A stretch of 64,000 nucleotides of DNA from Caenorhabditis elegans (Eukaryota > Nematoda > Chromadorea > Rhabditida > Rhabditidae). Location of the stretch: contig NC_003280.10 of the NCBI RefSeq assembly GCF_000002985.6, positions 1,984,001 through 2,048,000 of the forward strand, given 5' to 3'. The notes beneath the pieces are model-generated. The model was not told the DNA's origin. It was given only the letters and a program-made list of their open reading frames with translations, and searched no databases. Shown piece after piece: positions 1-64,000 of this stretch. A program made the translations under genes and the position numbers. Every line of letters begins with the position of its first letter. Position 1 is the first letter of the stretch.

Positions 1-950
1 GGGATGTAGAAGGGAAATCAGGCAGGTTTGTTGGTTTGGTATCCATTGCTGAATCGGGTAGAGTTGTTGGTTCCGTATCCATTATTGAATCGGGTCGACT
101 TGTTAGCTCGTTATCCATTGTTGATTAATAATGAGAAAATGATAATTTTCTTCTCCTTATATAGAATTTTTTTGGAAGATTCTAGAAGTTTTGGGTCTTG
201 AAACGAATTGGGTTTTAGAAGGACAGATTTAATATAGTTTAAACTTGTAATAATATAAATTAAAAATTGCACAATGAAATAGTCAAAATTTAAATTTTGC
301 ACACTACATTGAAAAATCCAGAAGTTTCTAGATGGTTGTAGAATCTTCTTGATTATATTAATGGGTAGTTCCTGTGATGTCTTTATCAGTGACGTCATCT
401 TTTGTGACGTTATTGGAACATTCTCTTCTTTTTCTGCAACTTCTGGAAGATTCCAGAAGTTTCTTTTACTGTAATGGGCGGAGCCTATGACGTCACATTC
501 TGTGACGCTGATATATTTGGCGTCATCACCTATTTTTTTCCGAATGTGAGACTATATAGGTGTCATCATATGTGACGTCATAATCTGTGACTTATTTTTT
601 GTTACGCCAGTGATTGTGACGTCATCAGAATTTTCTGGAAGTTTCTCCAAAATTCTAGAAGGTTCCAGAATTTTCTGAAAATTATATTGGGTTCAGCCTG
701 TGACGTTTACTTAATGTCCTCATCATGTGTGACGTCGTCAAGTGTTACGTAATCCGAGATATCTAGAAGTTTTTCGAAATTTCTAGAAGATTCTCGAAGT
801 TTATTGCATGAAGTTTTCCTCTTCTATAGGTTTATTAAATTCTAAACAAATGTGCCGGTATGTCGCATTGGTTGTGTGCGGGAATTTGGTGTGAACCTTC
901 TGTGGTTCAAACTATCTTCCCCTTCATACTTTTTTTTCTGTCAAACAAAG

Positions 951-1890
951 TTAAATTTGACTACTCCGACAAAATTTCTCTAAAAATTTGAATTTCCCGC
1001 CATAATTTTTCACTGAAAATTTGAATTCCCGCCAAAAATTTTTCAGAAAATTTGAATTCCCGCCAAAAAATTGTAAAGAAAATTTAAATTCCCGCCAAAA
1101 ATTTTCAGAGAAAATTTGAATTCCCGCCAAAAATTTTTCAGAAAATTTGAATTCCCGCCAAAATTTTTCACAGAAAATTTGAATTCCCGCCAAAAAATTT
1201 TAAAGAAAATTTAAATTCCCGCCAAAAATTTTCAGAGAAAATTTGAATTCCCGCCAAAAATTTTTCAGAAAATTTGAATTCCCGCCAAAATTTTTCACAG
1301 AAAATTTGAATTCCCGCCAAAAAATTTTAAAGAAAATTTAAATTCCCGCCAAAAATTTTCAGAGAAAATTTGAATTCCCGCCAAAAATGTTTCAGAAAAT
1401 TTGAATTCACGCCAAAAATTTTCAAAGAAAATTTGAATTCCCGCCAAAAAATTTTGAAGGAAATTTAAATTCCCGCCAAAATTTTTCAGAGAAAATTTGA
1501 ATTCCCGCCAAAAATTTTTCAGAAAATTTGAATTCCCGCCAAAAAATTTTGAAGGAAATTTAAATTCCCGCCAAAATTTTTCAGAGAAAATTTGAATTCC
1601 CGCCAAAAATTTTTCAGAAAATTTGAATTCCCGCCAAAATTTTTCACAGAAAATTTGAATTCCCGCCAAAAAATTTTAAAGAAAATTTAAATTCCCGCCA
1701 AAAATTTTCAGAGAAATTTTGAATTCCCGCCAAAAAATTTTAAAGAAAATTTAAATTCCCGCCAAAAATTTTCAGAGAAAATTTGAATTCCCGCCAAAAA
1801 TGTTTCAGAAAATTTGAGCTACCGCCAAAAATTTTCACAGAAAATTTGAATTCCCGCCGAAAAATTTCAAAGAAAATTTAACTTCCCGCC
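951..1890. repeat. Tandem array with TTCCCGCCAAAAATTTTC core
   Basis: About 35 imperfect copies of a 24-30-bp unit with core AATTTGAATTCCCGCCAAAA. This is the Helitron 5' array seen from the opposite strand. The array reads as open frames (repeats of AGIQIF / FWREFKF) only because the unit length and composition avoid stops; this is not evidence of coding. It is more than twice as long as the array in the other Helitron copy (18105-18510), so the two copies have diverged mainly by array size. Confidence 0.85.
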
Positions 1891-1896
1891 AAAATG

Positions 1897-1980
1897 TATG
1901 GGTCTCGCCACGATGGGTCTCGCCACGATGGGTCTCGCCACGAAGGGTCTCGCAACGATGGGTCTCGCCACGAAGGGTGA
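1897..1980. repeat. 15-bp tandem repeat GGGTCTCGCCACGAT
   Basis: Five to six tandem copies of a 15-bp unit (GGGTCTCGCCACGAT or GGGTCTCGCCACGAA) lie between the large array and the Helitron tip. The mirror block is at 18010-18108 in the other copy. Confidence 0.85.
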
Positions 1981-2094
1981 CTGGCCCCGCCCACAACTCT
2001 CAGTGACTTTAGGGGTGACGTCACAGACTACAAAGACTACATAGACTACAAACTATGGACAGACCCACACTATTTTTTTATATATAAGTAATGA

Positions 2095-2761
2095 TATTAG
2101 ACCAATTCTGGAATACGGATGTGAAATTTATCATCCTAAATCTGCTTCCCTGACCAAAAAATTAGAGCAGCCCCTACGTTACTTTTCTAGGCATGTTTTC
2201 AAGAGATGTAAAACTCAATACGATTCATATGAGCATCGCCTCATTCAGTCAAACCAGCAGTCCTTGAAGCACAGACGAGTCTTCCTTATATTGAAAACAT
2301 TCCACAACATAATAACCGGCAAATATCATTTTCCAAATCTAGCCCTCTATCTTAAAAATTCCAAATCTCCCCGGTTTCCATATCAAATGACTGCAATAGG
2401 CAAAACAAATAACAACAGTTTTCTCCACACACATCTTACAATATGGAATTTAGTAACAAAACATTTCCCGGTGCCAGTGTCAGGCTATACGTTCTCCAAG
2501 CACATTTCTTGCCTCCCTCCTGAATCTTATGTATGATCTCATTTCCTCACTCATTTGTACATGATGTCATATTTATTTATTTTTTTTTTCTTTCTCATCA
2601 ACTTTTCTTGGAAATCATTTGTATCATCTGACCTCGGACATGTTCCAATCTGGTCACCTTATCATTCACATTTCTTACCTCATCTCATTTTTATTCCTCA
2701 TTTTGCTCTTAATTTTCAAGCCAAGAAATAGTGAATAAATAAATTAAATTAAATTAATTAA
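2095..2761 (+). mobile_element. 3' fragment of a non-LTR retrotransposon (LINE)
   Basis: The plus strand encodes the C-terminal tail of a LINE reverse transcriptase. It begins at RPILEYGCEIYHPKSASL (about 2098), a motif typical of the end of RT/thumb regions in CR1/Jockey-type ORF2 proteins, then LEQPLRYFSRHVFKR and HRRVFLILKTFHNIITGK, ending at a stop near 2536. About 220 bp of 3' UTR follow and the element ends in an A/T-rich tail of TAAAT/TTAAA units at about 2735-2761. The 5' side is cut exactly where the minus-strand Helitron begins, so the Helitron probably inserted into the LINE, or the LINE was already 5'-truncated there. The fragment cannot move on its own. Confidence 0.75.
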
Positions 2762-3284
2762 AGAAGCGATATATTTCTCTACAGACCAAAACAGAGTTAT
2801 GGTGCAGATGACATAAAAACAATTGTTGTGTTGCCTTATAACAAATTTATTCGTTTTTTCAATTTTCAATGAATTCATCTAAATTTTTAGAAAAAAATAT
2901 TTAACCAAGAAGACGTGAAATGTAATGTGTTACATGCGATTTTTCTTGCAACTGCTTTAGCAGAAAGTAAAAATTCCTCATTTTATCTTATCAAGTTGAC
3001 ATTTTCTCCATGTTAGGAATAATTGTTCCACTGATAAGGATTCCTTTTTAATTCACCATCTCGTAACTGTTTCTTCAGGCAAACTCTGTGTCGTGTTCTG
3101 TGTGAAAATCGATCATATTGCTAATTTTAATTTCAATTTTCATCTAACCAAAAAACTTTCTGTATACTATTCATTTCATTTTCAGTGTATACTTCCTATT
3201 GAATAATCCCAATATGTTTTTGCTGTCATTTGTGCAAAAAAAAACTTTGCATGACCACTTTTTGTAATGAAATATTTCAGAACA
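2762..3284. other. Upstream region of first MATH locus
   Basis: No gene is seen. From about 2880 the sequence is closely similar to 4960-5309 upstream of the second MATH locus (shared blocks: the AAGAAGACGTGAAATG stretch, a TCAAGTTGAC block, an ACTGATAAGGATTCC block), so the two loci were duplicated together with their promoters. Confidence 0.7.
3030..3039 (+). promoter_or_regulatory. GATA-type site ACTGATAAGG
   Basis: An ACTGATAAGG motif lies about 250 bp upstream of the MATH start at 3285. It matches the extended GATA consensus used by intestinal ELT-type factors in C. elegans (family knowledge); function here is inferred. Confidence 0.5.
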
Positions 3285-4522
3285 ATGTTCAATTCCTGCA
3301 AAGAGTTCAAAATCAGCGAAGCTGTCAAAAATGTTTCACGATTTGAGGATGGAGAACAATATTCCACTGACATAGAAGAACGATTCAATATTCCGTGGTA
3401 CGTTGATTTAAACGGTCTTTGAAAAAAAATAGCAGAATGTTTCAGGAGAATGGAAATAAAGAAGAAAAATGGATATTTTGAGTTTTATTTGAAATGCGAA
3501 AAAGAAGAATGTGAAAACAGAAAATGGTCGATTGAAGTGGAGTTCACATTGAAATTGGTATCGCAAAACGGAAAAAGATTGACAAAAAACGGACAGTACA
3601 CATTCGAAAAGCCGATTGGAAACGGTTGGCCCAAATTCATCAGTTGGAAGGAGTTGGAAAGTGATTATGTAGTTGATGATAGTATTGTAGTTGAAGCTCA
3701 TGTCAAAATTATTAAAATGACTGATAAGTTCGAATTTCATTTTTACTCAAAAAGATGGTTATTTGCTTTGAAATTTGAAAAAACCATTTCGATTTTCTCA
3801 CTCAATTAATGTTGGTTGGGAAAATAGGAATTTAGTCTTGAAATACTAGGAATATTTTAATATTCAAAAATATCACGAACGAAAATGAAAAATCGCAAAA
3901 TATTAAGATTTTCGACTCTTGAAAACGTGAATTTTCAACATTACGAACGAATAGAAAGAAATTAATAATTACAGACTCTCCGTGCATTGAAAACGAAAAT
4001 CAGAAATTATTTCTTTTGAATCACACTGTTAAGAATGTTTAAAGCATTAAAGAAGGAAGCGACTACTATACAAAAACAGAAAAACGATTCAATATTCCAT
4101 GGTTAGTTATCCAAGCAAACTATATTTTATTTATTATTTTATTCAGGAGACTACTGATTCAAAGAAGAAATGGGTTTTTTGGATTATATTTGCAATGTGA
4201 TAAAGAACAATCCAATAGAAGGAACTGGACAATTGAAGTGGATTTTATGCTAAAACTAGTCTCCGTAAATGGCCAGAGTTTATCTCATGCTGGAACATAC
4301 ACTTTCAACAAACCAGATGGTCACGGCCGGCAAAAACTTATAAGATGGGATGATATGTTAGAGAAGTATATGGTGAACGACAGTATCATCATTGAAGCAC
4401 GTGTAAAGATAACTAAAATGACTGGATGTGAGGAGGAAACAAGTATTGATGACCTGGATGATGAATTTTCTGATTGTGTGATCAATGTCGGAGGGAACAA
4501 TTACACTGTTAAAAAGCAATGA
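3285..4522 (+). pseudogene. Two-domain MATH gene, broken
   Basis: Four exons can be aligned to the paralogs: 3285-3397, 3446-3723, 3975-4101, 4147-4522. Each MATH (TRAF-like) domain is split over two exons at the Trp codon of a conserved F-N-I-P-W motif. Domain 1 starts MFNSCKEFKISEAVKNVSRF and is intact through exon 2. Two lesions follow. The exon 2 donor reads ATAAGT where the neighbouring paralog has GTGAGT. Exon 3 has an in-frame TAA (LLNHTVKNV-stop) where the paralog has a Ser codon. Without splicing, exon 2 reads on to a stop at 3809, giving a one-domain protein. Exon 4 ends in DDLDDEFSDCVINVGGNNYT, which resembles the start of a BTB domain cut by a stop. It probably survives at most as a single-MATH product. 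Confidence 0.8.
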
Positions 4523-5309
4523 CCAATTTTAAATTATAATTAGTTGATCACTTCCTTCCTCATTTTCCTTTATCAAAGTGGCATAGTTGAAAATTTTCGG
4601 AATAATTTCAACTTATGAGTATTTATACTTTTCATATTCTATTTATTCGTCCCATCGTTCACTTTTTCATTTAACTTCAACCAATTTGTACATGTTTTTT
4701 TTATCAATTCACTGAAAAGGTTCGGTTCCAGTTTCTTTACTTTTCCATAAATAACGATTTTACTGCTTCTCTTTATGTTGCCTTCCTCACTGTTAAAATT
4801 TACTGATAAGATGTTTTGTAACTCCTTTTTTTATTACTAATAATTGAAAGTCTCTTTTTCTTTGAATTGTTCTTTGGTTCACGTTTCCAGTTTTTTTCAC
4901 ACATTGCTCAAGTGAAAACAATTGTTGTCATTTGTCCTCATTACTGTTCTATTTTTCAATATTCAGTGAATGAATCTAATTTTTAAAGAAATACAATTTC
5001 AAACCAAGAAGACGTGAAATGAGTGAACAATAAAAGGATGTGTTACATGCAATATTTCTTACAACTATTTAAGCAGAAAGTTCAAATTTCTCATTTTCTC
5101 CCATCAAGTTGACGATTTCTCCATGTTAGGAATAGTTGTTCAACTGATAAGGATTCCTTTTTAATTCACCACCTCGTATCTGTTCCTTCCAACAAACTCT
5201 GTGGCGTTTTCTGTGTGAGAATCAATTATGTTGCTAGTTTTAATTTCAATTTTCTATTAATCAAAAAAATTTGGTTGTACTATTTATTGTCATTATATAT
5301 TTCAGAACA
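4523..5309. other. Spacer and duplicated promoter of second MATH locus
   Basis: No coding is seen. 4960-5309 is a diverged copy of 2880-3284, including the GATA site. Confidence 0.6.
5143..5152 (+). promoter_or_regulatory. GATA-type site ACTGATAAGG
   Basis: Same motif and context as at 3030, here about 160 bp upstream of the MATH start at 5310. Confidence 0.5.
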
Positions 5310-6537
5310 ATGTCCAATTCCTGCAAAGAGTTCAGAATCAGTGAAACTGTCAAAAATATTTCTCGTTTTATTGATAAAGAGGATTACTTCACTGACACGG
5401 AAGAACGCTTCAATATTCCATGGTTTGTTTCTATAAATATAACATATTTGAAAAAAAAGAAGAAAATCATGCTTTAGGAGAATGGGAATAAGGAAGAGAA
5501 ATGGATATTTTGAGTTTTATTTGAGATGCGAAAAGGACGAATGCGAAAACAGAAAATGGTCAATTGAAACTGAGTTAACACTGAAATTGATTTCGTGTAA
5601 TGGAAAAAGTTTGACAAAAACAGGGACTTACACATTTGAAAAGCCGATTGGAAACGGTTGGTCTGACTTCATCAGTTGGAAGGAATTGAAAAGTGATTAT
5701 ATGGTTGATGATAGTATTGTAGTTGAAGCTCATGTCAAAATATTCAAAATAACTGGTGAGTTCGAAATTTATTTTTACTCAAAAACTTTATTATTTGCTT
5801 TGAAACGGATGAAAACGTTTCCACTCTCTCTCTCTCTCTCTCTCTATTGAAGATGGTTTGGAAAATGAGAATTTAGTCTTAAAATATTCGGAATATTCCA
5901 ATATTCTGTGACACCACATAAAATCGCAAAAGATTGAAATTTCCCACTTTCTGAAATGAAAAAAATTACAGACTCTCCGTGCACTGAAAACGAAAACCAG
6001 AAAATATTTCTGTTGAATCACACCGTTAGAAATGTTTCGAGTATTAAAGAAGGTAGTAACTATTTCACCAAAACTGAGAAACGATTCAATATTCCATGGT
6101 TTGTTATTTAAGAAAACTGACTCTAATTTAATATTTTCATTTTAAGGAGTCTACGAATTCATAGAGAAAATGGGTTTTTTGGATTATGTTTGCAATGTGA
6201 AAAAGAACAGTCCAATAGAAGGAACTGGACAGTTGAAGTGGATTACAAGCTAAAACTAATCTCCGTAAATGGTCAAAACGTATCTCTCCAACTAAGATAC
6301 ATTTTCAACAAGCCATATGGTTAGTAACCCATTGGTTACGGCTTGGATAAACTTATACGATGGGATGATATGCTAGAGAAGTACGTAGTGAACGACAGTA
6401 TTATAATTGAAGCTCACGTTAAGATAACTAAAATGACTGGATGTGAAGAGGATACAAGTATTGATGACCTGGACGATGAATTCTCTGATTGTGTCATCAA
6501 TGTCGGAGGGAAAAACTATACTGTGAAAAGACAATGA
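5310..6537 (+). pseudogene. Two-domain MATH gene with stops in domain 2
   Basis: Tandem duplicate of the previous locus. Exons are 5310-5422, 5478-5755, 5972-6098, 6147-6537. Splice sites and exon 3 are sound (SPCTENENQKIFLLNHTV), so domain 1 and the first half of domain 2 are good. In exon 4 the frame runs into TAG TAA at about 6319-6326, where a roughly 15-bp insertion (GTTAGTAACCCATTG) interrupts the conserved segment that in the paralog reads NKPDGHGRQKLIRW. The rest, KLIRWDDMLEKYVVNDSI to DEFSDCVINVGGKNYTVKRQ, is conserved beyond the stops, so the break is recent. The protein end again looks like the first strand of a BTB domain. Intron 2 holds a (CT)n run at 5824-5845. Confidence 0.8.
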
Positions 6538-6821
6538 ACCCTTTTTTTTTTAATTGTTCAGTTGCTCTTTATGTTTATGACATTTTTTTCCTCCCTATTT
6601 GAACCCCATTTCCTATTTTGAATTTTTATATGTTTCATTGAATTTTTTAATAAATATACATAGCCACTGCCTTTCCAAAACTATATGCACTGTGTGAAAA
6701 AAATGTATTTTTGCAGTTTCTGATTAAAAAAAAAAGATAAATTGATTTTAAAAAGAAAACTTTGAGGAAGCTATATGTTTGCAACACTCGTTGACTCTCA
6801 CTAACCTGTATGTACTCGAGA
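6538..6821. other. Intergenic, no gene seen
   Basis: A/T-rich 3' flank with a plausible AATAAA (about 6650). Nothing else is recognisable. Confidence 0.5.
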
Positions 6822-7002
6822 ACACGTGGTATCAGGTTGTCCCATATCGGTTTGACCTACAAAAAATGCGGGAATTTTTCCTCCAAAAATGGGACGTCAG
6901 CACATTCTTAACCATGCAAAATCAGTAGAAAAGTCTGCATCTAAATTCCCGCATTTTTTGTAGATCACAACGAAATAGGACATTTTAGCACTACGTGCGT
7001 GA
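6822..7002. repeat. Palindromic MITE with GATCTACAAAAAATGCGGGA arms
   Basis: Inverted repeat starting CACGTGGTATCAGGTTGTCCC and ending GGACATTTTAGCACTACGTG. The arms contain CTACAAAAAATGCGGGAATT and its complement around a TGACGTCA-like core. Related copies lie at 31126-31300 and 42707-42897, with a half copy at about 30640-30720. I recognise this as a repeat abundant in C. elegans. Confidence 0.8.
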
Positions 7003-7064
7003 AAAATTTCAAAGTTACCAACTTTTGTTCTTAATCAAATATCAATAATGCACAATCAAATCTG

Positions 7065-7215
7065 TATTAAATAGTCAAATGTCATTTCCATCCACTTTTT
7101 GAGAGAAAATTCTCTGATTCCGGACGTTTTGATGATCTTCACATGATCTTCGTCGTTGACTATGTACTTGTCTTCTACATGGCATAAAATCCAATTGGCA
7201 TTGGTTTTGGCGTCA
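7065..7215 (-). pseudogene. Relic of a MATH C-terminus, minus strand
   Basis: On the minus strand a run reads VEDKYIVND, then DHVKIIKTSGI, then EFSLKKWMEMTFDY before a stop. These pieces match, in order, the end of the three-domain MATH genes (MKDKYVVDN, AHVKILNMTGI, EYSMEKWMEMAFDH), with deletions between them. No start, no splice structure and no upstream exons are visible. It is a decayed fragment in the orientation opposite to the array. Confidence 0.6.
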
Positions 7216-8284
7216 AAATATGAATTGAATCATGTTTGCGAGTTGATTGTACTGCAAATTTTTTGAAATACGATTTTTTTAAGTGAATGTTCGAAAATTT
7301 CAAGACTTTTTCAAAGAGAATACTGGAATTTCTGAGAGATTTGGGAGATTGCGAAATTTCTGAAAATCGAGTTTTTAACCCGCATCAGAAAATTTTAAAT
7401 TTATCAGCAAACTCACCTGTTCCTTTAAAATTCTAGTAAAATCTAATAAAATTGAATAAAAATCAATAAGGGGGCCCTAACACATGGCGCCTAATAATAC
7501 ATACTGATTGCAGTGCAGAACTATGTTTGTCTGGGCTCCGTGCTTATCAGATCAAGGCAGAGCTCTTTTTGAACAAGACGCCAGAGAAAGAGACGAAAAC
7601 TCGGGTAGCAATGTTAACATAGACAAAGTGAAGAGCTTGCCTGTCCATAGAGTGTTGGCAGTTTTAGAGACACCAACATTCCGGGAGCGAAGACCGAACT
7701 TGTGTCGATTTACGGAGCTTCTAGCTTGTGTCGATTTACGGAGATTCAGGATTGTGTTGATTCATGGAGCTTCAGAAATAAGATATTTGAAAAGCTCAAC
7801 AATATTTTTAAAGAATTTAAAAACTACTCATTATTTTTTAGTAGCTTGCAAATCTAGAAAGTTCCTTCTCAACTCATAATTTTAGATTTCAGAGTCATTT
7901 TGATGCAAATGAATTCCGATTCGTTGACTCCCCTTTTAGGCTTGTTTAGTCCGAACAGCAAGGACTAGGGCCTTCTCTGGGCCTTTTCCACAATCTGAGG
8001 AATTATCAATTCAATTTAGTTCTGGTTTTGACTAGATCATTTTCCCTGTCGTCAAATTATTTTTTCCAGCAGCTGTATCCTTGGAAATATTTTGACGATT
8101 TCTTCAATGTTCCAATATTTAGTTGTTCCCTTTTTTTAGCTCGGCAACTTCCACAGTGTTCCAGGTATCGGCTTAAAATGTGCCTTAAACTACCACTATA
8201 TGCAAAAAAGGATGATAATTCCAAAATAGGTAACTTCGAACAGCTGCTACACGAAAAATTTGGCAAAATTTGAAATTAAAGCTA
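7216..8284. other. Long spacer, no convincing gene
   Basis: Two short open frames (7508-7879 and 8028-8273, plus) have no recognisable domain. The first contains a tandem TGTGTCGATTTACGGAG motif, which is repeat-like. I do not call either as a gene. Confidence 0.4.
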
Positions 8285-8484
8285 GACAAAAGAGGTATCT
8301 AATAAAAACATGTTATTCCGGATTTTTTTTCCACATTTTCAGACATATTTTTTGTATTGTATTTTTTTGGAATACAGCAGGAACTAGAAATATGACTTGT
8401 TTTCGCAAGATTATTACAAAATTGTATAAAAATTGAATTGAGTATCCACAATAACATGTTTTTATTGAACACCTCTTTTGTCAG
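8285..8484. mobile_element. Short MITE with ACAAAAGAGGT inverted ends
   Basis: About 200 bp with imperfect terminal inverted repeats of about 35 bp: GACAAAAGAGGTATCTAATA at the left, and the complement of TTATTGAACACCTCTTTTGT at the right. Both ends also share AAAAACATGTTATT. It has no coding capacity; the superfamily is not assignable. Confidence 0.65.
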
Positions 8485-9700
8485 TGCTCCATATAATAGG
8501 GGAGATTATGTGAAAAGGGATACTCACAATTCAGTCAATATGAATTTCATCCTCTACCTGCTCGTAATCATCTCTTGGGTTTCGACTATCTGATGCGAAA
8601 GTATTATTTTAAGTTGAACTCGTCGTATTCTCAATTTCATAGTTTCTTTTTTAGGGAACTGGTGATCAAGGTCCACGGCTAGACGATGAAAGTTTTTTAG
8701 CTGAAGTCTTCATTCCAGGCTTGTCGGCAACAGTTGGCACTTAAATAGGGATGCCTTTTATCCAAGGATCGGAGTTGTTAAACATATTGCAGTGAAGTCA
8801 AATAAGAAAGATATTTAAGACGAATACAATATTCCAAACTGAGACCAAGTTAATTTTGCTGAGTGATGCTGTCTTAATTTCTTTTATTTTCTGGGAATAA
8901 ATATATTGAACATTGGGAATTTGTCTCATTTTTTTGTCGTTTTCATCTTTCCATCTAGCTCGGCAAATGTCAGATTTTGCTAGTTGTGGCTTAGTAGAAC
9001 CTGTGAGTTTCAAAAAAAATTTAAATCTCTTCAATGGAAATGAGTGAAGATTGGAAAATATATTAGAAAAGTACATATATCTAATTTTGAAGTTTTGTCC
9101 ATTGAAAAACTTATATTTTCAGTTGAAATTTTTAATACCTGATGAGAAAGGTCTGAATTTTTGTGTTATGACGCAAGGTGGCACAGGATGTGAATTGGTA
9201 CCTTTGGCCAAACTGACGTAACTTCTGAACCTGATAAGCTACAACCAAGCCAAATAGATTTTCTGAACGTAAAACTTATGAACATGGTTTTGGTATGTTT
9301 TCAAGTAAAAATATAATTTTATCAATGAGATATTACTGTTTTAAAACTACCGTTTTCAACTCAAAAACGCAAAATTTACTTTTATATTTTGAAATTACCA
9401 GTAACAATCGTAGATTTTAATGTTATGATTAATATTAAAATCTACACAATTAACCTATTCAACGAAGATTAAAATGGAAGGTAATTTATAAAAAGTTTTT
9501 TCACACATTCTTTGAGAAAATTTACACAACAAAATTGCTCTCGTCCGAATTTGGACAAATGTGTCTCTCCATAATTCACTAAATCCAGTTGTTTTTATAA
9601 GACACAGAAAGCATTTTTAAAGCTATCCTATTTTTTTTTAAATTCAACTTTTACAAGTTCTTGTGAAGAAATGGAAGTTCATGAAAATTTTCTTAAGAAG
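8485..9700. other. Long spacer, nothing supported
   Basis: A/T-rich sequence with scattered short frames, no domain and no strong repeat structure seen. Confidence 0.4.
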
Positions 9701-9740
9701 GCTCTGTCCTCATTTTGGTTATCGTGGAGAAAACATGCGG

Positions 9741-9748
9741 CTGATAAG
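9741..9748 (+). promoter_or_regulatory. GATA-type site CTGATAAG
   Basis: CTGATAAG about 300 bp upstream of the three-domain MATH gene at 10047. It matches the sites upstream of the sister genes. Confidence 0.4.
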
Positions 9749-10046
9749 AACTATACGTTTCTCAACACTAATATTCGATTGACTCTCAAACGATTTGTTA
9801 TTTTATACATTTCACAACATTAAATTGTTTACAGTTTTCTGTGCAAAACAAAATCGACTTGCTAACGTTTGCAGAGTAGATCAATTTTTTTTAAAATTTG
9901 ATTTTCATTTTTAGATCAAATATACATGATTTGATTATTTAAATAATTTTCTTCAGCCTGGTTTTGAGTGGTTTCGAATAACCAATATTTTGTTTAAAAT
10001 GTTAAGCGTCTACTATCCTTGAAAATAGAGAAGTTTTTTTCAGAAA

Positions 10047-11656
10047 ATGCCATCTAAAACCTTCTTGTTAACTCATACATTCAAGGATATATCAAAACTT
10101 GGAGAAGGAGAAAGTTACTATAGTGATATTGAAATACGATATAATATTCCATGGTTAGTTACATTTCTATACACCCGTTAAGTTGAAAAAAAATAGTTCG
10201 GCAAGCGCTTTCAATATTTTGTTTTGAAGGAGTATCCAGGTTTTTAAAAACGAAAGTTTTCTCGGTCTACTCCTAAACTGTGAGAAGGAAGAACTGCTCG
10301 AGAAGAAAAAATGGTCACTTCAAGTGAAATTCACTATGAAGCTAGTAGCTGTCAGTGGCAAATTCTTCCAGCGGACTGTTAAAAATGAATTCCAAAATCC
10401 GGAAGGACATGGAATGGATAAATTCATAAGTTGGGAGAATATGCTAAGGGATTATGTGAATAATGATAGTATTGTCATTGAAATCAACGCCGATATTGTT
10501 AGCAGTTCAGGATTCTTCAAACATAAATGTAAATTTTAGATTTATAACCAGTATGTCAGTATGCCAAATTTGTAGACTCTCCATGTTCGCAATCTTATTC
10601 CGGAAAGTCCTTTGTGCTAAAACATAACTTCAAAAACAGGAGATTCGTAGAGGCGGAGAGATGTTTTAGTGATATAGAAGAACATTACAATGTGCCATGG
10701 TTTGTTATTTAAAAAATTAAAACTGTGAATAAAACAGTAGTTTTGCAGGAGATTGCGAATACAAAAATATAAAAAAGGATTTCTCGGAATACATTTACTC
10801 TGCGAGAAAGAAACATGTGATGGAAGGAGTTGGTCGATACAATGCGACTATGAATTACAATTAATTTCTTCAAAAGGAAAGTGTTATAGTAGACATAGTA
10901 CATTTAATTTCGAAAAGCCTGGGGGCAATTATCAAGAAGTTGAGTTTATTAATTGGAAAGTTATGGAAGAAGAATATATGGACAGCGATAGTATTTGCGT
11001 TGAAGCTCATGTAAAAATTTGTAAGACTCAAGGTATGTAAGTTTCTTTATTTTTTATGTCAAACTAATGATAAACTAATCATTTGCAGAATTGCCATGCA
11101 ATATTCTATCTACACATAGAAAATTTGTACTATCCCATACTGTGAGAAATATATCAAGTATAAATGGAGGAAACGTATATTTTACAGACATAGAAACACG
11201 CTTCAACGTTCCTTGGTTAGTTTTTGAAAAAAATTTTGACATAAAATTGATTCAATATTGTAAAGCTATAGGAAACTGTCGTTTGTAAGACAAAGCGGAT
11301 TTATCGAACTATACCTCCGATGCGAAAAGAAACAATGCCTATCCAGAACCTGGTCGATTGAAGCCGAGTTTACATTAAAATTAGTGTCACCCCATGGAAG
11401 AAGTTTATCGTTACGGAAAATATATTCATTTGAAAAATCAATTGGTAATGGTTACTCTAAAGTCATGAGATGGGATGAAATGAAGGACAAGTACGTTGTT
11501 GATAACAGTATCATAATTGAAGCTCACGTCAAGATTCTGAATATGACTGGAATTGAATCTGAAACCACTATTAAGAAGACATCTGGATTTACAATACCCG
11601 TTGGAGATATGGAATATTCCATGGAAAAGTGGATGGAAATGGCTTTCGATCACTGA
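10047..11656 (+). CDS. MATH-domain protein with three tandem MATH domains
   Basis: Six exons join in frame: 10047-10153, 10230-10528, 10576-10699, 10749-11032, 11089-11215, 11272-11656 (1326 nt, 441 aa). Each MATH/TRAF-like domain is coded by a short exon (about 35-40 residues, starting like PSKTFLLTHTFKDISKLGEG and ending in N-I-P-W or N-V-P-W) plus a long exon starting at the split Trp codon. Conserved marks of the long exons are a paired Cys (xCEKExC), a W-S-I-Q/E strand, K-x-I-x-W before the last helix, and a closing D-S-I-x-I/V-E-A strand. Domain 3 ends in EYSMEKWMEMAFDH. There is no BTB domain, so it cannot bridge to CUL-3 the way BATH proteins do; a substrate- or pathogen-interaction role is only inferred. 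ATG 10047 is chosen by homology to the next two genes. This is one of two fully intact MATH genes in the window. Confidence 0.88.
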
Positions 11657-12555
11657 AAATGAAATTGGCGTATAAATGTTGAATTTGTTTTATTCTCAAA
11701 TAAAAGCGTTTAATTAAACTTGGTACACTGAGACTTAGAGACGGAGACTTTAATAAGGATTGAACTACAGACTTGAAGTTTTTTTGGAAATTGGGTGGGA
11801 TACTGGAAGTAAAGAAACATGTAACATTTCGAGCCTAATGCACAATAATCCTACAAACAGATAATAAATCGATTCATTACTACATCGCTTGTGCAAACAA
11901 TGTTTGAAATACTCGATTGGAAAATGCCTGTTTATCAGTGACACAACTGATAAGAATTTTTATTCGGCCGTTTCGCTCTCATCATTCGTTTATTATACTT
12001 TTTTCATTTCATTTTTCAGTTATAGTTTAAAAACCCAATTTTACTTGTATTAGGTACTATAATATACTCGATTGTAAATATACAACACGAATTGCTCACT
12101 ATTTATTTCATTTTCATTTCCTATGTTTTAGTGTTCCCGCAAAAAACATGTAGAAGAAAATGAGAATAACCATTGTGGAATTAAATTTAAAACAAAAAAT
12201 TCAATGAGCAATTAGTGTTGTATTTGTATTTATGTGTATGTTTAATTAAGTGTTTATATAGTTAGATAGATAAAGATATTTGTCAGTTACGAAACAAACT
12301 TCATTTTTTATGTATGATGATTTAATTGTCAGTTGTTTAATTCGATATTGCTAGCCTTAAAGAATTGGTCTTGCTAACTTTTAAATTTGAGTAGTCAATT
12401 GATTTTCAGTTAGAACTGAAAAATGTTTGCATACTGATAAGAAATGAAGCATTTTTCATTTTCTATTTCTTTTTTGCTTGACTCTTTTTTTTTCATTAAA
12501 ATGAACCCAAATCTAATAAATTCCGTAACGTTTCAGATTGACGATTTCTCAGAAA
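11657..12555. other. Spacer with two GATA sites
   Basis: No gene. It holds ACTGATAAGAA at 11946 and ACTGATAAGAA at 12433, and otherwise A/T-rich sequence, including a poly(A) signal AATAAA soon after the upstream stop. Confidence 0.5.
12433..12441 (+). promoter_or_regulatory. GATA-type site ACTGATAAG
   Basis: ACTGATAAG 115 bp upstream of the MATH start at 12556, with a second copy at 11946. Confidence 0.5.
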
Positions 12556-14472
12556 ATGTCTTGCAAACCATTCTTGTTAATTCATACATTCAAGGATATT
12601 TCGAAACTCGGAGAAGGACAGAGTTATTATAATGATAACGATGTACGATATAATATTCCATGGTAAGTCATACAGTGCGTGCAACTTCTATAGAACCTTT
12701 TTTGAAAGTTAGCTTGACTTTTTAGGAGACTCCAAATATTCCGAAAAGCAGGGTTTCTCGGATTGAACCTGCGATGTGAAAAGGAGGAATGCTTTGGAGA
12801 GAGAAAGTGGTCGTTTCAAACGAAATTCACGATGAAACTAGTAGCTGTCAGTGGGAAGTTTTTCCGACGGACTGTTCAATATGAATTCCAAAAGCCGGAA
12901 GGACATGGAATGAACGAATTCATTAGTTGGGAGAATATGCTGAGAGATTATGTGGATAATGAGAGTATTATCATTGAAATCCATGCCGATATTGTTAGCA
13001 GTACAGGATTCTTTGAACAAAAATGTAAGGCAACTTTATGAGTAATTTTCTAAAAACACACTTTCAGATCTTAAGTATTTGCAACCAAATTCCAATAATT
13101 CATTTGTGCTTAAACATACTTTCAAGAACATTTCGAGATTGGTAGAGCGGCGCTCGGATTATAGTGATTTAGAAGAGCATTTCAATATTCCATGGTATCT
13201 TTTTGAATGTTTTGGAGCACTATGGGAAAATTGTTAGTTTTTCAGGAGAATGCAAATCGAAAAGTATAACGAGTTTCTGGCAACCTATTTGTGCTGCGAC
13301 AAAGAAATGTACGAAGGAAGAAAATTGTCGATTGAGTGTGAATATGAATTTAAACTGATTTCTGCGAGCGGGAAACTTCATTCAAAACAGAACAAGGCTA
13401 TATTTGGAGCGTCGAATAGGGGAATCCCTAATTTTATTAGTTGGAATGATATGGAAAAAGATTATGTGACCAATGGCAGTATCGATGTGGAAGTTCATGT
13501 CAAAATAATTCAAATTACAGGTTTCTTTTTAGTATATGTAGAATGTTATTAATCGATTATTTTAAGAATTGTCATGCCAAGAGAAATCATTTGTACTATC
13601 CCATACTGTCAAGAACATGTCAAGTATTGAAGAAGGAAGGATCATCTTTTCGGACACCCAAACTCGCTTCAACATTCTATGGTAAGTTATTATTAGTAGA
13701 GTACTATCCCATACTGTCAAGAACATATCAAGTATTAAAGAAAGAGGGGAATATGTAACGGGTATTCAAACTTGTTTTAACATTCCGTGGTTAGTTTACT
13801 TTCCCTTGGTGTATATTTTTTGGTTTATGAAACTAAAAATACGGAGAACGATTCAAATCAAATTTTGGACTGGTTACGTTGATGGGCTGAGCCAATTTTT
13901 TAAAGAACATTTTCAAAGTTTCATTGTTTGTAAAAAAAACTGAGTAAAACATTCGTATTTTACTCGAAAAAAAAAGAAAACTCATATTTTTCTAAAAACA
14001 ATGATTAATGACAGAATGAAGTGAGCAATAAAAACTAAATTTTAAAAACACTATCTAGACTCATTACCTTTTTCAATATTTCAGGAAATTGAAAATTCGA
14101 AAGCAAGACGGGTTTTTTGAATTATTTCTCCTATGTGACAAACAACTATGTAAATCCAGAAAATGGTCAATTGAAACTGTATTTCAATTGAAAATAGTGT
14201 CTTCCAATGGGAGAAGTTTAGTGTTGTTGAAAACAACACGTGTGTTTAATAAAGCAACCGGTTACGGATGGCTTAAGCTCATAAGATGGGACAGTTTGGA
14301 GGAAAAATACATAGTCGACGATACTCTCACAATTGAAGCTCACGTGAAGATTCTTAATATGACTGGAATTGAAGATGAAACCGCTGTTGAGAAACCTTCT
14401 GGAATTATAATTCCAGTGGAAGATCAGGAATATTCATTGGAAAAGTGGATGGAAATGGCCTTCGATCATTAA
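12556..14472 (+). CDS. MATH-domain protein with three tandem MATH domains
   Basis: Paralog of the gene at 10047. Exons are 12556-12662, 12726-13024, 13068-13194, 13246-13520, 13567-13681, 14085-14472 (1311 nt in frame, 436 aa). Domain 1 begins SCKPFLLIHTFKDISKLGEG and its second exon carries NLRCEKEECFGERKWSFQTK. Domain 3 closes with EYSLEKWMEMAFDH. Oddities: exon 5 is 12 bp shorter than in the sister and ends N-I-L-W instead of N-I-P-W. Intron 5 is long (403 bp) because it holds a second, decayed copy of exon 5. Exon 2 is almost identical to exon 2 of the truncated gene at 14861 and of the copy at 26216, so sequence has been exchanged or duplicated recently. Function is as for the sister, inferred. 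Confidence 0.86.
13699..13792 (+). other. Duplicated relic of exon 5 inside intron 5
   Basis: The sequence repeats exon 5 (CTATCCCATACTGTCAAGAA, then a half that would read FNIPW), but has no 3' splice site in front and carries changes. It is an intragenic exon duplication, or the footprint of a mispaired exchange. Confidence 0.7.
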
Positions 14473-14860
14473 TTATGCAATTAATGTTTATTCTTTGTTC
14501 GTGTTATACCAAAATGAACTTTGACACATTGAAGTAATATTTGTCTGATTCGAATAATTATTTCTAAAAACAGATCAAGTGTTAGTACGGGGAATCAGGA
14601 GCAGGTCAAAAAATATAAAAACAAATCATTGCTGATATTTTCCTAATGTCCAAATTAATTTAAATTGATAGAAAATCAACATTATCTTGCGGCTTGCTAT
14701 GTTCAATTTGTGCAAAAAAATGTCTCTGTCATCCTGTATTTATCTTGCTCAGAGTTAGAAGGCTCTTAGAAGGCTCTTTTATTTTCTTCATTTGTTACTT
14801 TTCATACACCCCTTAGCTTAACGTTTTGCTATTTCAATTCTGTGCTTTTTCTGAAAGAAA
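14473..14860. other. Spacer, no gene seen
   Basis: About 390 bp of A/T-rich sequence. A reverse-strand GATA-type core (TTATCTTG at 14682) is present, but the exact ACTGATAAG found upstream of the other MATH genes is not. Confidence 0.45.
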
Positions 14861-15658
14861 ATGACGAGCAGATCTTTCTTGCTAACTCATATCTTCAAGG
14901 ATGTATCAAAACTCGACGAAGGAGGCAGTTACTACAGTGATATTGAAATACGACATGATATTTCATGGTTAGTTATCACTTTTACCCACGCTAACAGAAC
15001 ATTGTCTCTCCGTAAACCAAGAAAATTATTTTTCAAAATTAAATTTTCCAGGAAAATCCGTATTTTCAAGAAAGAAGAGTTTCTTGGTGTAAATCTGCAC
15101 TGTGAAAAGGAGGAATGCTTTGGAGAGAGAAAGTGGTCGTTTCAAACGAAATTCACGATGAAACTAGTAGCTGTCAGTGAGAAGTTTTTCCGACGGACTG
15201 TTCAATATGAATTCCAAAAGCCGGAAGGTCATGGAATGAATAAATTCATTAGTTGGGAGAATATGCTGAGAGATTATGTGGATAATGATAGTATTATCAT
15301 TGAAATCCATGCCGATATTGTTAGCAGTGCGGGTTTCTTTAAAATCAAATGTAAAATTAGATTTATGAGTAGTACTCCTCATTGATAACTTCCAGATCTT
15401 CCTAATTTGCAACCAAATTTCAATAATTCATTTGTGCTTAAACATACTTTCAAGAACATTTCGAGATTTGTAGAGTTTGAAAAAGATTATAGTGATTTAG
15501 AAGAGCATTTCAATATTCCATGGTTTTTTTTTTGAATGATTTGGAGCACTTATTAGTTTTTCAGGAGAATGGAAATTATGAAAGTAAACGAATTTCTTGG
15601 AATCTTTTTGGATTGCGAAAAAGAAACTTGTGAAGGAGGAAAATGGACAATTGAATGA
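14861..15658 (+). CDS. Truncated MATH gene (one domain plus a piece)
   Basis: Exons are 14861-14967, 15052-15350, 15396-15522, 15565-15658, joining in frame to 208 aa. Domain 1 is complete (TSRSFLLTHIFKDVSKLDEG, later VNLHCEKEECFGERKWSFQT). Domain 2 starts normally but stops at W-T-I-E-stop, where homology to the paralog (I-E-C-E-Y-E-F) ends abruptly at about 15657; downstream sequence belongs to the 3' flank of the homeodomain gene. It is a breakpoint-truncated copy. A stable product of one MATH domain is possible, but calling it a pseudogene would also be reasonable. Confidence 0.7.
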
Positions 15659-15908
15659 TCAAGCCAAAATGGAACAGTTTGACACCACGTGCCATACCCA
15701 AAGGTCTGGTGGGCCCACAGACCCGCTATTAAGGATTTCTTAGTCCGGGTAACGCTCTTTATTTATTTATAAGATACAAATGCTTATAAAATGTATGGTT
15801 AACAGTTATGAGCAATTTAAAAACACAATTTTAATGGAACAAAGTTTGAAATTTAAATACACAATTTTAATTGACCAGAGTTTAAAATTTTGAATTTGTG
15901 CATAATTT
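15659..15908. other. Junction and 3' flank of homeodomain gene
   Basis: Starts at the MATH breakpoint and holds the probable 3' UTR and poly(A) region of the minus-strand homeodomain gene (TTTATTTATTT at about 15759). Nothing else is seen. Confidence 0.45.
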
Positions 15909-16868
15909 CTAGGCCATTTTCAAATCCACTTTCAATTCTTTGTCAGTATCACCCCAGGAGCTGCACAACGAGAAACTGGCTTCCGAACCTTCCGAATCAG
16001 ATTTAATATTCTGTTCGGCAGCACATCGACGTTCATCGAACCATTTCTGAAATCAAAGACATTACACGGTTTTTTGGAAATTTGCAATAGAGCGCACTTG
16101 CATCCTTATATTTACGTTCTCAAATTAGGTGGAAAGGGTTGTAAAAACTGTAAACTGTAGCATTAATTTGCCAAAATATCGTGCAAATTTTAATGATTTT
16201 TTCCATATGAGTGATTTACTTTTAAAACTTGAAAATGTAAAATTTCGGACCCATTATGTTAAATTACTACACTTAAAAAAAAAAATTAATTCTTACGTTG
16301 ATCGAATCTACTTGTACGTGAGTCTTCATCCGAAGTTCCTCCAAAGTGTGACTACAAGGATTCGGGTTTGTAGTGAATTCTGGAAACGTTAAAAATCGGG
16401 ATTTTCAGCTGTACAAAATAATTCTCACCTTTCTCGAAAATTGCAATCGCTTCCGGTAAAATTACTTCTGGTTCCCAGCCTGGAAATTCATTTTATCGAT
16501 TTTTCATATAAGCAATCTAGTTCATGTTTAATATTATTAATTTCATGTTACACAAAAAAGTAATCGAAAGTTAAAGTCAAAGCCAAAAGAACTCACTCTC
16601 CTGTGTTGGTGCTCGGCGGATTTCAAACCATCTCTAAAAATCGGAAAAATTATTACGAAAAACGTTTTAAAAAAGGAATACATACCTGAATAATTTTATC
16701 GTCCACATTAATGTATTCCGATATTTGCATCTGCTCCTCGCTGCTGATATATTTGCTCTCCTCAAATGCTGAAAGTGAATAAAGAAGAATAAGTGAGTGA
16801 TCTACAATAATTCTCACCATTTTCAAGTGTCTTGATATCATCGATAGTGAAAGAGTCGCGCTTTACTT
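15909..16868 (-). CDS. 3' part of a divergent multi-homeodomain gene
   Basis: Six minus-strand exons join in one frame: 16868-16818, 16768-16686, 16633-16597, 16479-16429, 16379-16297, 16046-15909 (stop). They encode two consecutive divergent homeodomains. The first runs [20 protein letters not shown], then [16 protein letters not shown], then RWFEIRRAP; the second runs [12 protein letters not shown], then [16 protein letters not shown], then [12 protein letters not shown]. The W-F-x-x-R-R core is the DNA-recognition helix, and introns fall just before it in both domains. The C-terminal tail is Ser/Glu-rich ([20 protein letters not shown]). The arrangement resembles nematode genes with strings of odd homeodomains (HOCHOB-like); which one is not known. 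Upstream exons, if any, are lost in or beyond the microsatellite at 16877-17213, so the 5' end is unresolved. Confidence 0.72.
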
Positions 16869-16876
16869 CTGGAAGG

Positions 16877-17213
<337 letters not shown>

Positions 17214-17282
17214 CTGAAAGTCGAAAAAACGGCCGTCCAACTTCTATACGACCCTCCTGATTTTTGAAATTTTATTGATAAA

Positions 17283-17892
17283 TACACTGAATCTTGGAAA
17301 TTTTTTCAAAAAATATTTTTCAAAAGATAACATAAAAATTATCCAATTAGGTTATTCGCTCATAATAATTTAATATATGTGACGTTGAAGTGTTGGGAAG
17401 CAGTCACATTTTTGTGCTTCAGAGCTCAGTGCTCGGATCCCAGTTGTTTTTATCTCACGAAACTTTGGGAAGATGTCTTCCTACATGCACAGGTTGTGCT
17501 TTTAAAGTTTGGTCTGATTTGATATTGTTTCACTTGTTTTTTGGCAAAAATAGTTTATGTTAACACATTTGTAGTGTTTTGAACAACTAAATGTACTGAA
17601 TAATACAATTTTTATCATAAAGCAAGTGAAACAATACCAAATCAGACCAAACTTTAAAAGCACAACCTGTGCATGTAGGAAGACATCTTCCCAAAGTTTC
17701 GTGAGATAAAAACAACTGGGAGCCGAGCACTGAGCTCTGAAGCACAAAAATGTGGTACAGGACCATCCAGACTGCTTCCCAACACTTCAACGTCACATAT
17801 AATAAATTATTATGAGCGAATGACCTAATTGGATAATTTTTATGTTATCTTTTGAAAAATATTTTTTGAAAAAATTTCCAAGATTCAGTGTA
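17283..17892. mobile_element. 610-bp palindromic MITE
   Basis: Near-perfect inverted repeat. The left arm starts TACACTGAATCTTGGAAATT and the right arm ends in its complement, CCAAGATTCAGTGTA. Arms are about 250 bp with a spacer of about 95 bp. The right arm has a roughly 25-bp extra segment at about 17753-17780. The ends are TA, compatible with a TA target duplication as in Tc1/mariner-type elements. There is no coding. The right tip touches the Helitron 5' tip directly. Confidence 0.85.
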
Positions 17893-18009
17893 TCATTACT
17901 TATATATAAAAAAATAGTGTGGGTCTGTCCATAGTTTGTAGTCTATGTAGTCTTTGTAGTCTGTGACGTCACCCCTAAAGTCACTGAGAGTTGTGGGCGG
18001 GGCCAGTCA

Positions 18010-18108
18010 CCCTTCGTGGCGAGACCCATCGTTGCGAGACCCTTCGTGGCGAGACCCATCGTGGCGAGACCCATCGTGGCGAGACCCATCGTGGCGAGAC
18101 CCATACAT
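18010..18108. repeat. 15-bp tandem repeat GTGGCGAGACCCATC
   Basis: Six to seven tandem copies of GTGGCGAGACCCATC/GTGGCGAGACCCTTC inside the Helitron 5' end, the complement of the block at 1897-1980. Confidence 0.85.
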
Positions 18109-18510
18109 TTTGGCGGGAATTTAAATTTTCTTTGAAATTTTTCGGCGGGAATTCAAATTTTCTGTGAAAATTTTTGGCGGTAGTTCAAATTTTCTTCAAA
18201 ATTTTTTGGCGGGAATTCAAATTTTCTTTGAAAATTTTTGGCGTGAATTCAAATTTTCTGAAACATTTTTGGCGGGAATTCAAATTTTCTCTGAAAATTT
18301 TTGGCGGGAATTTAAATTTTCTTTAAAATTTTTTGGCGGGAATTCAAAATTTCTCTGAAAATTTTTGGCGGGAATTTAAATTTTCTTTAAAATTTTTTGG
18401 CGGGAATTCAAATTTTCTGTGAAAAATTTTGGCGGGAATTCAAATTTTCTGAAAAATTTTTGGCGGGAATTCAAATTTTCTCTGAAAAATTTTGGCGGGA
18501 AATTCAAATT
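18105..18510. repeat. Tandem array with TTTTGGCGGGAATTCAAATT core
   Basis: About 15 imperfect 24-30-bp units, the complement of the array at 951-1890. Related units occur in the last introns of a BATH gene at 54215-54640. Confidence 0.85.
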
Positions 18511-18689
18511 TGTAGAGAAATTTTGTCGGAGTAGTCAAATTTAACTTTGTTTGACAGAAAAAAAAGTATGAAGGGGAAGATAGTTTGAACCACAGAAGGT
18601 TCACACCAAATTCCCGCACACAACCAATGCGACATACCGGCACATTTGTTTAGAATTTAATAAACCTATAGAAGAGGAAAACTTCATGC

Positions 18690-19345
18690 AATAAACTTCG
18701 AGAATCTTCTAGAAATTTCGAAAAACTTCTAGATATCTCGGATTACGTAACACTTGACGACGTCACACATGATGAGGACATTAAGTAAACGTCACAGGCT
18801 GAACCCAATATAATTTTCAGAAAATTCTGGAACCTTCTAGAATTTTGGAGAAACTTCCAGAAAATTCTGATGACGTCACAATCACTGGCGTAACAAAAAA
18901 TAAGTCACAGATTATGACGTCACATATGATGACACCTATATAGTCTCACATTCGGAAAAAAATAGGTGATGACGCCAAATATATCAGCGTCACAGAATGT
19001 GACGTCATAGGCTCCGCCCATTACAGTAAAAGAAACTTCTGGAATCTTCCAGAAGTTGCAGAAAAAGAAGAGAATGTTCCAATAACGTCACAAAAGATGA
19101 CGTCACTGATAAAGACATCACAGGAACTACCCATTAATATAATCAAGAAGATTCTACAACCATCTAGAAACTTCTGGATTTTTCAATGTAGTGTGCAAAA
19201 TTTAAATTTTGACTATTTCATTGTGCAATTTTTAATTTATATTATTACAAGTTTAAACTATATTAAATCTGTCCTTCTAAAACCCAATTCGTTTCAAGAC
19301 CCAAAACTTCTAGAATCTTCCAAAAAAATTCTATATAAGGAGAAG
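18690..19345 (+). promoter_or_regulatory. Helitron promoter: heat-shock elements, CRE-like sites, TATA box
   Basis: Dense inverted GAA/TTC pentamers are visible: GAATCTTCTAGAAATTTCGA (about 18700), TTCTGGAACCTTCTAGAATT (about 18824), TTCTGGAATCTTCCAGAAG (about 19038), TTCTAGAATCTTCC (19309). Palindromic TGACGTCA and close variants recur at about 18868, 18917, 19000 and 19098. A TATATAAGG box at 19332 lies 45 bp before the ATG. Published work on C. elegans Helitrons has linked them to HSF-1 binding sites; the arrangement seen here fits. Heat induction of the transposase is inferred. A 95-codon out-of-frame uORF (19097-19384) overlaps the start. Confidence 0.7.
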
Positions 19346-19376
19346 AAAATTATCATTTTCTCATTATTAATCAACA

Positions 19377-22300
19377 ATGGATAACGAGCTAACAAGTCGA
19401 CCCGATTCAATAATGGATACGGAACCAACAACTCTACCCGATTCAGCAATGGATACCAAACCAACAAACCTGCCTGATTTCCCTTCTACATCCCAAGAAC
19501 CCGTCTCTAGGAGGACACGTTCCAGAACATTAAGGTAAGGATCTTGAATGCTCGTGGAATTTTACCAATAAGCAGTTTTAGTGACAACTCAAATGCTGTA
19601 TGGAAGAGAGAACGTCGTTCAAGAGAAACTTCGCAAGAATCAGAATCAAGACTCAGGATGGATTGGGAAAGAAAAAAGGAAAAACGAGCTTCAATGTCAG
19701 AAGAGGAAAAGGCTGAGATGAAATATAAAAAAAGAGTATGGATGAAGAAAAAAAGAAATGAAGTAGCAAAAACACACGATACGTCATCTGTTGCCAATCC
19801 CAACTACCTTGGAAGCATGAGATGTGTGTGCAAGAACTGCAATGCCAGATTCTTTCAAGGTATACATTTTTTCAAAGTTTAGTGAACTTCTACTTCTTAT
19901 TTCCATTCTGAGTTTCAGATTGGTTTTTTTTCATAACTAATAACATATACTAGCATCATACAGAAATTTAATGTTTCAGGAGAGGTGTCCTCATCCAACG
20001 ATCATATCAATATGTGTTGCTACTTCGGATTAACAACCACACTTCAAGATCGATTCTCCAACTACCCAGATGAACTACGACATCTTCTCCTCGATGATTC
20101 TTCTCACGCCCGTAACTTCCAGAAGAACATCCGACAGTTTAATTCATCGTTCGCAATGGCATCGATGGGTGCACAACTTGATGTTCCGAGAGGCCGCGGC
20201 CCATACTGCTTCAAAATCCACGGTCAAGTTTACCATTTTGCGGGACCACTTCACCCGGATCCAGGCCAGAGACCAGCATTTGGACAGATCTACATCCTGG
20301 ACACTGATCAAGCAACAGACGAGAGGCTTGGAAATCCTGCCAATGCCGATTGTGATCCTGCTGTTATGGCTGAATTGAGCAGTCTTCTGTTGAGAACCAA
20401 TCCATATGCACAGGCATACAAGATGATGGCTGAAGTTGAAGAAAAAGAAAATTCTGAAGCTGCAAAGGAAGGACGACATCCGGGATGCGTTCGACTGATC
20501 TTCGATATTTCGACAACTAAGGATCCACGACGTTATAACTTGCCACAAGCGAATGAAGTCGCAGTTGTTTTTGTGGGCGAAGACGATGACGTGCCAACCA
20601 CTCGCTCTTTGGCTGTTCATCCAAGAGGAGGAGGACTTAAGACGATTCGTGATATCGATAGGATCTGCGATCCTCTCACATATCCTGTATTGTTTCCAAA
20701 TGGAACCGACGGATGGCATCCTGACTTGGAAAAGAGACCATCGGAGAAGAAACAAGGAAGGATTACTCAGAAGATGTACTACAGTTACCTGCTCATGGAG
20801 AGATCAGGAGTTTTCAATCCACTGCATCACGGGCGTGCCCTGTTTCAACAGTTTGCAGTAGACTCATGGGTAAAGGTAAGAATACATGATCTCGTGTTCA
20901 CAAAATAATCATGTTTTTGCAGATCGAGCAAAACAGGCTAAACTATCATCGAACTCATCAAGTTGATTTGAAAGCCGCCAACTACAATGCGGTTCAGGAT
21001 TATATTGCTGGAGATACTGATGTCCCAGGAAGACGCATCGTTCTTCCATCATCTTTTCCAGGGAGTCCCCGAGCAATGGTCCAAAACTTTCAAGACGCGA
21101 TGGCTATTGTCTCGAAGTTCGGAAAGCCTGATATATTTTTAACTTTCACGTGTAATCCTGCATGGACAGAGATTTCTGAAAACCTCGGTCCGCGACAATC
21201 TGCATCTGATCGTCCAGACCTTATTGCCCGTGTCTTCAAGCTAAAAGTAAGTTGAAGATCTATATTTAACTCATCACTTTCTTCATTGTGTTCCAGGTAG
21301 ATGCGCTGTTTGACGATCTTCTAAATCGGGATATTCTCGGACACGTTGCCGCATACATTTCCGTGTTCGAATGGCAAAAACGAGGTCTTCCTCATGTACA
21401 CATGCTGTTAACTATGGCAGAGAACTCAAAGCCACGAACCTCGGAGGACATCGACAAGATTGTGCAAGCTGAGATTCCAAATCCTGACAACGAGCCAGAA
21501 CTTTATCGCATTGTGACCACCGCCATGATGCATCGTCCATGTGGTGCTCAAAATCCTCACTCGCCATGCATGGTTGATGGGCACTGCTCGAAAAGGTATC
21601 CGAAGGATTTTCATCCTAGCACCACTCTCAACGTTGATGGATATCCCGGGTATCGTCGAAGGGATGATGGACGATATGTGGAATATGGCACCCAACATCT
21701 CGATAACAGGAGAGTTGTTCCATACAACAAATGGCTTCTGCTCCGTTACAATGCTCACATGAATGTCGAGATTTGTGGATTCATCGAAGCTGTAAAATAT
21801 CTCTTCAAATATGTCTACAAAGGACATGACCGTGCTGCACTCAACATCATCCAAAATGTACGTGGAGATGGAAATGTTGTTGATGAGATCCGAGAGCATC
21901 TAGATGCTCGATACGTCTGTGCTCCCGAGGCAATCCACCACATCTTGGGATTCAAACTGGAAAAGAAGTCCGATACAGTTTATCGACTCGCTGTGCATCT
22001 CGAAGGATTCCAAACGATCTACTTTAGAGCCAGTGTCACCACACAACAACTCGAATCTTCATCACAAACCGACACGACTCTCACAGCTTGGTTTAAGATC
22101 AACCAAAAGAGCAAGGATATTGCGGAGAGCGGGAACATCCCTTCGACATTTGTTGATTCACGCCAATTCTTCTACATGGATATGCCAACGCACTTCACCT
22201 TTGTGAAAAAGGATGGCTGGAAGGTTCGAGGAAGAGGCACAAGGCAGATAGGCCGAATGTACACTGTCCCACCATACGAAACCGAGAGATACGCACTTCG

Positions 22301-24250
22301 AATTCTTCTTTTGAACATCAAAGGAGCGACGTCATTCGAAGATCTTCGTACTGTTTTGGACGAGAACAATGTTCCAGTGGTATACGCAACTTATGTGGAA
22401 GCAGCAAAAGCTCAAGGACTTCTGAATGATGACAGCGAATATTTGAAGTCTTTGAAAGAGTGGGCTGGATGCTCAGTGCCCGCAGCTCTTCGCTCAATGT
22501 TTGTCGCTATCATTCTTTTTAACGAAGTTCACGATCTGAACGCACTTTGGGATGCCGTGAAGTGGGATCTTTCTGAGGATTTTCGCCATGCTGGAGCAGG
22601 GAAAGAAGAGGCTGAGGCACTTGCATATTTTGATATCGAAAGTCGCCTTCAAAGGTATCTTTTGAGCTTTTTTCAAAAGTAGATTATAATATTTTTCCAG
22701 GGTTGGAAAAAGATTCGATGTCACCAAACCATCTATCAATCCGCCACCAATCGATCTCGACACAGTCAACCCTGCTCAATGTGCATCAGAAGGCAATAGG
22801 CTCCTTGCGACACTCAATGATCAACAGAAACGTGCAGCTGACCAGATCCTTGCTGCATTAGATGATGCCTCGCTACCCCGTCTTTTCTATTTGGATGGGC
22901 CTGGAGGGAGCGGAAAGACTTATCTCTACATCACTCTGTACAACATCTGTGTTGGAAGAGGACTGAAGGTAAACTTTCAACCAAACATACTAAAGTTATT
23001 TCAATACTGCATATTTTCAGGTAGCGTGTACGGCGTGGACAGGAATTGCAGCCAATTTACTCCCACTCGGTCGAACATCCGCTTCCCTTTTCAAGCTTGA
23101 TATTAGAAATCAATGCAAGTCTTCTCTTCATCAGAGGCAATTGAAAGAAGCACAAGAGCTAGCGGAGAACGACGTTTTCATTTGGGATGAAGCATCAATG
23201 GTTCCCAAGGTATTAGAGTGATTCTGATCGTACTAATCAAATCATTCATTCAACTTTCAGACAGCCCTCGACACGGTCGATGTACTGCTTAGGGATCTCA
23301 CAAAGATCGATCAGCCATTTGGTGGGAAGATCCTGATCCTCGGAGGAGACTTTCGCCAAATCCTACCTGTGGTGGAGAGAAGCTCTAGAGCTGATCAAGT
23401 AGACGCATGCATCAAAAGATCACCACTATGGACAGAGTTTCAAATTTTGCATCTCATCTCAAATATGAGAGTAACATCTGGAGACTCGGATTGGATCCAA
23501 TTCCTCCTCAATGTTGGCGATGGATCTGCAAATCACTCTGATTCAAAGGTTACACTCCCACTCTCTGTCATGTGCGATCACAACATCGTCGAGGAAGTGT
23601 TCGGAGCAGTTATCGATCCAACCACGTCTTATCCATGTGACAACGTCATCCTTACACCTAAGAACGTCGACGTTGCTCAACTGAATGACGATGTTCACAA
23701 TCGAATGGTTGGCGAGGAAAGAATCTATCTGTCACGAGATGAAGTGATCGTGGAACATCAAGCGGATACTATGCACTATCCCACCGAGTTTCTCAACAAG
23801 ATGTCCCCATCATCTCTTCCTCCCCATATTCTCAAGCTGAAGAAAGGCTCAGTGATCATTCTGCTCAGGAATCTCGATGTTTCCGCTGGCCTTTGCAATG
23901 GTTCCCGTTTCATTGTCGAAACATTGGCCAGTCACTCACTTGGATGTCGCTTTGCAACTGGCGAGAGGAAAGGACATTTCACAATCATTCCAAGAATCGA
24001 TTGCTATGATGATAAGAACATCTCTTTCCAACTCAGGCGCACACAGTTCCCAGTTCGCTTATCATTTGCATTATCGATCAACAAGGCCCAAGGACAATCC
24101 TTTTCTAAAATCGGTCTCTGGATTCCCACCGATGTTTTCACTCATGGACAACTATATGTTGCTCTATCAAGAGTTCGTACCAAAGAAGGTCTTATTGTAA
24201 AATCCAGTTCTAATATTGTCACCAATATCGTTTTTAATGAAGTTCTTTGA
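19377..24250 (+). CDS. Helitron Rep/helicase transposase, intact
   Basis: Eight exons join in frame to 1486 aa: 19377-19534, 19582-19859, 19980-20875, 20923-21246, 21297-22654, 22701-22968, 23021-23209, 23261-24250. The N-terminus is basic, with a C-x-C-x2-C motif (MRCVCKNCNARFF, about residue 137). The HUH Rep part has DIFLTFTCNPAW, then GLPHVHMLL (two-His metal motif, about 585) and VKYLFKYVYKG (candidate catalytic tyrosines, about 719). The SF1/PIF1-like helicase part has GPGGSGKT (Walker A, about 1070), WDEASMVPK (Walker B), GGDFRQILPVV, SINKAQGQS and YVALSRVRT. The protein nicks and transfers the element strand and unwinds DNA during rolling-circle transposition (family knowledge). No stop or frameshift was found. 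AATAAA overlaps the stop codon. Confidence 0.93.
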
Positions 24251-24267
24251 ATAAAGCTTATTATTCT

Positions 24268-25505
24268 TCTCTGCTATCTCGCTAGACAACTCAGCTCTCT
24301 TCTGAGGTCTCACTCGACAACTCATCTCTTCTCTGCTATCTCGCTAGACAACTCAGCTCTCTTCTGAGGTCTCACTCGACAACTCATCTCTTCTCTGCTA
24401 TCTCGCTAGACAACTCAGCTCTCTTCTGAGGTCTCACTCGACAACTCATCTCTTCTCTGCTATCTCGCTAGACAACTCAGCTCTCTTCTGAGGTCTCACT
24501 CGACAACTCATCTCTTCTCTGCTATCTCGCTAGACAACTCAGCTCTCTTCTGAGGTCTCACTCGACAACTCATCTCTTCTCTGCTATCTCGCTAGACAAC
24601 TCAGCTCTCTTCTGAGGTCTCACTCGACAACTCAGCTCTTCTCTGCTATCTCGCTAGACAACTCAGCTCTCTTCTGAGGTCTCACTCGACAACTCAGCTC
24701 TTCTCTGCTATCTCGCTAGACAACTCAGCTCTCTTCTGAGGTCTCACTCGACAACTCAGCTCTTCTCTGCTATCTCGCTAGACAACTCAGCTCTCTTCTG
24801 AGGTCTCACTCGACAACTCATCTCTTCTCTGCTATCTCGCTAGACAACTCAGCTCTCTTCTGAGGTCTCGCTCGACAACTCATCTCTTCTCTGCTATCTC
24901 GCTAGACAACTCAGCTCTCTTCTGAGGTCTCACTCGACAACTCATCTCTTCTCTGCTATCTCGCTAGACAACTCAGCTCTTTTCTGCTATCTCGCTAGAC
25001 AACTCAGCTCTCTTCTGAGGTCTCACTCGACAACTCATCTCTTCTCTGCTATCTCGCTAGACAACTCAGCTCTCTTCTGAGGTCTCGCTCGACAACTCAT
25101 CTCTTCTCTGCTATCTCGCTAGACAACTCAGCTCTCTTCTGAGGTCTCGCTCGACAACTCAGCTCTTCTCTGCTATCTCGCTAGACAACTCAGCTCTCTT
25201 CTGAGGTCTCACTCGACAACTCATCTCTTCTCTGCTATCTCGCTAGACAACTCAGCTCTCTTCTGAGGTCTCACTCGACAACTCATCTCTTCTCTGCTAT
25301 CTCGCTAGACAACTCAGCTCTTTTCTGCTATCTCGCTAGACAACTCAGCTCTCTTCTGAGGTCTCACTCGACAACTCATCTCTTCTCTGCTATCTCGCTA
25401 GACAACTCAGCTCTCTTCTGAGGTCTCGCTCGACAACTCATCTCTTCTCTGCTATCTCGCTAGACAACTCAGCTCTCTTCTGAGGTCTCGCTCGACAACT
25501 CCAGC
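24268..25505. repeat. 62-bp minisatellite, about 20 copies
   Basis: The unit begins CTGCTATCTCGCTAGACAAC and continues with TCAGCTCTCTTCTGAGGTCT and CACTCGACAACTCATCTCTT. Each unit is two related 31-bp halves (TATCTCGCTAGACAACTC and GGTCTCACTCGACAACTC). Two places (about 24980 and 25320) skip a half-unit. It starts 18 bp after the transposase stop and lies inside the Helitron. Confidence 0.95.
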
Positions 25506-25724
25506 CTTCTCACTCGCCCCCATATGTAGGAGTATGGGGGGAGGGAGTATTATTATAACCACAGAAACACAACAATGTGCCACATAAGAGACAGGAGATA
25601 GTGCTCGCACTACCCCTGAATCACCAACCCTCTCAGAAGCACCTCTGCTCTTATCTGGGTCTCGCTAGACATCTCCAGTAGTTTGACCATTCTCAGCAAC
25701 ACTTTTGCTATTTTAGAATTTTTT

Positions 25725-25796
25725 TGCCCTCGCGGGGATCGAACCAAAAGGTCCGCGCGCCAATGACGCGCGCGCTACCAGCTGTGCCATGCTGGA
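25725..25796 (-). other. tRNA-like sequence with A and B boxes
   Basis: On the minus strand a 72-nt tRNA-length block has TGGCACAGCTGG (fits the pol III A box TRGCNNARYNGG) and GGTTCGATCCC (B box). A 5-bp CGCGC/GCGCG anticodon-type stem surrounds loop GTCATTG, which would give a CAT anticodon. The acceptor and T stems pair poorly, so it is a decayed tRNA or a SINE-like promoter rather than a working tRNA gene. It lies within the Helitron 3' end. Confidence 0.55.
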
Positions 25797-26119
25797 AGCG
25801 ATTGAACTTCGACCAATAACAATATACAACATTTCTTTATTTGTCAAAGTGAAATAGTTTTGAACAAACACTATTCAAAAAAGTAATTTTAAATTGAAAT
25901 TATATCAAATTCACGATTTGTTCCCAAATATTTAAAACTGAAACTCAATAAGAGAAGATCTCATATTCTCACTGATAATCCGAAACATGACATTTGTTTC
26001 AATGCTGTTTTCAACCTCAAGTTGTAAAATTCAAAAACCAAGCTGAAAATATGTTTTAAAAATCTAGAAACTACAATGATTTTTATGTGAATTTTTGGAA
26101 AAATCTCAAGCCAGACGGA

Positions 26120-26149
26120 GCACGCGCCTTGGCGCGTGCGAACGGCTGG
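26120..26149 (+). other. Helitron 3' terminal hairpin and CTGG end
   Basis: The 9-bp stem GCACGCGCC/GGCGCGTGC with a 2-nt loop, then GAACGG and CTGG, followed by host T. This is the canonical Helitron terminator geometry. Confidence 0.9.
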
Positions 26150-26215
26150 TATTATTATTATGAAATAGACTTTGTCGCATCCAAAATACTTTGAAAGTTC
26201 GCTCGATTTTTCTAG

Positions 26216-27449
26216 GAAACTTCAAATATTCCGAAAAGGAGAATTTCTTGGATTGAACCTGCAATGTAAAAAGGAGGAATGCTTTGGAGAGAGAAAGTGG
26301 TCGTTTCAAACGAAATTCACGATGAAACTAGTAGCTGTCAGTGGGAAGTTTTTCCGACGGACTGTTCAATATGAATTCCAAAAGCCGGAAGGACATGGAA
26401 TGAACGAATTCATTAGTTGGGAGAATATGCTGAGAGATTATGTGGATAATGATAGTATTATCATTGAAATCCATGCCGATATTGTTAGCAGTGCGGGTTT
26501 CTTTAAAGTCAAATGTAAAATTAGATTTTTTTTTATGGTATCTTTTTGAATGTTTTGGAGCACTATGGGAAAATTGTTAGTTTTTCAGGAGAATGCATAT
26601 AAAAAAGTCTAACGAGTTTCTGGGAACTTATTTGCGCTGCGAAAAAGAAATGTACGAAGGAAGAAAATTGTCGATTGAGTGTGAATATGAATTTAAACTG
26701 ATTTCTGCGAGCGGGAAACTTCATTCAACACAGCACAAGGCTATCTTTGGAGCTACGTCGAATTGGGGAAAAAAGGTTATTAGTTGGAATGATATGGAAA
26801 AAGATTATGTGACCAATGGCAGTATCGATGTGGAAGTTCATGTCAAAATAATTCAAATTACAGGTTTCTTTTTAGTATATGTAGAATGTTATAAATCGAT
26901 TATTTTAAGAATTGTCATGCCAAGAGAAATCATTTGTACTATCCCATACTGTCAAAAACATGTCAAGTATTGAAGAAGGAAGGAGCATCTTTTCGGACAC
27001 CCAAACTCGCTTCAACATTCCATGGTAAGTTATTATTAGTAGAGTATGTTTATTCAACTCAATATTTCAAGAAATTGCAAATTAGAAGACAAGATGGATT
27101 TATTGGGCTCTTTCTTAATTGTTTGAAACAACTAGATGAATCCAGAAATTGGTCAATTAAAACTGAATATCAATTAAAGTTAGTGTCAACTAATGGAAGA
27201 AATGTCGCGTTCTATGGCAAGGTTGTGTTTGAAAACCCAGTGGGTCGTGGATGGGGTAAACTCATAAGATGGGAAAACTGGTCAAACATGTGCAACGATG
27301 CTTTTGTATTTGAAGCGAATGTGAAGATTCTGGACACGACTGGAATTGAGGACGAGAATGATGTTGATAGGTTCTCTGGATTTGCGATACCAGTGGGGGA
27401 TCAGGAGTATTCAATGGAGAAGTGGCTGGAAATGGCCTTCGATCACTAA
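26216..27449 (+). pseudogene. MATH copy lacking exons 1 and 3
   Basis: Recognisable exons are 26216-26514 (domain 1 second half, nearly identical to the copies at 12726 and 15052), 26589-26863, 26910-27024 and about 27072-27449 (ending EYSMEKWLEMAFDH). The first exon is missing because the palindromic MITE, Helitron and homeodomain block lie upstream. The short exon of domain 2 has been deleted, with sequence jumping from the donor region (AAAATTAGATTT) into what should be its end (ATGGTATCTTTTTG). The last acceptor reads TTTCAAG|AAA instead of TTTCAG|GAAA, so joining would create TGA at the Trp codon. Not a functional gene in the ancestral form. Confidence 0.75.
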
Positions 27450-27599
27450 CTTTAAATGAAAATAAATCTCTTATCTTCCTAATTTACTAATCACAGAATA
27501 AAATCATATCCCAGTTCATTGTCCCCAATTTTCCCCAATTTTCCAAGCAAGCCCGTATTATTCCATCGTACATTACATTCTTAGTCAAAATAAATATTC

Positions 27600-28614
27600 G
27601 ATTTAATTTTGGCCGAGCTTCAAAATTATTTTCAAACGAATCAGATATTGGAGATCTTTTTGGCCAGATTCTGTTTTTTGTAAAACACAGGAAAAGGAGT
27701 AATTTGGAATTCTGAAAACAAAGTAATCCGGATGTTTATATGCAACATTCCTCACCTTTTTCGAGAAGTTCAACAGCTTCAGGTCCTGAAATTGAAATGA
27801 ATTGAATTGCAACATTTTATAACGAATAATATTTAAAAGTAACTCACTTCTCATCAATGCATCTTCTTGGACAGCAAGTCGACGATCGGAAAACCAGTTC
27901 TGAAAATGAAACATCAATACAACAACGTAAAGTTGGAATTTGGAATTCATACGTTGATCAAATGTACTTGTATGTTAGTCTTCATCCGAAGTTCATTGAA
28001 GTTCAAGGCTCAGGGTTAGTTGCAAATTCTGGAAGAATAAAAAATGTGGGTTGGTCAGTTGAATACAGAAACGCTCACCATTCTCAAGCACTTCAATAGC
28101 TTCACCTGGAATAAAGTTTTCCTTTGATTGTTGTTCGTGGTCTGAGAGTTGAATTTGAGGCATTGGGAAATCGGCGTACGGGAATTTTTGTTTTAAAAGT
28201 GGAATACTGTCAAAACACGCACTCGCACAAAAGGCGCACTGTTGTCTATTTTTCTTTCTGATTGAAGTATAACTTAGTAAATCATATTGAAAATACAACT
28301 ACGAAAACCCTGAAAATAACTCATACTTCCTACCATTGTCCCTTGTAGAAGCCACTCGACGTTGTGCGAACCAAAACTAAAACTTAAAAGATTACATCGA
28401 AACCAATCGACTTGAAACTCATACGTTAACATATTGTAGGTCAACATTAATCTGTGCTGCCAGTTCTTTCATTTTTTGACATGAAGGACCACGGTCTTTT
28501 CGGAATTCTAAAAGCAAACGAGTTTGGGGGGGGATAAAACTTTTTTTTAAAACCTTTCTCGAGTAAATCGGTATCGATAATTGTGCATGAGGTTTTTGTC
28601 GCTGGTAGACTACC
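27600..28614 (-). pseudogene. Second multi-homeodomain locus, partly degenerate
   Basis: Minus-strand blocks parallel the gene at 15909-16868. From 28614 downward: TSCTIIDTDLLEKG, then EFRKDRGPSCQKMKELAAQI and NVDLQYVN, then FWFAQRRVASTRD, a nearly complete homeodomain. A linker exon has CAFCASACFDSIP and ENFIPGEAIEVLENG. The next helix exon has a frameshift/stop (EFATNPEP-stop) where the sister copy reads through, followed by NWFSDRRLAVQEDALMR, then GPEAVELLEKG and EFQITPFPVFYKKQNL ending at a stop. One domain could still be made, but the down-gene part is broken. The order MATH then homeodomain, present on both sides of the Helitron, suggests a segmental duplication. Confidence 0.62.
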
Positions 28615-28738
28615 TGAAAATTACAATGATTCAAACTTTTTTCGCCGCGGCCGACACTTTCCGGGCTCCACAACACAAGAGGCTCGGCTCGCGATGCTCG
28701 GGGGTCGCCGCGAAGCGGGTATTTTCAAAAAAACTCAC

Positions 28739-28890
28739 TCTCGTTCTTTCCTTATTGTTTTCCTTGGTCTCTTCCAAATTATTGACACGTTTCTCATAAT
28801 TCTCCAACTTTTTCTCCAATTCTACCAATTTCTTCCTCAAATCGGCATTTTTCTTCTTTTCTCGAGCCTCCACCTCGTCCAATTTTTTTT
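28739..28890 (-). CDS. Coiled-coil exon, charged (probably start of homeodomain locus)
   Basis: A minus-strand open stretch reads LDEVEAREKKKNADLRKKL, then VELEKKLENYEKRVNNLEET, ending at a donor (AGA|gtgagt at 28738). It is a heptad-like Leu/Lys/Glu coiled coil. It sits upstream of the homeodomain blocks, so it is likely an earlier exon of that locus; its 5' limit is hidden in A/T-rich sequence (28883-28930). A GC-rich foreign-looking stretch (28640-28720) lies in the following intron. Confidence 0.45.
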
Positions 28891-29019
28891 ATTTTTTTTA
28901 TTTTATTTTATTTTATTTTTTATTTTTTTTAGAATAAACTGCGTGAATTGCCTGGTTAAAATAATAGTTTTCCATAGACAAAACCCGTGAAATTTTATTT
29001 CCGCCATTTCTCAATAAAT

Positions 29020-29386
29020 ATGGTCCCAACAAGCAGTGAATATGGTGAGAAGCTTTTCTCCTTTTTTTTTCAGCAATTTTTCATCGAATTTTCCAGATAT
29101 TTTGCACCGATTCAAACGACAAGTGGGGTCAGGACCTCCGCTTTTCATATTAATTCTCATCGGAGTTTTTGTACTGATTTTCATCACATGTTTCGTCGGG
29201 ACTGTAGTTGCTTGCATTCGAACTTGCTGTGGTTACGGTGGTGGATATGGTGGTGGATACTATGGAGGTGGTGGTGGAATGTATGCACCTGGGTACTATG
29301 GTGGAAGAGGGTATTATGGAAAGGATAAAGAAGAGAAGAAGAAGCAGGAGGAAAAGTCGAACTCTGAAAGTACCAGCCAAGTTTAG
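29020..29386 (+). CDS. Small single-pass membrane protein with Gly/Tyr-rich tail
   Basis: ATG at 29020 (MVPTSSEY), intron 29045-29096 (52 bp, gtgaga...ttccag), exon 2 to TAG at 29386; 104 aa in frame. After a short N-terminus (DILHRFKRQVGSGPP) comes a strong transmembrane segment of about 25 residues (FILILIGVFVLIFITCFVG). Then come paired Cys (IRTCCGYGG), a Gly/Tyr-rich stretch (YGGGYYGGGGGMYAPGYYGG) and a Lys/Glu-rich end (KDKEEKKKQEEK). AATAAA follows at 29389. Reading on without splicing shifts frame, so the spliced model is preferred. A partial copy at 30230 keeps the same ATG context and the same 3' end, supporting both ends of this model. Family unknown. Confidence 0.7.
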
Positions 29387-29389
29387 AGA

Positions 29390-30210
29390 ATAAAGTTTTT
29401 ATGAAGTTTGCCCATTTCAGATTGAATTCAGATTCAGCACGAAACTTCACACTATCCCTCAAAAGCTATAGAAGTTTCTAGCTCAATTTTTAAATTTTAG
29501 AAGGTTACTGTATGCTCAAGAGTACGCAAACACTAGCTGTCAAGGTTCTGAGCTGGAACAAATGTGAACTAATAAAACCGCGGTGTATTTGATTTTCTTG
29601 TGTAGAAACTTGGAAACCCCTCATTTTTAGAGATTTTGGCAGTTGAAAATTGAAGGTGCATCGACCTTCCCAGCCTTTGGTAAATCATATCTCGGCTAGT
29701 TTCAGAGTTATCAAAAAGTTGCCAACAGACAAAATAATTGAAATCTTTTTGCCTACATTTTTGCAATTGGGCATTTGTAGATATCACCATAATAAACCGA
29801 GATATGAACTGTCAAAGTGAATTTGTCAAACATGGTGCATCATGACACAGCTTTGGAATTGATTTCGCATAGTTAAGAGTGCGTGCTGACGTCACATTTT
29901 TCGATAAATTCTATAAATTTTCAGAAAAATCAATAATTTTCAGCAACATCATTGAATTCCCGGAAAAAAACACCAATAAATGTTCGAAAAAAATTATAAA
30001 TTGACGAAAAAATCAATAAATCTTTGAATAAGACGATAATCCTCCAGAAAAATCAATTATTGCCGGTAGAATCAATATTACTTGAGAAAAATCAATAAAG
30101 CTTTGGAAAAATCAATAAAAATTTTTAAAAATTGATAAATTTCTATTAAATTTACGTGGATCACCTGTTAAAATTAACTTTATTTTTTTTAGAAAAAAAC
30201 GTGAAATTTA
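29390..30210. other. Spacer with AATCAATAAA-type degenerate repeats
   Basis: 29930-30150 is a loose run of AAAAATCAATAAA-like units. No gene is seen; a 73-codon minus frame near 29600 has no recognisable feature. Confidence 0.45.
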
Positions 30211-30212
30211 GA

Positions 30213-30310
30213 TTTAAAAGTAGTAATTTCTCAATAACAATGGTCCCAACAAGAAAGAAAACCGAACTCTGAAAGTACTAACCAAGTTTAGGAAATAAAG
30301 TTTTTATGAA
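30213..30310 (+). pseudogene. Deletion derivative of the Gly-rich membrane gene
   Basis: TTCTCAATAACAATGGTCCC ACAAG matches the start of the gene at 29020, and after only a few bases jumps to its end (GAACTCTGAAAGTACTAACC, then AAGTTTAGG, AATAAAG). The whole transmembrane and Gly-rich body is missing. A copy that lost its middle. Confidence 0.8.
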
Positions 30311-30953
30311 GCAAAAGCTAGAATTTTTATTGGAAATTTCTGATTTGTCATATCAAAATCCTAATCAGCAGCTCAATTTTAAAATTTTGACCGATGCACC
30401 ATGTCTTGCAAAACTTCATATCTCTGATGTCTTTTGCGTTATCAAAAAGTTGGTTTTTTTTTAAACAATTCGGTAGTAATGCATTAACTATGATCTACCA
30501 AAGAAAGGTCCTAGATATGGTGCATCGATGGCTTATTGGCATATGTTTCTAGGTCACAATTCAAGTTTTTTGATATCTAGAATCTAACTTCTGCTCATCA
30601 ATTTTTCCAAAAAGTCTTCAATTTTTTTTGTCCAGAAAAATGTGACGTCAGCACACACTTTAAATTCCCGCTATTTTTGTAGATCAAACATGGGACACTT
30701 TGACACCAGAATTCTGTAAAATATATAAGCTTTGAGGAAATCCTTTTGCGAAAAGCTTTTAGTGCTTAAGGCACATTTTCTGAAAATAAAAGTCCACCAA
30801 ATTTAGCCAAGTTTTTTCAGTGCCTACAATTTTTGGGGGTTTTCAGCAATTTTTATGTGGAAAAATGACTGAAGCCTACCTAGTTAAAGCGCGTCGTAAA
30901 TTAAAAACGAAGATTTATTCAACAAAAAACTTAAAAAGAAGAAAAACAGAAAA

Positions 30954-33900
30954 TCAATGAAGAGCCACGGATTTACGGAGAAGAGCTTGCACCACCGTCT
31001 GATCCATGTCTGCAAGATCACACGCCATCGCTGCTTTGATCTCATCGGCTGTATTGATCTTCGAGAGGCACGATGTCTGAAAAGCTTATATAGAATTATT
31101 TTAATTCGGGTTTTAACTGTAGCTGCACGTGCTGCCAGGCTGTCTCATTACAGTTTGATCTACAAAAAATGCGGGAATATTTTTACAGAAAAATTGTGAC
31201 GTCAAAACGCTTTTAGATATGCGAAATCAGATGGGATGTCTGTGCCTCAATTCCCGCATTTTTTGAAGGTCAAACCAAAATAAGACATTCTGACTCCACA
31301 GGTAGATGTTTTTTGTCAGGCCTATGCTTAAGAGCTACTCGGTAAAACGTTGCAACTTCATAGCACACTCTTGCAACTTCTTAGACATCTTTTCATGTTT
31401 TAACTTCTTAACAATCCCCTGCAACTTCTTCGCAAAGATTCAATCGAATTGGTTCTGGCGACGCACGCGCTGTTTTTTAGAGAGCTGTGCCCCAGCTTCA
31501 CAGGTAAACCGCGTCATGCGAGCAACTGATGAATAACGAACGAACAGCCGCTAACACGCGAATATCTGGTCAATTACTGACGAAAAACCGCAAACATGCG
31601 AAAAACTGTTCAGTACCGGACGAATGATTTTTGCTTGATTTTGAGAAGAACCGCTTCAGGTGAGAATCGCGCGAAAGTAAGATGAGTTGTTGAAATGGGT
31701 GACAAAATATTTCGAGCAAACTTTTTCGAACCGGCACACACGAATATTCGGTGAATATCCGGCCGCCAACCGACGAGCGTCGAATGAACCCAGTAGTAGC
31801 CGCCGTAAAAAATAAAATCATTTTGAGCCAAAAATGTGATTGCAAACAACAAATAATTTTGTGAAAAATGTTTTCCACTGATTTTTAAACTTTCATAAGG
31901 GTCCCCTTATGATTCCTCCGATGTTCCAATTTTGATCAAAAGATAGGAACAGAAAAAGAAGTGGAAAATAAAAGCATGTAGCTTCCGCAATTAACACAAC
32001 TTTATCTCGACCACCAATTTTTTTGATGAGAAACGTTCAACTACAAAGTTGTACATTAGATTAAGATAATCAATTCTGTAGTTGATCGCTTTGTCATAAA
32101 AATTTTTTCCACGGAGATATAAGCATCCAAAGTGAAAGCGTTTTTGAACATAGGTGTTCTACTACACCTCAGGTTTTCGTTTGAACTCGTGTTCAGCACA
32201 TCGAAACTAAAAAAAAACAATCATTTTTACATTTTTCTATAACATCTGATCAAATTATGAAAAGTTTTCAAAAAAAAAATTTCGAATAAATTTTCATCAG
32301 GGGGGACCCTTTGGATTTTTTTCATAAAAATCGAAAAAATTTTTTTTTCAAAAGTTGTCAAATATTTATCACATATTGTAGAAATATGTTTACTTGTTCG
32401 TTTCCATAAGTTTTCGTACCAAATGTGGTGCTTTCGAAAACTAAGAAACTGTAAAAAACCTCTATCCCTCTAACAGATCTACCTGATATGCCAGTTTTTC
32501 GAAGTCATGTCCCACATCGGGCAAGCAAGATATCAAAAAATTGTCAACTACGAACTTTTTTAGTTTGTTATGGAACATGTTTCATACTTAATAGTTTTTT
32601 GCTTTCTGTGCAGAGTACCGAGATATCATCAGTCAAATTCAGTGATATTTGACTCATAACTAGGTGCTCCTATCTGCTCAGCCATCCAAGATGGAAAAAA
32701 GTTACAATAAATAATTTGTCAATCACTTTATTCACAACAACTTTTTAGTTGACAAGTTTTTCATATTTAAGCTGCCTGCGGAGGTAGAACATTTTGGAAG
32801 TACTGACTTTCTATGAACAAGCCAAATTGACTGTTGTATTTTTTTGCCCAGGAGTGCGATTGAGCTATGAAAACTGTGGAAAATACTAAAATATACATTT
32901 CTTACACAAGTATTGCAGTATTGAAATTTTTTGGAAAAAAATGTTTTCCCAAAATTTTTTCATAAGAGTTATCAAAATTTTAAAATCTGTGGAAAATATT
33001 TTTAATTAAATTTTTATTGAACTTAACTTTTTTTCAATTATATGTTGGTTTCAATCACAAATCACATTTACGACTCAAAGTGATTTTTTCTTTTCTACGA
33101 CTTCAATATAAGAGCGAGAAACCATTTCAAAAGAAGCTCTAAACGCAGATGGCAACGACACTCCGAAATAACGGTTGCGCGCCCTCTTTACCGTAAATCC
33201 TCCTCATTTTCGAAATTATTTTTTTAACCATTTTTTTCTTTTACTTCGATTTTTCATAGTTTTCTTCAGCAATTCTTTGATCTTTTTGGCAAAAATAATT
33301 ATTTTCCGTAAATATACTCGTGTTTCAGCATTTCCGACGTTGAGGTGTCGATTCATCCGCGGATCCGACGCGGAATCCATAGAAATGGAGAGACTCCTGT
33401 TAGATTCTTCGCTGGAACTTCTACAGATCTTCGCAGTTTGACTGCCCTGATGCTAGACTCTGATCCGACAATTCTTCCAACAAGTCGATAATCCATGCTA
33501 CAATTAAAGACCGGAAGTCGGAAATTTGTGCTCAATTTATCAATGTAATCATTAATTTTTTAACCCAAAGTTTTATCAACTCGAATTTTCAGAATTAGCA
33601 GCACACTCCCATCCAAACTCCAGAGACGTCTAAAGTTTATATGGAATCTCACCGGAGTGGCTGTTTGCCAAGCATCTTAAGTTGTGGCTCCATTCGATTT
33701 TTCCGATGATGAAAATCCGCCAAACGCTCAACGCCGGCATTGAGCCCCAATTGGATGAACCGGAAAGCCCGCCGAAAATGAACGACATTATTGATTGGAA
33801 AACTTGGAAAACGGTTGGTTTTGTTGATAAAATATTCGAAAAGTTCCTGGATTCTCGATAACAAACTACAATTTTTCAGAGAAACTGTGAATCTCGTCGT

Positions 33901-36900
33901 AATCCCAGTTTTTATCGTCATCGTCAAGTAGCCGGGACAGTTGCACCGAAAGCGCCTCTAATTCATCATAATCATCACACTGGAGATGGATGCAATTCCA
34001 ATTTGTGAATATATCTCCGAATGCGACTCACCGAGCAACAGTTAAATTGGCCAAATCAGGATAATGTGATCGACGAGGCCCCACCACCAAACACGCCCAC
34101 GTGGACTGTGCTATTCGTCAACTGGACGATTATTCATCACGTAAGAAAAATAGTTGAAACTTAATTAAAAACCATTTTTTGTTTTCAGCGGCTTCAACGA
34201 TCACCGACTCCTGCCGCCTCGTGGCCTCGAAACGTGTGAGAGAACAACGAAGAAGCGGACATACATCGACCAACCCGTCGTCATCCGATTAATTTTCGAT
34301 TTTTCTTTTTTTTTCAAATTTTCTTTTATTTTTTATAAAATAAAAATTTATATGAACTATCAATTGTTATTAATGAACCGCAAATTTCAAATATATGGCG
34401 AATAACGGGGTGGCAGCTAGCTGGGCATTCGCAGCGTCCTCATCATTCACCGGTTCGTTTTTCGCCAGTTCTTCATCGAATAGCGGCCCGCGCCTTCACC
34501 GAAGCCATGTACCGTTTTCGCGAAATAGCGGCCCGTCACCCGACGAATATTCGCATGACGCGGTTTACCTGTGTTATTTTTTGTAGTTGTCACATTTATC
34601 AATTCATTTCATCGTATTACGCGCATGGCAGATTTGGCGCAATGGATAGTCACAGGTAAACCGCGTCAGGTTAGTGGCAACCTGCCAGCAGGCCGCTGGC
34701 TGCTGAATGGAGAACAACTGGCTGGTGAAATCGCGGCCCGCTGTCAAGTTGACACTAAGCCGCCGCGGGCCGGCAACAGGTCAACGTCAGGTTTGTGTCA
34801 GGTTATTTTAGATTCCGTATTAGGCCCATATATACCGGGAATACTGCTTTTTATTATTAAATGTTAATACAAAAAGAGAAAAATTGCCAAACATTTTGTT
34901 TATTGAACATGAAAAATGAAAAAATAAATCTGAAAAAAGGGAAAAACACATAAATATTATTTAATATTTCGGCTCAGTGTGAGCCTCGTCTCGATTCCCG
35001 ATTCCTTGGATCCATCATTAGCAGCCACTTGGTCGAATTGTTGATTCTGTGATTCTAAGCAGCATCAGATGGGCGGTAACGTAGAAAATGAGCATCTATC
35101 GGCGACAGCTCGAGGAGTTTGACATCATTCCGCATCTTTCTGTAAAAAATTAACGTTAAAGTTGAGAGAAATCGCTAGTTTTTTCCAAAAGAGCTAAAAA
35201 ATTATGATTTTAAACTCACTTTGTAAAGTTCTCGGCAATTCCCGGCAGTTTCTTCCCCAAGTTTGGGACTTTCCAGCTTCTTACCCAACTGTTGCCAACT
35301 TCTCTCCCAGAGTTTGCACAAGTCTTATCCAACTTCAACATTTTTAACGCAAGCTGCACGCTCGCTCTCCCCCCAGGCCTTGCCCAAGGCTTACCCAAGT
35401 CTTACCCAAGTTTTACCCAACCTTAAACACGCGGCACGCATCCGTCTCGCCCGTAACGGCACATAATCGTAATTTTCGAAACGCCTAATTTTGAATATTT
35501 TATCGCATTTTTTTCATAACTTTTCAATTTATATATGTTTTTTTTTTGTTTTTTTTTTCAAATAGTGTTCTTTTTCGTTGTTGAGTTCAGTTTTGTGATT
35601 GTTTTTGCAGCTCATATACGAAATTGGTGGTCTCACATCGTTGAAGATAACACATGCGTCAGTACAAAAGGGTTCCGAAGAAAGTGTTGCGTAAGTTTTA
35701 TGAAACAAATTTTCATCAGAACATCTAAATTTCAGAACGAGAATGGCCACACTTATTCGAGCATGAACATTTAAGAAGTGATCTGCAGTCAAATGAAGTC
35801 GGTGATGTCGCAATTAAACATCAGAATGAAGAAACATGCGTCAGAAACTCTCCGACCGAAGTGGATACAAGCGGCAGAACATCTCGTAATGAAGAAGAAA
35901 ACGTAGAAAGCTCGCAAGAAAATGATTTTCCAAATTTGGAAGAAGAACAACGTCACATGGTTTCTCCAGAAATTGATTGCACATCACCTGAAGAGGACCA
36001 GGATAACAAATTTGGTACGACCTATTCTCATCTTTATATATTAATTGTTAAAGCTTCAGGTCGTGAAAATGCCATCCACTACATCGCTGCCTTTTTTGCT
36101 TACAATAATATTAGTAAATCGATGGGAACCGACATTTTTGAAACAGGACGATTAATTGGAACATATCCTGATATCAGGGTAGGTTTTCTTTTATTTTATA
36201 ATCAACATAAAATTTTATTTCTTTAGTTGTCGGAAATTTGGAGGACAATTGGCGCTTGGGTGGATTATGACATGCGAGTTTATCGTTACTGTGCGAGTTG
36301 TGGAAATATGCTCACGGAATCCCAGAAATGTGTCAACAAAAAATGCAATCGGTATTTTTTGTCACAATGTAACGTATCGTTATCCAAAATGGCTGTTACA
36401 CTTTCCATTAGGAAACAAGTCGAAGTTTTGCTGACAAGTGGTGCATTCAACAAAAAATTGCTGGTACATTGTTTTAAAAACTAAATGTGCATTGACTATC
36501 ACAACTTTCAGAATCAACAAGGATCTTCAACATCCCTCTCCTCCCGCACTTGCCAGACTCCAAAGTACAAGGCCAAATTAGAAGAAAGTCGAGCAAAGTA
36601 CCCCGACATAGTCACGCTTTTCTTAACATTCAATACGGATGGATGTCAGAAGCGAGGAAATGTTAGAGGCCAAATTTGGCCTGTTTTTCTTGCACCGAAT
36701 GATATCATCTCAGAACGATGTAGTTTTCAAGAGTATCGCCCGGAGATGGTTATTATGTCTGCCTTAATGCTATCAAAAAAGAAATTGCACACTGGAGACT
36801 TTTCCTCGCTGGTTGAAAGAATGCGTTTGGAATTAGATGAAACCACCGTGAATCCACTTATCTTCAAACTGAATGATGTTGAGTACAAAATACGGATAGA

Positions 36901-39900
36901 AATCTGTTTCTCAGTACTAGATATGGACGTAAGTTACCGATGAGAAAAAAAGTCTACAATTTGTTTCCAGGCTAGTAGAAAGATTCACAGGCTCCCAAAT
37001 TGGCAATCCTACAGTTCATGTTCGCGATGTGATATTAAAGGAACCAGATTTGGCACTCGAAATAATTCAACCAAAATTGTATGGACTCAGTCTACTAGAA
37101 GCCGTCTCTACAATTCCTTTCATAGACCTCCAAGTATGTTTTTTACTTATCAGAAACTCGAGCTTAACGAGATTTAGAACTCATTCCAACATGTCTTCCG
37201 TCTCCATGGAGTGATGGATACGATGGTCTTCATCTTATTTTTGAAGGGACTTCTCGAGATGTTTTGAAGCTGACACACGTCAGTGGACGTAAAATCAACC
37301 TTATTTTGACCACAAATGAGAGAGCGATCTGGGCGGTAATTGTATCATCTTTTTTCTTATCTCAGACTTTTTTAACAGGAAGTTGTCGATAGATCCACTG
37401 TTCCAAGAGGAAGAAGCTCTCTGAGTTGGAGGTTTTTGCACCTGAAATTTTTCTTCCATATTCTTAACTATTTGTAGGAGTTTTGCCGATATACTGTGTG
37501 CCCAGATATTTCAATTTTCCAACTGATCGATACCCTGGATGAGTGCACCGATGATGAACGAAAGTCGATTCACGTTGGCCAGGGAATTATGGTATGGAAA
37601 CACCGAATTTAATGAGCAATATTTTTTTCCAGATGAAAATGCAAAGGCCACAAGAAAAAACTATTGCGTCCGTAGAAGCATCGATGAATTCACTTGCATC
37701 AAAAGTTGCGAAGAACATACAGCCAGGAATAATCATCAAGAAGGATCTTCAAATTTCGCATATTATCAATGCTACTGGCGAATTTCCGACATGCGATATT
37801 ACCGACCTTTACAATTCTAGCCGTCTGATTGGGAAAGATGCAATTACACAACTTTCCCACTTTTTTATGTCTGTCTTAAAAGACGTAAGTAGCTTTTTTT
37901 GTTTTTTTTTGGTTTATTGTTCCATTTCCTATTTTCAGTTACTTCAACCGGTTTACAATATTTGGCCCTACACGTATCGTCCCCGCTCGGTTCGTCGCGT
38001 GGACAAGAATTTTGTAGAATTCCCAAAGGAAGTGGTCCAAGCTTTTGTCGGTAAGTTTTTTGTACTACAAAAATCAGGATTAGTTGTTTTTCAACAGATG
38101 TTGGACTTGATGCTGTAGGTGTATATCTCCCGAAAGACTTGACCAGAGGAGACATCGATTCTGATCATCCGTGAGATTTCAAAACATAGGAATGTAGTAT
38201 TCATATTTTTCTTTTAGGTTCTTGAAGACGCTTGGCGACAAATGGGAAGAAGAAGTTCATCGACGCCGAAATGAGCGCATCACATGCATCACCAACTCCA
38301 TCGAAGCTCTTGGAATTGCGATGTAGGAATTTGTAATACCACTAAAACTCTTGATTGATTTCTTACAGGTCAAATCTGAGAACGTATCACTACGATGTCA
38401 GGACGAAGCTTCTCGAGGCTTGCGCTGCTCGGAAAGGGTGAAAGATCCACTTGAAATGGGATCAGCTTAGAAAGTTCAAAGAGGAACAGAAGGTGGACGC
38501 TTCGCCAGAAGATATTCTCAAATTGTAAGGTTTTTGTATACTTTAAAATTAATTGATTATTATATTTTCAGTTTCAACTCTTCATCTCGCGACTGAAAAG
38601 TGACATTTTCGCCAACTTCCGGGTCCAGGACAAACGGTTATTTTTAAATTTCCTTTTTTAAATTCACGTTTTGTTTTTTTTTTTGTAGATTCATTATTAT
38701 TTGTTGTTGCCGTCTCATTGTTCTAATAAATCGCCGATTTATAAACGCTTTACTGAATAGAAAAAAAGAACCGAGAGCCTTTCCACCCAAAATTTGCCAA
38801 GTCTTGCCCAGTTTTTACCCAACTCTTGTCCAAGGTTTACCCAAGTTTTGCCTACTCCTTATAAATGTTTTTATTTTTTAGGCAAGGCTCGGGTAAGAAG
38901 TTGCGAAGCCTTGGGTAAGAAGCTGGCGGCAAACGCCGAGTTCATTCTCTGTGCAAAGCATGATCCGATCCAAGATGGTGTGGGCATTGCGACGATGAAG
39001 TCGAACTTTCCAATAAAGAATCGCTCCATCAAAAGAATGTCGGGTATTCGATAGGATAGGTGGAAAGATTTCCTCGTATTTTCTAAAAATTTAATATTTA
39101 CATTATTACATTGAAATATTGCATTAAGAACATACACTGCGATCCTCATCGACGTGATTCCAACCAGTTGAAATCGCATTTTATCAATGTTGAACATTGG
39201 AAGAGCACGATCCACGAGGCTCGCCGCGAGATGAACTGCTTCCTTTCGGGAAATGTACTCTCTCACGGCATCGCTGAACCAATCGATGAGAATTGTTCGC
39301 ATCTCTTATTAACTTGTGTTTGCCTGTCAAAGCATTCGCGTGAGGCTCGATTCTTCTACTTTCTTTTGAATCTACTTCACAGCTTCTTCATTTTTAGCTC
39401 CTTTTTTCGTTGATTTTCATCAAAATGGAAGGATGAGGTGGTTTAGTGGACGCTTGTAGTCAATGTCGAAGAGGCGACGACTCTGCACGACTCTGAAAAC
39501 ATAAATTGTAATGAATAATTTAATTTTTGAGTTCAACTCTAACCTTTTCTTCCATCTTTCGTTCTTCATGAAGCAATGTTGTCGCCACCGCCGGTAATTC
39601 TCTCCTCCAGCCATTCCCGTGCCATCCCAATCGTTCCCGTCAACGTTGAAAATGCTGAAACACCAATAAATATACGGAAAATAATTATTTTTGCCGAAAA
39701 ATCAAAGAATTGCTGAAGAAAACCAAGAAAAATCGAAGAAAAAAAAAGAAGAAAAATTGAAAAAATAATTTCGAAAATGAGGAGGATTTACGCTAGAGAG
39801 GGCGCGCTACCGTTATTTCGGAGTGTCGTTGCCATCTGAGTTTGGAGCTTCTTTTGAAATGTTTTCTCGCTTTTATTAGAAGTCGTAAAAACAAAAAAAA

Positions 39901-42610
39901 ATCACGCTGAGTCGGAAATGTGATTTGTGCTTGAAAACAACAAAAATTAAAAAAAATTTAGTTCAGAAAAAATTTAACTAAACATTTTCCACTGATATCA
40001 AAAGTTTCATAAGGGTCCCCCCTTATGAAAAAAATGTTGATAAAAATTTTTTTCCAAAAATCCTGAATACTGCTTGAATGTGTGGGAAATGTATATTTTA
40101 GTATTTTCCTAAGTTTTCATGGCTCAATCACACTCTTGGGCAAAAAAATACAACAGTCAATTTGGCTTGTTCATAGAAAGCCAATACTTCCAAAATGGTC
40201 TAGCACCGTTGGCAGCGGAAATATGAAAAACTTGTCAAGTGGAAAGTTGTTAGGAATAAAGTGATTGGCATAAAGTGAACACCAAAAAGTTGTGACCGTT
40301 TTCCAAAACACAATGTTAATAAAAAAACTAGCCAAATGCCAACCTTGTTTTCTTCTTTGTAGCTGGAGGTATCAAAAAGTTTATAACTAAAACTTTGTTC
40401 ACTGTTATTCAACAAACATTTTGTTAGTTGATCATTTTTCAAAATAATTTATCTCAACGAAGTTATGCAACTTCAAAGTTGGTTAGATATTTTGCACAAA
40501 GTTCGTGAGATGTAGATCATTTCGACGGTTTACTTGCGAATAGAGAGTTAAAACTTGTGTAATGTACGTTTCATACATTTCTGAACAACAACATAGCAAT
40601 TTCATAATTGTTTAGAAAAATGAAATTTTTTGAATTTTTTGCTTGGAGTTGATCAAGAAATTTTGAGCAAAAATGAAAAAAATAAAAATTTCCAAAAAGT
40701 GCGGACAATGATTCTAGGTTCCCGAATAAGAATAAAATCACTTTAAAAATGCGCAAAAATGTTTGAATGAGTTGTTTTACAACTTTATTCAACTTACAAA
40801 AATATTTAAAAATAGAAGGAATCGAACCAGAGCTTAAATCTTATCAGACGCGCGCACTCCCAACTCGGCCACCGAGGACATTTTTCAACTCAATGTGGTG
40901 GGTGTCACATTTTCGGTGGTCACGCAAGCTGAGATTTGCGTGGACTGCATGGTTAGACAGTGGATTTCAATGGTGTTTTTAACTGAAATTTCAAAACGTC
41001 ATAACTTTGCTGAAACTTGACCGGGGCAGCTAAATTTTTTGGAGAGATCATAACTAACACTCTTCTGTAGGAATTTTAGCATGAGAACCCCAAATCTACG
41101 GACCCCCTCAAAGACTTCCCTTGTCAGTTTTTGAAACCTTAATTTTCACTCATCTGACCCATCACCTGACACTTACTCGCCGTTCACCTGACGCGCTTTT
41201 CTCAAAATGTGAGCGAAAATTACTAAGCTGACACTAACCTGCTCTTAGTCCGACAGCGACTTTTAGCCTGATACTAAGCTGCCACTAACCTGCTGGCGGC
41301 TTTTAACCTGCCATTAAGCTGCCACTAACCTGTGGCGCTTTACCTGTGGTGATGATGAACGAAGAGCAAAGGACCAAGGGATCGAGATAAAGAAAATTAA
41401 TGTTAAGAAGCTGCAAGAGTCTGCAGAAACATGTTAAAAAGCTGCAACACCTGCAAGCGCTTCGATTTGTTTTTCATTTGCGCGCCCCACGCCAAGTTTT
41501 GCCAACCTCTGCAGATTTCTGCAACTTCATAACAGTTTCTTGCAACTTTATATAATTGTTTTTATTAAGTTGCAGAAGTTTGCTAAGAAGCTGCAAGCGT
41601 GCGCTATGAAGTTGCAACGTTTTACCGAGTATAATAAGTCATCACGTTTTCTTCTTTACTTTCAACTTCTCCAGTTGGTATTGCTTGGCAAGCACAAGCT
41701 GATCTTTCATCGATTTTTCAGATACTTCGATCAGAAACTCTTCGCATTTCCGAATCGGAAGCGGAATATCGTACATGTGGGCCAAGTGGAGAATCCCGTC
41801 AACCGTGTCATCTAAAAATTGGATTTCCTATATCATAACCTTATTCATTGACTACCATCTATAGCAGGCTCTCCGTACAGAACCTCTAGAAGATTCTGAA
41901 AGTCGGCGGAATCGATGTCTCGGAGTGTAACCTCGGATTTATCAGCTTCATCGAAATTTCCAAGAAACCGGGACTCGAAGAAGGTGGAGTGGGAGGCAAG
42001 GAACTGGAAAATTAAAAATTTAAAGATATAATTTTTGAAAATAGAGAAAAGGGTTTTTAAAAAGGACACACCTTTCTGAGAACAAAGAACTTTTGGTCTC
42101 CAACTGCCAAAATCACATCAGAAAATTTTTCCTTTGACTGATCAAAGCATTTGAGCGGTTTCTTAGAGATCCCTGTCATCTTGGTGATCTTGACAGTTGC
42201 CTCAATGATAATACTGTCATCGATAAGGTATTCATCTTGCATTACTTTCCACACAATTTTAAGGAATCCAAGTCCACCATTTTTTACTAGTTTCAATCTA
42301 CTAGATTTCGATGTACTTATTCCAGATGAATTAGTGAGTTTTATGGTGAATTCTCCTTCAACTCCCGCGGGAACATCGTCTTTCGTCAATTTTTGACAAC
42401 CGACTTGAATTTCCATTTTCTCCTCATTGCGGAAATGAGTGCGGGTAATGGCGATTTGCCTGAAATATTTGATATTTAACATCAATAGGGAATCCTAACT
42501 CACCATGATACATTGAAATGCTCTTTCATCGGAGTCCATGCAAATTTGCCCACTTTCAATTTCGATACATTTTTGAAAATGTGGGTGAGCTGGAATTCCT
42601 TTTTGACCAT
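30954..42610 (-). CDS. BATH (MATH+BTB) gene with a 10.6-kb transposon-filled intron
   Basis: Five exons, listed in coding order: 42610-42504, 42459-42072, 42003-41856, 41811-41660, 31076-30954; sum 918 nt in frame, 305 aa. The MATH domain spans exons 1-2 (VKKEFQLTHIFKNVSKLKVG; later W-K-V-M-Q-D-E-Y-L-I-D-D-S-I). BTB begins at KEKFSDVILAVGDQKFFVLR and continues FLASHSTFFESRFLGNF. Exon 4 encodes GILHLAHMYDIPLPIRKCEE, and exon 5 has the family C-terminus (SCLSKINTADEIKAAM). Such proteins recruit substrates to CUL-3 (known for BATH members such as MEL-26). Introns 1-3 are about 45 bp, but intron 4 (31077-41659) is 10,583 bp and holds nested transposons. Exon phases and sizes match the intact neighbours exactly, so coding is preserved; whether the giant intron is spliced is unknown. 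Confidence 0.8.
31126..31300. repeat. Palindromic MITE (CTACAAAAAATGCGGGA family)
   Basis: Same family as 6822-7002, GCACGTGCTGCCAGGCTGTC to CATTCTGACTCCACAGG, inside the BATH intron. A half copy (CCCGCTATTTTTGTAGATCA) lies at 30665. Confidence 0.8.
31499..34573. mobile_element. CACAGGTAAACCGCGTCA-ended element 1
   Basis: Terminal inverted repeats CACAGGTAAACCGCGTCATG(CGA) at 31499 and the complement TCGCATGACGCGGTTTACCT(GTG) ending at 34573. Flanking TT on both sides (31497-31498, 34574-34575) fits a 2-bp target duplication. Subterminal sequence has GCGAA / AACTG repeats. 32719-33346 is shared, inverted, with 39648-40268 in element 2. No transposase is recognisable, so it is non-autonomous. 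Confidence 0.75.
33706..33861 (+). CDS. Short ORF in element 1, unknown
   Basis: 51 codons starting MMKIRQTLNAGIEPQLDEPE and ending KIFEKFLDSR. Its composition is protein-like and unlike the surrounding A/T-rich arms. A further open stretch at about 34022-34140 (LNWPNQDNVIDEAPPPNTPT) ends at a plausible donor. Could be remnants of a captured host gene or an accessory transposon protein. Not recognised. Confidence 0.25.
   Translation: MMKIRQTLNAGIEPQLDEPESPPKMNDIIDWKTWKTVGFVDKIFEKFLDSR
35231..38940 (+). mobile_element. TNP2-like DNA transposon nested in the cyclin pseudogene
   Basis: Ends CTCGGCAATTCCCGGCAGTT(TCTTCCCCAAG) at 35231 and, on the complement, CTCGGCGTTTGCCGCCAGCT(TCTTACCCAAG) at 38940. 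TT flanks both (35229-35230, 38941-38942). Subterminal arrays of TTACCCAAG units lie at 35270-35430 and 38790-38930. The body holds one multi-exon transposase-like gene on the plus strand. The terminal CTCGG is shared with the outer element at 31338, so they may belong to related families. Confidence 0.72.
35654..38596 (+). pseudogene. TNP2-like transposase gene, probably inactivated
   Basis: Fifteen or so short exons can be proposed: 35654-35690, 35736-36014, 36060-36178, 36237-36463, 36512-36928, 36971-37133, 37178-37335, 37379-37431, about 37479-37590, 37633-37884, 37939-38050, 38098-38170, 38220-38322, 38369-38524, 38572-38596. Exon 4 has a zinc-knuckle-like CASCGN-x8-CVNKKC. Exon 5 has VTLFLTFNTDGCQKR, then IWPVFLAPNDIISERC, and a D-M-D end; exon 6 has SRKIHRLPNWQSYSSC, and exon 7 SDGYDGLHLIFEGTSRDVLK. 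The NTDG, WP-x-x-LAPND and D-A-R-C-x-x-C spacing resembles TNP2 transposases of CACTA-type elements. The frame across 37432-37600 is unclear, and an in-frame TGA lies at 38439-38441 before KIHLKWDQLRKFKEEQK. Confidence 0.6.
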
Positions 42611-42706
42611 TTCGGAGAGATTTCTGGAATCAAATACATTTAAAGTTTAAACAAAATCTGCAAAAACTACGCAAAATTCAAAAAGTTACAGACAATTTTA
42701 ATTCAC

Positions 42707-42897
42707 GTGGTGTCAGAGTGTCTCATTACGGTTTGATCTACGTAGATCTACAAGAAATGCGGGAATTGAGACGCAGAGTTCTCAACTGATTTCGCATGGT
42801 TAACAACGTGCTGACGTCACATTTTTTAAGACAAAAAATTCCCGCATTTTTTTGTAGATCAAACCGTAATGAGTCAGCCTGACACTACGTTCAATTT
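42707..42897. repeat. Palindromic MITE (CTACAAAAAATGCGGGA family)
   Basis: Full copy from CACGTGGTGTCAGAGTGTCT to AGTCAGCCTGACACTACGT, between the first BATH gene and its upstream element. Confidence 0.85.
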
Positions 42898-42929
42898 GAA
42901 ATCGATTAAACTTGTAGCCACGGATTTCT

Positions 42930-43155
42930 TGCTTCCCTCATAATTAAAAATGGAAGAGTTTGCTGAAAAAGGCCATTTTGGCTCAGCCATATCGGGGGTA
43001 GATTTACGGCGCGTTGCGTGTCGCGTCGCGGCTCGATTTTAGTTGTAAAAATAAATGTATTTGTCCGTGTGGAGTGCACGACTTTCTTGCGCGCCGGCGA
43101 TTGTCAATAGAGCGCTAAAAATTCAATGAGGAAGGCCAGAACGCCGTGTGTAGCC
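42930..43155 (-). repeat. Dispersed repeat with GCGACGCGACACGCAACGCGCC core
   Basis: Plus-strand reading GTAGATTTACGGCGCGTTGC, GTGTCGCGTCGCGGCTCG, then GTGTGGAGTGCACGAC and GCGATTGTCAATAGAGCGC. Related copies lie at 51410-51555, 52391-53440 (interrupted), 53915-54030 (partial) and 63518-63745. Pieces are also fused to the BATH neighbourhood. Confidence 0.75.
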
Positions 43156-43305
43156 TCTTCGAAATGTACTAGCATAATGAGAATGTTTTCAAAATAAATG
43201 TAAGAAACACTTTTCATAAATTTAATGGCATTTTTCTGATAAAAACGCTTGAAATTCTACTGAAAAGTGAGAAAAAACAAGAAAATCTCAAAAAAAAAAC
43301 CGTTT

Positions 43306-43363
43306 TGCGCATCAGTTAAATAGCATTGTGTGCAAGTGCGTACTTCCTCGGCTACCGTAGTTT
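43306..43363 (-). promoter_or_regulatory. BATH upstream element
   Basis: TGCGCATCAGTTAAATAGCA then TTGTGTGCAAGTGCGTACTT and GGCTACCGTAG. It lies about 700 bp upstream of the BATH start at 42610, displaced by the two repeats in between. A partial second CTTCCTCGGCTACCGTAG follows at 43371. Confidence 0.6.
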
Positions 43364-43695
43364 AACTTAACTTCCTCGGCTACCGTAGTTGAGTCAATTT
43401 TTGGGAATTATTTATCGATTTGCAAGCGAATTTCAATGAAAACTAGAAGAATTGAGTAGTTTGACCAAGATTTCAGCAAAAAAATGGATGAAAAACTGTC
43501 GGAATCAAGGAAAACCAAGATTTGAAGAGCTAAAGAGGGAATTGATGTCAGATATTTTAGAAATGGACAAAAACATCAATAATTATTCAATTTTTGCATA
43601 CAAAAAAGGGTAAAAAGCGGAACTTTATTCGTAATTTCAACAAAAAATTATTTTTTTAAAAATGCGGGAGTATAAATAGAACTCGATCAAAAATA

Positions 43696-44798
43696 TCAAA
43701 GAAGAGCCAACGATTTACGGAAAAGAGCCGCCACCACAGTCGGATCCATGTCGGCCAAATCGCACATCAATGCCGCTTTGATCTCCTCGACTGTATTCAC
43801 TTTGGAGAGACAAGACTTCTGAAAAAAATCGTTTTTTCCCCGAAAATCACGAATATTCCCACTTTCAAATTGTCCAGCTGATATTTCTTGGCGATTTCAA
43901 GTTGATCCCTCATCGATTTTTCAGATTTTTCGATCAGAAACTCTTCGCATTTTCGAATTGCAACAGGTACATCGTACATGTGGGCCAAGTGAAGAATTCC
44001 TTCCACGTCATCATCTGAAATTTAAATTTATGTTTACTGCAGAAAGTAATTTTGAACGATTTTACCATCGATAACCGGTTCACCATACAGAACCTCCAGA
44101 AAATTCTGAAAATCGATGGAATTGATGGCTTCATGTTTGATCTCCGATTTATCAGCTTCCGCGAATGTTCCGAGAAGAAGAGACTTGAAATATGAAGAGT
44201 GGGAAGCGAGGAACTGAAAAGAAAATCGATAAATTTTTTTTAATGGCATAAAAAACACTAACTTTTCTGAGAACGAAGAACTTTTTGTCTTCAACTGCAA
44301 GAACCACATCGGAAAATTGTTCCTCAGATTTCTCGAAGCTTCTCAGCTTTTTCTTCGAGATCCCTGTCATTTTGGTGATCATGACAGTTGCTTCCATGAT
44401 GATACTGTCATTAACCAGGTGATCCTTCACTAGGGTATCCCAACTGACGAACTTACGTCGGCCAAATCCGCCTATACTTTGAAAAATGTAGGTAGAACTG
44501 TGTGACAGGCATTTTCCCGCCGAGGAAGTTAGTTTCAAGATGCAATCAGCGTTGATTTCCCAGGGTACGATGCCATCGGTTGGTCTCAGACAACGGAGGA
44601 AGACACCAACAAATTCTTCTTTGCGACAGAATGACAATTGCCTGAAAATAAAAAGCTGGAGATTATTCGAGAAGTGTATTTTCTATCTGACCATGGAATA
44701 TTGAAATGTTCTTCTTCGGGACCATAAAGAGTTTTTCCATCTTCCAATTTGGATACATTTTTGAACGTGTGAGTGAGATGAAACTCCTTTTTGACCAT
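43696..44798 (-). CDS. BATH (MATH+BTB) protein
   Basis: Exons in coding order: 44798-44692, 44641-44263, 44213-44066, 44014-43863, 43818-43696; 909 nt, 302 aa. MATH: VKKEFHLTHTFKNVSKLEDG to K-F-V-S-W-D-T-L and D-S-I-I-M-E-A. BTB: EEQFSDVVLAVEDKKFFVLR, FLASHSSYFKSLLLGTF, FLEVLYGEPVID. BACK-like tail: GILHLAHMYDVPVAIRKCEE, MRDQLEIAKKYQLDNLK, then SCLSKVNTVEEIKAAL and a stop after RKSLALL. Predicted CUL-3 substrate adaptor by family. The conserved upstream element lies about 145 bp before the ATG. No lesions seen. Confidence 0.88.
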
Positions 44799-44940
44799 TC
44801 TGGAGAGTTTTTCTGGAATTAGATACGAATTTTAAAAAATCCGATTTTTCTCACATTAGCCTGACTAAGAAAGTGTAAAGTGTTTTGAATTTTGATGAAA
44901 AATCGAGAAAAAACTATTAATTTCTGAAAAAAAAACCAAT

Positions 44941-44999
44941 GCTCGTCAATTAAAGTGCATTGTGTGCGCTTGCGGACTTCCACGCCTACCGTAGTTTGC
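44941..44999 (-). promoter_or_regulatory. BATH upstream element
   Basis: GCTCGTCAATTAAAGTGCAT, TGTGTGCGCTTGCGGACTTC, CACGCCTACCGTAGTTTGC; 143 bp upstream of the start at 44798. Confidence 0.65.
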
Positions 45000-45324
45000 T
45001 CGATTTTTTTTTTGAAATTTTCACGAATTCTATCGAATTTCTAATTCAAAACTGATTTTTTAGTGTTTTTCAGGCAAAAAAACACTAAAAAAGAGAAGGA
45101 AAAATGCTTATAAATCGCAAAGTTCAAGTTCTAAATTGCTGAAAAGGCGATTTTGCTTAAAAACCGCCCCCGAATATTCTTTTGGTTAGAAACTACCAAT
45201 ATTAATCAATTTTAGTCGCTAAAAATCGAAAAAAAAAAACAGAATTTTATTCAACAATGTCAACAATAACAAGTAACAGGGATAAAACAGTAACATAAAA
45301 CAGAAACATTAATTCCTCGAAAAA

Positions 45325-46463
45325 TCAATGAAAAGTCAGAGTTTTCTCGAGAAGAGCCGCCAGCACAGCCACATCCATTTCAGTCGAATCGCCAGCCAAC
45401 GCCGCTTTGATTTCATCGATTGTACTGATTTTCATGAGGCAGGACTTCTGAAAAATTGGATTTTTATTGATTTTTCGATTTTGTTTTTCAGGTTTTTACC
45501 TTCAAATTCTCCAGCTGATACTTTTTAGCGACTTTGAGCTTCTCCTTAATTGGTTTTTCAGAAAAATCGATGAGGAATTCCTCGCATTTTCGGGTTGGAA
45601 ATGGCATATCGTACATATGGGCCAAATGGAGAATTCCTTCGATGGTGTCCTCTGAAATTTGAATTTTTAGCTTATTTTTCTTGAAAATTTCTTGAAAATT
45701 CTTGAATTTCCCACCATCAATAGCCGGTTCGCCATACAGAACCTCCAAAAGATTCTGAAAATCCGTGGAATCAATGTCCTTGAGCGCGACTTCTGAAATC
45801 TCGGCTTCCTTGAAATTCCCGAGAAGAAGAGCATTGAAATAGGTGGAATGGGAGGCCAGGAACTGGAAAAAATCGATAAATTTTTACGAAAAATTGGAAA
45901 AAATCGAAAAAAAACCCCCGTACTTTCTTCAAAACATGGAACTTTTCATCTTCAACAGCGAGAACTACATCGGAAAATTCTTCCTCGGATTTCTCGAAGC
46001 TTCTCAGCTTTTTCTTGAGAATTCCAGTCATATTGGTGACCTTAACAGTTGCCTCAGCAATAATAATATCATCAATTATGTAATCCTTCGCCAGCATCTC
46101 CCAACTAATAAATTTCTTCCATCCGTAGACGATATTCTCCAAATTTGTGAATTTAACGGTGGTTTTTTCCGTAGATCGTTTTCCGCAAGAATTTTTCAGC
46201 GTAAATTCGAATTCGGCATTGATGCACCATGTTTCTTCAGTTTGTCCCAGTATATTGCAGTGTAGATAGACTGCCATGTCTTCTTTCTTGTGAGAAACTG
46301 CCATATACCTGAAAAATTGAGAAATTTGATTACTTCTGGAAAAAATTGACCATTGAACGTTGAAATGCTCTTCACTTGGGCTCAGAAGAGTTCCTTCGTC
46401 CTCTAATTTCGATACATTTTTGTAAGTGTGGAAGAGCTGGAATTCCTTGTTTGTGGCGACCAT
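45325..46463 (-). CDS. BATH (MATH+BTB) protein
   Basis: Exons in coding order: 46463-46351, 46308-45924, 45862-45715, 45651-45500, 45447-45325; 921 nt, 306 aa. MATH starts VATNKEFQLFHTYKNVSKLE; its second exon has VYLHCNILGQTEETW and KKFISWEMLAKDYIIDD. BTB: EEEFSDVVLAVEDEKFHVLK, FLASHSTYFNALLLGNF, NLLEVLYGEPAID. Tail: GILHLAHMYDMPFPTRKCEE and SCLMKISTIDEIKAALAGD, ending EKTLTFH. All splice sites are canonical. Predicted CUL-3 adaptor. The upstream element lies about 135 bp before the ATG. Confidence 0.88.
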
Positions 46464-46597
46464 TTGGCTGAAATTTTTGATTTTTCGAGTTGAAAATACT
46501 GAATTTTCTGGTTTTTGTGACAAAAAAGCAACTTTTTTCGACAAAATGCGCCTGAATACCGATTTTTTATCGAAAAATCCCAAAATAAAAATGTTTA

Positions 46598-46655
46598 CGC
46601 GTCAAGTCTGGTGTATTGTGTGCATTGCGGACTCTATGTTGCTTACCGTACTTGG
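46598..46655 (-). promoter_or_regulatory. BATH upstream element
   Basis: GCGTCAAGTCTGGTGTATTG, TGTGCATTGCGGACTCTATG, TTGCTTACCGTA; 135 bp upstream of the start at 46463. Confidence 0.65.
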
Positions 46656-46838
46656 CCGCTTTTTCTGTCATTTTTTAAATCGAAAAGTGACTTTTTGGCA
46701 GGAAAATGTCGGAAAGTTGATGAACACCGCTTATTTTAACTGCCGCAGATTAAAAACAACAAGGATTCATTCAAAATTTCAACAAAAAACAAGGATAGAA
46801 TAGTTAAGGTAAAAAATTAACAAATTCGATCGTAAAGA

Positions 46839-47938
46839 TCAATGAAGAGCCAGTGATTTTCCGAGAAGAGCCGCCAGCACACTCAAATCCATTTCAATTG
46901 GATCGCCTGTCATTGCCGCTTTGATATGATCGACAGTTTCGATTTTTGAGAGACAATGCATCTGAAAAATTTGATTTTTAGAGTTTACACAGACCGGGAG
47001 AGCTTTTTTACCTTCAACTTCTCCAGCTGGAATTGCTTAGCGATTTTAAGCTTCTCCTTTATCGATTTTTCAGACAAATCGATAAGGAATTCCTCGCATT
47101 TGCGAGTTGGGAACGGCATATCGTACTTGTCAGCCAAATCACGAATTCCTTGAACAGTTTCCTCTGAAATTTACAATTACTAGTTGAATTTTATGCATTT
47201 TTTACCATCGATAGCCGGTTCTCCGTGCAACACCTCTAGAAGATTCTGAAAATCGATGGAGTTGATATCCTGAAGTGTATATTCTGATTTTTCAGCTTCT
47301 TCCTCGCATTTTCTCAAAAAGAGTGTCTTGAAGTGTGAAGAATGAGAGGCGAGGAACTGAAAAATATTACTGAATTCAAAAAGGAAAATGGGAAAAATAA
47401 ACCTGCTTCAAAACGTAGAACTTCTCGTCTTCGACAGTCAGAATCACATCGGAAAACTCCTCGTTCGACTCATCGAATGTTCTGAGCGTTTTCTTCGGAA
47501 TTCCCATCAAATTTATGATTTTTACAGTGGCTTCCATGATGATGACGTCATCGATCAGGTAATCCTTGATCATTGCGTCCCAACTAACCAATTCAGCAGT
47601 TCCAAATCCTGTTGAGGTCGAAAATTTATACTTAAAATCTATTGAAATTCGTTTCCCACTCGAGTTTTTGAGTGCAAGATCGTATTCAGTATCAATGGAC
47701 CACGCGGATGCACTCTCTTCCGATTTATAGCAATAAAAATATACTCCCAATTTTTCTTTCTTGTGAGAAATTGACATATTCCTGAAGATCATTTTATATA
47801 TCAATAAAATATCATAAAAGCTTACCAATCAACATTGAAATGATCTTCATCGGGACTATACAAATATTTTCCGTCCTCCAACTGTGATACATTCTTGAAA
47901 ATGTGCCTGAGCGTGAATTTCTTTTCAGTGGCGACCAT
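46839..47938 (-). CDS. BATH (MATH+BTB) protein
   Basis: Exons in coding order: 47938-47826, 47781-47403, 47356-47206, 47163-47012, 46961-46839; 918 nt, 305 aa. MATH: VATEKKFTLRHIFKNVSQLE, later VYFYCYKSEESASAWSIDTE and ELVSWDAMIKDYLIDDVIIM. BTB: NEEFSDVILTVEDEKFYVLK, FLASHSSHFKTLFLRK, NLLEVLHGEPAID. Tail: GIRDLADKYDMPFPTRKCEE and MHCLSKIETVDHIKAAM. Intact. Predicted CUL-3 adaptor. Confidence 0.88.
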
Positions 47939-48374
47939 TTCGAAGAGTCTTGCTGAAAATTAAAATTATTAAAGTCGCAAAAACTGAAAATGAGTGGGTT
48001 AGCATCAATAGATTTAATAATTTATTCGTTTCGGAACATTTTTTTTAAATGAAAATACTGAAATTGTGAACGAAAATATGGAAAATATATCGAAAAACAA
48101 ACTGGAAAATCACAAAAAAAACGGATTGCGCGTCAATTCAGGTGCATTGTGTGCAATGTGAACTTTTTCGCTTACCGTAGTTTTGCGAGATTTCTTTTTC
48201 GATTTATTGATTTTTTTTTGAAACTCTTGCCCATATTAATTTGCTTTTTCTTGTTTTTTATCGAAATTTAAATGGAAAAATTATTTTAAGTACTATATAA
48301 TTTTTATTCAACAGAATAAATTCAAAAATTCCCCAAAATCATTTTTTCTGTCGATTGTTATTCTTTTTTCAACA
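47939..48374. other. Intergenic with one upstream element
   Basis: Contains the BATH upstream element at 48126-48180 and otherwise A/T-rich sequence. Confidence 0.5.
48126..48180 (-). promoter_or_regulatory. BATH upstream element
   Basis: TTGCGCGTCAATTCAGGTGC, ATTGTGTGCAATGTGAACTT, TTTCGCTTACCGTAG; about 190 bp upstream of the start at 47938. Confidence 0.65.
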
Positions 48375-48562
48375 GACTTCAAACTAATGCGCCCGAAAGG
48401 CTCGAAAAATTGTCTTTAAAATTTGCAAATACAGTGTGAAACTATCACTTTCCGTATAAAAATATTTGGAAGAAAGAAAAAACTAAATTTGAATGCGCGC
48501 GCAGAAGGTGTTCAACAGAGCGCGTTTGCTTTTCGAGCCTTTCGGGAGTATTAATTTGAAGT
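48375..48562. mobile_element. MITE with ACTTCAAA ends
   Basis: The left end ACTTCAAACTAATGCGCCCG(AAAGGCTCGAAAA) and the right end TTTTCGAGCCTTTCGGGAGT(ATTAATTTGAAGT) form an imperfect terminal inverted repeat of about 33 bp; 188 bp long. BTB homology starts immediately at its right edge. Confidence 0.75.
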
Positions 48563-49137
48563 ATGTTCAGCCAACGAAGGAACGGATGCAATTCTGGTGA
48601 TTGGAGACAAGAAGCTTCATGTTTCCAAAGCGGTAAGTGGCAAAAAATGTTTATGTTTCTAATTCCATTATTATTTTCAGTTCCTCTCCTTCCACTCAAA
48701 CTTCTTCCGTAAACTTTTCTCATCAAATTTCAAAGAATCTGAAATGACTGAGATTCCAATCAAGGATGTTACGTACGAGGACTTTTGCCTGATGCTGGGC
48801 ACAATCTACCCGAGAACAATTTTTCCAAATGGTAAAAATATTTTCTCAATAGTTCAAATATAAATCATTAAGATGTTTTAACTTTTCATTGAAATTCCTT
48901 TTTTCAGATGAAACTTCCGAGAAACTTCTCGAAATGGCTGATCGTTTCCTGATTCCAGCTGTAACTAATATTGTGGAACAGCAACTTCTCTACAACAGCC
49001 AAATGCAAAATGAAAAACTGATTCGCTTGGCAGATCAATATCAAATGAAAATGCTTCTCAATAAATCGACTTGGAAGGTGGATTCACTCGAAAAAGTGAA
49101 GGAGTTAATCAAAACCTTGGAGTACGAGAAGCTTTAA
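48563..49137 (+). pseudogene. BTB gene fragment lacking its N-terminal domain
   Basis: Exons: about 48563-48632 (SANEGTDAILVIGDKKLHVS), 48681-48831 (FLSFHSNFFRKLFSSNFKES, later MLGTIYPRTIFPN), 48908-49137 (ETSEKLLEMADRFLIPAVTN, QYQMKMLLNKSTWKVDSLEK, stop after LEYEKL). The BTB and following helices are intact and in frame, but there is no in-frame ATG and the N-terminal domain present in the minus-strand relative at 59089-60087 is absent, replaced by the MITE. Unless a downstream Met is used it is a dead fragment. Opposite strand to the BATH array. Confidence 0.65.
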
Positions 49138-49485
49138 CTTCGCTGGATTCTAATTTTTTCTTCTATTTTTGTCGTTGTTGTTGTCCTTTACTGTTGACTT
49201 TTCGAATAAAATCACGATGTTTTGTTATAAACTGAAACAGACGAAATGGATTCGAAAATTGCCAATTTGGTCGAGTGGAAACCTTTTTTTCACAGAAAAT
49301 TAGCTAAAATTTCGGCTTCTTCATTTTCAAGCGATTTCTGAGTAATCCACCACGAATGTCGAATTTATTTTTGTTGAAATACGAAATAAATTGATTAAAT
49401 TGAGTTTTCCATGTTTTATTTCGAAGAAAATCAAGTTTTTGAAGAGAATTTTAATTAAAAAATCGTCAAAATTGGTTTAAAATCC
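49138..49485. other. Spacer sharing BATH-promoter sequence
   Basis: 49268-49470 matches, in the same orientation relative to transcription, the region 55936-55600 upstream of another BATH gene (shared TCGAGTGGAAACC, GGCTTCTTCA, AAGCGATTTCTGAGT and AAATTGATTAAATTGAG blocks). Confidence 0.6.
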
Positions 49486-49545
49486 TGCAAACTACGGTAG
49501 ACAATGGAGTACACAGTGCACATGATACACCAGAATTGACGCGCA
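49486..49545 (+). promoter_or_regulatory. BATH-type upstream element, plus orientation
   Basis: CTGCAAACTACGGTAGACAA, TGGAGTACACAGTGCACATG, then CCAGAATTGACGCGCAAAC; 92 bp upstream of the plus-strand ATG at 49637, oriented to that gene exactly as in the minus-strand BATH genes. Confidence 0.65.
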
Positions 49546-49636
49546 AACAGATTTTTGAGATTTTGATTCGATTTTTCTCTTTTTTGCTTGAATTCTGTAT
49601 TTTCAGACAAATTTTAAATCAATTTTCAATCAAAAA

Positions 49637-50522
49637 ATGGAACCTTGTCGCGATACGAATGAAATGGTGAGTAGAAACAAATGATGACAAGTAGTATGAA
49701 GATTATTTTACTTTAAAAAGATTTCCAGAAAAAATTTTCTGAAAAAAATTTTTTTTTTCCTTTTAGAAGTTTCTTGAACTTTCCAAAAAAATTATTGATA
49801 TTTCTTTAAAAAATTCTCAGTTTCTAGAAGTCCCACTAATCTTTATCTTATTTTTTGACGTTTTTCGAAATAATTGGTTGTTTCCAGAAATTGATATCTA
49901 AAAAAAGGCCATTGAAAGTTCCTCAAGGTTTCATACATCGCACAAAAAATTCTCTCGTTCTCAAAATATGTTTTTTTCTGATTTTCAGAGAACCCCAAAC
50001 CAATATCTCTTCCAAAAACAAAAAAAAATTCAAGTTTTCCTAAACTATAGTGCTCCTACCGTACTGCAAAAGTACCCTAGTACTGCATTCCGACCATATC
50101 CTCAAACCAATACCACTTCAAAAGACGAAAAGTCAATTTGTCCAAATCCCAGTCTACAAACTAAAAAATGAGACCCTGTCATGGAACAATACGAAATTAG
50201 AAAAAAAAAATTATAAAATAAGTTTTGAATATCTTACAGATTTCCGAGTCTCAAAAGACAAAGCTCGCCGAAAAATACGGAGAAGAAGAAGTACGACTGG
50301 TTGAGGTAAGGTTTTAAAAATGAGAAACGTAGCTATATTCAATATTTGTAGAGATATCTTCACAATTCGGGTAAATCGATGAGCTTGAAGAGCTATAAGT
50401 CCACGTTGGAGACTCGTAAAGCAAGATGCACAACGGACGCCCAAAAAGGCGGAATAGAACTCGATCCCGTGATATGGAGAAAGATAGGAGAAAACAAGCT
50501 CTATTGGATAAGAAGAATTTAG
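49637..50522 (+). CDS. Unrecognised 88-aa protein gene
   Basis: Exons 49637-49666, 50240-50305, 50352-50522 join in frame: MEPCRDTNEM, then ISESQKTKLAEKYGEEEVRL, then RYLHNSGKSMSLKSYKSTLE, ending KIGENKLYWIRRI. Donors are gtgag and gtaag; acceptors acag and gtag. The first exon is echoed by a diverged copy of its sequence (AATGAGACCCTGTCATGG) at 50168, just before exon 2. No domain recognised. It shares the BATH-type upstream element although it is neither MATH nor BTB. From about 50430 a second frame is open and strongly basic/acidic (next entry), so the true 3' exon structure is uncertain. Confidence 0.45.
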
Positions 50523-50793
50523 AGCAGAAGATGAAGGAGGAGACACACTTGAAAAGAGAGGAAGAACGGACCAAGAAAAGATAAGAACATCTCAAACAAA
50601 AACAGGAAGAAAAAGAGAAAAAGAAAAAAGATGCAACAAACAAAAAGAAGAACAAGAAGATTGCTAAAAAAAGTTAGGCAACAAGGTATTCAGAATCCAG
50701 CAATCGAGGAAGATTCCAGCAGTGCTGGTGGAGATCTGGATGACGAAACTACTCCACTGCTGAAGAAGAAAAGCTCACAAAACCCATCCGGCT
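50430..50793 (+). other. Overlapping Lys/Glu-rich reading frame
   Basis: In the frame shifted from the preceding model: HNGRPKRRNRTRSRDMEKDR, then LDKKNLEQKMKEETHLKREE, a stop at 50581, then KQKQEEKEKKKKDATNKK, and a tail IEEDSSSAGGDLDDETTPLL near 50700-50780. It looks like a coiled-coil, charged C-terminus with one or two lesions. It may be the ancestral end of the same gene. Confidence 0.35.
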
Positions 50794-51063
50794 AAACTCT
50801 ACTCATTGTCGAGTTCGAACTATCATGTATTACAGTGGTTCACCACTCTCTTCAAATTGTGTTGTAATACAAATTGTGTTTTAAATTCAAATTGTGTTGT
50901 AAATTGTGTTGTAATTTGACTTTCTTTTCGGCTCCCTGCATGTCGTGGGACTCAAATTCATTGTGAGTATTGTACCACTTATTTTCCTTTTACACACTCT
51001 TTCTCTGCTCACCTTCGTGAATTGTCGATGGTATTCCTCGTTTCCCCCTTTGCCACACTCTCT

Positions 51064-51180
51064 CGGAATCAAGGGTGTCAATGTCCCGTAAAAATTAAAA
51101 AAACGGGACAACGGGACGTCCCGTTCCCGTGAAAACACCCCAAAAACGGGATAAACGGGACACGGGACTTGACACCCTTG
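51064..51180. mobile_element. Short inverted-repeat element with AAGGGTGTCAA ends
   Basis: AAGGGTGTCAATGTCCCGTA at the left and ACACGGGACTTGACACCCTT at the right. The interior repeats CGGGACAACGGGACGTCCCG palindromes. About 115 bp. Confidence 0.6.
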
Positions 51181-51260
51181 ATCCGGAAGAAATGGATCCG
51201 ACTGTCGTGGCGGCTCTTCTTAAAAAATCAACGGCTCTTCATCGCTCCGCCAACATTTAA
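51180..51260 (+). pseudogene. BATH C-terminal fragment, plus strand
   Basis: The frame DPEEMDPTVVAALLKKSTAL HRSANI-stop matches the end of the BATH last exon (MDPTVVAALFRKSLALL). The preceding part is replaced by the short inverted-repeat element. Orphan fragment in opposite orientation to the array. Confidence 0.65.
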
Positions 51261-51786
51261 ATTTCGCCTTCTGATTCAATAGAAAAATATTATTTCCTGT
51301 TTTAGTCTCGTTCAATAGTTAAAATTTATCCATGTCAAATAAAATACCGCATTTTTTATTCTTTAATCAATAAATTCTGACGCTTTCGGCTCACATCTTT
51401 TTTTCACCAGAAACCCGGGCTCCTCGCCTTCCTCATTGCATTTTCGCGCTCCATTGACAATCGCCTGCCGGACAACGCGTGGGAAAGTTGTGTATTACGA
51501 GCCATGACGCGACACGCAACGCGCCGTAAATCTACCCCGGCCGTGGCGCCGTCCAAATGACAAATTCTTGTATTTCAAAATATGCGGAAGCCAGAAGCGC
51601 GTGCAGAAACCCGAAAAATACCAAGCCCCTCCATCTGATTGGTTGAAAACTGGGCGGAGCGAATCTCTGATTGGTCGCAGTTTAAATTTTGGTTTTTAAT
51701 TATTTTGAAGCAAAATTTATGTCATTTCAAAGTGATAAAAAATATATCATGCAAATAAATATATACAAAGTAAGTATATTCACAAA
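51261..51786. other. Repeat-rich spacer
   Basis: 51410-51555 is a copy of the GCGACGCGACACGCAACGCGCC repeat; the rest is A/T-rich with no gene. Confidence 0.5.
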
Positions 51787-52390
51787 TTAGTAAATTTCCA
51801 ATGATATCACAAGAAGATCCGCCAACAAAATTGAATCCTTCCAGCCAGCAGCCAATTTCGCTTTGATATTATCGATTGAGTCGATTTTTTCGATGCAATT
51901 ATTCTGAAATAAAACCATATTTATAATACTGATTTTTTTTAAATAAATGGCTTCTACCACAAGGTTCTCCAGTTGGTAGTTCGTAAGCTCATCGTTGAAA
52001 TTTTCCGATTTTTCGCTCAAAAAATTCGCGCATTTTTGGTGTAGACGATGAATTTGAAGCCTGCAAGCCAAGTGAATGACCGCGTGGATCGTGCTCTCGG
52101 AGATTTGGAGCAAAAAATCCACACATTTTTGGACTATAAGCTTCATCTCAAGCTTGTGAGCCAGGTAGAGAATTGCGTGGGCGGTGTGGTCTGAAATTTG
52201 GATTTTTAAAATAATTATTCTCTTTTCCGTTCGCTTTTTCCACCTTCAACGTCAGATTCTCCGTATATAACCTCCAAAAGATTCTGAAAATCCGCTGCGC
52301 TGATGTTCTGAAGTGTGACATGGCGATCCTTGAAGTAGCTGGTATGCGTCGCTAAGACCTGAAAAATAACGAAATTCTTTCTTTTTTCGA

Positions 52391-53440
52391 AATGGCACGG
52401 GGTTCTGGCCATCCTCATTGAATTTTCGCGCTCCATTGACAATCTCCTGCCGGAAAACGCGTGGAAAAGTGTCGTGTACTCCACACGGACAAATACATCA
52501 GTTTTACAACTAAAAACAAGCCCACTGCAACTTTTTTCGAACGAGGGACGAGGCAAAAAGGTTTCTAGGCCATGGCCGAGTCCCCGACAAATTTCAGAGG
52601 CCATTTATCTTGCTTTGTTTTCTGCGTGTTTTCTTTCGTTTTTCACCGATTTTTTCCGTTTTTTCTTATCAAAACTAATAAATAAATATTTTTTGCAGAT
52701 GCTAAAACAATTTCCAAGTGAAAAAATTGTGAATTCAGTCGGCAAGTAGCGGTAAAAGTGGTCAATGTAATATGATGGATTACGAAAATACAAAACCCAA
52801 ACTTTTTCCCAAACATGATACATATGCTGTTTAGATGCTAAAAGTACCTGATTATCATAACGAGACCGCTGAAAAAGTTTTGAGATTTTCATAATTCAAC
52901 TTTTTGTGCCAAAATCTCGACTTTTTCACAAAAAAAGTTGAATTTTGAAAATCTCAAAACTTTTTCCGCGGTCTCGTTATGATAATCAGGTACTTTTAGC
53001 ATCTAAACAGCATATGTATCATGTTTGGGAAAAAGTTTGGGTTTTTTATTCCCGTAATCCATCATATTACATTGACCACTTTTACCGCTACTTGCCGACT
53101 GAATTCACAATTTTTTGACTTGGAAATTGTTTTAGCATCTGCAAAAAATATTTATTTATTAGTTTTGATAAGAAAAAACGGAAAAATCGGTGAAAACCGA
53201 AAGAAAACACGCAGAAAACAAAGCAAGATAAATGGCCTCTGAAATTTGTCGGGGACTCGGCCATGGCCTAAGAAACCTTTTTGCCTCGTCCCTCGTTCGA
53301 AAAAAGTTGCAGTGAAGCCGCGACGCGACACGCAACGCGCCGTAAATCTACACAAAATCTGAGAGATTAATCTCTCCGACCCAAAATGGCCTAGTTCGGC
53401 AAACTCTGCCATTTCGATTGATTAGGGAAGCCAGAATTCC
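52391..53440. repeat. GCGACGCGACACGC repeat split by a palindromic MITE
   Basis: The left part (TTTTCGCGCTCCATTGACAA to TACAACTAAAAACAAGCC) and the right part (AAGCCGCGACGCGACACGCA to GGCCTAGTTCGGCAAACTC) together make one copy of the dispersed repeat, interrupted at 52523-53314. Confidence 0.75.
52523..53314. mobile_element. 792-bp palindromic MITE with CACTGCAACTTTTTTCG ends
   Basis: The arms are near-perfect inverted repeats of about 380 bp around a short centre at about 52905-52935. The ends are CACTGCAACTTTTTTCGAAC and its complement. The 5 bases AAGCC flank both sides (52518-52522, 53315-53319), a clear target duplication. No coding. Confidence 0.88.
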
Positions 53441-53703
53441 GTAAAATGGCCAAATTCCATACTTGCTCATGAACGAAAAAGTCCCGGCCTTCCACAGAAA
53501 TCGCCAAATCTGTGCTCATATTGTCGAATTCAAAGTTTTTCAGCACTTTTTCACAACTTCCAGTCATTTCTATAATCTTAACAATCGCTTCCACCTCGAC
53601 AGTATCCCATGGCGACGACATTGATTCCCCATGGAGCTCCTGCATAATTTTCCAATTTCCGGCACGACAAATTGACTCCGAATCCATTTTTCTCACAGGA
53701 AAG

Positions 53704-55386
53704 TCACAGAGACCATTCGAAATTGAAACATCTTCCAGTTTTTGGTGGCCGTGGGGATTCTAGGTCATCAATTGTGTGGTAAATGTAGCCAAGTGTGAAT
53801 TCTCGTCTGACGGCCAACGCGGCTCTCAACTCGTCTGGTGAGCTCAGTTTTGTGAGACAGAATGCCTGAAAATAGAAAAATTTTAGAATGTTTTTTCATA
53901 TTTTGAAGGGTATTTTTCGCGCTCCATTGACAATCGCCCGAGCCGCGACGCGACACGCAACGCCCCGTTAATCTACCCCGACTGCGACTTTTCTACGAGT
54001 TGTCCGTCAGACGATTGTCAATGGAGCGCGAATCAATTAATACCTTCAAACTGTCCAGCCTGTATTCACTGGCAATTTTCAGTTTTCGATTCGTGGATTT
54101 CGTGCTCTTATTTGTCAAAAATTCTTCACACTTTTGAATTGGAAGTGGCATTTTATAATCGGTAGCCAGGTGAAGGATTCCGACGACGGTGTTTTCTGAA
54201 ATTTTATTATTTTGGCGGGAAATTCAAATTTTCAGAGAAATTTGCAGAAATTACATAATTTTCTATATATAAATCGCTATTACTGGAACCCAGAATACTG
54301 AGAATGCGTATTGAGCAACATATTTGACGCGCAAAATATCTCGAAGCGAAAACTACAGTAATCCTTTGAATGACTACTGTAGGCCGCGTGTGTCGATTTA
54401 CGGGCTCCCTTTTCCGTAAATCGACACAAGCGCTGCAGTAGTCTTTAAATAATTACTGTAGTTTTCGCTTCGAGATATTTTGTGCGTCAAATATGTTGCA
54501 AAATACGCATTCTCAAATAAAAATATATTGATAGAAACATTTTTGGCGGGAAATTCAAATTTTCTGAGACAATTTTTTGGCGGGAAATTCAAATTTTCTG
54601 GGGGCAATTTTTGGCGGGAAATTCAAATTTTGGCGGAATAATTCCTAACCATCAATGGCAGGCATTCCGTGCAGAACCTCCAGAAGATTCTGAAATTCTG
54701 TAAGATCGTCGCCATCTAGCTTCACTTTCGAAATCCCAGGATCTTTGAGAAGATCCATAAAATATGCAGATTGAGTAGTTAGCACCTGAAAATTGATAAA
54801 AATTAGAATAAAAAAACCAAAAAAAGCCTAAAACCTCTCTCATAACGTAATATTCCGCCCAATAAGTTTCAATAAGCACTTCCAATCCGATTTCATTCGA
54901 TTTATCAAAGCTTCTCAGCACACTTTTGCAATTTCCAATCGCTTTTCGGATCTTTACGGAGACTTTTGCGTTGAAACTGTCACCAATCCGGTACACACAC
55001 TTGTTCCAGCTGATAAATTTACGGAATCCGTGTGAAAATGGCGCGTTTGTCGAAAATTTGAATTCGCCCCGCTTCGTCGTGGATTTAATGAACCGCCCGT
55101 CGAGTGTCATTTCGATTTCGGCTTCAATAAACCAAATGACACCGTCGTTTTTTGATTGCTTGCAGTGTATGTACATTCCCAAATCATCTCCATTGTGATT
55201 AATTGACAGATACCTGGAAATTTTTTACATTTTATTAGTTTTTATAGAGAAAAAAGCCTACCAATCGAAGTTGGCATGTTTTTTAACGGGACTAATCAAA
55301 GATTTATCGATTTTCATCTTTGATACATTTTTAAATGTGTGGGAGAGCACAAATTCCTTTTTATAGTCGTGTATTCCGTTGAGCAT
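53704..55386 (-). CDS. BATH protein with replaced C-terminus
   Basis: Exons in coding order: 55386-55262, 55213-54835, 54785-54650, 54195-54044, 53865-53704; 954 nt in frame, 317 aa. MATH: YKKEFVLSHTFKNVSKMKID, later MYIHCKQSKNDGVIWFIEAE and RKFISWNKCVYRIGDSF. The BTB is unusual: NEIGLEVLIETYWAEYYVMR replaces the usual FSDVVLAVEDKKFFVLRK, and VLTTQSAYFMDLLKDPG is 12 bp shorter. Tail: GILHLATDYKMPLPIQKCEE. The last exon starts normally (FCLTKLSSPDELRAAL) but after A-L-A-V switches to REFTLGYIYHTIDDLESPRP and stops. The new end reads, in another frame, through the remnant of the next BATH copy, a deletion fusion. Intron 3 (455 bp) holds repeats. It may have altered partner binding. Confidence 0.72.
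53915..54030. repeat. Partial GCGACGCGACACGC repeat inside BATH intron 4
   Basis: TTTTCGCGCTCCATTGACAA at the left and its complement TTGTCAATGGAGCGCGAA at 54016-54030 bracket GCCGCGACGCGACACGCAAC; an internally deleted copy. Confidence 0.65.
54215..54640. repeat. Palindromic repeat plus GGCGGGAAATTC units in BATH intron 3
   Basis: 54296-54520 is an inverted repeat (AATGCGTATTGAGCAACATA, TTGACGCGCAAAATATCTCG, AAGCGAAAACTACAGTAATC, TGTGTCGATTTACGGGCTCC and the complements), a repeat I recognise as typical of C. elegans. It is flanked by TTTTGGCGGGAAATTCAAAT units at 54215 and 54541-54640, related to the Helitron arrays. Confidence 0.75.
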
Positions 55387-55500
55387 CGCTGAAATGAGGA
55401 AATTTAGAGCGAAAAGACGTAAATGTATTTTTAAGGCCTGTTTTCTGCAAAAGAAACTGAAAAATTGCGATAAAAATTCGAGAAATGAAGTAAAAACCTG

Positions 55501-55559
55501 CTGCGCGTCAATTAAAGTGCATTGTGTGCATTGCGGACTCCATCGTCTACCGTAGCTGG
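55501..55559 (-). promoter_or_regulatory. BATH upstream element
   Basis: CTGCGCGTCAATTAAAGTGC, ATTGTGTGCATTGCGGACTC, CATCGTCTACCGTAG; 115 bp upstream of the start at 55386. Confidence 0.65.
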
Positions 55560-56367
55560 TGAGTTTTTTTTGGAATTAATTCGATTTTTGATCGAATTTC
55601 TCTGCAAAAACTCGATTTTCTGCGAAATAAAGCACGGAAAACTCAATTTAATCAATTTATTTCTAGTTTCGTCAAGAATAAGTGCGACATTCGCGGTGAA
55701 TCACTCAGAAATCGCTTGGAACTCACGTGTTTTCAGCTCGACCATTTGGTGTAATTTGTGCAAACACCGTCACGCGCAAATGCAGACATTTTTGCACGCG
55801 CTGCGGTGAAATTCCTCTTGGCAAATTCAAATATTTTTTCCCGCCTTTTTTGAAAATTTTCGAGGCGTTGGTCGAGCTGAATACACGTGGGAACTGAAGA
55901 AGCCGATAATTTAGTGAACTTTCTGTAAAAAAAAGGTTTCCACTCGGGCCGATTTTCACCGTTTCAAAGCCTAAAATCGTTAATTTTTTAGACGGGAACG
56001 CCACACGGTCTTCAACCATACTCGTGATTTCGCCAAGCTGTTCATCTAAATTTTTCCGCTTCTTTGTTCCAAATTTAGGAATTTGGCTCCTCTCTTCCCA
56101 TTTCTCCATTCATTTTCTAGGGCTTCATCGATTGTTACGTCGTTTCTTTTATTCAAGTTTCACCGAAAATCGGTCGGAAATCACACGAGTTCAAATTTTG
56201 AAGCGAGATCCGCCGGAAAATCCTCTAGTAGAGCCAGATAGGCTGATTTTAACCAAATTTTTGCAATAAAAATCGTATAATGCTTAATTTTATTCCAAAA
56301 GTCGGCAACATAGACAGCAAAACCAATAGAAAAGATCAAAAACCGGGAAATATCGATTTTCAGGAAA
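55560..56367. other. Spacer; one uncertain minus-strand ORF
   Basis: 55600-55936 is shared with 49268-49470. A 128-codon minus frame (56109-55723, starting MEKWEERSQIPKFGTKKRKN) overlaps this shared promoter-type sequence and is not supported as a gene. Confidence 0.4.
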
Positions 56368-57615
56368 TTATTTAATTTTCAATGCCTTCTGGAGAAGCGC
56401 CGCCACCACGGTAGTGTCCATTTCCAACAGATCTTCTGACAATGCCGCTTTGATTTCATCCGTTGTCTTGATTTTCATGAGTAGGGCGTGGCTTAAATTA
56501 CAGCCCAGAGGGATCACCACCAGGCAGTGTACCTGAATCCCAGATCCGCAGTGCATAGCACTTAAAGAACGGATCGTCCTTTAATCCTTTTTTTAATCCT
56601 TTAATGCTTTCTGAATAGAAAAATAATTAGAATTTTATTAAGATATGGAGATTTTTACCTTCAAATTGTACAGTTTGTGCTGCTTCGCGATTTTGACTCG
56701 ATCCTTCATTGGTTTTTCGGATTTTTCGCTGAGAAACTCGATGCATTTCTGGATTGCGAGCAGAATCTCATGCTTGAGAGCAAATTGGAGTAATCCATCG
56801 ACATTACTGTCTGAAAAAACAATTTTTTAATGGAAACAATTCGAAATATTTCAGTTTTTACCATTAATCGCAGATTCTCCGTAGAGAACCTCAAGAAGTG
56901 TCTGAAAATCATCTGCGTTGATGTCAGAGATTGTGACTTTCGATTCAGTAGAATCCCCGAGAAGGGTGTAGAAATAAGTTGAGTGGAAGGCGAGCAGCTG
57001 AAAAATAAAATGAATTATGAATTGAAAATTGGAAAAAAAATGATGACAAACCTTTCTGAGGACATAGAACTTTGTTCCTTTCACGTCAATAACCACATCG
57101 GAGAATTGTTTCATTGATTTATCAAAGAATCTGTGCAGATTTTCAATCACTCCAGACATCTTCGTGATTTTGGCAGCCACTTCAATGGTAATGCTGTCAT
57201 TGATCAGGTAGTCCTCTATCATTTCATTCCAACTCATAAACTTTGCACGTCCACTGCTACACCTTTTATTTGTAAACACACAGTCCAAATAGGGCAGACC
57301 GGACAGGGAGCGATAGCCATTTGGATCAAGGGCTGTCAGTTCAAAATGTCCATCAATGGTCCAGGCGACACCATCTTCATCTTTTGGCAGTTTGAGGCAA
57401 TAGCAGTAGGCTCCCAAATGATCAGCATTGCGTTTAATTTTCAGCATCCTGAAAGAATAAAATTTTATGATTGATATCTTTAAACTAAGAAATCGTACAT
57501 ACCATGGGATATTGAAATGCATTTCTTGTGGAGAATACAATTCATCACCGTCTTTCATTTTCAATACATTTGTGAAAACGTGCGAAAGCTTGAATTCCTT
57601 GTTAGCGACGACCAT
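56368..57615 (-). CDS. BATH (MATH+BTB) protein with small C-terminal insertion
   Basis: Exons in coding order: 57615-57503, 57448-57052, 56997-56862, 56810-56659, 56532-56368; 963 nt in frame, 320 aa. MATH: VVANKEFKLSHVFTNVLKMK; its long exon has YCYCLKLPKDEDGVAWTIDG, a slightly extended loop (SLSGLPYLDCVFTNKRCSSG) and KFMSWNEMIEDYLINDSITI. BTB: KQFSDVVIDVKGTKFYVLRK, LLAFHSTYFYTLLGDS (12 bp shorter), TLLEVLYGESAIN. Tail: LLQFALKHEILLAIQKCIEF. The last exon has about 42 extra bases (14 residues, VVIPLGCNLSHAL) before LMKIKTTDEIKAALSED; the extra sequence has no obvious source. Predicted CUL-3 adaptor; probably functional. Confidence 0.8.
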
Positions 57616-57890
57616 TTCGTTTAGTTCTCCTGTAATTAAAATTATTTAAAGTTGGAAGGAGATCAACAATTTCAGAAAAACTGCAACGAAAAATCGGGAA
57701 AACGAATTGGCCTGAAAATCGTGAAATTTTTCCCAAAAATAGAGCTTTTTGCGTGAAAAATGAAGCTAGAGATATGAAAAAAATTGAATGATAATTTTAA
57801 TAACATTTTTTGAACGAAAATATCGAATTTAGCGCAGAAATAAAGCCTGAAAATCACGAAAAGGCCGCAAAAAATTTCGAAAAACTGATT

Positions 57891-57947
57891 GTGCGTCAGT
57901 TATGATGCAGTGTGCAATGTGAACTTTTTCGCTTACCGTAGTCTGCC
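57891..57947 (-). promoter_or_regulatory. BATH upstream element
   Basis: GTGCGTCAGTTATGATGCAG, TGTGCAATGTGAACTTTTTC, GCTTACCGTAG; 276 bp upstream of the start at 57615. Confidence 0.6.
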
Positions 57948-57958
57948 GGGTTTTTCTT

Positions 57959-58227
57959 GAGACCCGAAGAACTCGGGGAATGTTCAATTGGGGGGATTGG
58001 CCCCGCCCACAGAACCGTGGCTTGCCATACGTCCATTTCTGCAACTGCCGCACGGTTTCGAAACTGTATTTTTCTCAATAGAGCGAGAATTAACAAGAAA
58101 AATACAGTTTCAAAACCGTGCGGCAGTTGCAGAAATGGGCGTATTGCAAGCCACGGTTCTGTGGGCGGGGCCAATCCCCCGAGTTGGTAATCCCCCCAAT
58201 TGAACATCCCCGAGTTCTTCGGGTCTC
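57959..58227. mobile_element. 269-bp GC-rich palindromic MITE
   Basis: The arms GAGACCCGAAGAACTCGGGG and complement enclose GGATTGGCCCCGCCCACAGA, ACCGTGGCTTGCC and the mirrored copy. The right arm has a roughly 14-bp insertion (CCCGAGTTGGTAAT). The centre is TCTCAATAGAGCGAGAATTA. It sits exactly where the neighbouring gene stops being homologous to its relative. Confidence 0.85.
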
Positions 58228-58522
58228 TAAAATTGGTTTCTTTTTCGATCGTTTCCAGTGGGTTTTTCAAGTTGATTTCCAATTTTAGTGGAGGAAAATC
58301 AGAGTATCCAGAAATTGGTTTCACACTAACATATCCCGACATTCCACACACTCCAAATGATTTTAGTCCTGTCCAGTCGAATTTCCAGGTCAATTTGTTA
58401 TTTGCATAGCTCCACACGCTGAAATGATTCGATTCTTCAGATTTTTTCCTGATAAAAAATGACCTACCATTTGAAGCACTCTGCTGTGTGTTCCCGTGAA
58501 ATTTCGTCTCTAATAAAAACAT
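58228..58522 (-). pseudogene. N-terminal piece of a BTB-subfamily gene, cut by MITE
   Basis: Exons 58522-58468 (FLLETKFHGNTQQSASN) and 58418-58228 (VWSYANNKLTWKFDWTGLKS, FGVCGMSGYVSVKPISGYSD, LETIEKETN). The next gene on the same strand (60087) has the same domain (WSYANNKSTWKFDWSGLKPF, GVCGMSGYVCVNP) followed by BTB. Here the MITE follows directly and no BTB exons are present. The upstream element is retained. Confidence 0.7.
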
Positions 58523-58678
58523 CTTTGAATTGATGCTCGATCCAGGAAGAAGACGAAAATGATATGGATTTATGACACATATAACATTTCCATTATTTAT
58601 GGTTATTTTTGGAATAATAAACAAACTAAAAATCAAGAAAAAGTCCTAAAAAACGGAACAAAAATCCAAAACATTGTT

Positions 58679-58740
58679 TGCTCGTCACTTAAAATGTATT
58701 ATGTGCATTGCGTACTCCATTCGTCTACCGTAGTTTGCAA
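58679..58740 (-). promoter_or_regulatory. BATH-type upstream element
   Basis: TGCTCGTCACTTAAAATGTA, TTATGTGCATTGCGTACTCC, TTCGTCTACCGTAGTTTGC; about 157 bp upstream of the start at 58522. Confidence 0.6.
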
Positions 58741-59088
58741 GATTTTTTTGAGAGTTATTTAATGAATTTTTTATTAAAATTATTATTGAAAACTCGATAT
58801 TTTCTTCAAATTCAGAAGCAGAATATCCAATTTAACCAGTGTAAATCTAGTTTTGCTTGAAATAAATCCCAATTTCACCGGAAAGTCACTCAGAAATGTC
58901 TTGAAACTGAAAAATTCACAATTTCCCGGCGAGTTTTCTATAAAAATCTCATTGGCTTCTCATTGGACCAAATTGAACTGTTCTGAAGGCGTTTTTCACC
59001 CGTTTTGTTGAAATAATTAACAAAAATTGCGTTTTTATATTCGAGAAATCAACAACAGAGATAACAACAACAACAAAAAATTAAAAAA

Positions 59089-60087
59089 TTAAGGTCCAGC
59101 GAGGCGATCGAGAATTTTGGCTTTTGTGTCACCGGAAAGCTTCTCGTACTCTGGAGTATTCTTCAACTGTCTCAATTTTGCGAGTGAATCCACCTTCCAA
59201 GTCGATTTATTGATAAGCATTTCCAATCGATATTGATCTGCCAAGCGAATGATCTTCTCATTTGGCAGTTTGCTGTTGTAGAGAAGATGATGCTCCACAA
59301 TATTGGTTACAACTGGCATCAGGAAACGATCAGCCATTTCAAGAAGTTTCTCGGCAGTTTCGTCTGAAAGATGGAAATTTAAATTGAATTATTAAGAACA
59401 TATTTTTACCATTTGGAAAGATCGTATCCGGGTAGATTGTGCTCATCACAAGTCCAAAGTCCTCGTAGGAAACATCCTTGATTGGGATCTCAGTCATTTT
59501 GCTTTCCTTGAATTTCGATGTGAAAAGTTTACGGAAAAAAAACCGAATGGAAGGAGAGGAACTGAAAAAAATAACGGATTATAATTTTTTTTAATTTTTA
59601 ATTTGGACCAACCGCTTTGGAAACATGCAGCTTCTTGCGTTCAATCACCAGAACTGCATCCGTTCCCTCGTTGGCCAAAAACATTTTATCGTAAACTTCA
59701 ATCTAATTACGGCGAGGAGTTAATGAGAATTCAATAATTGCATGGTGGTCTTGTACGGACGTGGCAGCTTTTTCAATCGTTTGCACTGGATATTTTAAGT
59801 CGACTTCGAATTTCAGTGGAGTAAATTGTGTGTAGGAAGGACGAGGGTTCACGCAGACATATCCCGACATTCCACACACTCCGAATGGCTTCAGTCCGGA
59901 CCAGTCGAATTTCCAAGTTGATTTGTTATTTGCATAGCTCCACAAGCTGAAAATAATCGTTTTTTGAATAGTTCATTGGTTGAAATACAATTACTCACCA
60001 TTTGAAACCATCCACCTCATGTTCTTTTGAAATTCCTTCTTTAATAAAACCGGAATAGAGTTCAAGTTTGATCGTTTGAATCTCCAT
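59089..60087 (-). pseudogene. BTB-subfamily gene with stop and frameshift
   Basis: Exons in coding order: 60087-59999 (MEIQTIKLELYSGFIKEGIS), 59946-59613 (WSYANNKSTWKFDWSGLKPF; then LTPRRN-stop-IEVYDKMFLANEGTDAVLVI), 59560-59410, 59363-59089 (ETAEKLLEMADRFLMPVVTN, stop after LDRLAGP). Two lesions: an in-frame TAG between R-R-N and I-E-V, and a run of eight T in the BTB exon where the plus-strand relative implies one fewer, which shifts frame to an immediate stop. The rest is well conserved, so loss is recent. The N-terminal domain looks MATH-like, but I could not place all strands. Confidence 0.78.
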
Positions 60088-60308
60088 TTTGAAGAGAAAG
60101 GCCTGCAATTGCTTCGTATTTAAAAAAAATATGTTAAAAACAAGCAAAAAGTCGAAAAATACCGAAAATTCGAGGAAAACATGAGAACATTTGTTAGGAA
60201 ATTCATTAAAAATAGTATTTATTTTATTTTACGGTTATTCTTCGTATGAAAATACAGGAATCAAGAAAGAAAATGAGAAAGAACAAAACAAAATCCCAAG
60301 AAGCTGTT

Positions 60309-60370
60309 TGCGCGTCAATTGGAATGCATTGTGTGCACTTGCGTACCCCCCTCGTCTACCGTAGTTTGCA
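60309..60370 (-). promoter_or_regulatory. BATH-type upstream element
   Basis: TTGCGCGTCAATTGGAATGC, ATTGTGTGCACTTGCGTACC, CTCGTCTACCGTAGTTTGC; 222 bp upstream of the start at 60087. Confidence 0.65.
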
Positions 60371-60701
60371 GGATTTTTTCGATTTCAAATGAAAATTTTG
60401 ATCAATTTTCATCGGCAATCTTCTAGAAAGCTCAATTTTCTTCCAGATAAAGCACACGAAATGTAATTTAACTAATTTAGTTCTCATTTCGACAGAAATA
60501 AATTCGAACTTCGCAGGAATTCACTCAAAAATAGCATGAAACCGATTTTTCCATGAAAAAGCTGGCAAGTGGATCAATTCGACAAATTTCACTTTTATTT
60601 TCCCAGTTTTATTGCGATTTTTGAGAAAAAGCTCGTGATTTCATTCGGAAAAACAACAACAAAGTGAAAAAACAACGAAAAAAACAGAAAAACGAAAAAA
60701 A
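60371..60701. other. Spacer, no gene seen
   Basis: A/T-rich sequence with weak similarity to other BATH promoter flanks (TTCACTCAAAAATAGC). Confidence 0.4.
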
Positions 60702-61585
60702 TTAAGGAAGCGACGCAAAAAGCACTTCGTTCATTCGAACAAGAGCGGTGGATTTTTTGAGAAGTTCTGCCAGCACACTTGGATCCATTTCTGCAGGATT
60801 ATGAGCCATCGATGCTTCAATCTCATCCAACGTATTGATTTTTGAGAGGCAAACGGTCTGAAAATCGATATTTATTTCAGTTTTCCGGAATTTGGACAAT
60901 TCTTACTTTCAAATTCTCCAGCTGAAATTGTTTTGCGAGTTTAAGCAAATCTCTCATCGATTTCTTCGATTTTTCCACCAAAAATTCCTCGGATTTTCGA
61001 ATTGCCAAGGAAACATCGAACATTTGGGCCAGTTGAAGAACTCCATCGATGGTAGAATCTGAAAATCATACTATTTTAATGAAAGAAAAAAAATCTGTTT
61101 CATTTCGAACCATCAATCGCAGATTCTCCGTGAATAACCTCCATAAGGCACTGAAAATCAGTGGGGTCGATATCTTGAAGTGTGACTTCAGATTTGTCAG
61201 CTTCGACGAATTTTCCGAGAAAAAGAGTCTTGAAATACGTAGAATGAGAAGCCAGATACTGAAAAATATTGAATTTTAAATGAAAACAACTGGGACTTTA
61301 AAAAGAACATACCACTTTCAGAACGTAAAATTTCTCGTTTCCAACTGCAACAACCACATCGGAAAATTCCTCATTTGATTCATCGAAGCTTTTGAGCACT
61401 TTTTTCGAAAATCCAGTCATATCTGTGATCCTGACAGTTGCTTCAATGGTGATAGTGTCACCGATTAGGTAGTCATCTATCATTTCATTCCAATTGATAA
61501 ACGGACTCCAGCCCCATGAAGAGGTTTCGTTGCCGGTGCCAAAAGAATTTTTCGCATTCCTTGTAACGCTGTGAGCGGCGACCAT
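60702..61585 (-). CDS. BATH protein with a truncated MATH domain
   Basis: Exons in coding order: 61585-61313, 61258-61111, 61058-60907, 60857-60702; 729 nt in frame, 242 aa. The start MVAAHSVTRNAKNSFGTGNE fuses the first codons of a normal exon 1 (MVAA) to the middle of exon 2, so most of the first exon, its intron and the first half of the MATH domain are gone. The remainder is normal: PFINWNEMIDDYLIGDTITI, EEFSDVVVAVGNEKFYVLK, YLASHSTYFKTLFLGKF, GVLQLAQMFDVSLAIRKSEE, VCLSKINTLDEIEASM, with a slightly longer tail (VRMNEVLFASLP). The BTB is complete, so the protein could still bind CUL-3 without binding substrate (inference). Confidence 0.75.
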
Positions 61586-61776
61586 TCCGGTTACTTTTGC
61601 TGAAATTAACAATTATTAGCAAAAAGGGTAATTTAAACATGCGAAATTCGATGTAAATTGCATAGAGAAGTTTCAAATGATATTTGCGTCTATTTTGAGA
61701 ATAATTTAATAAAAAATAAACGACAAAATTGCAGAAAAACTGAGAAAAACTAAAAAACAAAGTTCAAAAAACTGAT

Positions 61777-61837
61777 TGCTCGTCAAATAAAATGCCTTGT
61801 GTGCATTGCGTACTTCCATTGCTTACCGTAGTTTGCA
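61777..61837 (-). promoter_or_regulatory. BATH upstream element
   Basis: TGCTCGTCAAATAAAATGCC, TTGTGTGCATTGCGTACTTC, TTGCTTACCGTAGTTTGC; about 190 bp upstream of the start at 61585. Confidence 0.65.
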
Positions 61838-62082
61838 AGATATTCTTCCGAATTTTTATGGAATTTTAATCAATTTCGACCGGAAACTCGATTTTCTTCG
61901 AATAAAATCCAATATATATATTAATTTTATCTGTTGTATCGGCTAGAATAATTTCGAATATCAAGAAATCATTAATTTATTCAAAAAAGTAAACGTGAAA
62001 AACAAAAAAAAACAACGAAAATAACAGAACATCAGGAAAAAGAAGTAATTCATTAGGTTTTAAAATTAAAAAAAAAACTCAC

Positions 62083-63132
62083 TTTTCTCAAAACGAAAAA
62101 TTTTTTATCTTCAACGGAAAGAACCACATCGGAGAACTTTTCATTCGATTTGTCGAAGCTTTTCAGTGCTTTTTTAGAGATTCCGTGCATTTTAGTGATC
62201 TTGACAGTGACTTCAATGGTAATACTGTCATCGATCAGGTAATCCTTTATCAGAGTGTCCCAATTCATAAGTTTGGGAAATCCATATCCTTCATTTTTCG
62301 TGAATTGGTGATCAGTTTTTTTCGTGATTCGTTTGCCATCGGAAGATTTGAGTGTAATCTCGTATTCGACGTCAATAGACCAGTCGATTTCGTCTTCTTT
62401 CAATTTGTCGCAGTGAAAGTAGACTGCCAAACGATTAGTTTTGCGAAGAATTTCAATAAACCTGAAACATATTTTATAGCAGGTTTAAATCTAATAAATC
62501 TTACCAAGGAATATTGAAATTTTCTGTTGACCGCCCAGTGTAAGCGGGTTGAGGAGCCGCAACTGGGGTCAAGCCGGAAGAAGAGTCTAAGAGAGAACTG
62601 GCGTTTGCAGAGTGCCGAGCGAAGAGGAGGATAAGCGGTGTGAACGAGTAACGCATGTTTTACCATGAAACCCCATTTATTAGCTAAAGAATGATAGAAA
62701 GGGAAGTGTTTAAATAGAAAGGGATTAAAAGAAGGAACGTGCCGCTGGTGCGGTGACGAGACGAGTGAAGGGAGTTGAGTTGAAACTAGTTTAGGCCAGC
62801 GAAATAGGACGAGCAAGGAGGGCGCGCGCGGTGAGACCCGCGGCGCACACTCGCTGCGAGACCATTGAGCTTGGCGGGAGATTCAAATGAGGGCGCGCAT
62901 TAGATTAGAGAAAGGGGGAGATAGAGCGACTGGAAGGAGCGGTTTATAGGTTTTCTGGTACGGCGAACACGATGGGAGTATTCGCGAGTGTCTCAGAGTA
63001 CCAAATAATTGGGAGATGGGACCATCTCACAACATGTTCTTCATTTGGACTGTATAATTCTTTGTCTTCTTTCAACTTTGATACATTCTTGAAAATGTGC
63101 GAAAGCTTGAATTGCTTATAAGCAGCAGACAT
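62083..63132 (-). pseudogene. BATH gene split by a solo LTR and missing BTB exons
   Basis: Exon 1 starts at 63132 (SAAYKQFKLSHIFKNVSKLK, DKELYSPNEEH) and is interrupted at 63034 by the solo LTR; its last bases (FNIPW) resume at 62524-62505. Subtracting the LTR and one 5-bp duplication gives exactly 113 nt, the normal exon length. Exon 2 (62461-62083) is intact: VYFHCDKLKEDEIDWSIDVE, KLMNWDTLIKDYLIDDSI, NEKFSDVVLSVEDKKFFVLR. After its donor (gtgagt) there are no BTB exons 3-5. Two independent losses, LTR insertion and 3' deletion. Confidence 0.8.
62525..63034. mobile_element. Solo LTR, 510 bp
   Basis: Begins TGTTGACCGCCCAGTGTAAG and ends ATGGGACCATCTCACAACA, so TGTTG...CAACA ends. Flanks TTTTC (62520-62524) and TGTTC (63035-63039) are a 5-bp target duplication with one mismatch. 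The interior is unusually GC-rich for the window (GGGCGCGCGCGGTGAGACCC). No internal retroelement genes remain, consistent with LTR-LTR recombination. Confidence 0.85.
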
Positions 63133-63411
63133 CTTGGTTAGTTTTTCTGAAATTTGTAGTATTTAAAGCTGGAAAAAGCTGAAAAGTCAAAGTTTCAAAG
63201 GATTCAGGCTGAAAATGAGAAAAATCACTACAATTGCATCATCCCGAAAACCACCGAAAATATCTTTGAAAAAAGATCGAATTGAAAGAAAATGTGGTTT
63301 AAAAAATATTTTTCAAACATTTTCTCAATTTTAATCACTATTTTAACATGGAAAAATCCGAAACTATGATCGAAAAACACGAAAAAGCCGCAGGAATATT
63401 CAAAAACTGAA

Positions 63412-63470
63412 TGCACGTCAATTATGATGTGTTGTGTGCAATTGCGTACTTCCACTGCTTACCGTAGTTT
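63412..63470 (-). promoter_or_regulatory. BATH upstream element
   Basis: TGCACGTCAATTATGATGTG, TTGTGTGCAATTGCGTACTT, ACTGCTTACCGTAGTTTG; about 280 bp upstream of the start at 63132. Confidence 0.6.
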
Positions 63471-63517
63471 GTAAATTTTCTTTGGAATTAAAATTTTTTT
63501 CGTGATTTTCACGGAAT

Positions 63518-63745
63518 TCTGGCTTTCCTCATAAATCGAAATGGCAGAGTTTGCCGAACTAGGCCATTCTGGGTCGGAGAGATTTTGTGTAGATTTACGG
63601 CGCGTTGCGTGTCGCGTCGCGGCTCGTTTTTAGTTGTAAAATTGACGTATTTGCCTGTGTGGAGTGCACGGCACTTTTCCACGCGTTGTCCGGCAGGCGA
63701 TTGTCAATGGAGCGCGAAAATTCAATGAGAAAGGCCAGAACCCCG
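63518..63745. repeat. Dispersed GCGACGCGACACGC repeat
   Basis: Complete copy: ATCGAAATGGCAGAGTTTGC, GTAGATTTACGGCGCGTTGC, GTGTGGAGTGCACGGCACTT, GGCAGGCGATTGTCAATGGA. The remaining 255 bp to the window end is A/T-rich with no gene. Confidence 0.8.
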
Positions 63746-64000
63746 TTATTTTTCCGTCGAAATTACGCCGGAACACTGATATTTTATTCGAAATTAACCA
63801 CAAAAAATTTATCTCTAGTTTCGGCTAAAACAAATCCGAATTTTGATGAAAATCACTCATAAATAGCCTAAAAGCTTAGAAAGCGAGATTTTGAGCCTGA
63901 ATTCGTCGGAAAACCCTCCAAATGAACCAAATTCCCTAATTTTACCTACTTTTCTGCAAGTAAAAACAAAAAGAACGCATAATTTATTCGGTAATTCAAC

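Follow-up and report, generated by a model that had tools for sequence, protein, structure and literature searches.

A conserved three-box element upstream of BATH genes in Caenorhabditis elegans, probably a promoter module of MITE-like origin

Many BATH (MATH-BTB) genes of C. elegans, together with some unrelated genes, carry close upstream an element of about 60 bases, and the question raised by the chromosome II cluster in which it recurs is whether this is a promoter, mobile or shared, or a repeat that has simply been copied along with duplicating genes. We examined the element in a stretch of 64,000 nucleotides (NC_003280.10, positions 1,984,001 to 2,048,000; hereafter the window, to which unprefixed positions refer), in sequence fetched from other parts of the genome and in published promoters.

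Architecture and copies in the chromosome II window

A gapped scan of the window recovered exactly 11 copies of the element, 10 on the plus and one on the minus strand, while the identical scan of three base-shuffled windows recovered none. The initial annotation had listed 11 copies, and every one of them was found in its place. Read gene-ward, since plus-strand copies serve minus-strand genes, the core consists of three boxes at fixed spacing, CTACGGTA ... GTACGCA ... TTGACGCGCA. Across 35 copies, and counting from the start of CTACGGTA, GTACGCA begins about 17 nt and TTGACGCGCA about 44 nt further on; the first and second boxes are 16-19 nt apart in 34 of the 35 copies and the first and third 42-46 nt apart in 29. 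The copies behind the 58-bp consensus proposed earlier are real, but the literal 58-base string finds 0 matches even with up to three mismatches, because both spacers and boxes vary among copies. A structured RNA was rejected as the identity of the element, given that Rfam yielded no structured-RNA match at gathering score in positions 42000-64000 of the window.

MATH or BTB evidence was obtained at the genes behind nine of the 11 window copies. The copy at 43306..43365 (+) precedes a minus-strand gene whose first exon is of BATH type (ATG near 42610) and which has a BTB match downstream; this copy lies in tandem with a partial second copy at 43367..43402 (+; II:2027367-2027402, E 0.0036) that comprises the CTACCGTA-side half only. 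Minus-strand BATH genes also stand behind the plus-strand copies at 44940..44999 (ATG near 44798), 46596..46656 (ATG 46463, MATH E 1.3e-30), 48127..48185 (ATG near 47938), 57890..57946, which has a 2-nt deletion in its middle (ATG 57615), and 63412..63472 (ATG near 63132, with the MATH match 945 bp away). The plus-strand copy at 55502..55560 is followed by a minus-strand MATH gene (ATG near 55386) classed as MATH-only, and those at 60309..60369 and 61777..61836, likewise on the plus strand, by minus-strand genes with a BTB match (possible ATGs near 60087 and 61585, respectively). Behind 58679..58738 (+) there is a minus-strand ORF of 208 aa, with a possible ATG near 58580, that has no MATH, BTB or Pfam match. 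The minus-strand copy, 49487..49545, precedes a putative plus-strand start at 49637 where a gene had been proposed; that gene is unsupported, its possible first exon amounting to 10 residues and the one downstream ORF tested having no Pfam match. Ten copies stand about 92-280 bp from the ATG, predicted or possible, and the remaining one (43306) about 696 bp away, as the initial annotation had indicated.

Association, orientation and conservation

Of 21 BATH genes in the fetched sequence, 14 have the element in the 1 kb before them, compared with 2 of 75 MATH-only matches, and all 16 of these upstream elements share one orientation; the outcome that would speak for an ordinary dispersed repeat, namely random placement without orientation bias, was therefore not found. 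The claim that the element precedes every BATH or BTB start went too far. It describes many BATH genes well, but seven of the 21 in the fetched sequence lack the element, the plus-strand BTB gene near 48.7 kb has as its sole upstream copy the one at 48127, which is in the opposite sense, and the gene behind 58679 showed neither domain. Two weak copies, at II:3345064 and II:3348143, are near BATH genes, neither of them within 1 kb upstream of one. The orientation lock is family-specific rather than genome-wide: the element keeps one orientation in the BATH family but runs the other way in a second tandem family and in the promoter of Y75B12B.1, published as germline-specific.

The element is also a conserved island, evolving at a lower rate than its flanks, the stretch that follows exon 1 and four-fold sites. 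Across 16 BATH genes its pairwise identity is 0.718 (72%). The two flanks have 0.518 and 0.550, four-fold sites 0.523 and the stretch following exon 1 0.541; exon 1 itself reaches 0.699. Shuffled sequence gives 50-52% identity, a level near that of the flanks and of the stretch after exon 1. The distances of the element track those of exon 1 weakly (Mantel r 0.18, p 0.12).

Copies elsewhere in the genome and a palindromic form

A BLAST search of the genome with an 81-nt consensus returned at least 18 places, a lower bound because the same consensus picks up no more than 7 of the 11 copies in the window. Sixteen of these places are in II:1.913-2.060 Mb; of the other two, the one at II:13.12 Mb adjoins an isolated BATH gene and the one at IV:1328705/1328706 has no MATH or BTB match listed nearby. 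A strict end-box pattern occurs at six places genome-wide, and recovers only 2 of the 11 window copies. Profile searches were limited to fetched stretches, so that distant copies outside these are undercounted; the diverged copies that they added are at II:2.516, II:2.522 and III:7.776 Mb, all upstream of BATH genes, and on chromosome I, where the copy precedes an F-box/FTH ORF by about 360 bp. The element is found upstream of ubiquitin-like genes as well. The copy on chromosome IV has the element alone in common with chromosome II sequence over a 5.5 kb stretch (21 of 21 matches), and neither this copy nor that at II:2059521 has a recognised gene downstream.

At I:11970017-11970165 there is a 149-bp palindrome whose arms are two whole copies, each 63 nt long, with 89% identity between them and scores of 42.9 and 42.6 bits. 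A short non-coding core flanked by terminal inverted repeats, one of the features of a MITE, is found in this one copy only, all 11 window copies being single arms, and no target-site duplication was recognised by eye in its flanks. With two copies arranged in this way, the BATH element looks like the solo arm of a MITE-like transposon. A local inverted duplication is another possible source of the single palindromic copy seen. A MULE-like transposon was also considered as parent, from the long-form copy at II:1935033, and gained no support: four ORF pieces from the ORF chain beside that copy gave no Pfam match, within II:1930000-1938999 the copy is not enclosed by any pair of inverted repeats of at least 20 nt, and its 93% related place, II:2479198, lies where a different repeat abounds.

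A candidate promoter module and its alternatives

Among 20 published promoters that were scanned, one, that of Y75B12B.1, reported as germline-specific, has a clear match (24.3 bits, E 1.9e-7), and eight of the nine published germline-specific promoters show no clear match to the element. The W05F2.3 promoter resembles a long form by eye and scores only 4.3 bits, and for klp-19 one of three models gives 7.2 bits (E 0.026). According to passages of PMC10446496, the rapidly transcribed early zygotic genes include clusters of bath and F-box genes on the chromosome II left arm; the element is not mentioned among the matches listed from that paper, other motifs having been tested there. The word GCGCGTCAAATA is among the promoter words given in an excerpt of PMC7534440. 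No description of this element was found among the matches listed in open-licence PMC papers.

We read the element, with a probability of roughly 0.6, as a cis-regulatory proximal promoter module that originated as an inverted arm of a small MITE-like transposon, and it is from sequence that we infer its promoter function. The boxes would bind one or more sequence-specific factors and could set transcription in the germline and/or the early embryo. The element may have arrived at several genes by insertion and then been held by selection; in the BATH clusters it would later have multiplied together with the genes, and such copying would explain its constant orientation there. Two of the possibilities initially raised, a mobile promoter and a shared regulatory switch, are each supported in part. 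They agree with the unrelated genes downstream of some copies, with the chromosome IV copy away from any listed MATH or BTB match, with the MITE-like palindrome on chromosome I, with conservation beyond the flanks and with the one copy in a reported germline-specific promoter, promoter activity itself being presumed in both.

The element could instead be an ordinary repeat without function, merely copied along with duplicating genes, a reading which we consider rather unlikely. Its inner half, TTGCGTACT-N4-9-CTACCGTA, does occur 269 times genome-wide; among 100 of these places listed, 64 fall within II:2.17-2.58 Mb, most of them together with another repeat's word. Some copies, such as IV:1328705 and I:11970017, have no recognised gene, and distances in the gene-side flank correlate with those of the element (Mantel r 0.38, p 0.0008). 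A functionless passenger, however, sits poorly with an identity of 72% where four-fold sites have 52% and where flanks and post-exon-1 sequence lie close to the shuffled level, with the fixed box spacing, and with the far greater frequency of the element before BATH than before MATH-only genes. The location of most copies found, within two tandem clusters on chromosome II, would also suit gene conversion or unequal exchange among tandem genes, which would keep copies alike in place of functional selection. Such exchange should have homogenised the flanks and the stretch after exon 1 too, yet these are near the shuffled level, and the unlinked copies (II:13.12 Mb, III and IV) retain the boxes as well as their spacing, which makes this explanation improbable.

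The known system closest in design is CERP2/CELE2 (Carelli et al. 2022, PMC9757741, in excerpt), in which a short element of spaced boxes, the m1m2 pair with its motifs 10-30 bp apart, lies in MITE inverted repeats near C. elegans gene starts and in germline promoters. The present element likewise has one copy in a germline-specific promoter, and the resemblance extends to a TACWGTA sequence that Sleumer et al. 2012 (PMC3575287, in excerpt) describe next to one motif. We nevertheless give little credence to the idea that the element is a diverged member of this co-opted, HIM-17-associated system. The boxes differ, and none of 34 elements reaches the m1 or m2 score, mean scores being no higher than background, with m1 and m2 as approximated from motifs 12-0 and 12-5 read at rpl-2 (PMC3575287, in excerpt; 36 and 7 instances, not the published matrices). 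Many of the 36 m1 instances probably come from the two 15-bp tandem arrays of an m1-like word in the window; the m2 word, as approximated, is present in the mex-5, puf-5, mei-2, rla-0 and puf-11 promoters. Identity with m1m2 was rejected on these approximated motifs. Moreover, the excerpt of PMC9757741 reports thousands of m1m2 pairs, against tens of copies here (a lower bound), and targets enriched for meiosis and reproduction, while the targets here are BATH and other tandem families. The 12-0/12-5 pair with its TACWGTA flank (Sleumer et al. 2012) is, in the excerpted text, likewise made of spaced motifs that lie upstream of genes in C. elegans and close to a TAC-GTA palindrome, but its rpl-2 words, CGTGGCGAGACC and TTAAAGGCGCA, obtain no score in the present element. 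A further parallel involves another type of transposon. Helitrons bound by HSF-1 upstream of fbxa-215 (passages of PMC12062965; see also Garrigues 2019) are similarly transposon-borne regulatory sequences upstream of a ubiquitin-ligase adaptor gene, whereas the palindromic copy of our element is MITE-like.

A promoter module of MITE-like origin remains our preferred reading. More tentatively, and with the odds against it, the element could represent a third MITE-derived promoter family of C. elegans, apart from CERP2/CELE2 and dependent on a different factor, captured by a number of fast-evolving families, of which several are related to ubiquitin (BATH, F-box/FTH and ubiquitin-like), under a common germline or early-embryo programme. 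BATH and F-box genes evolve rapidly in Caenorhabditis (passages of PMC10446496), and the element bears on how their newly duplicated copies obtain expression. Since it is short, definable and common to unrelated families, its promoter role is directly testable via its three boxes. If true, it would be another case of transposon arms rewiring gene expression.

Copies of the element and their anatomy

Domain matches place the window in a MATH/BATH gene region of chromosome II, BATH genes being those with both MATH and BTB domains. All 11 copies of the three-box element claimed in the initial annotation were recovered by a gapped scan, 10 on the + strand and one on the - strand, and the same scan of three base-shuffled windows found none; the + strand copies have their genes on the - strand. 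The downstream gene has a MATH match, a BTB match or a BATH-type first exon for nine of the 11 copies. A Pfam search of the ORF after the 58679 copy gave no match, and inspection of a possible start and its downstream ORF did not support a plus-strand gene start at 49637.

Anatomy was read from the 35 elements scoring at nhmmer E 1e-5 or better in the fetched stretches of the genome. Box 1, CTACGGTA, is exact in 29 copies, with one mismatch in five and two in one; box 2, GTACGCA, has zero, one and two mismatches in 15, 12 and 8 copies; and box 3, TTGACGCGCA, has zero to three in 15, 8, 10 and 1 copies, respectively, and five in one truncated copy. Measured start to start, box 2 lies 16-19 nt from box 1 in 34 of the 35 copies and box 3 lies 42-46 nt from box 1 in 29, the remainder being 50-52 nt in four copies, 37 in one and 26 in one. 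When 27 copies are aligned, the element stands out as a solitary conserved block bordered by AT-rich sequence, which has T-rich runs towards the gene. Long-form relatives, where additional bases separate the middle from the last box, occur at II:1935033-1935151, II:2059140-2059234 and II:2479198-2479273.

The window also holds other repeats. Long inverted repeats at 1-1978 and 18024-19494 (1290 nt, 94% complementary, with a further pair of 469 nt at 84%) have arms that include tandem repeats and enclose 16-17 kb containing MATH genes. Helitron-like remains span 20012-25501, with a Pif1 2B domain match (E 1.6e-17), a below-cut-off Helitron_like_N match (E 0.0013) and, at 24265-25501, 20 tandem copies of a 62-bp unit.

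Distribution and orientation among gene families

An 81-nt consensus of the element matched at least 18 places in the genome (100,286,401 bases, 7 contigs), a lower bound given that it picks up seven of the 11 copies in the window. We sampled, among the best MATH matches listed, those for which the fetched stretches include 1 kb upstream, and classed as BATH those followed within 1.2 kb by a BTB match, likewise among the best listed. Among the matches listed, the element lies within 1 kb upstream of 14 of 21 BATH genes versus 2 of 75 MATH-only matches (2/39 5'-most and 0/36 internal), the latter a class that may include BATH genes with a missed or farther BTB. The seven BATH genes lacking it map to II:2.12-2.13 and II:3.346-3.381 Mb, and no element at E 1 or better was found in the fetched stretches II:1.5975-1.6065, 2.124-2.1325, 3.2955-3.3015 and 3.374-3.382 Mb. 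The element is present at the unlinked BATH genes of II:13.12 Mb and III:7.776 Mb.

The orientation lock described in the initial annotation holds among the BATH genes tested, where all 16 upstream copies (14 BATH and two MATH-only) share one orientation, and breaks down across families. In a tandem array at II:3.4455-3.4537 Mb all six copies are on the + strand, and at the four examined, related + strand ORFs, with no above-cut-off Pfam match, begin 145-215 bp downstream, which gives the element the opposite sense to the one it has at BATH genes. Two adjacent + strand ubiquitin-like genes, at II:1.9247 Mb (II:1924749-1925630; Pfam E 6.9e-25, two ORF pieces joined across an in-frame stop) and II:1.9264 Mb (1926425-1927259; by ORF resemblance to its neighbour), each have two upstream copies, one per orientation. 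On chromosome I, an FTH-domain ORF (FTH E 1.5e-19; F-box match weak and below cut-off, E 0.0048) has a diverged copy about 360 bp before it, and a related copy is at I:12960115.

Selection versus passive copying

Across 16 BATH genes the element averaged a pairwise identity of 0.718 versus 0.499 for shuffled sequence, compared with 0.518 versus 0.502 in the distal 80-nt flank, 0.550 versus 0.519 in the gene-side 80-nt flank and 0.541 versus 0.509 in the 80 nt 3' of exon 1, mostly intron. Exon 1 reached 0.699, with codon-aligned third positions at 0.595 and four-fold sites at 0.523, and the element is therefore slower-changing than synonymous sites. Element distances correlated with those of the gene-side flank (Mantel r 0.38, p 0.0008) and distal flank (r 0.24, p 0.039), with values of r 0.18, p 0.12 for exon 1 and r 0.09, p 0.24 for the sequence after it; on these correlations, descent of the element jointly with the BATH genes is plausible, though not cleanly shown.

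Possible mobile origin and putative promoter function

In a 149-bp palindrome at I:11970017-11970165, each arm is a whole copy of the element and the two copies face each other. The arms (63 nt) are 89% identical to one another, and each is 73-81% identical to the five other elements that match it best, with scores of 31-36 where shuffled arms scored no higher than 19.5. Inspection of the ORFs in the 1.4 kb to one side revealed no recognisable gene. Among 45 matches in fetched sequence this is the only facing pair within 250 bp, the other close pairs being two that face the opposite way and two in tandem. The copy at IV:1328705 is the sole similarity to chromosome II sequence in a 5.5 kb stretch (21/21 matches), with no MATH or BTB among the matches listed nearby. 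A strict two-end pattern occurred six times (control 0), all six being family members by other searches. The inner half, TTGCGTACT-N4-9-CTACCGTA, occurs at 269 places genome-wide (reversed control 0), and 64 of the 100 listed are in II:2.17-2.58 Mb, mostly accompanied by the word TTGCGTACTTTTGGCGCTACCGTA; at seven places read, the flanks belong to a different repeat.

PMC9757741 describes CERP2 and CELE2 as MITEs whose inverted repeats bear m1 and m2 and which became germline promoters driven by HIM-17. The present element is similar in design but its boxes are different: with m1 and m2 approximated from PMC3575287 and rpl-2, 0 of 34 elements qualified as m1m2 promoters. Separately, there are 15-bp tandem arrays at window 1898-1978 and 18009-18104, with a unit that contains GGTCTCGCCACG, an m1-like word, or the complement of this word.

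Among the 20 promoters of PMC10366684 a single one, that of Y75B12B.1, holds a clear match (24.3 bits, E 1.9e-7), which runs opposite to the element's sense at BATH genes. It is among nine promoters reported there to be germline-specific, and the other eight gave no clear match. A scan of 14 of the 20 again picked out Y75B12B.1, and 20 shuffles of these 14 reached at best 3.4 bits. Early zygotic, rapidly transcribed genes include bath and F-box genes of the chromosome II left arm, according to PMC10446496. Both observations bear on function as correlations, and we infer that the element would be transcriptionally active and bound by a factor. The conservation of the element, its box spacing, its location and the palindromic copy are established by these data. 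Our best reading is of a MITE-arm-like proximal promoter element that, in a tentatively proposed order of events, was maintained by selection and spread together with the BATH genes.
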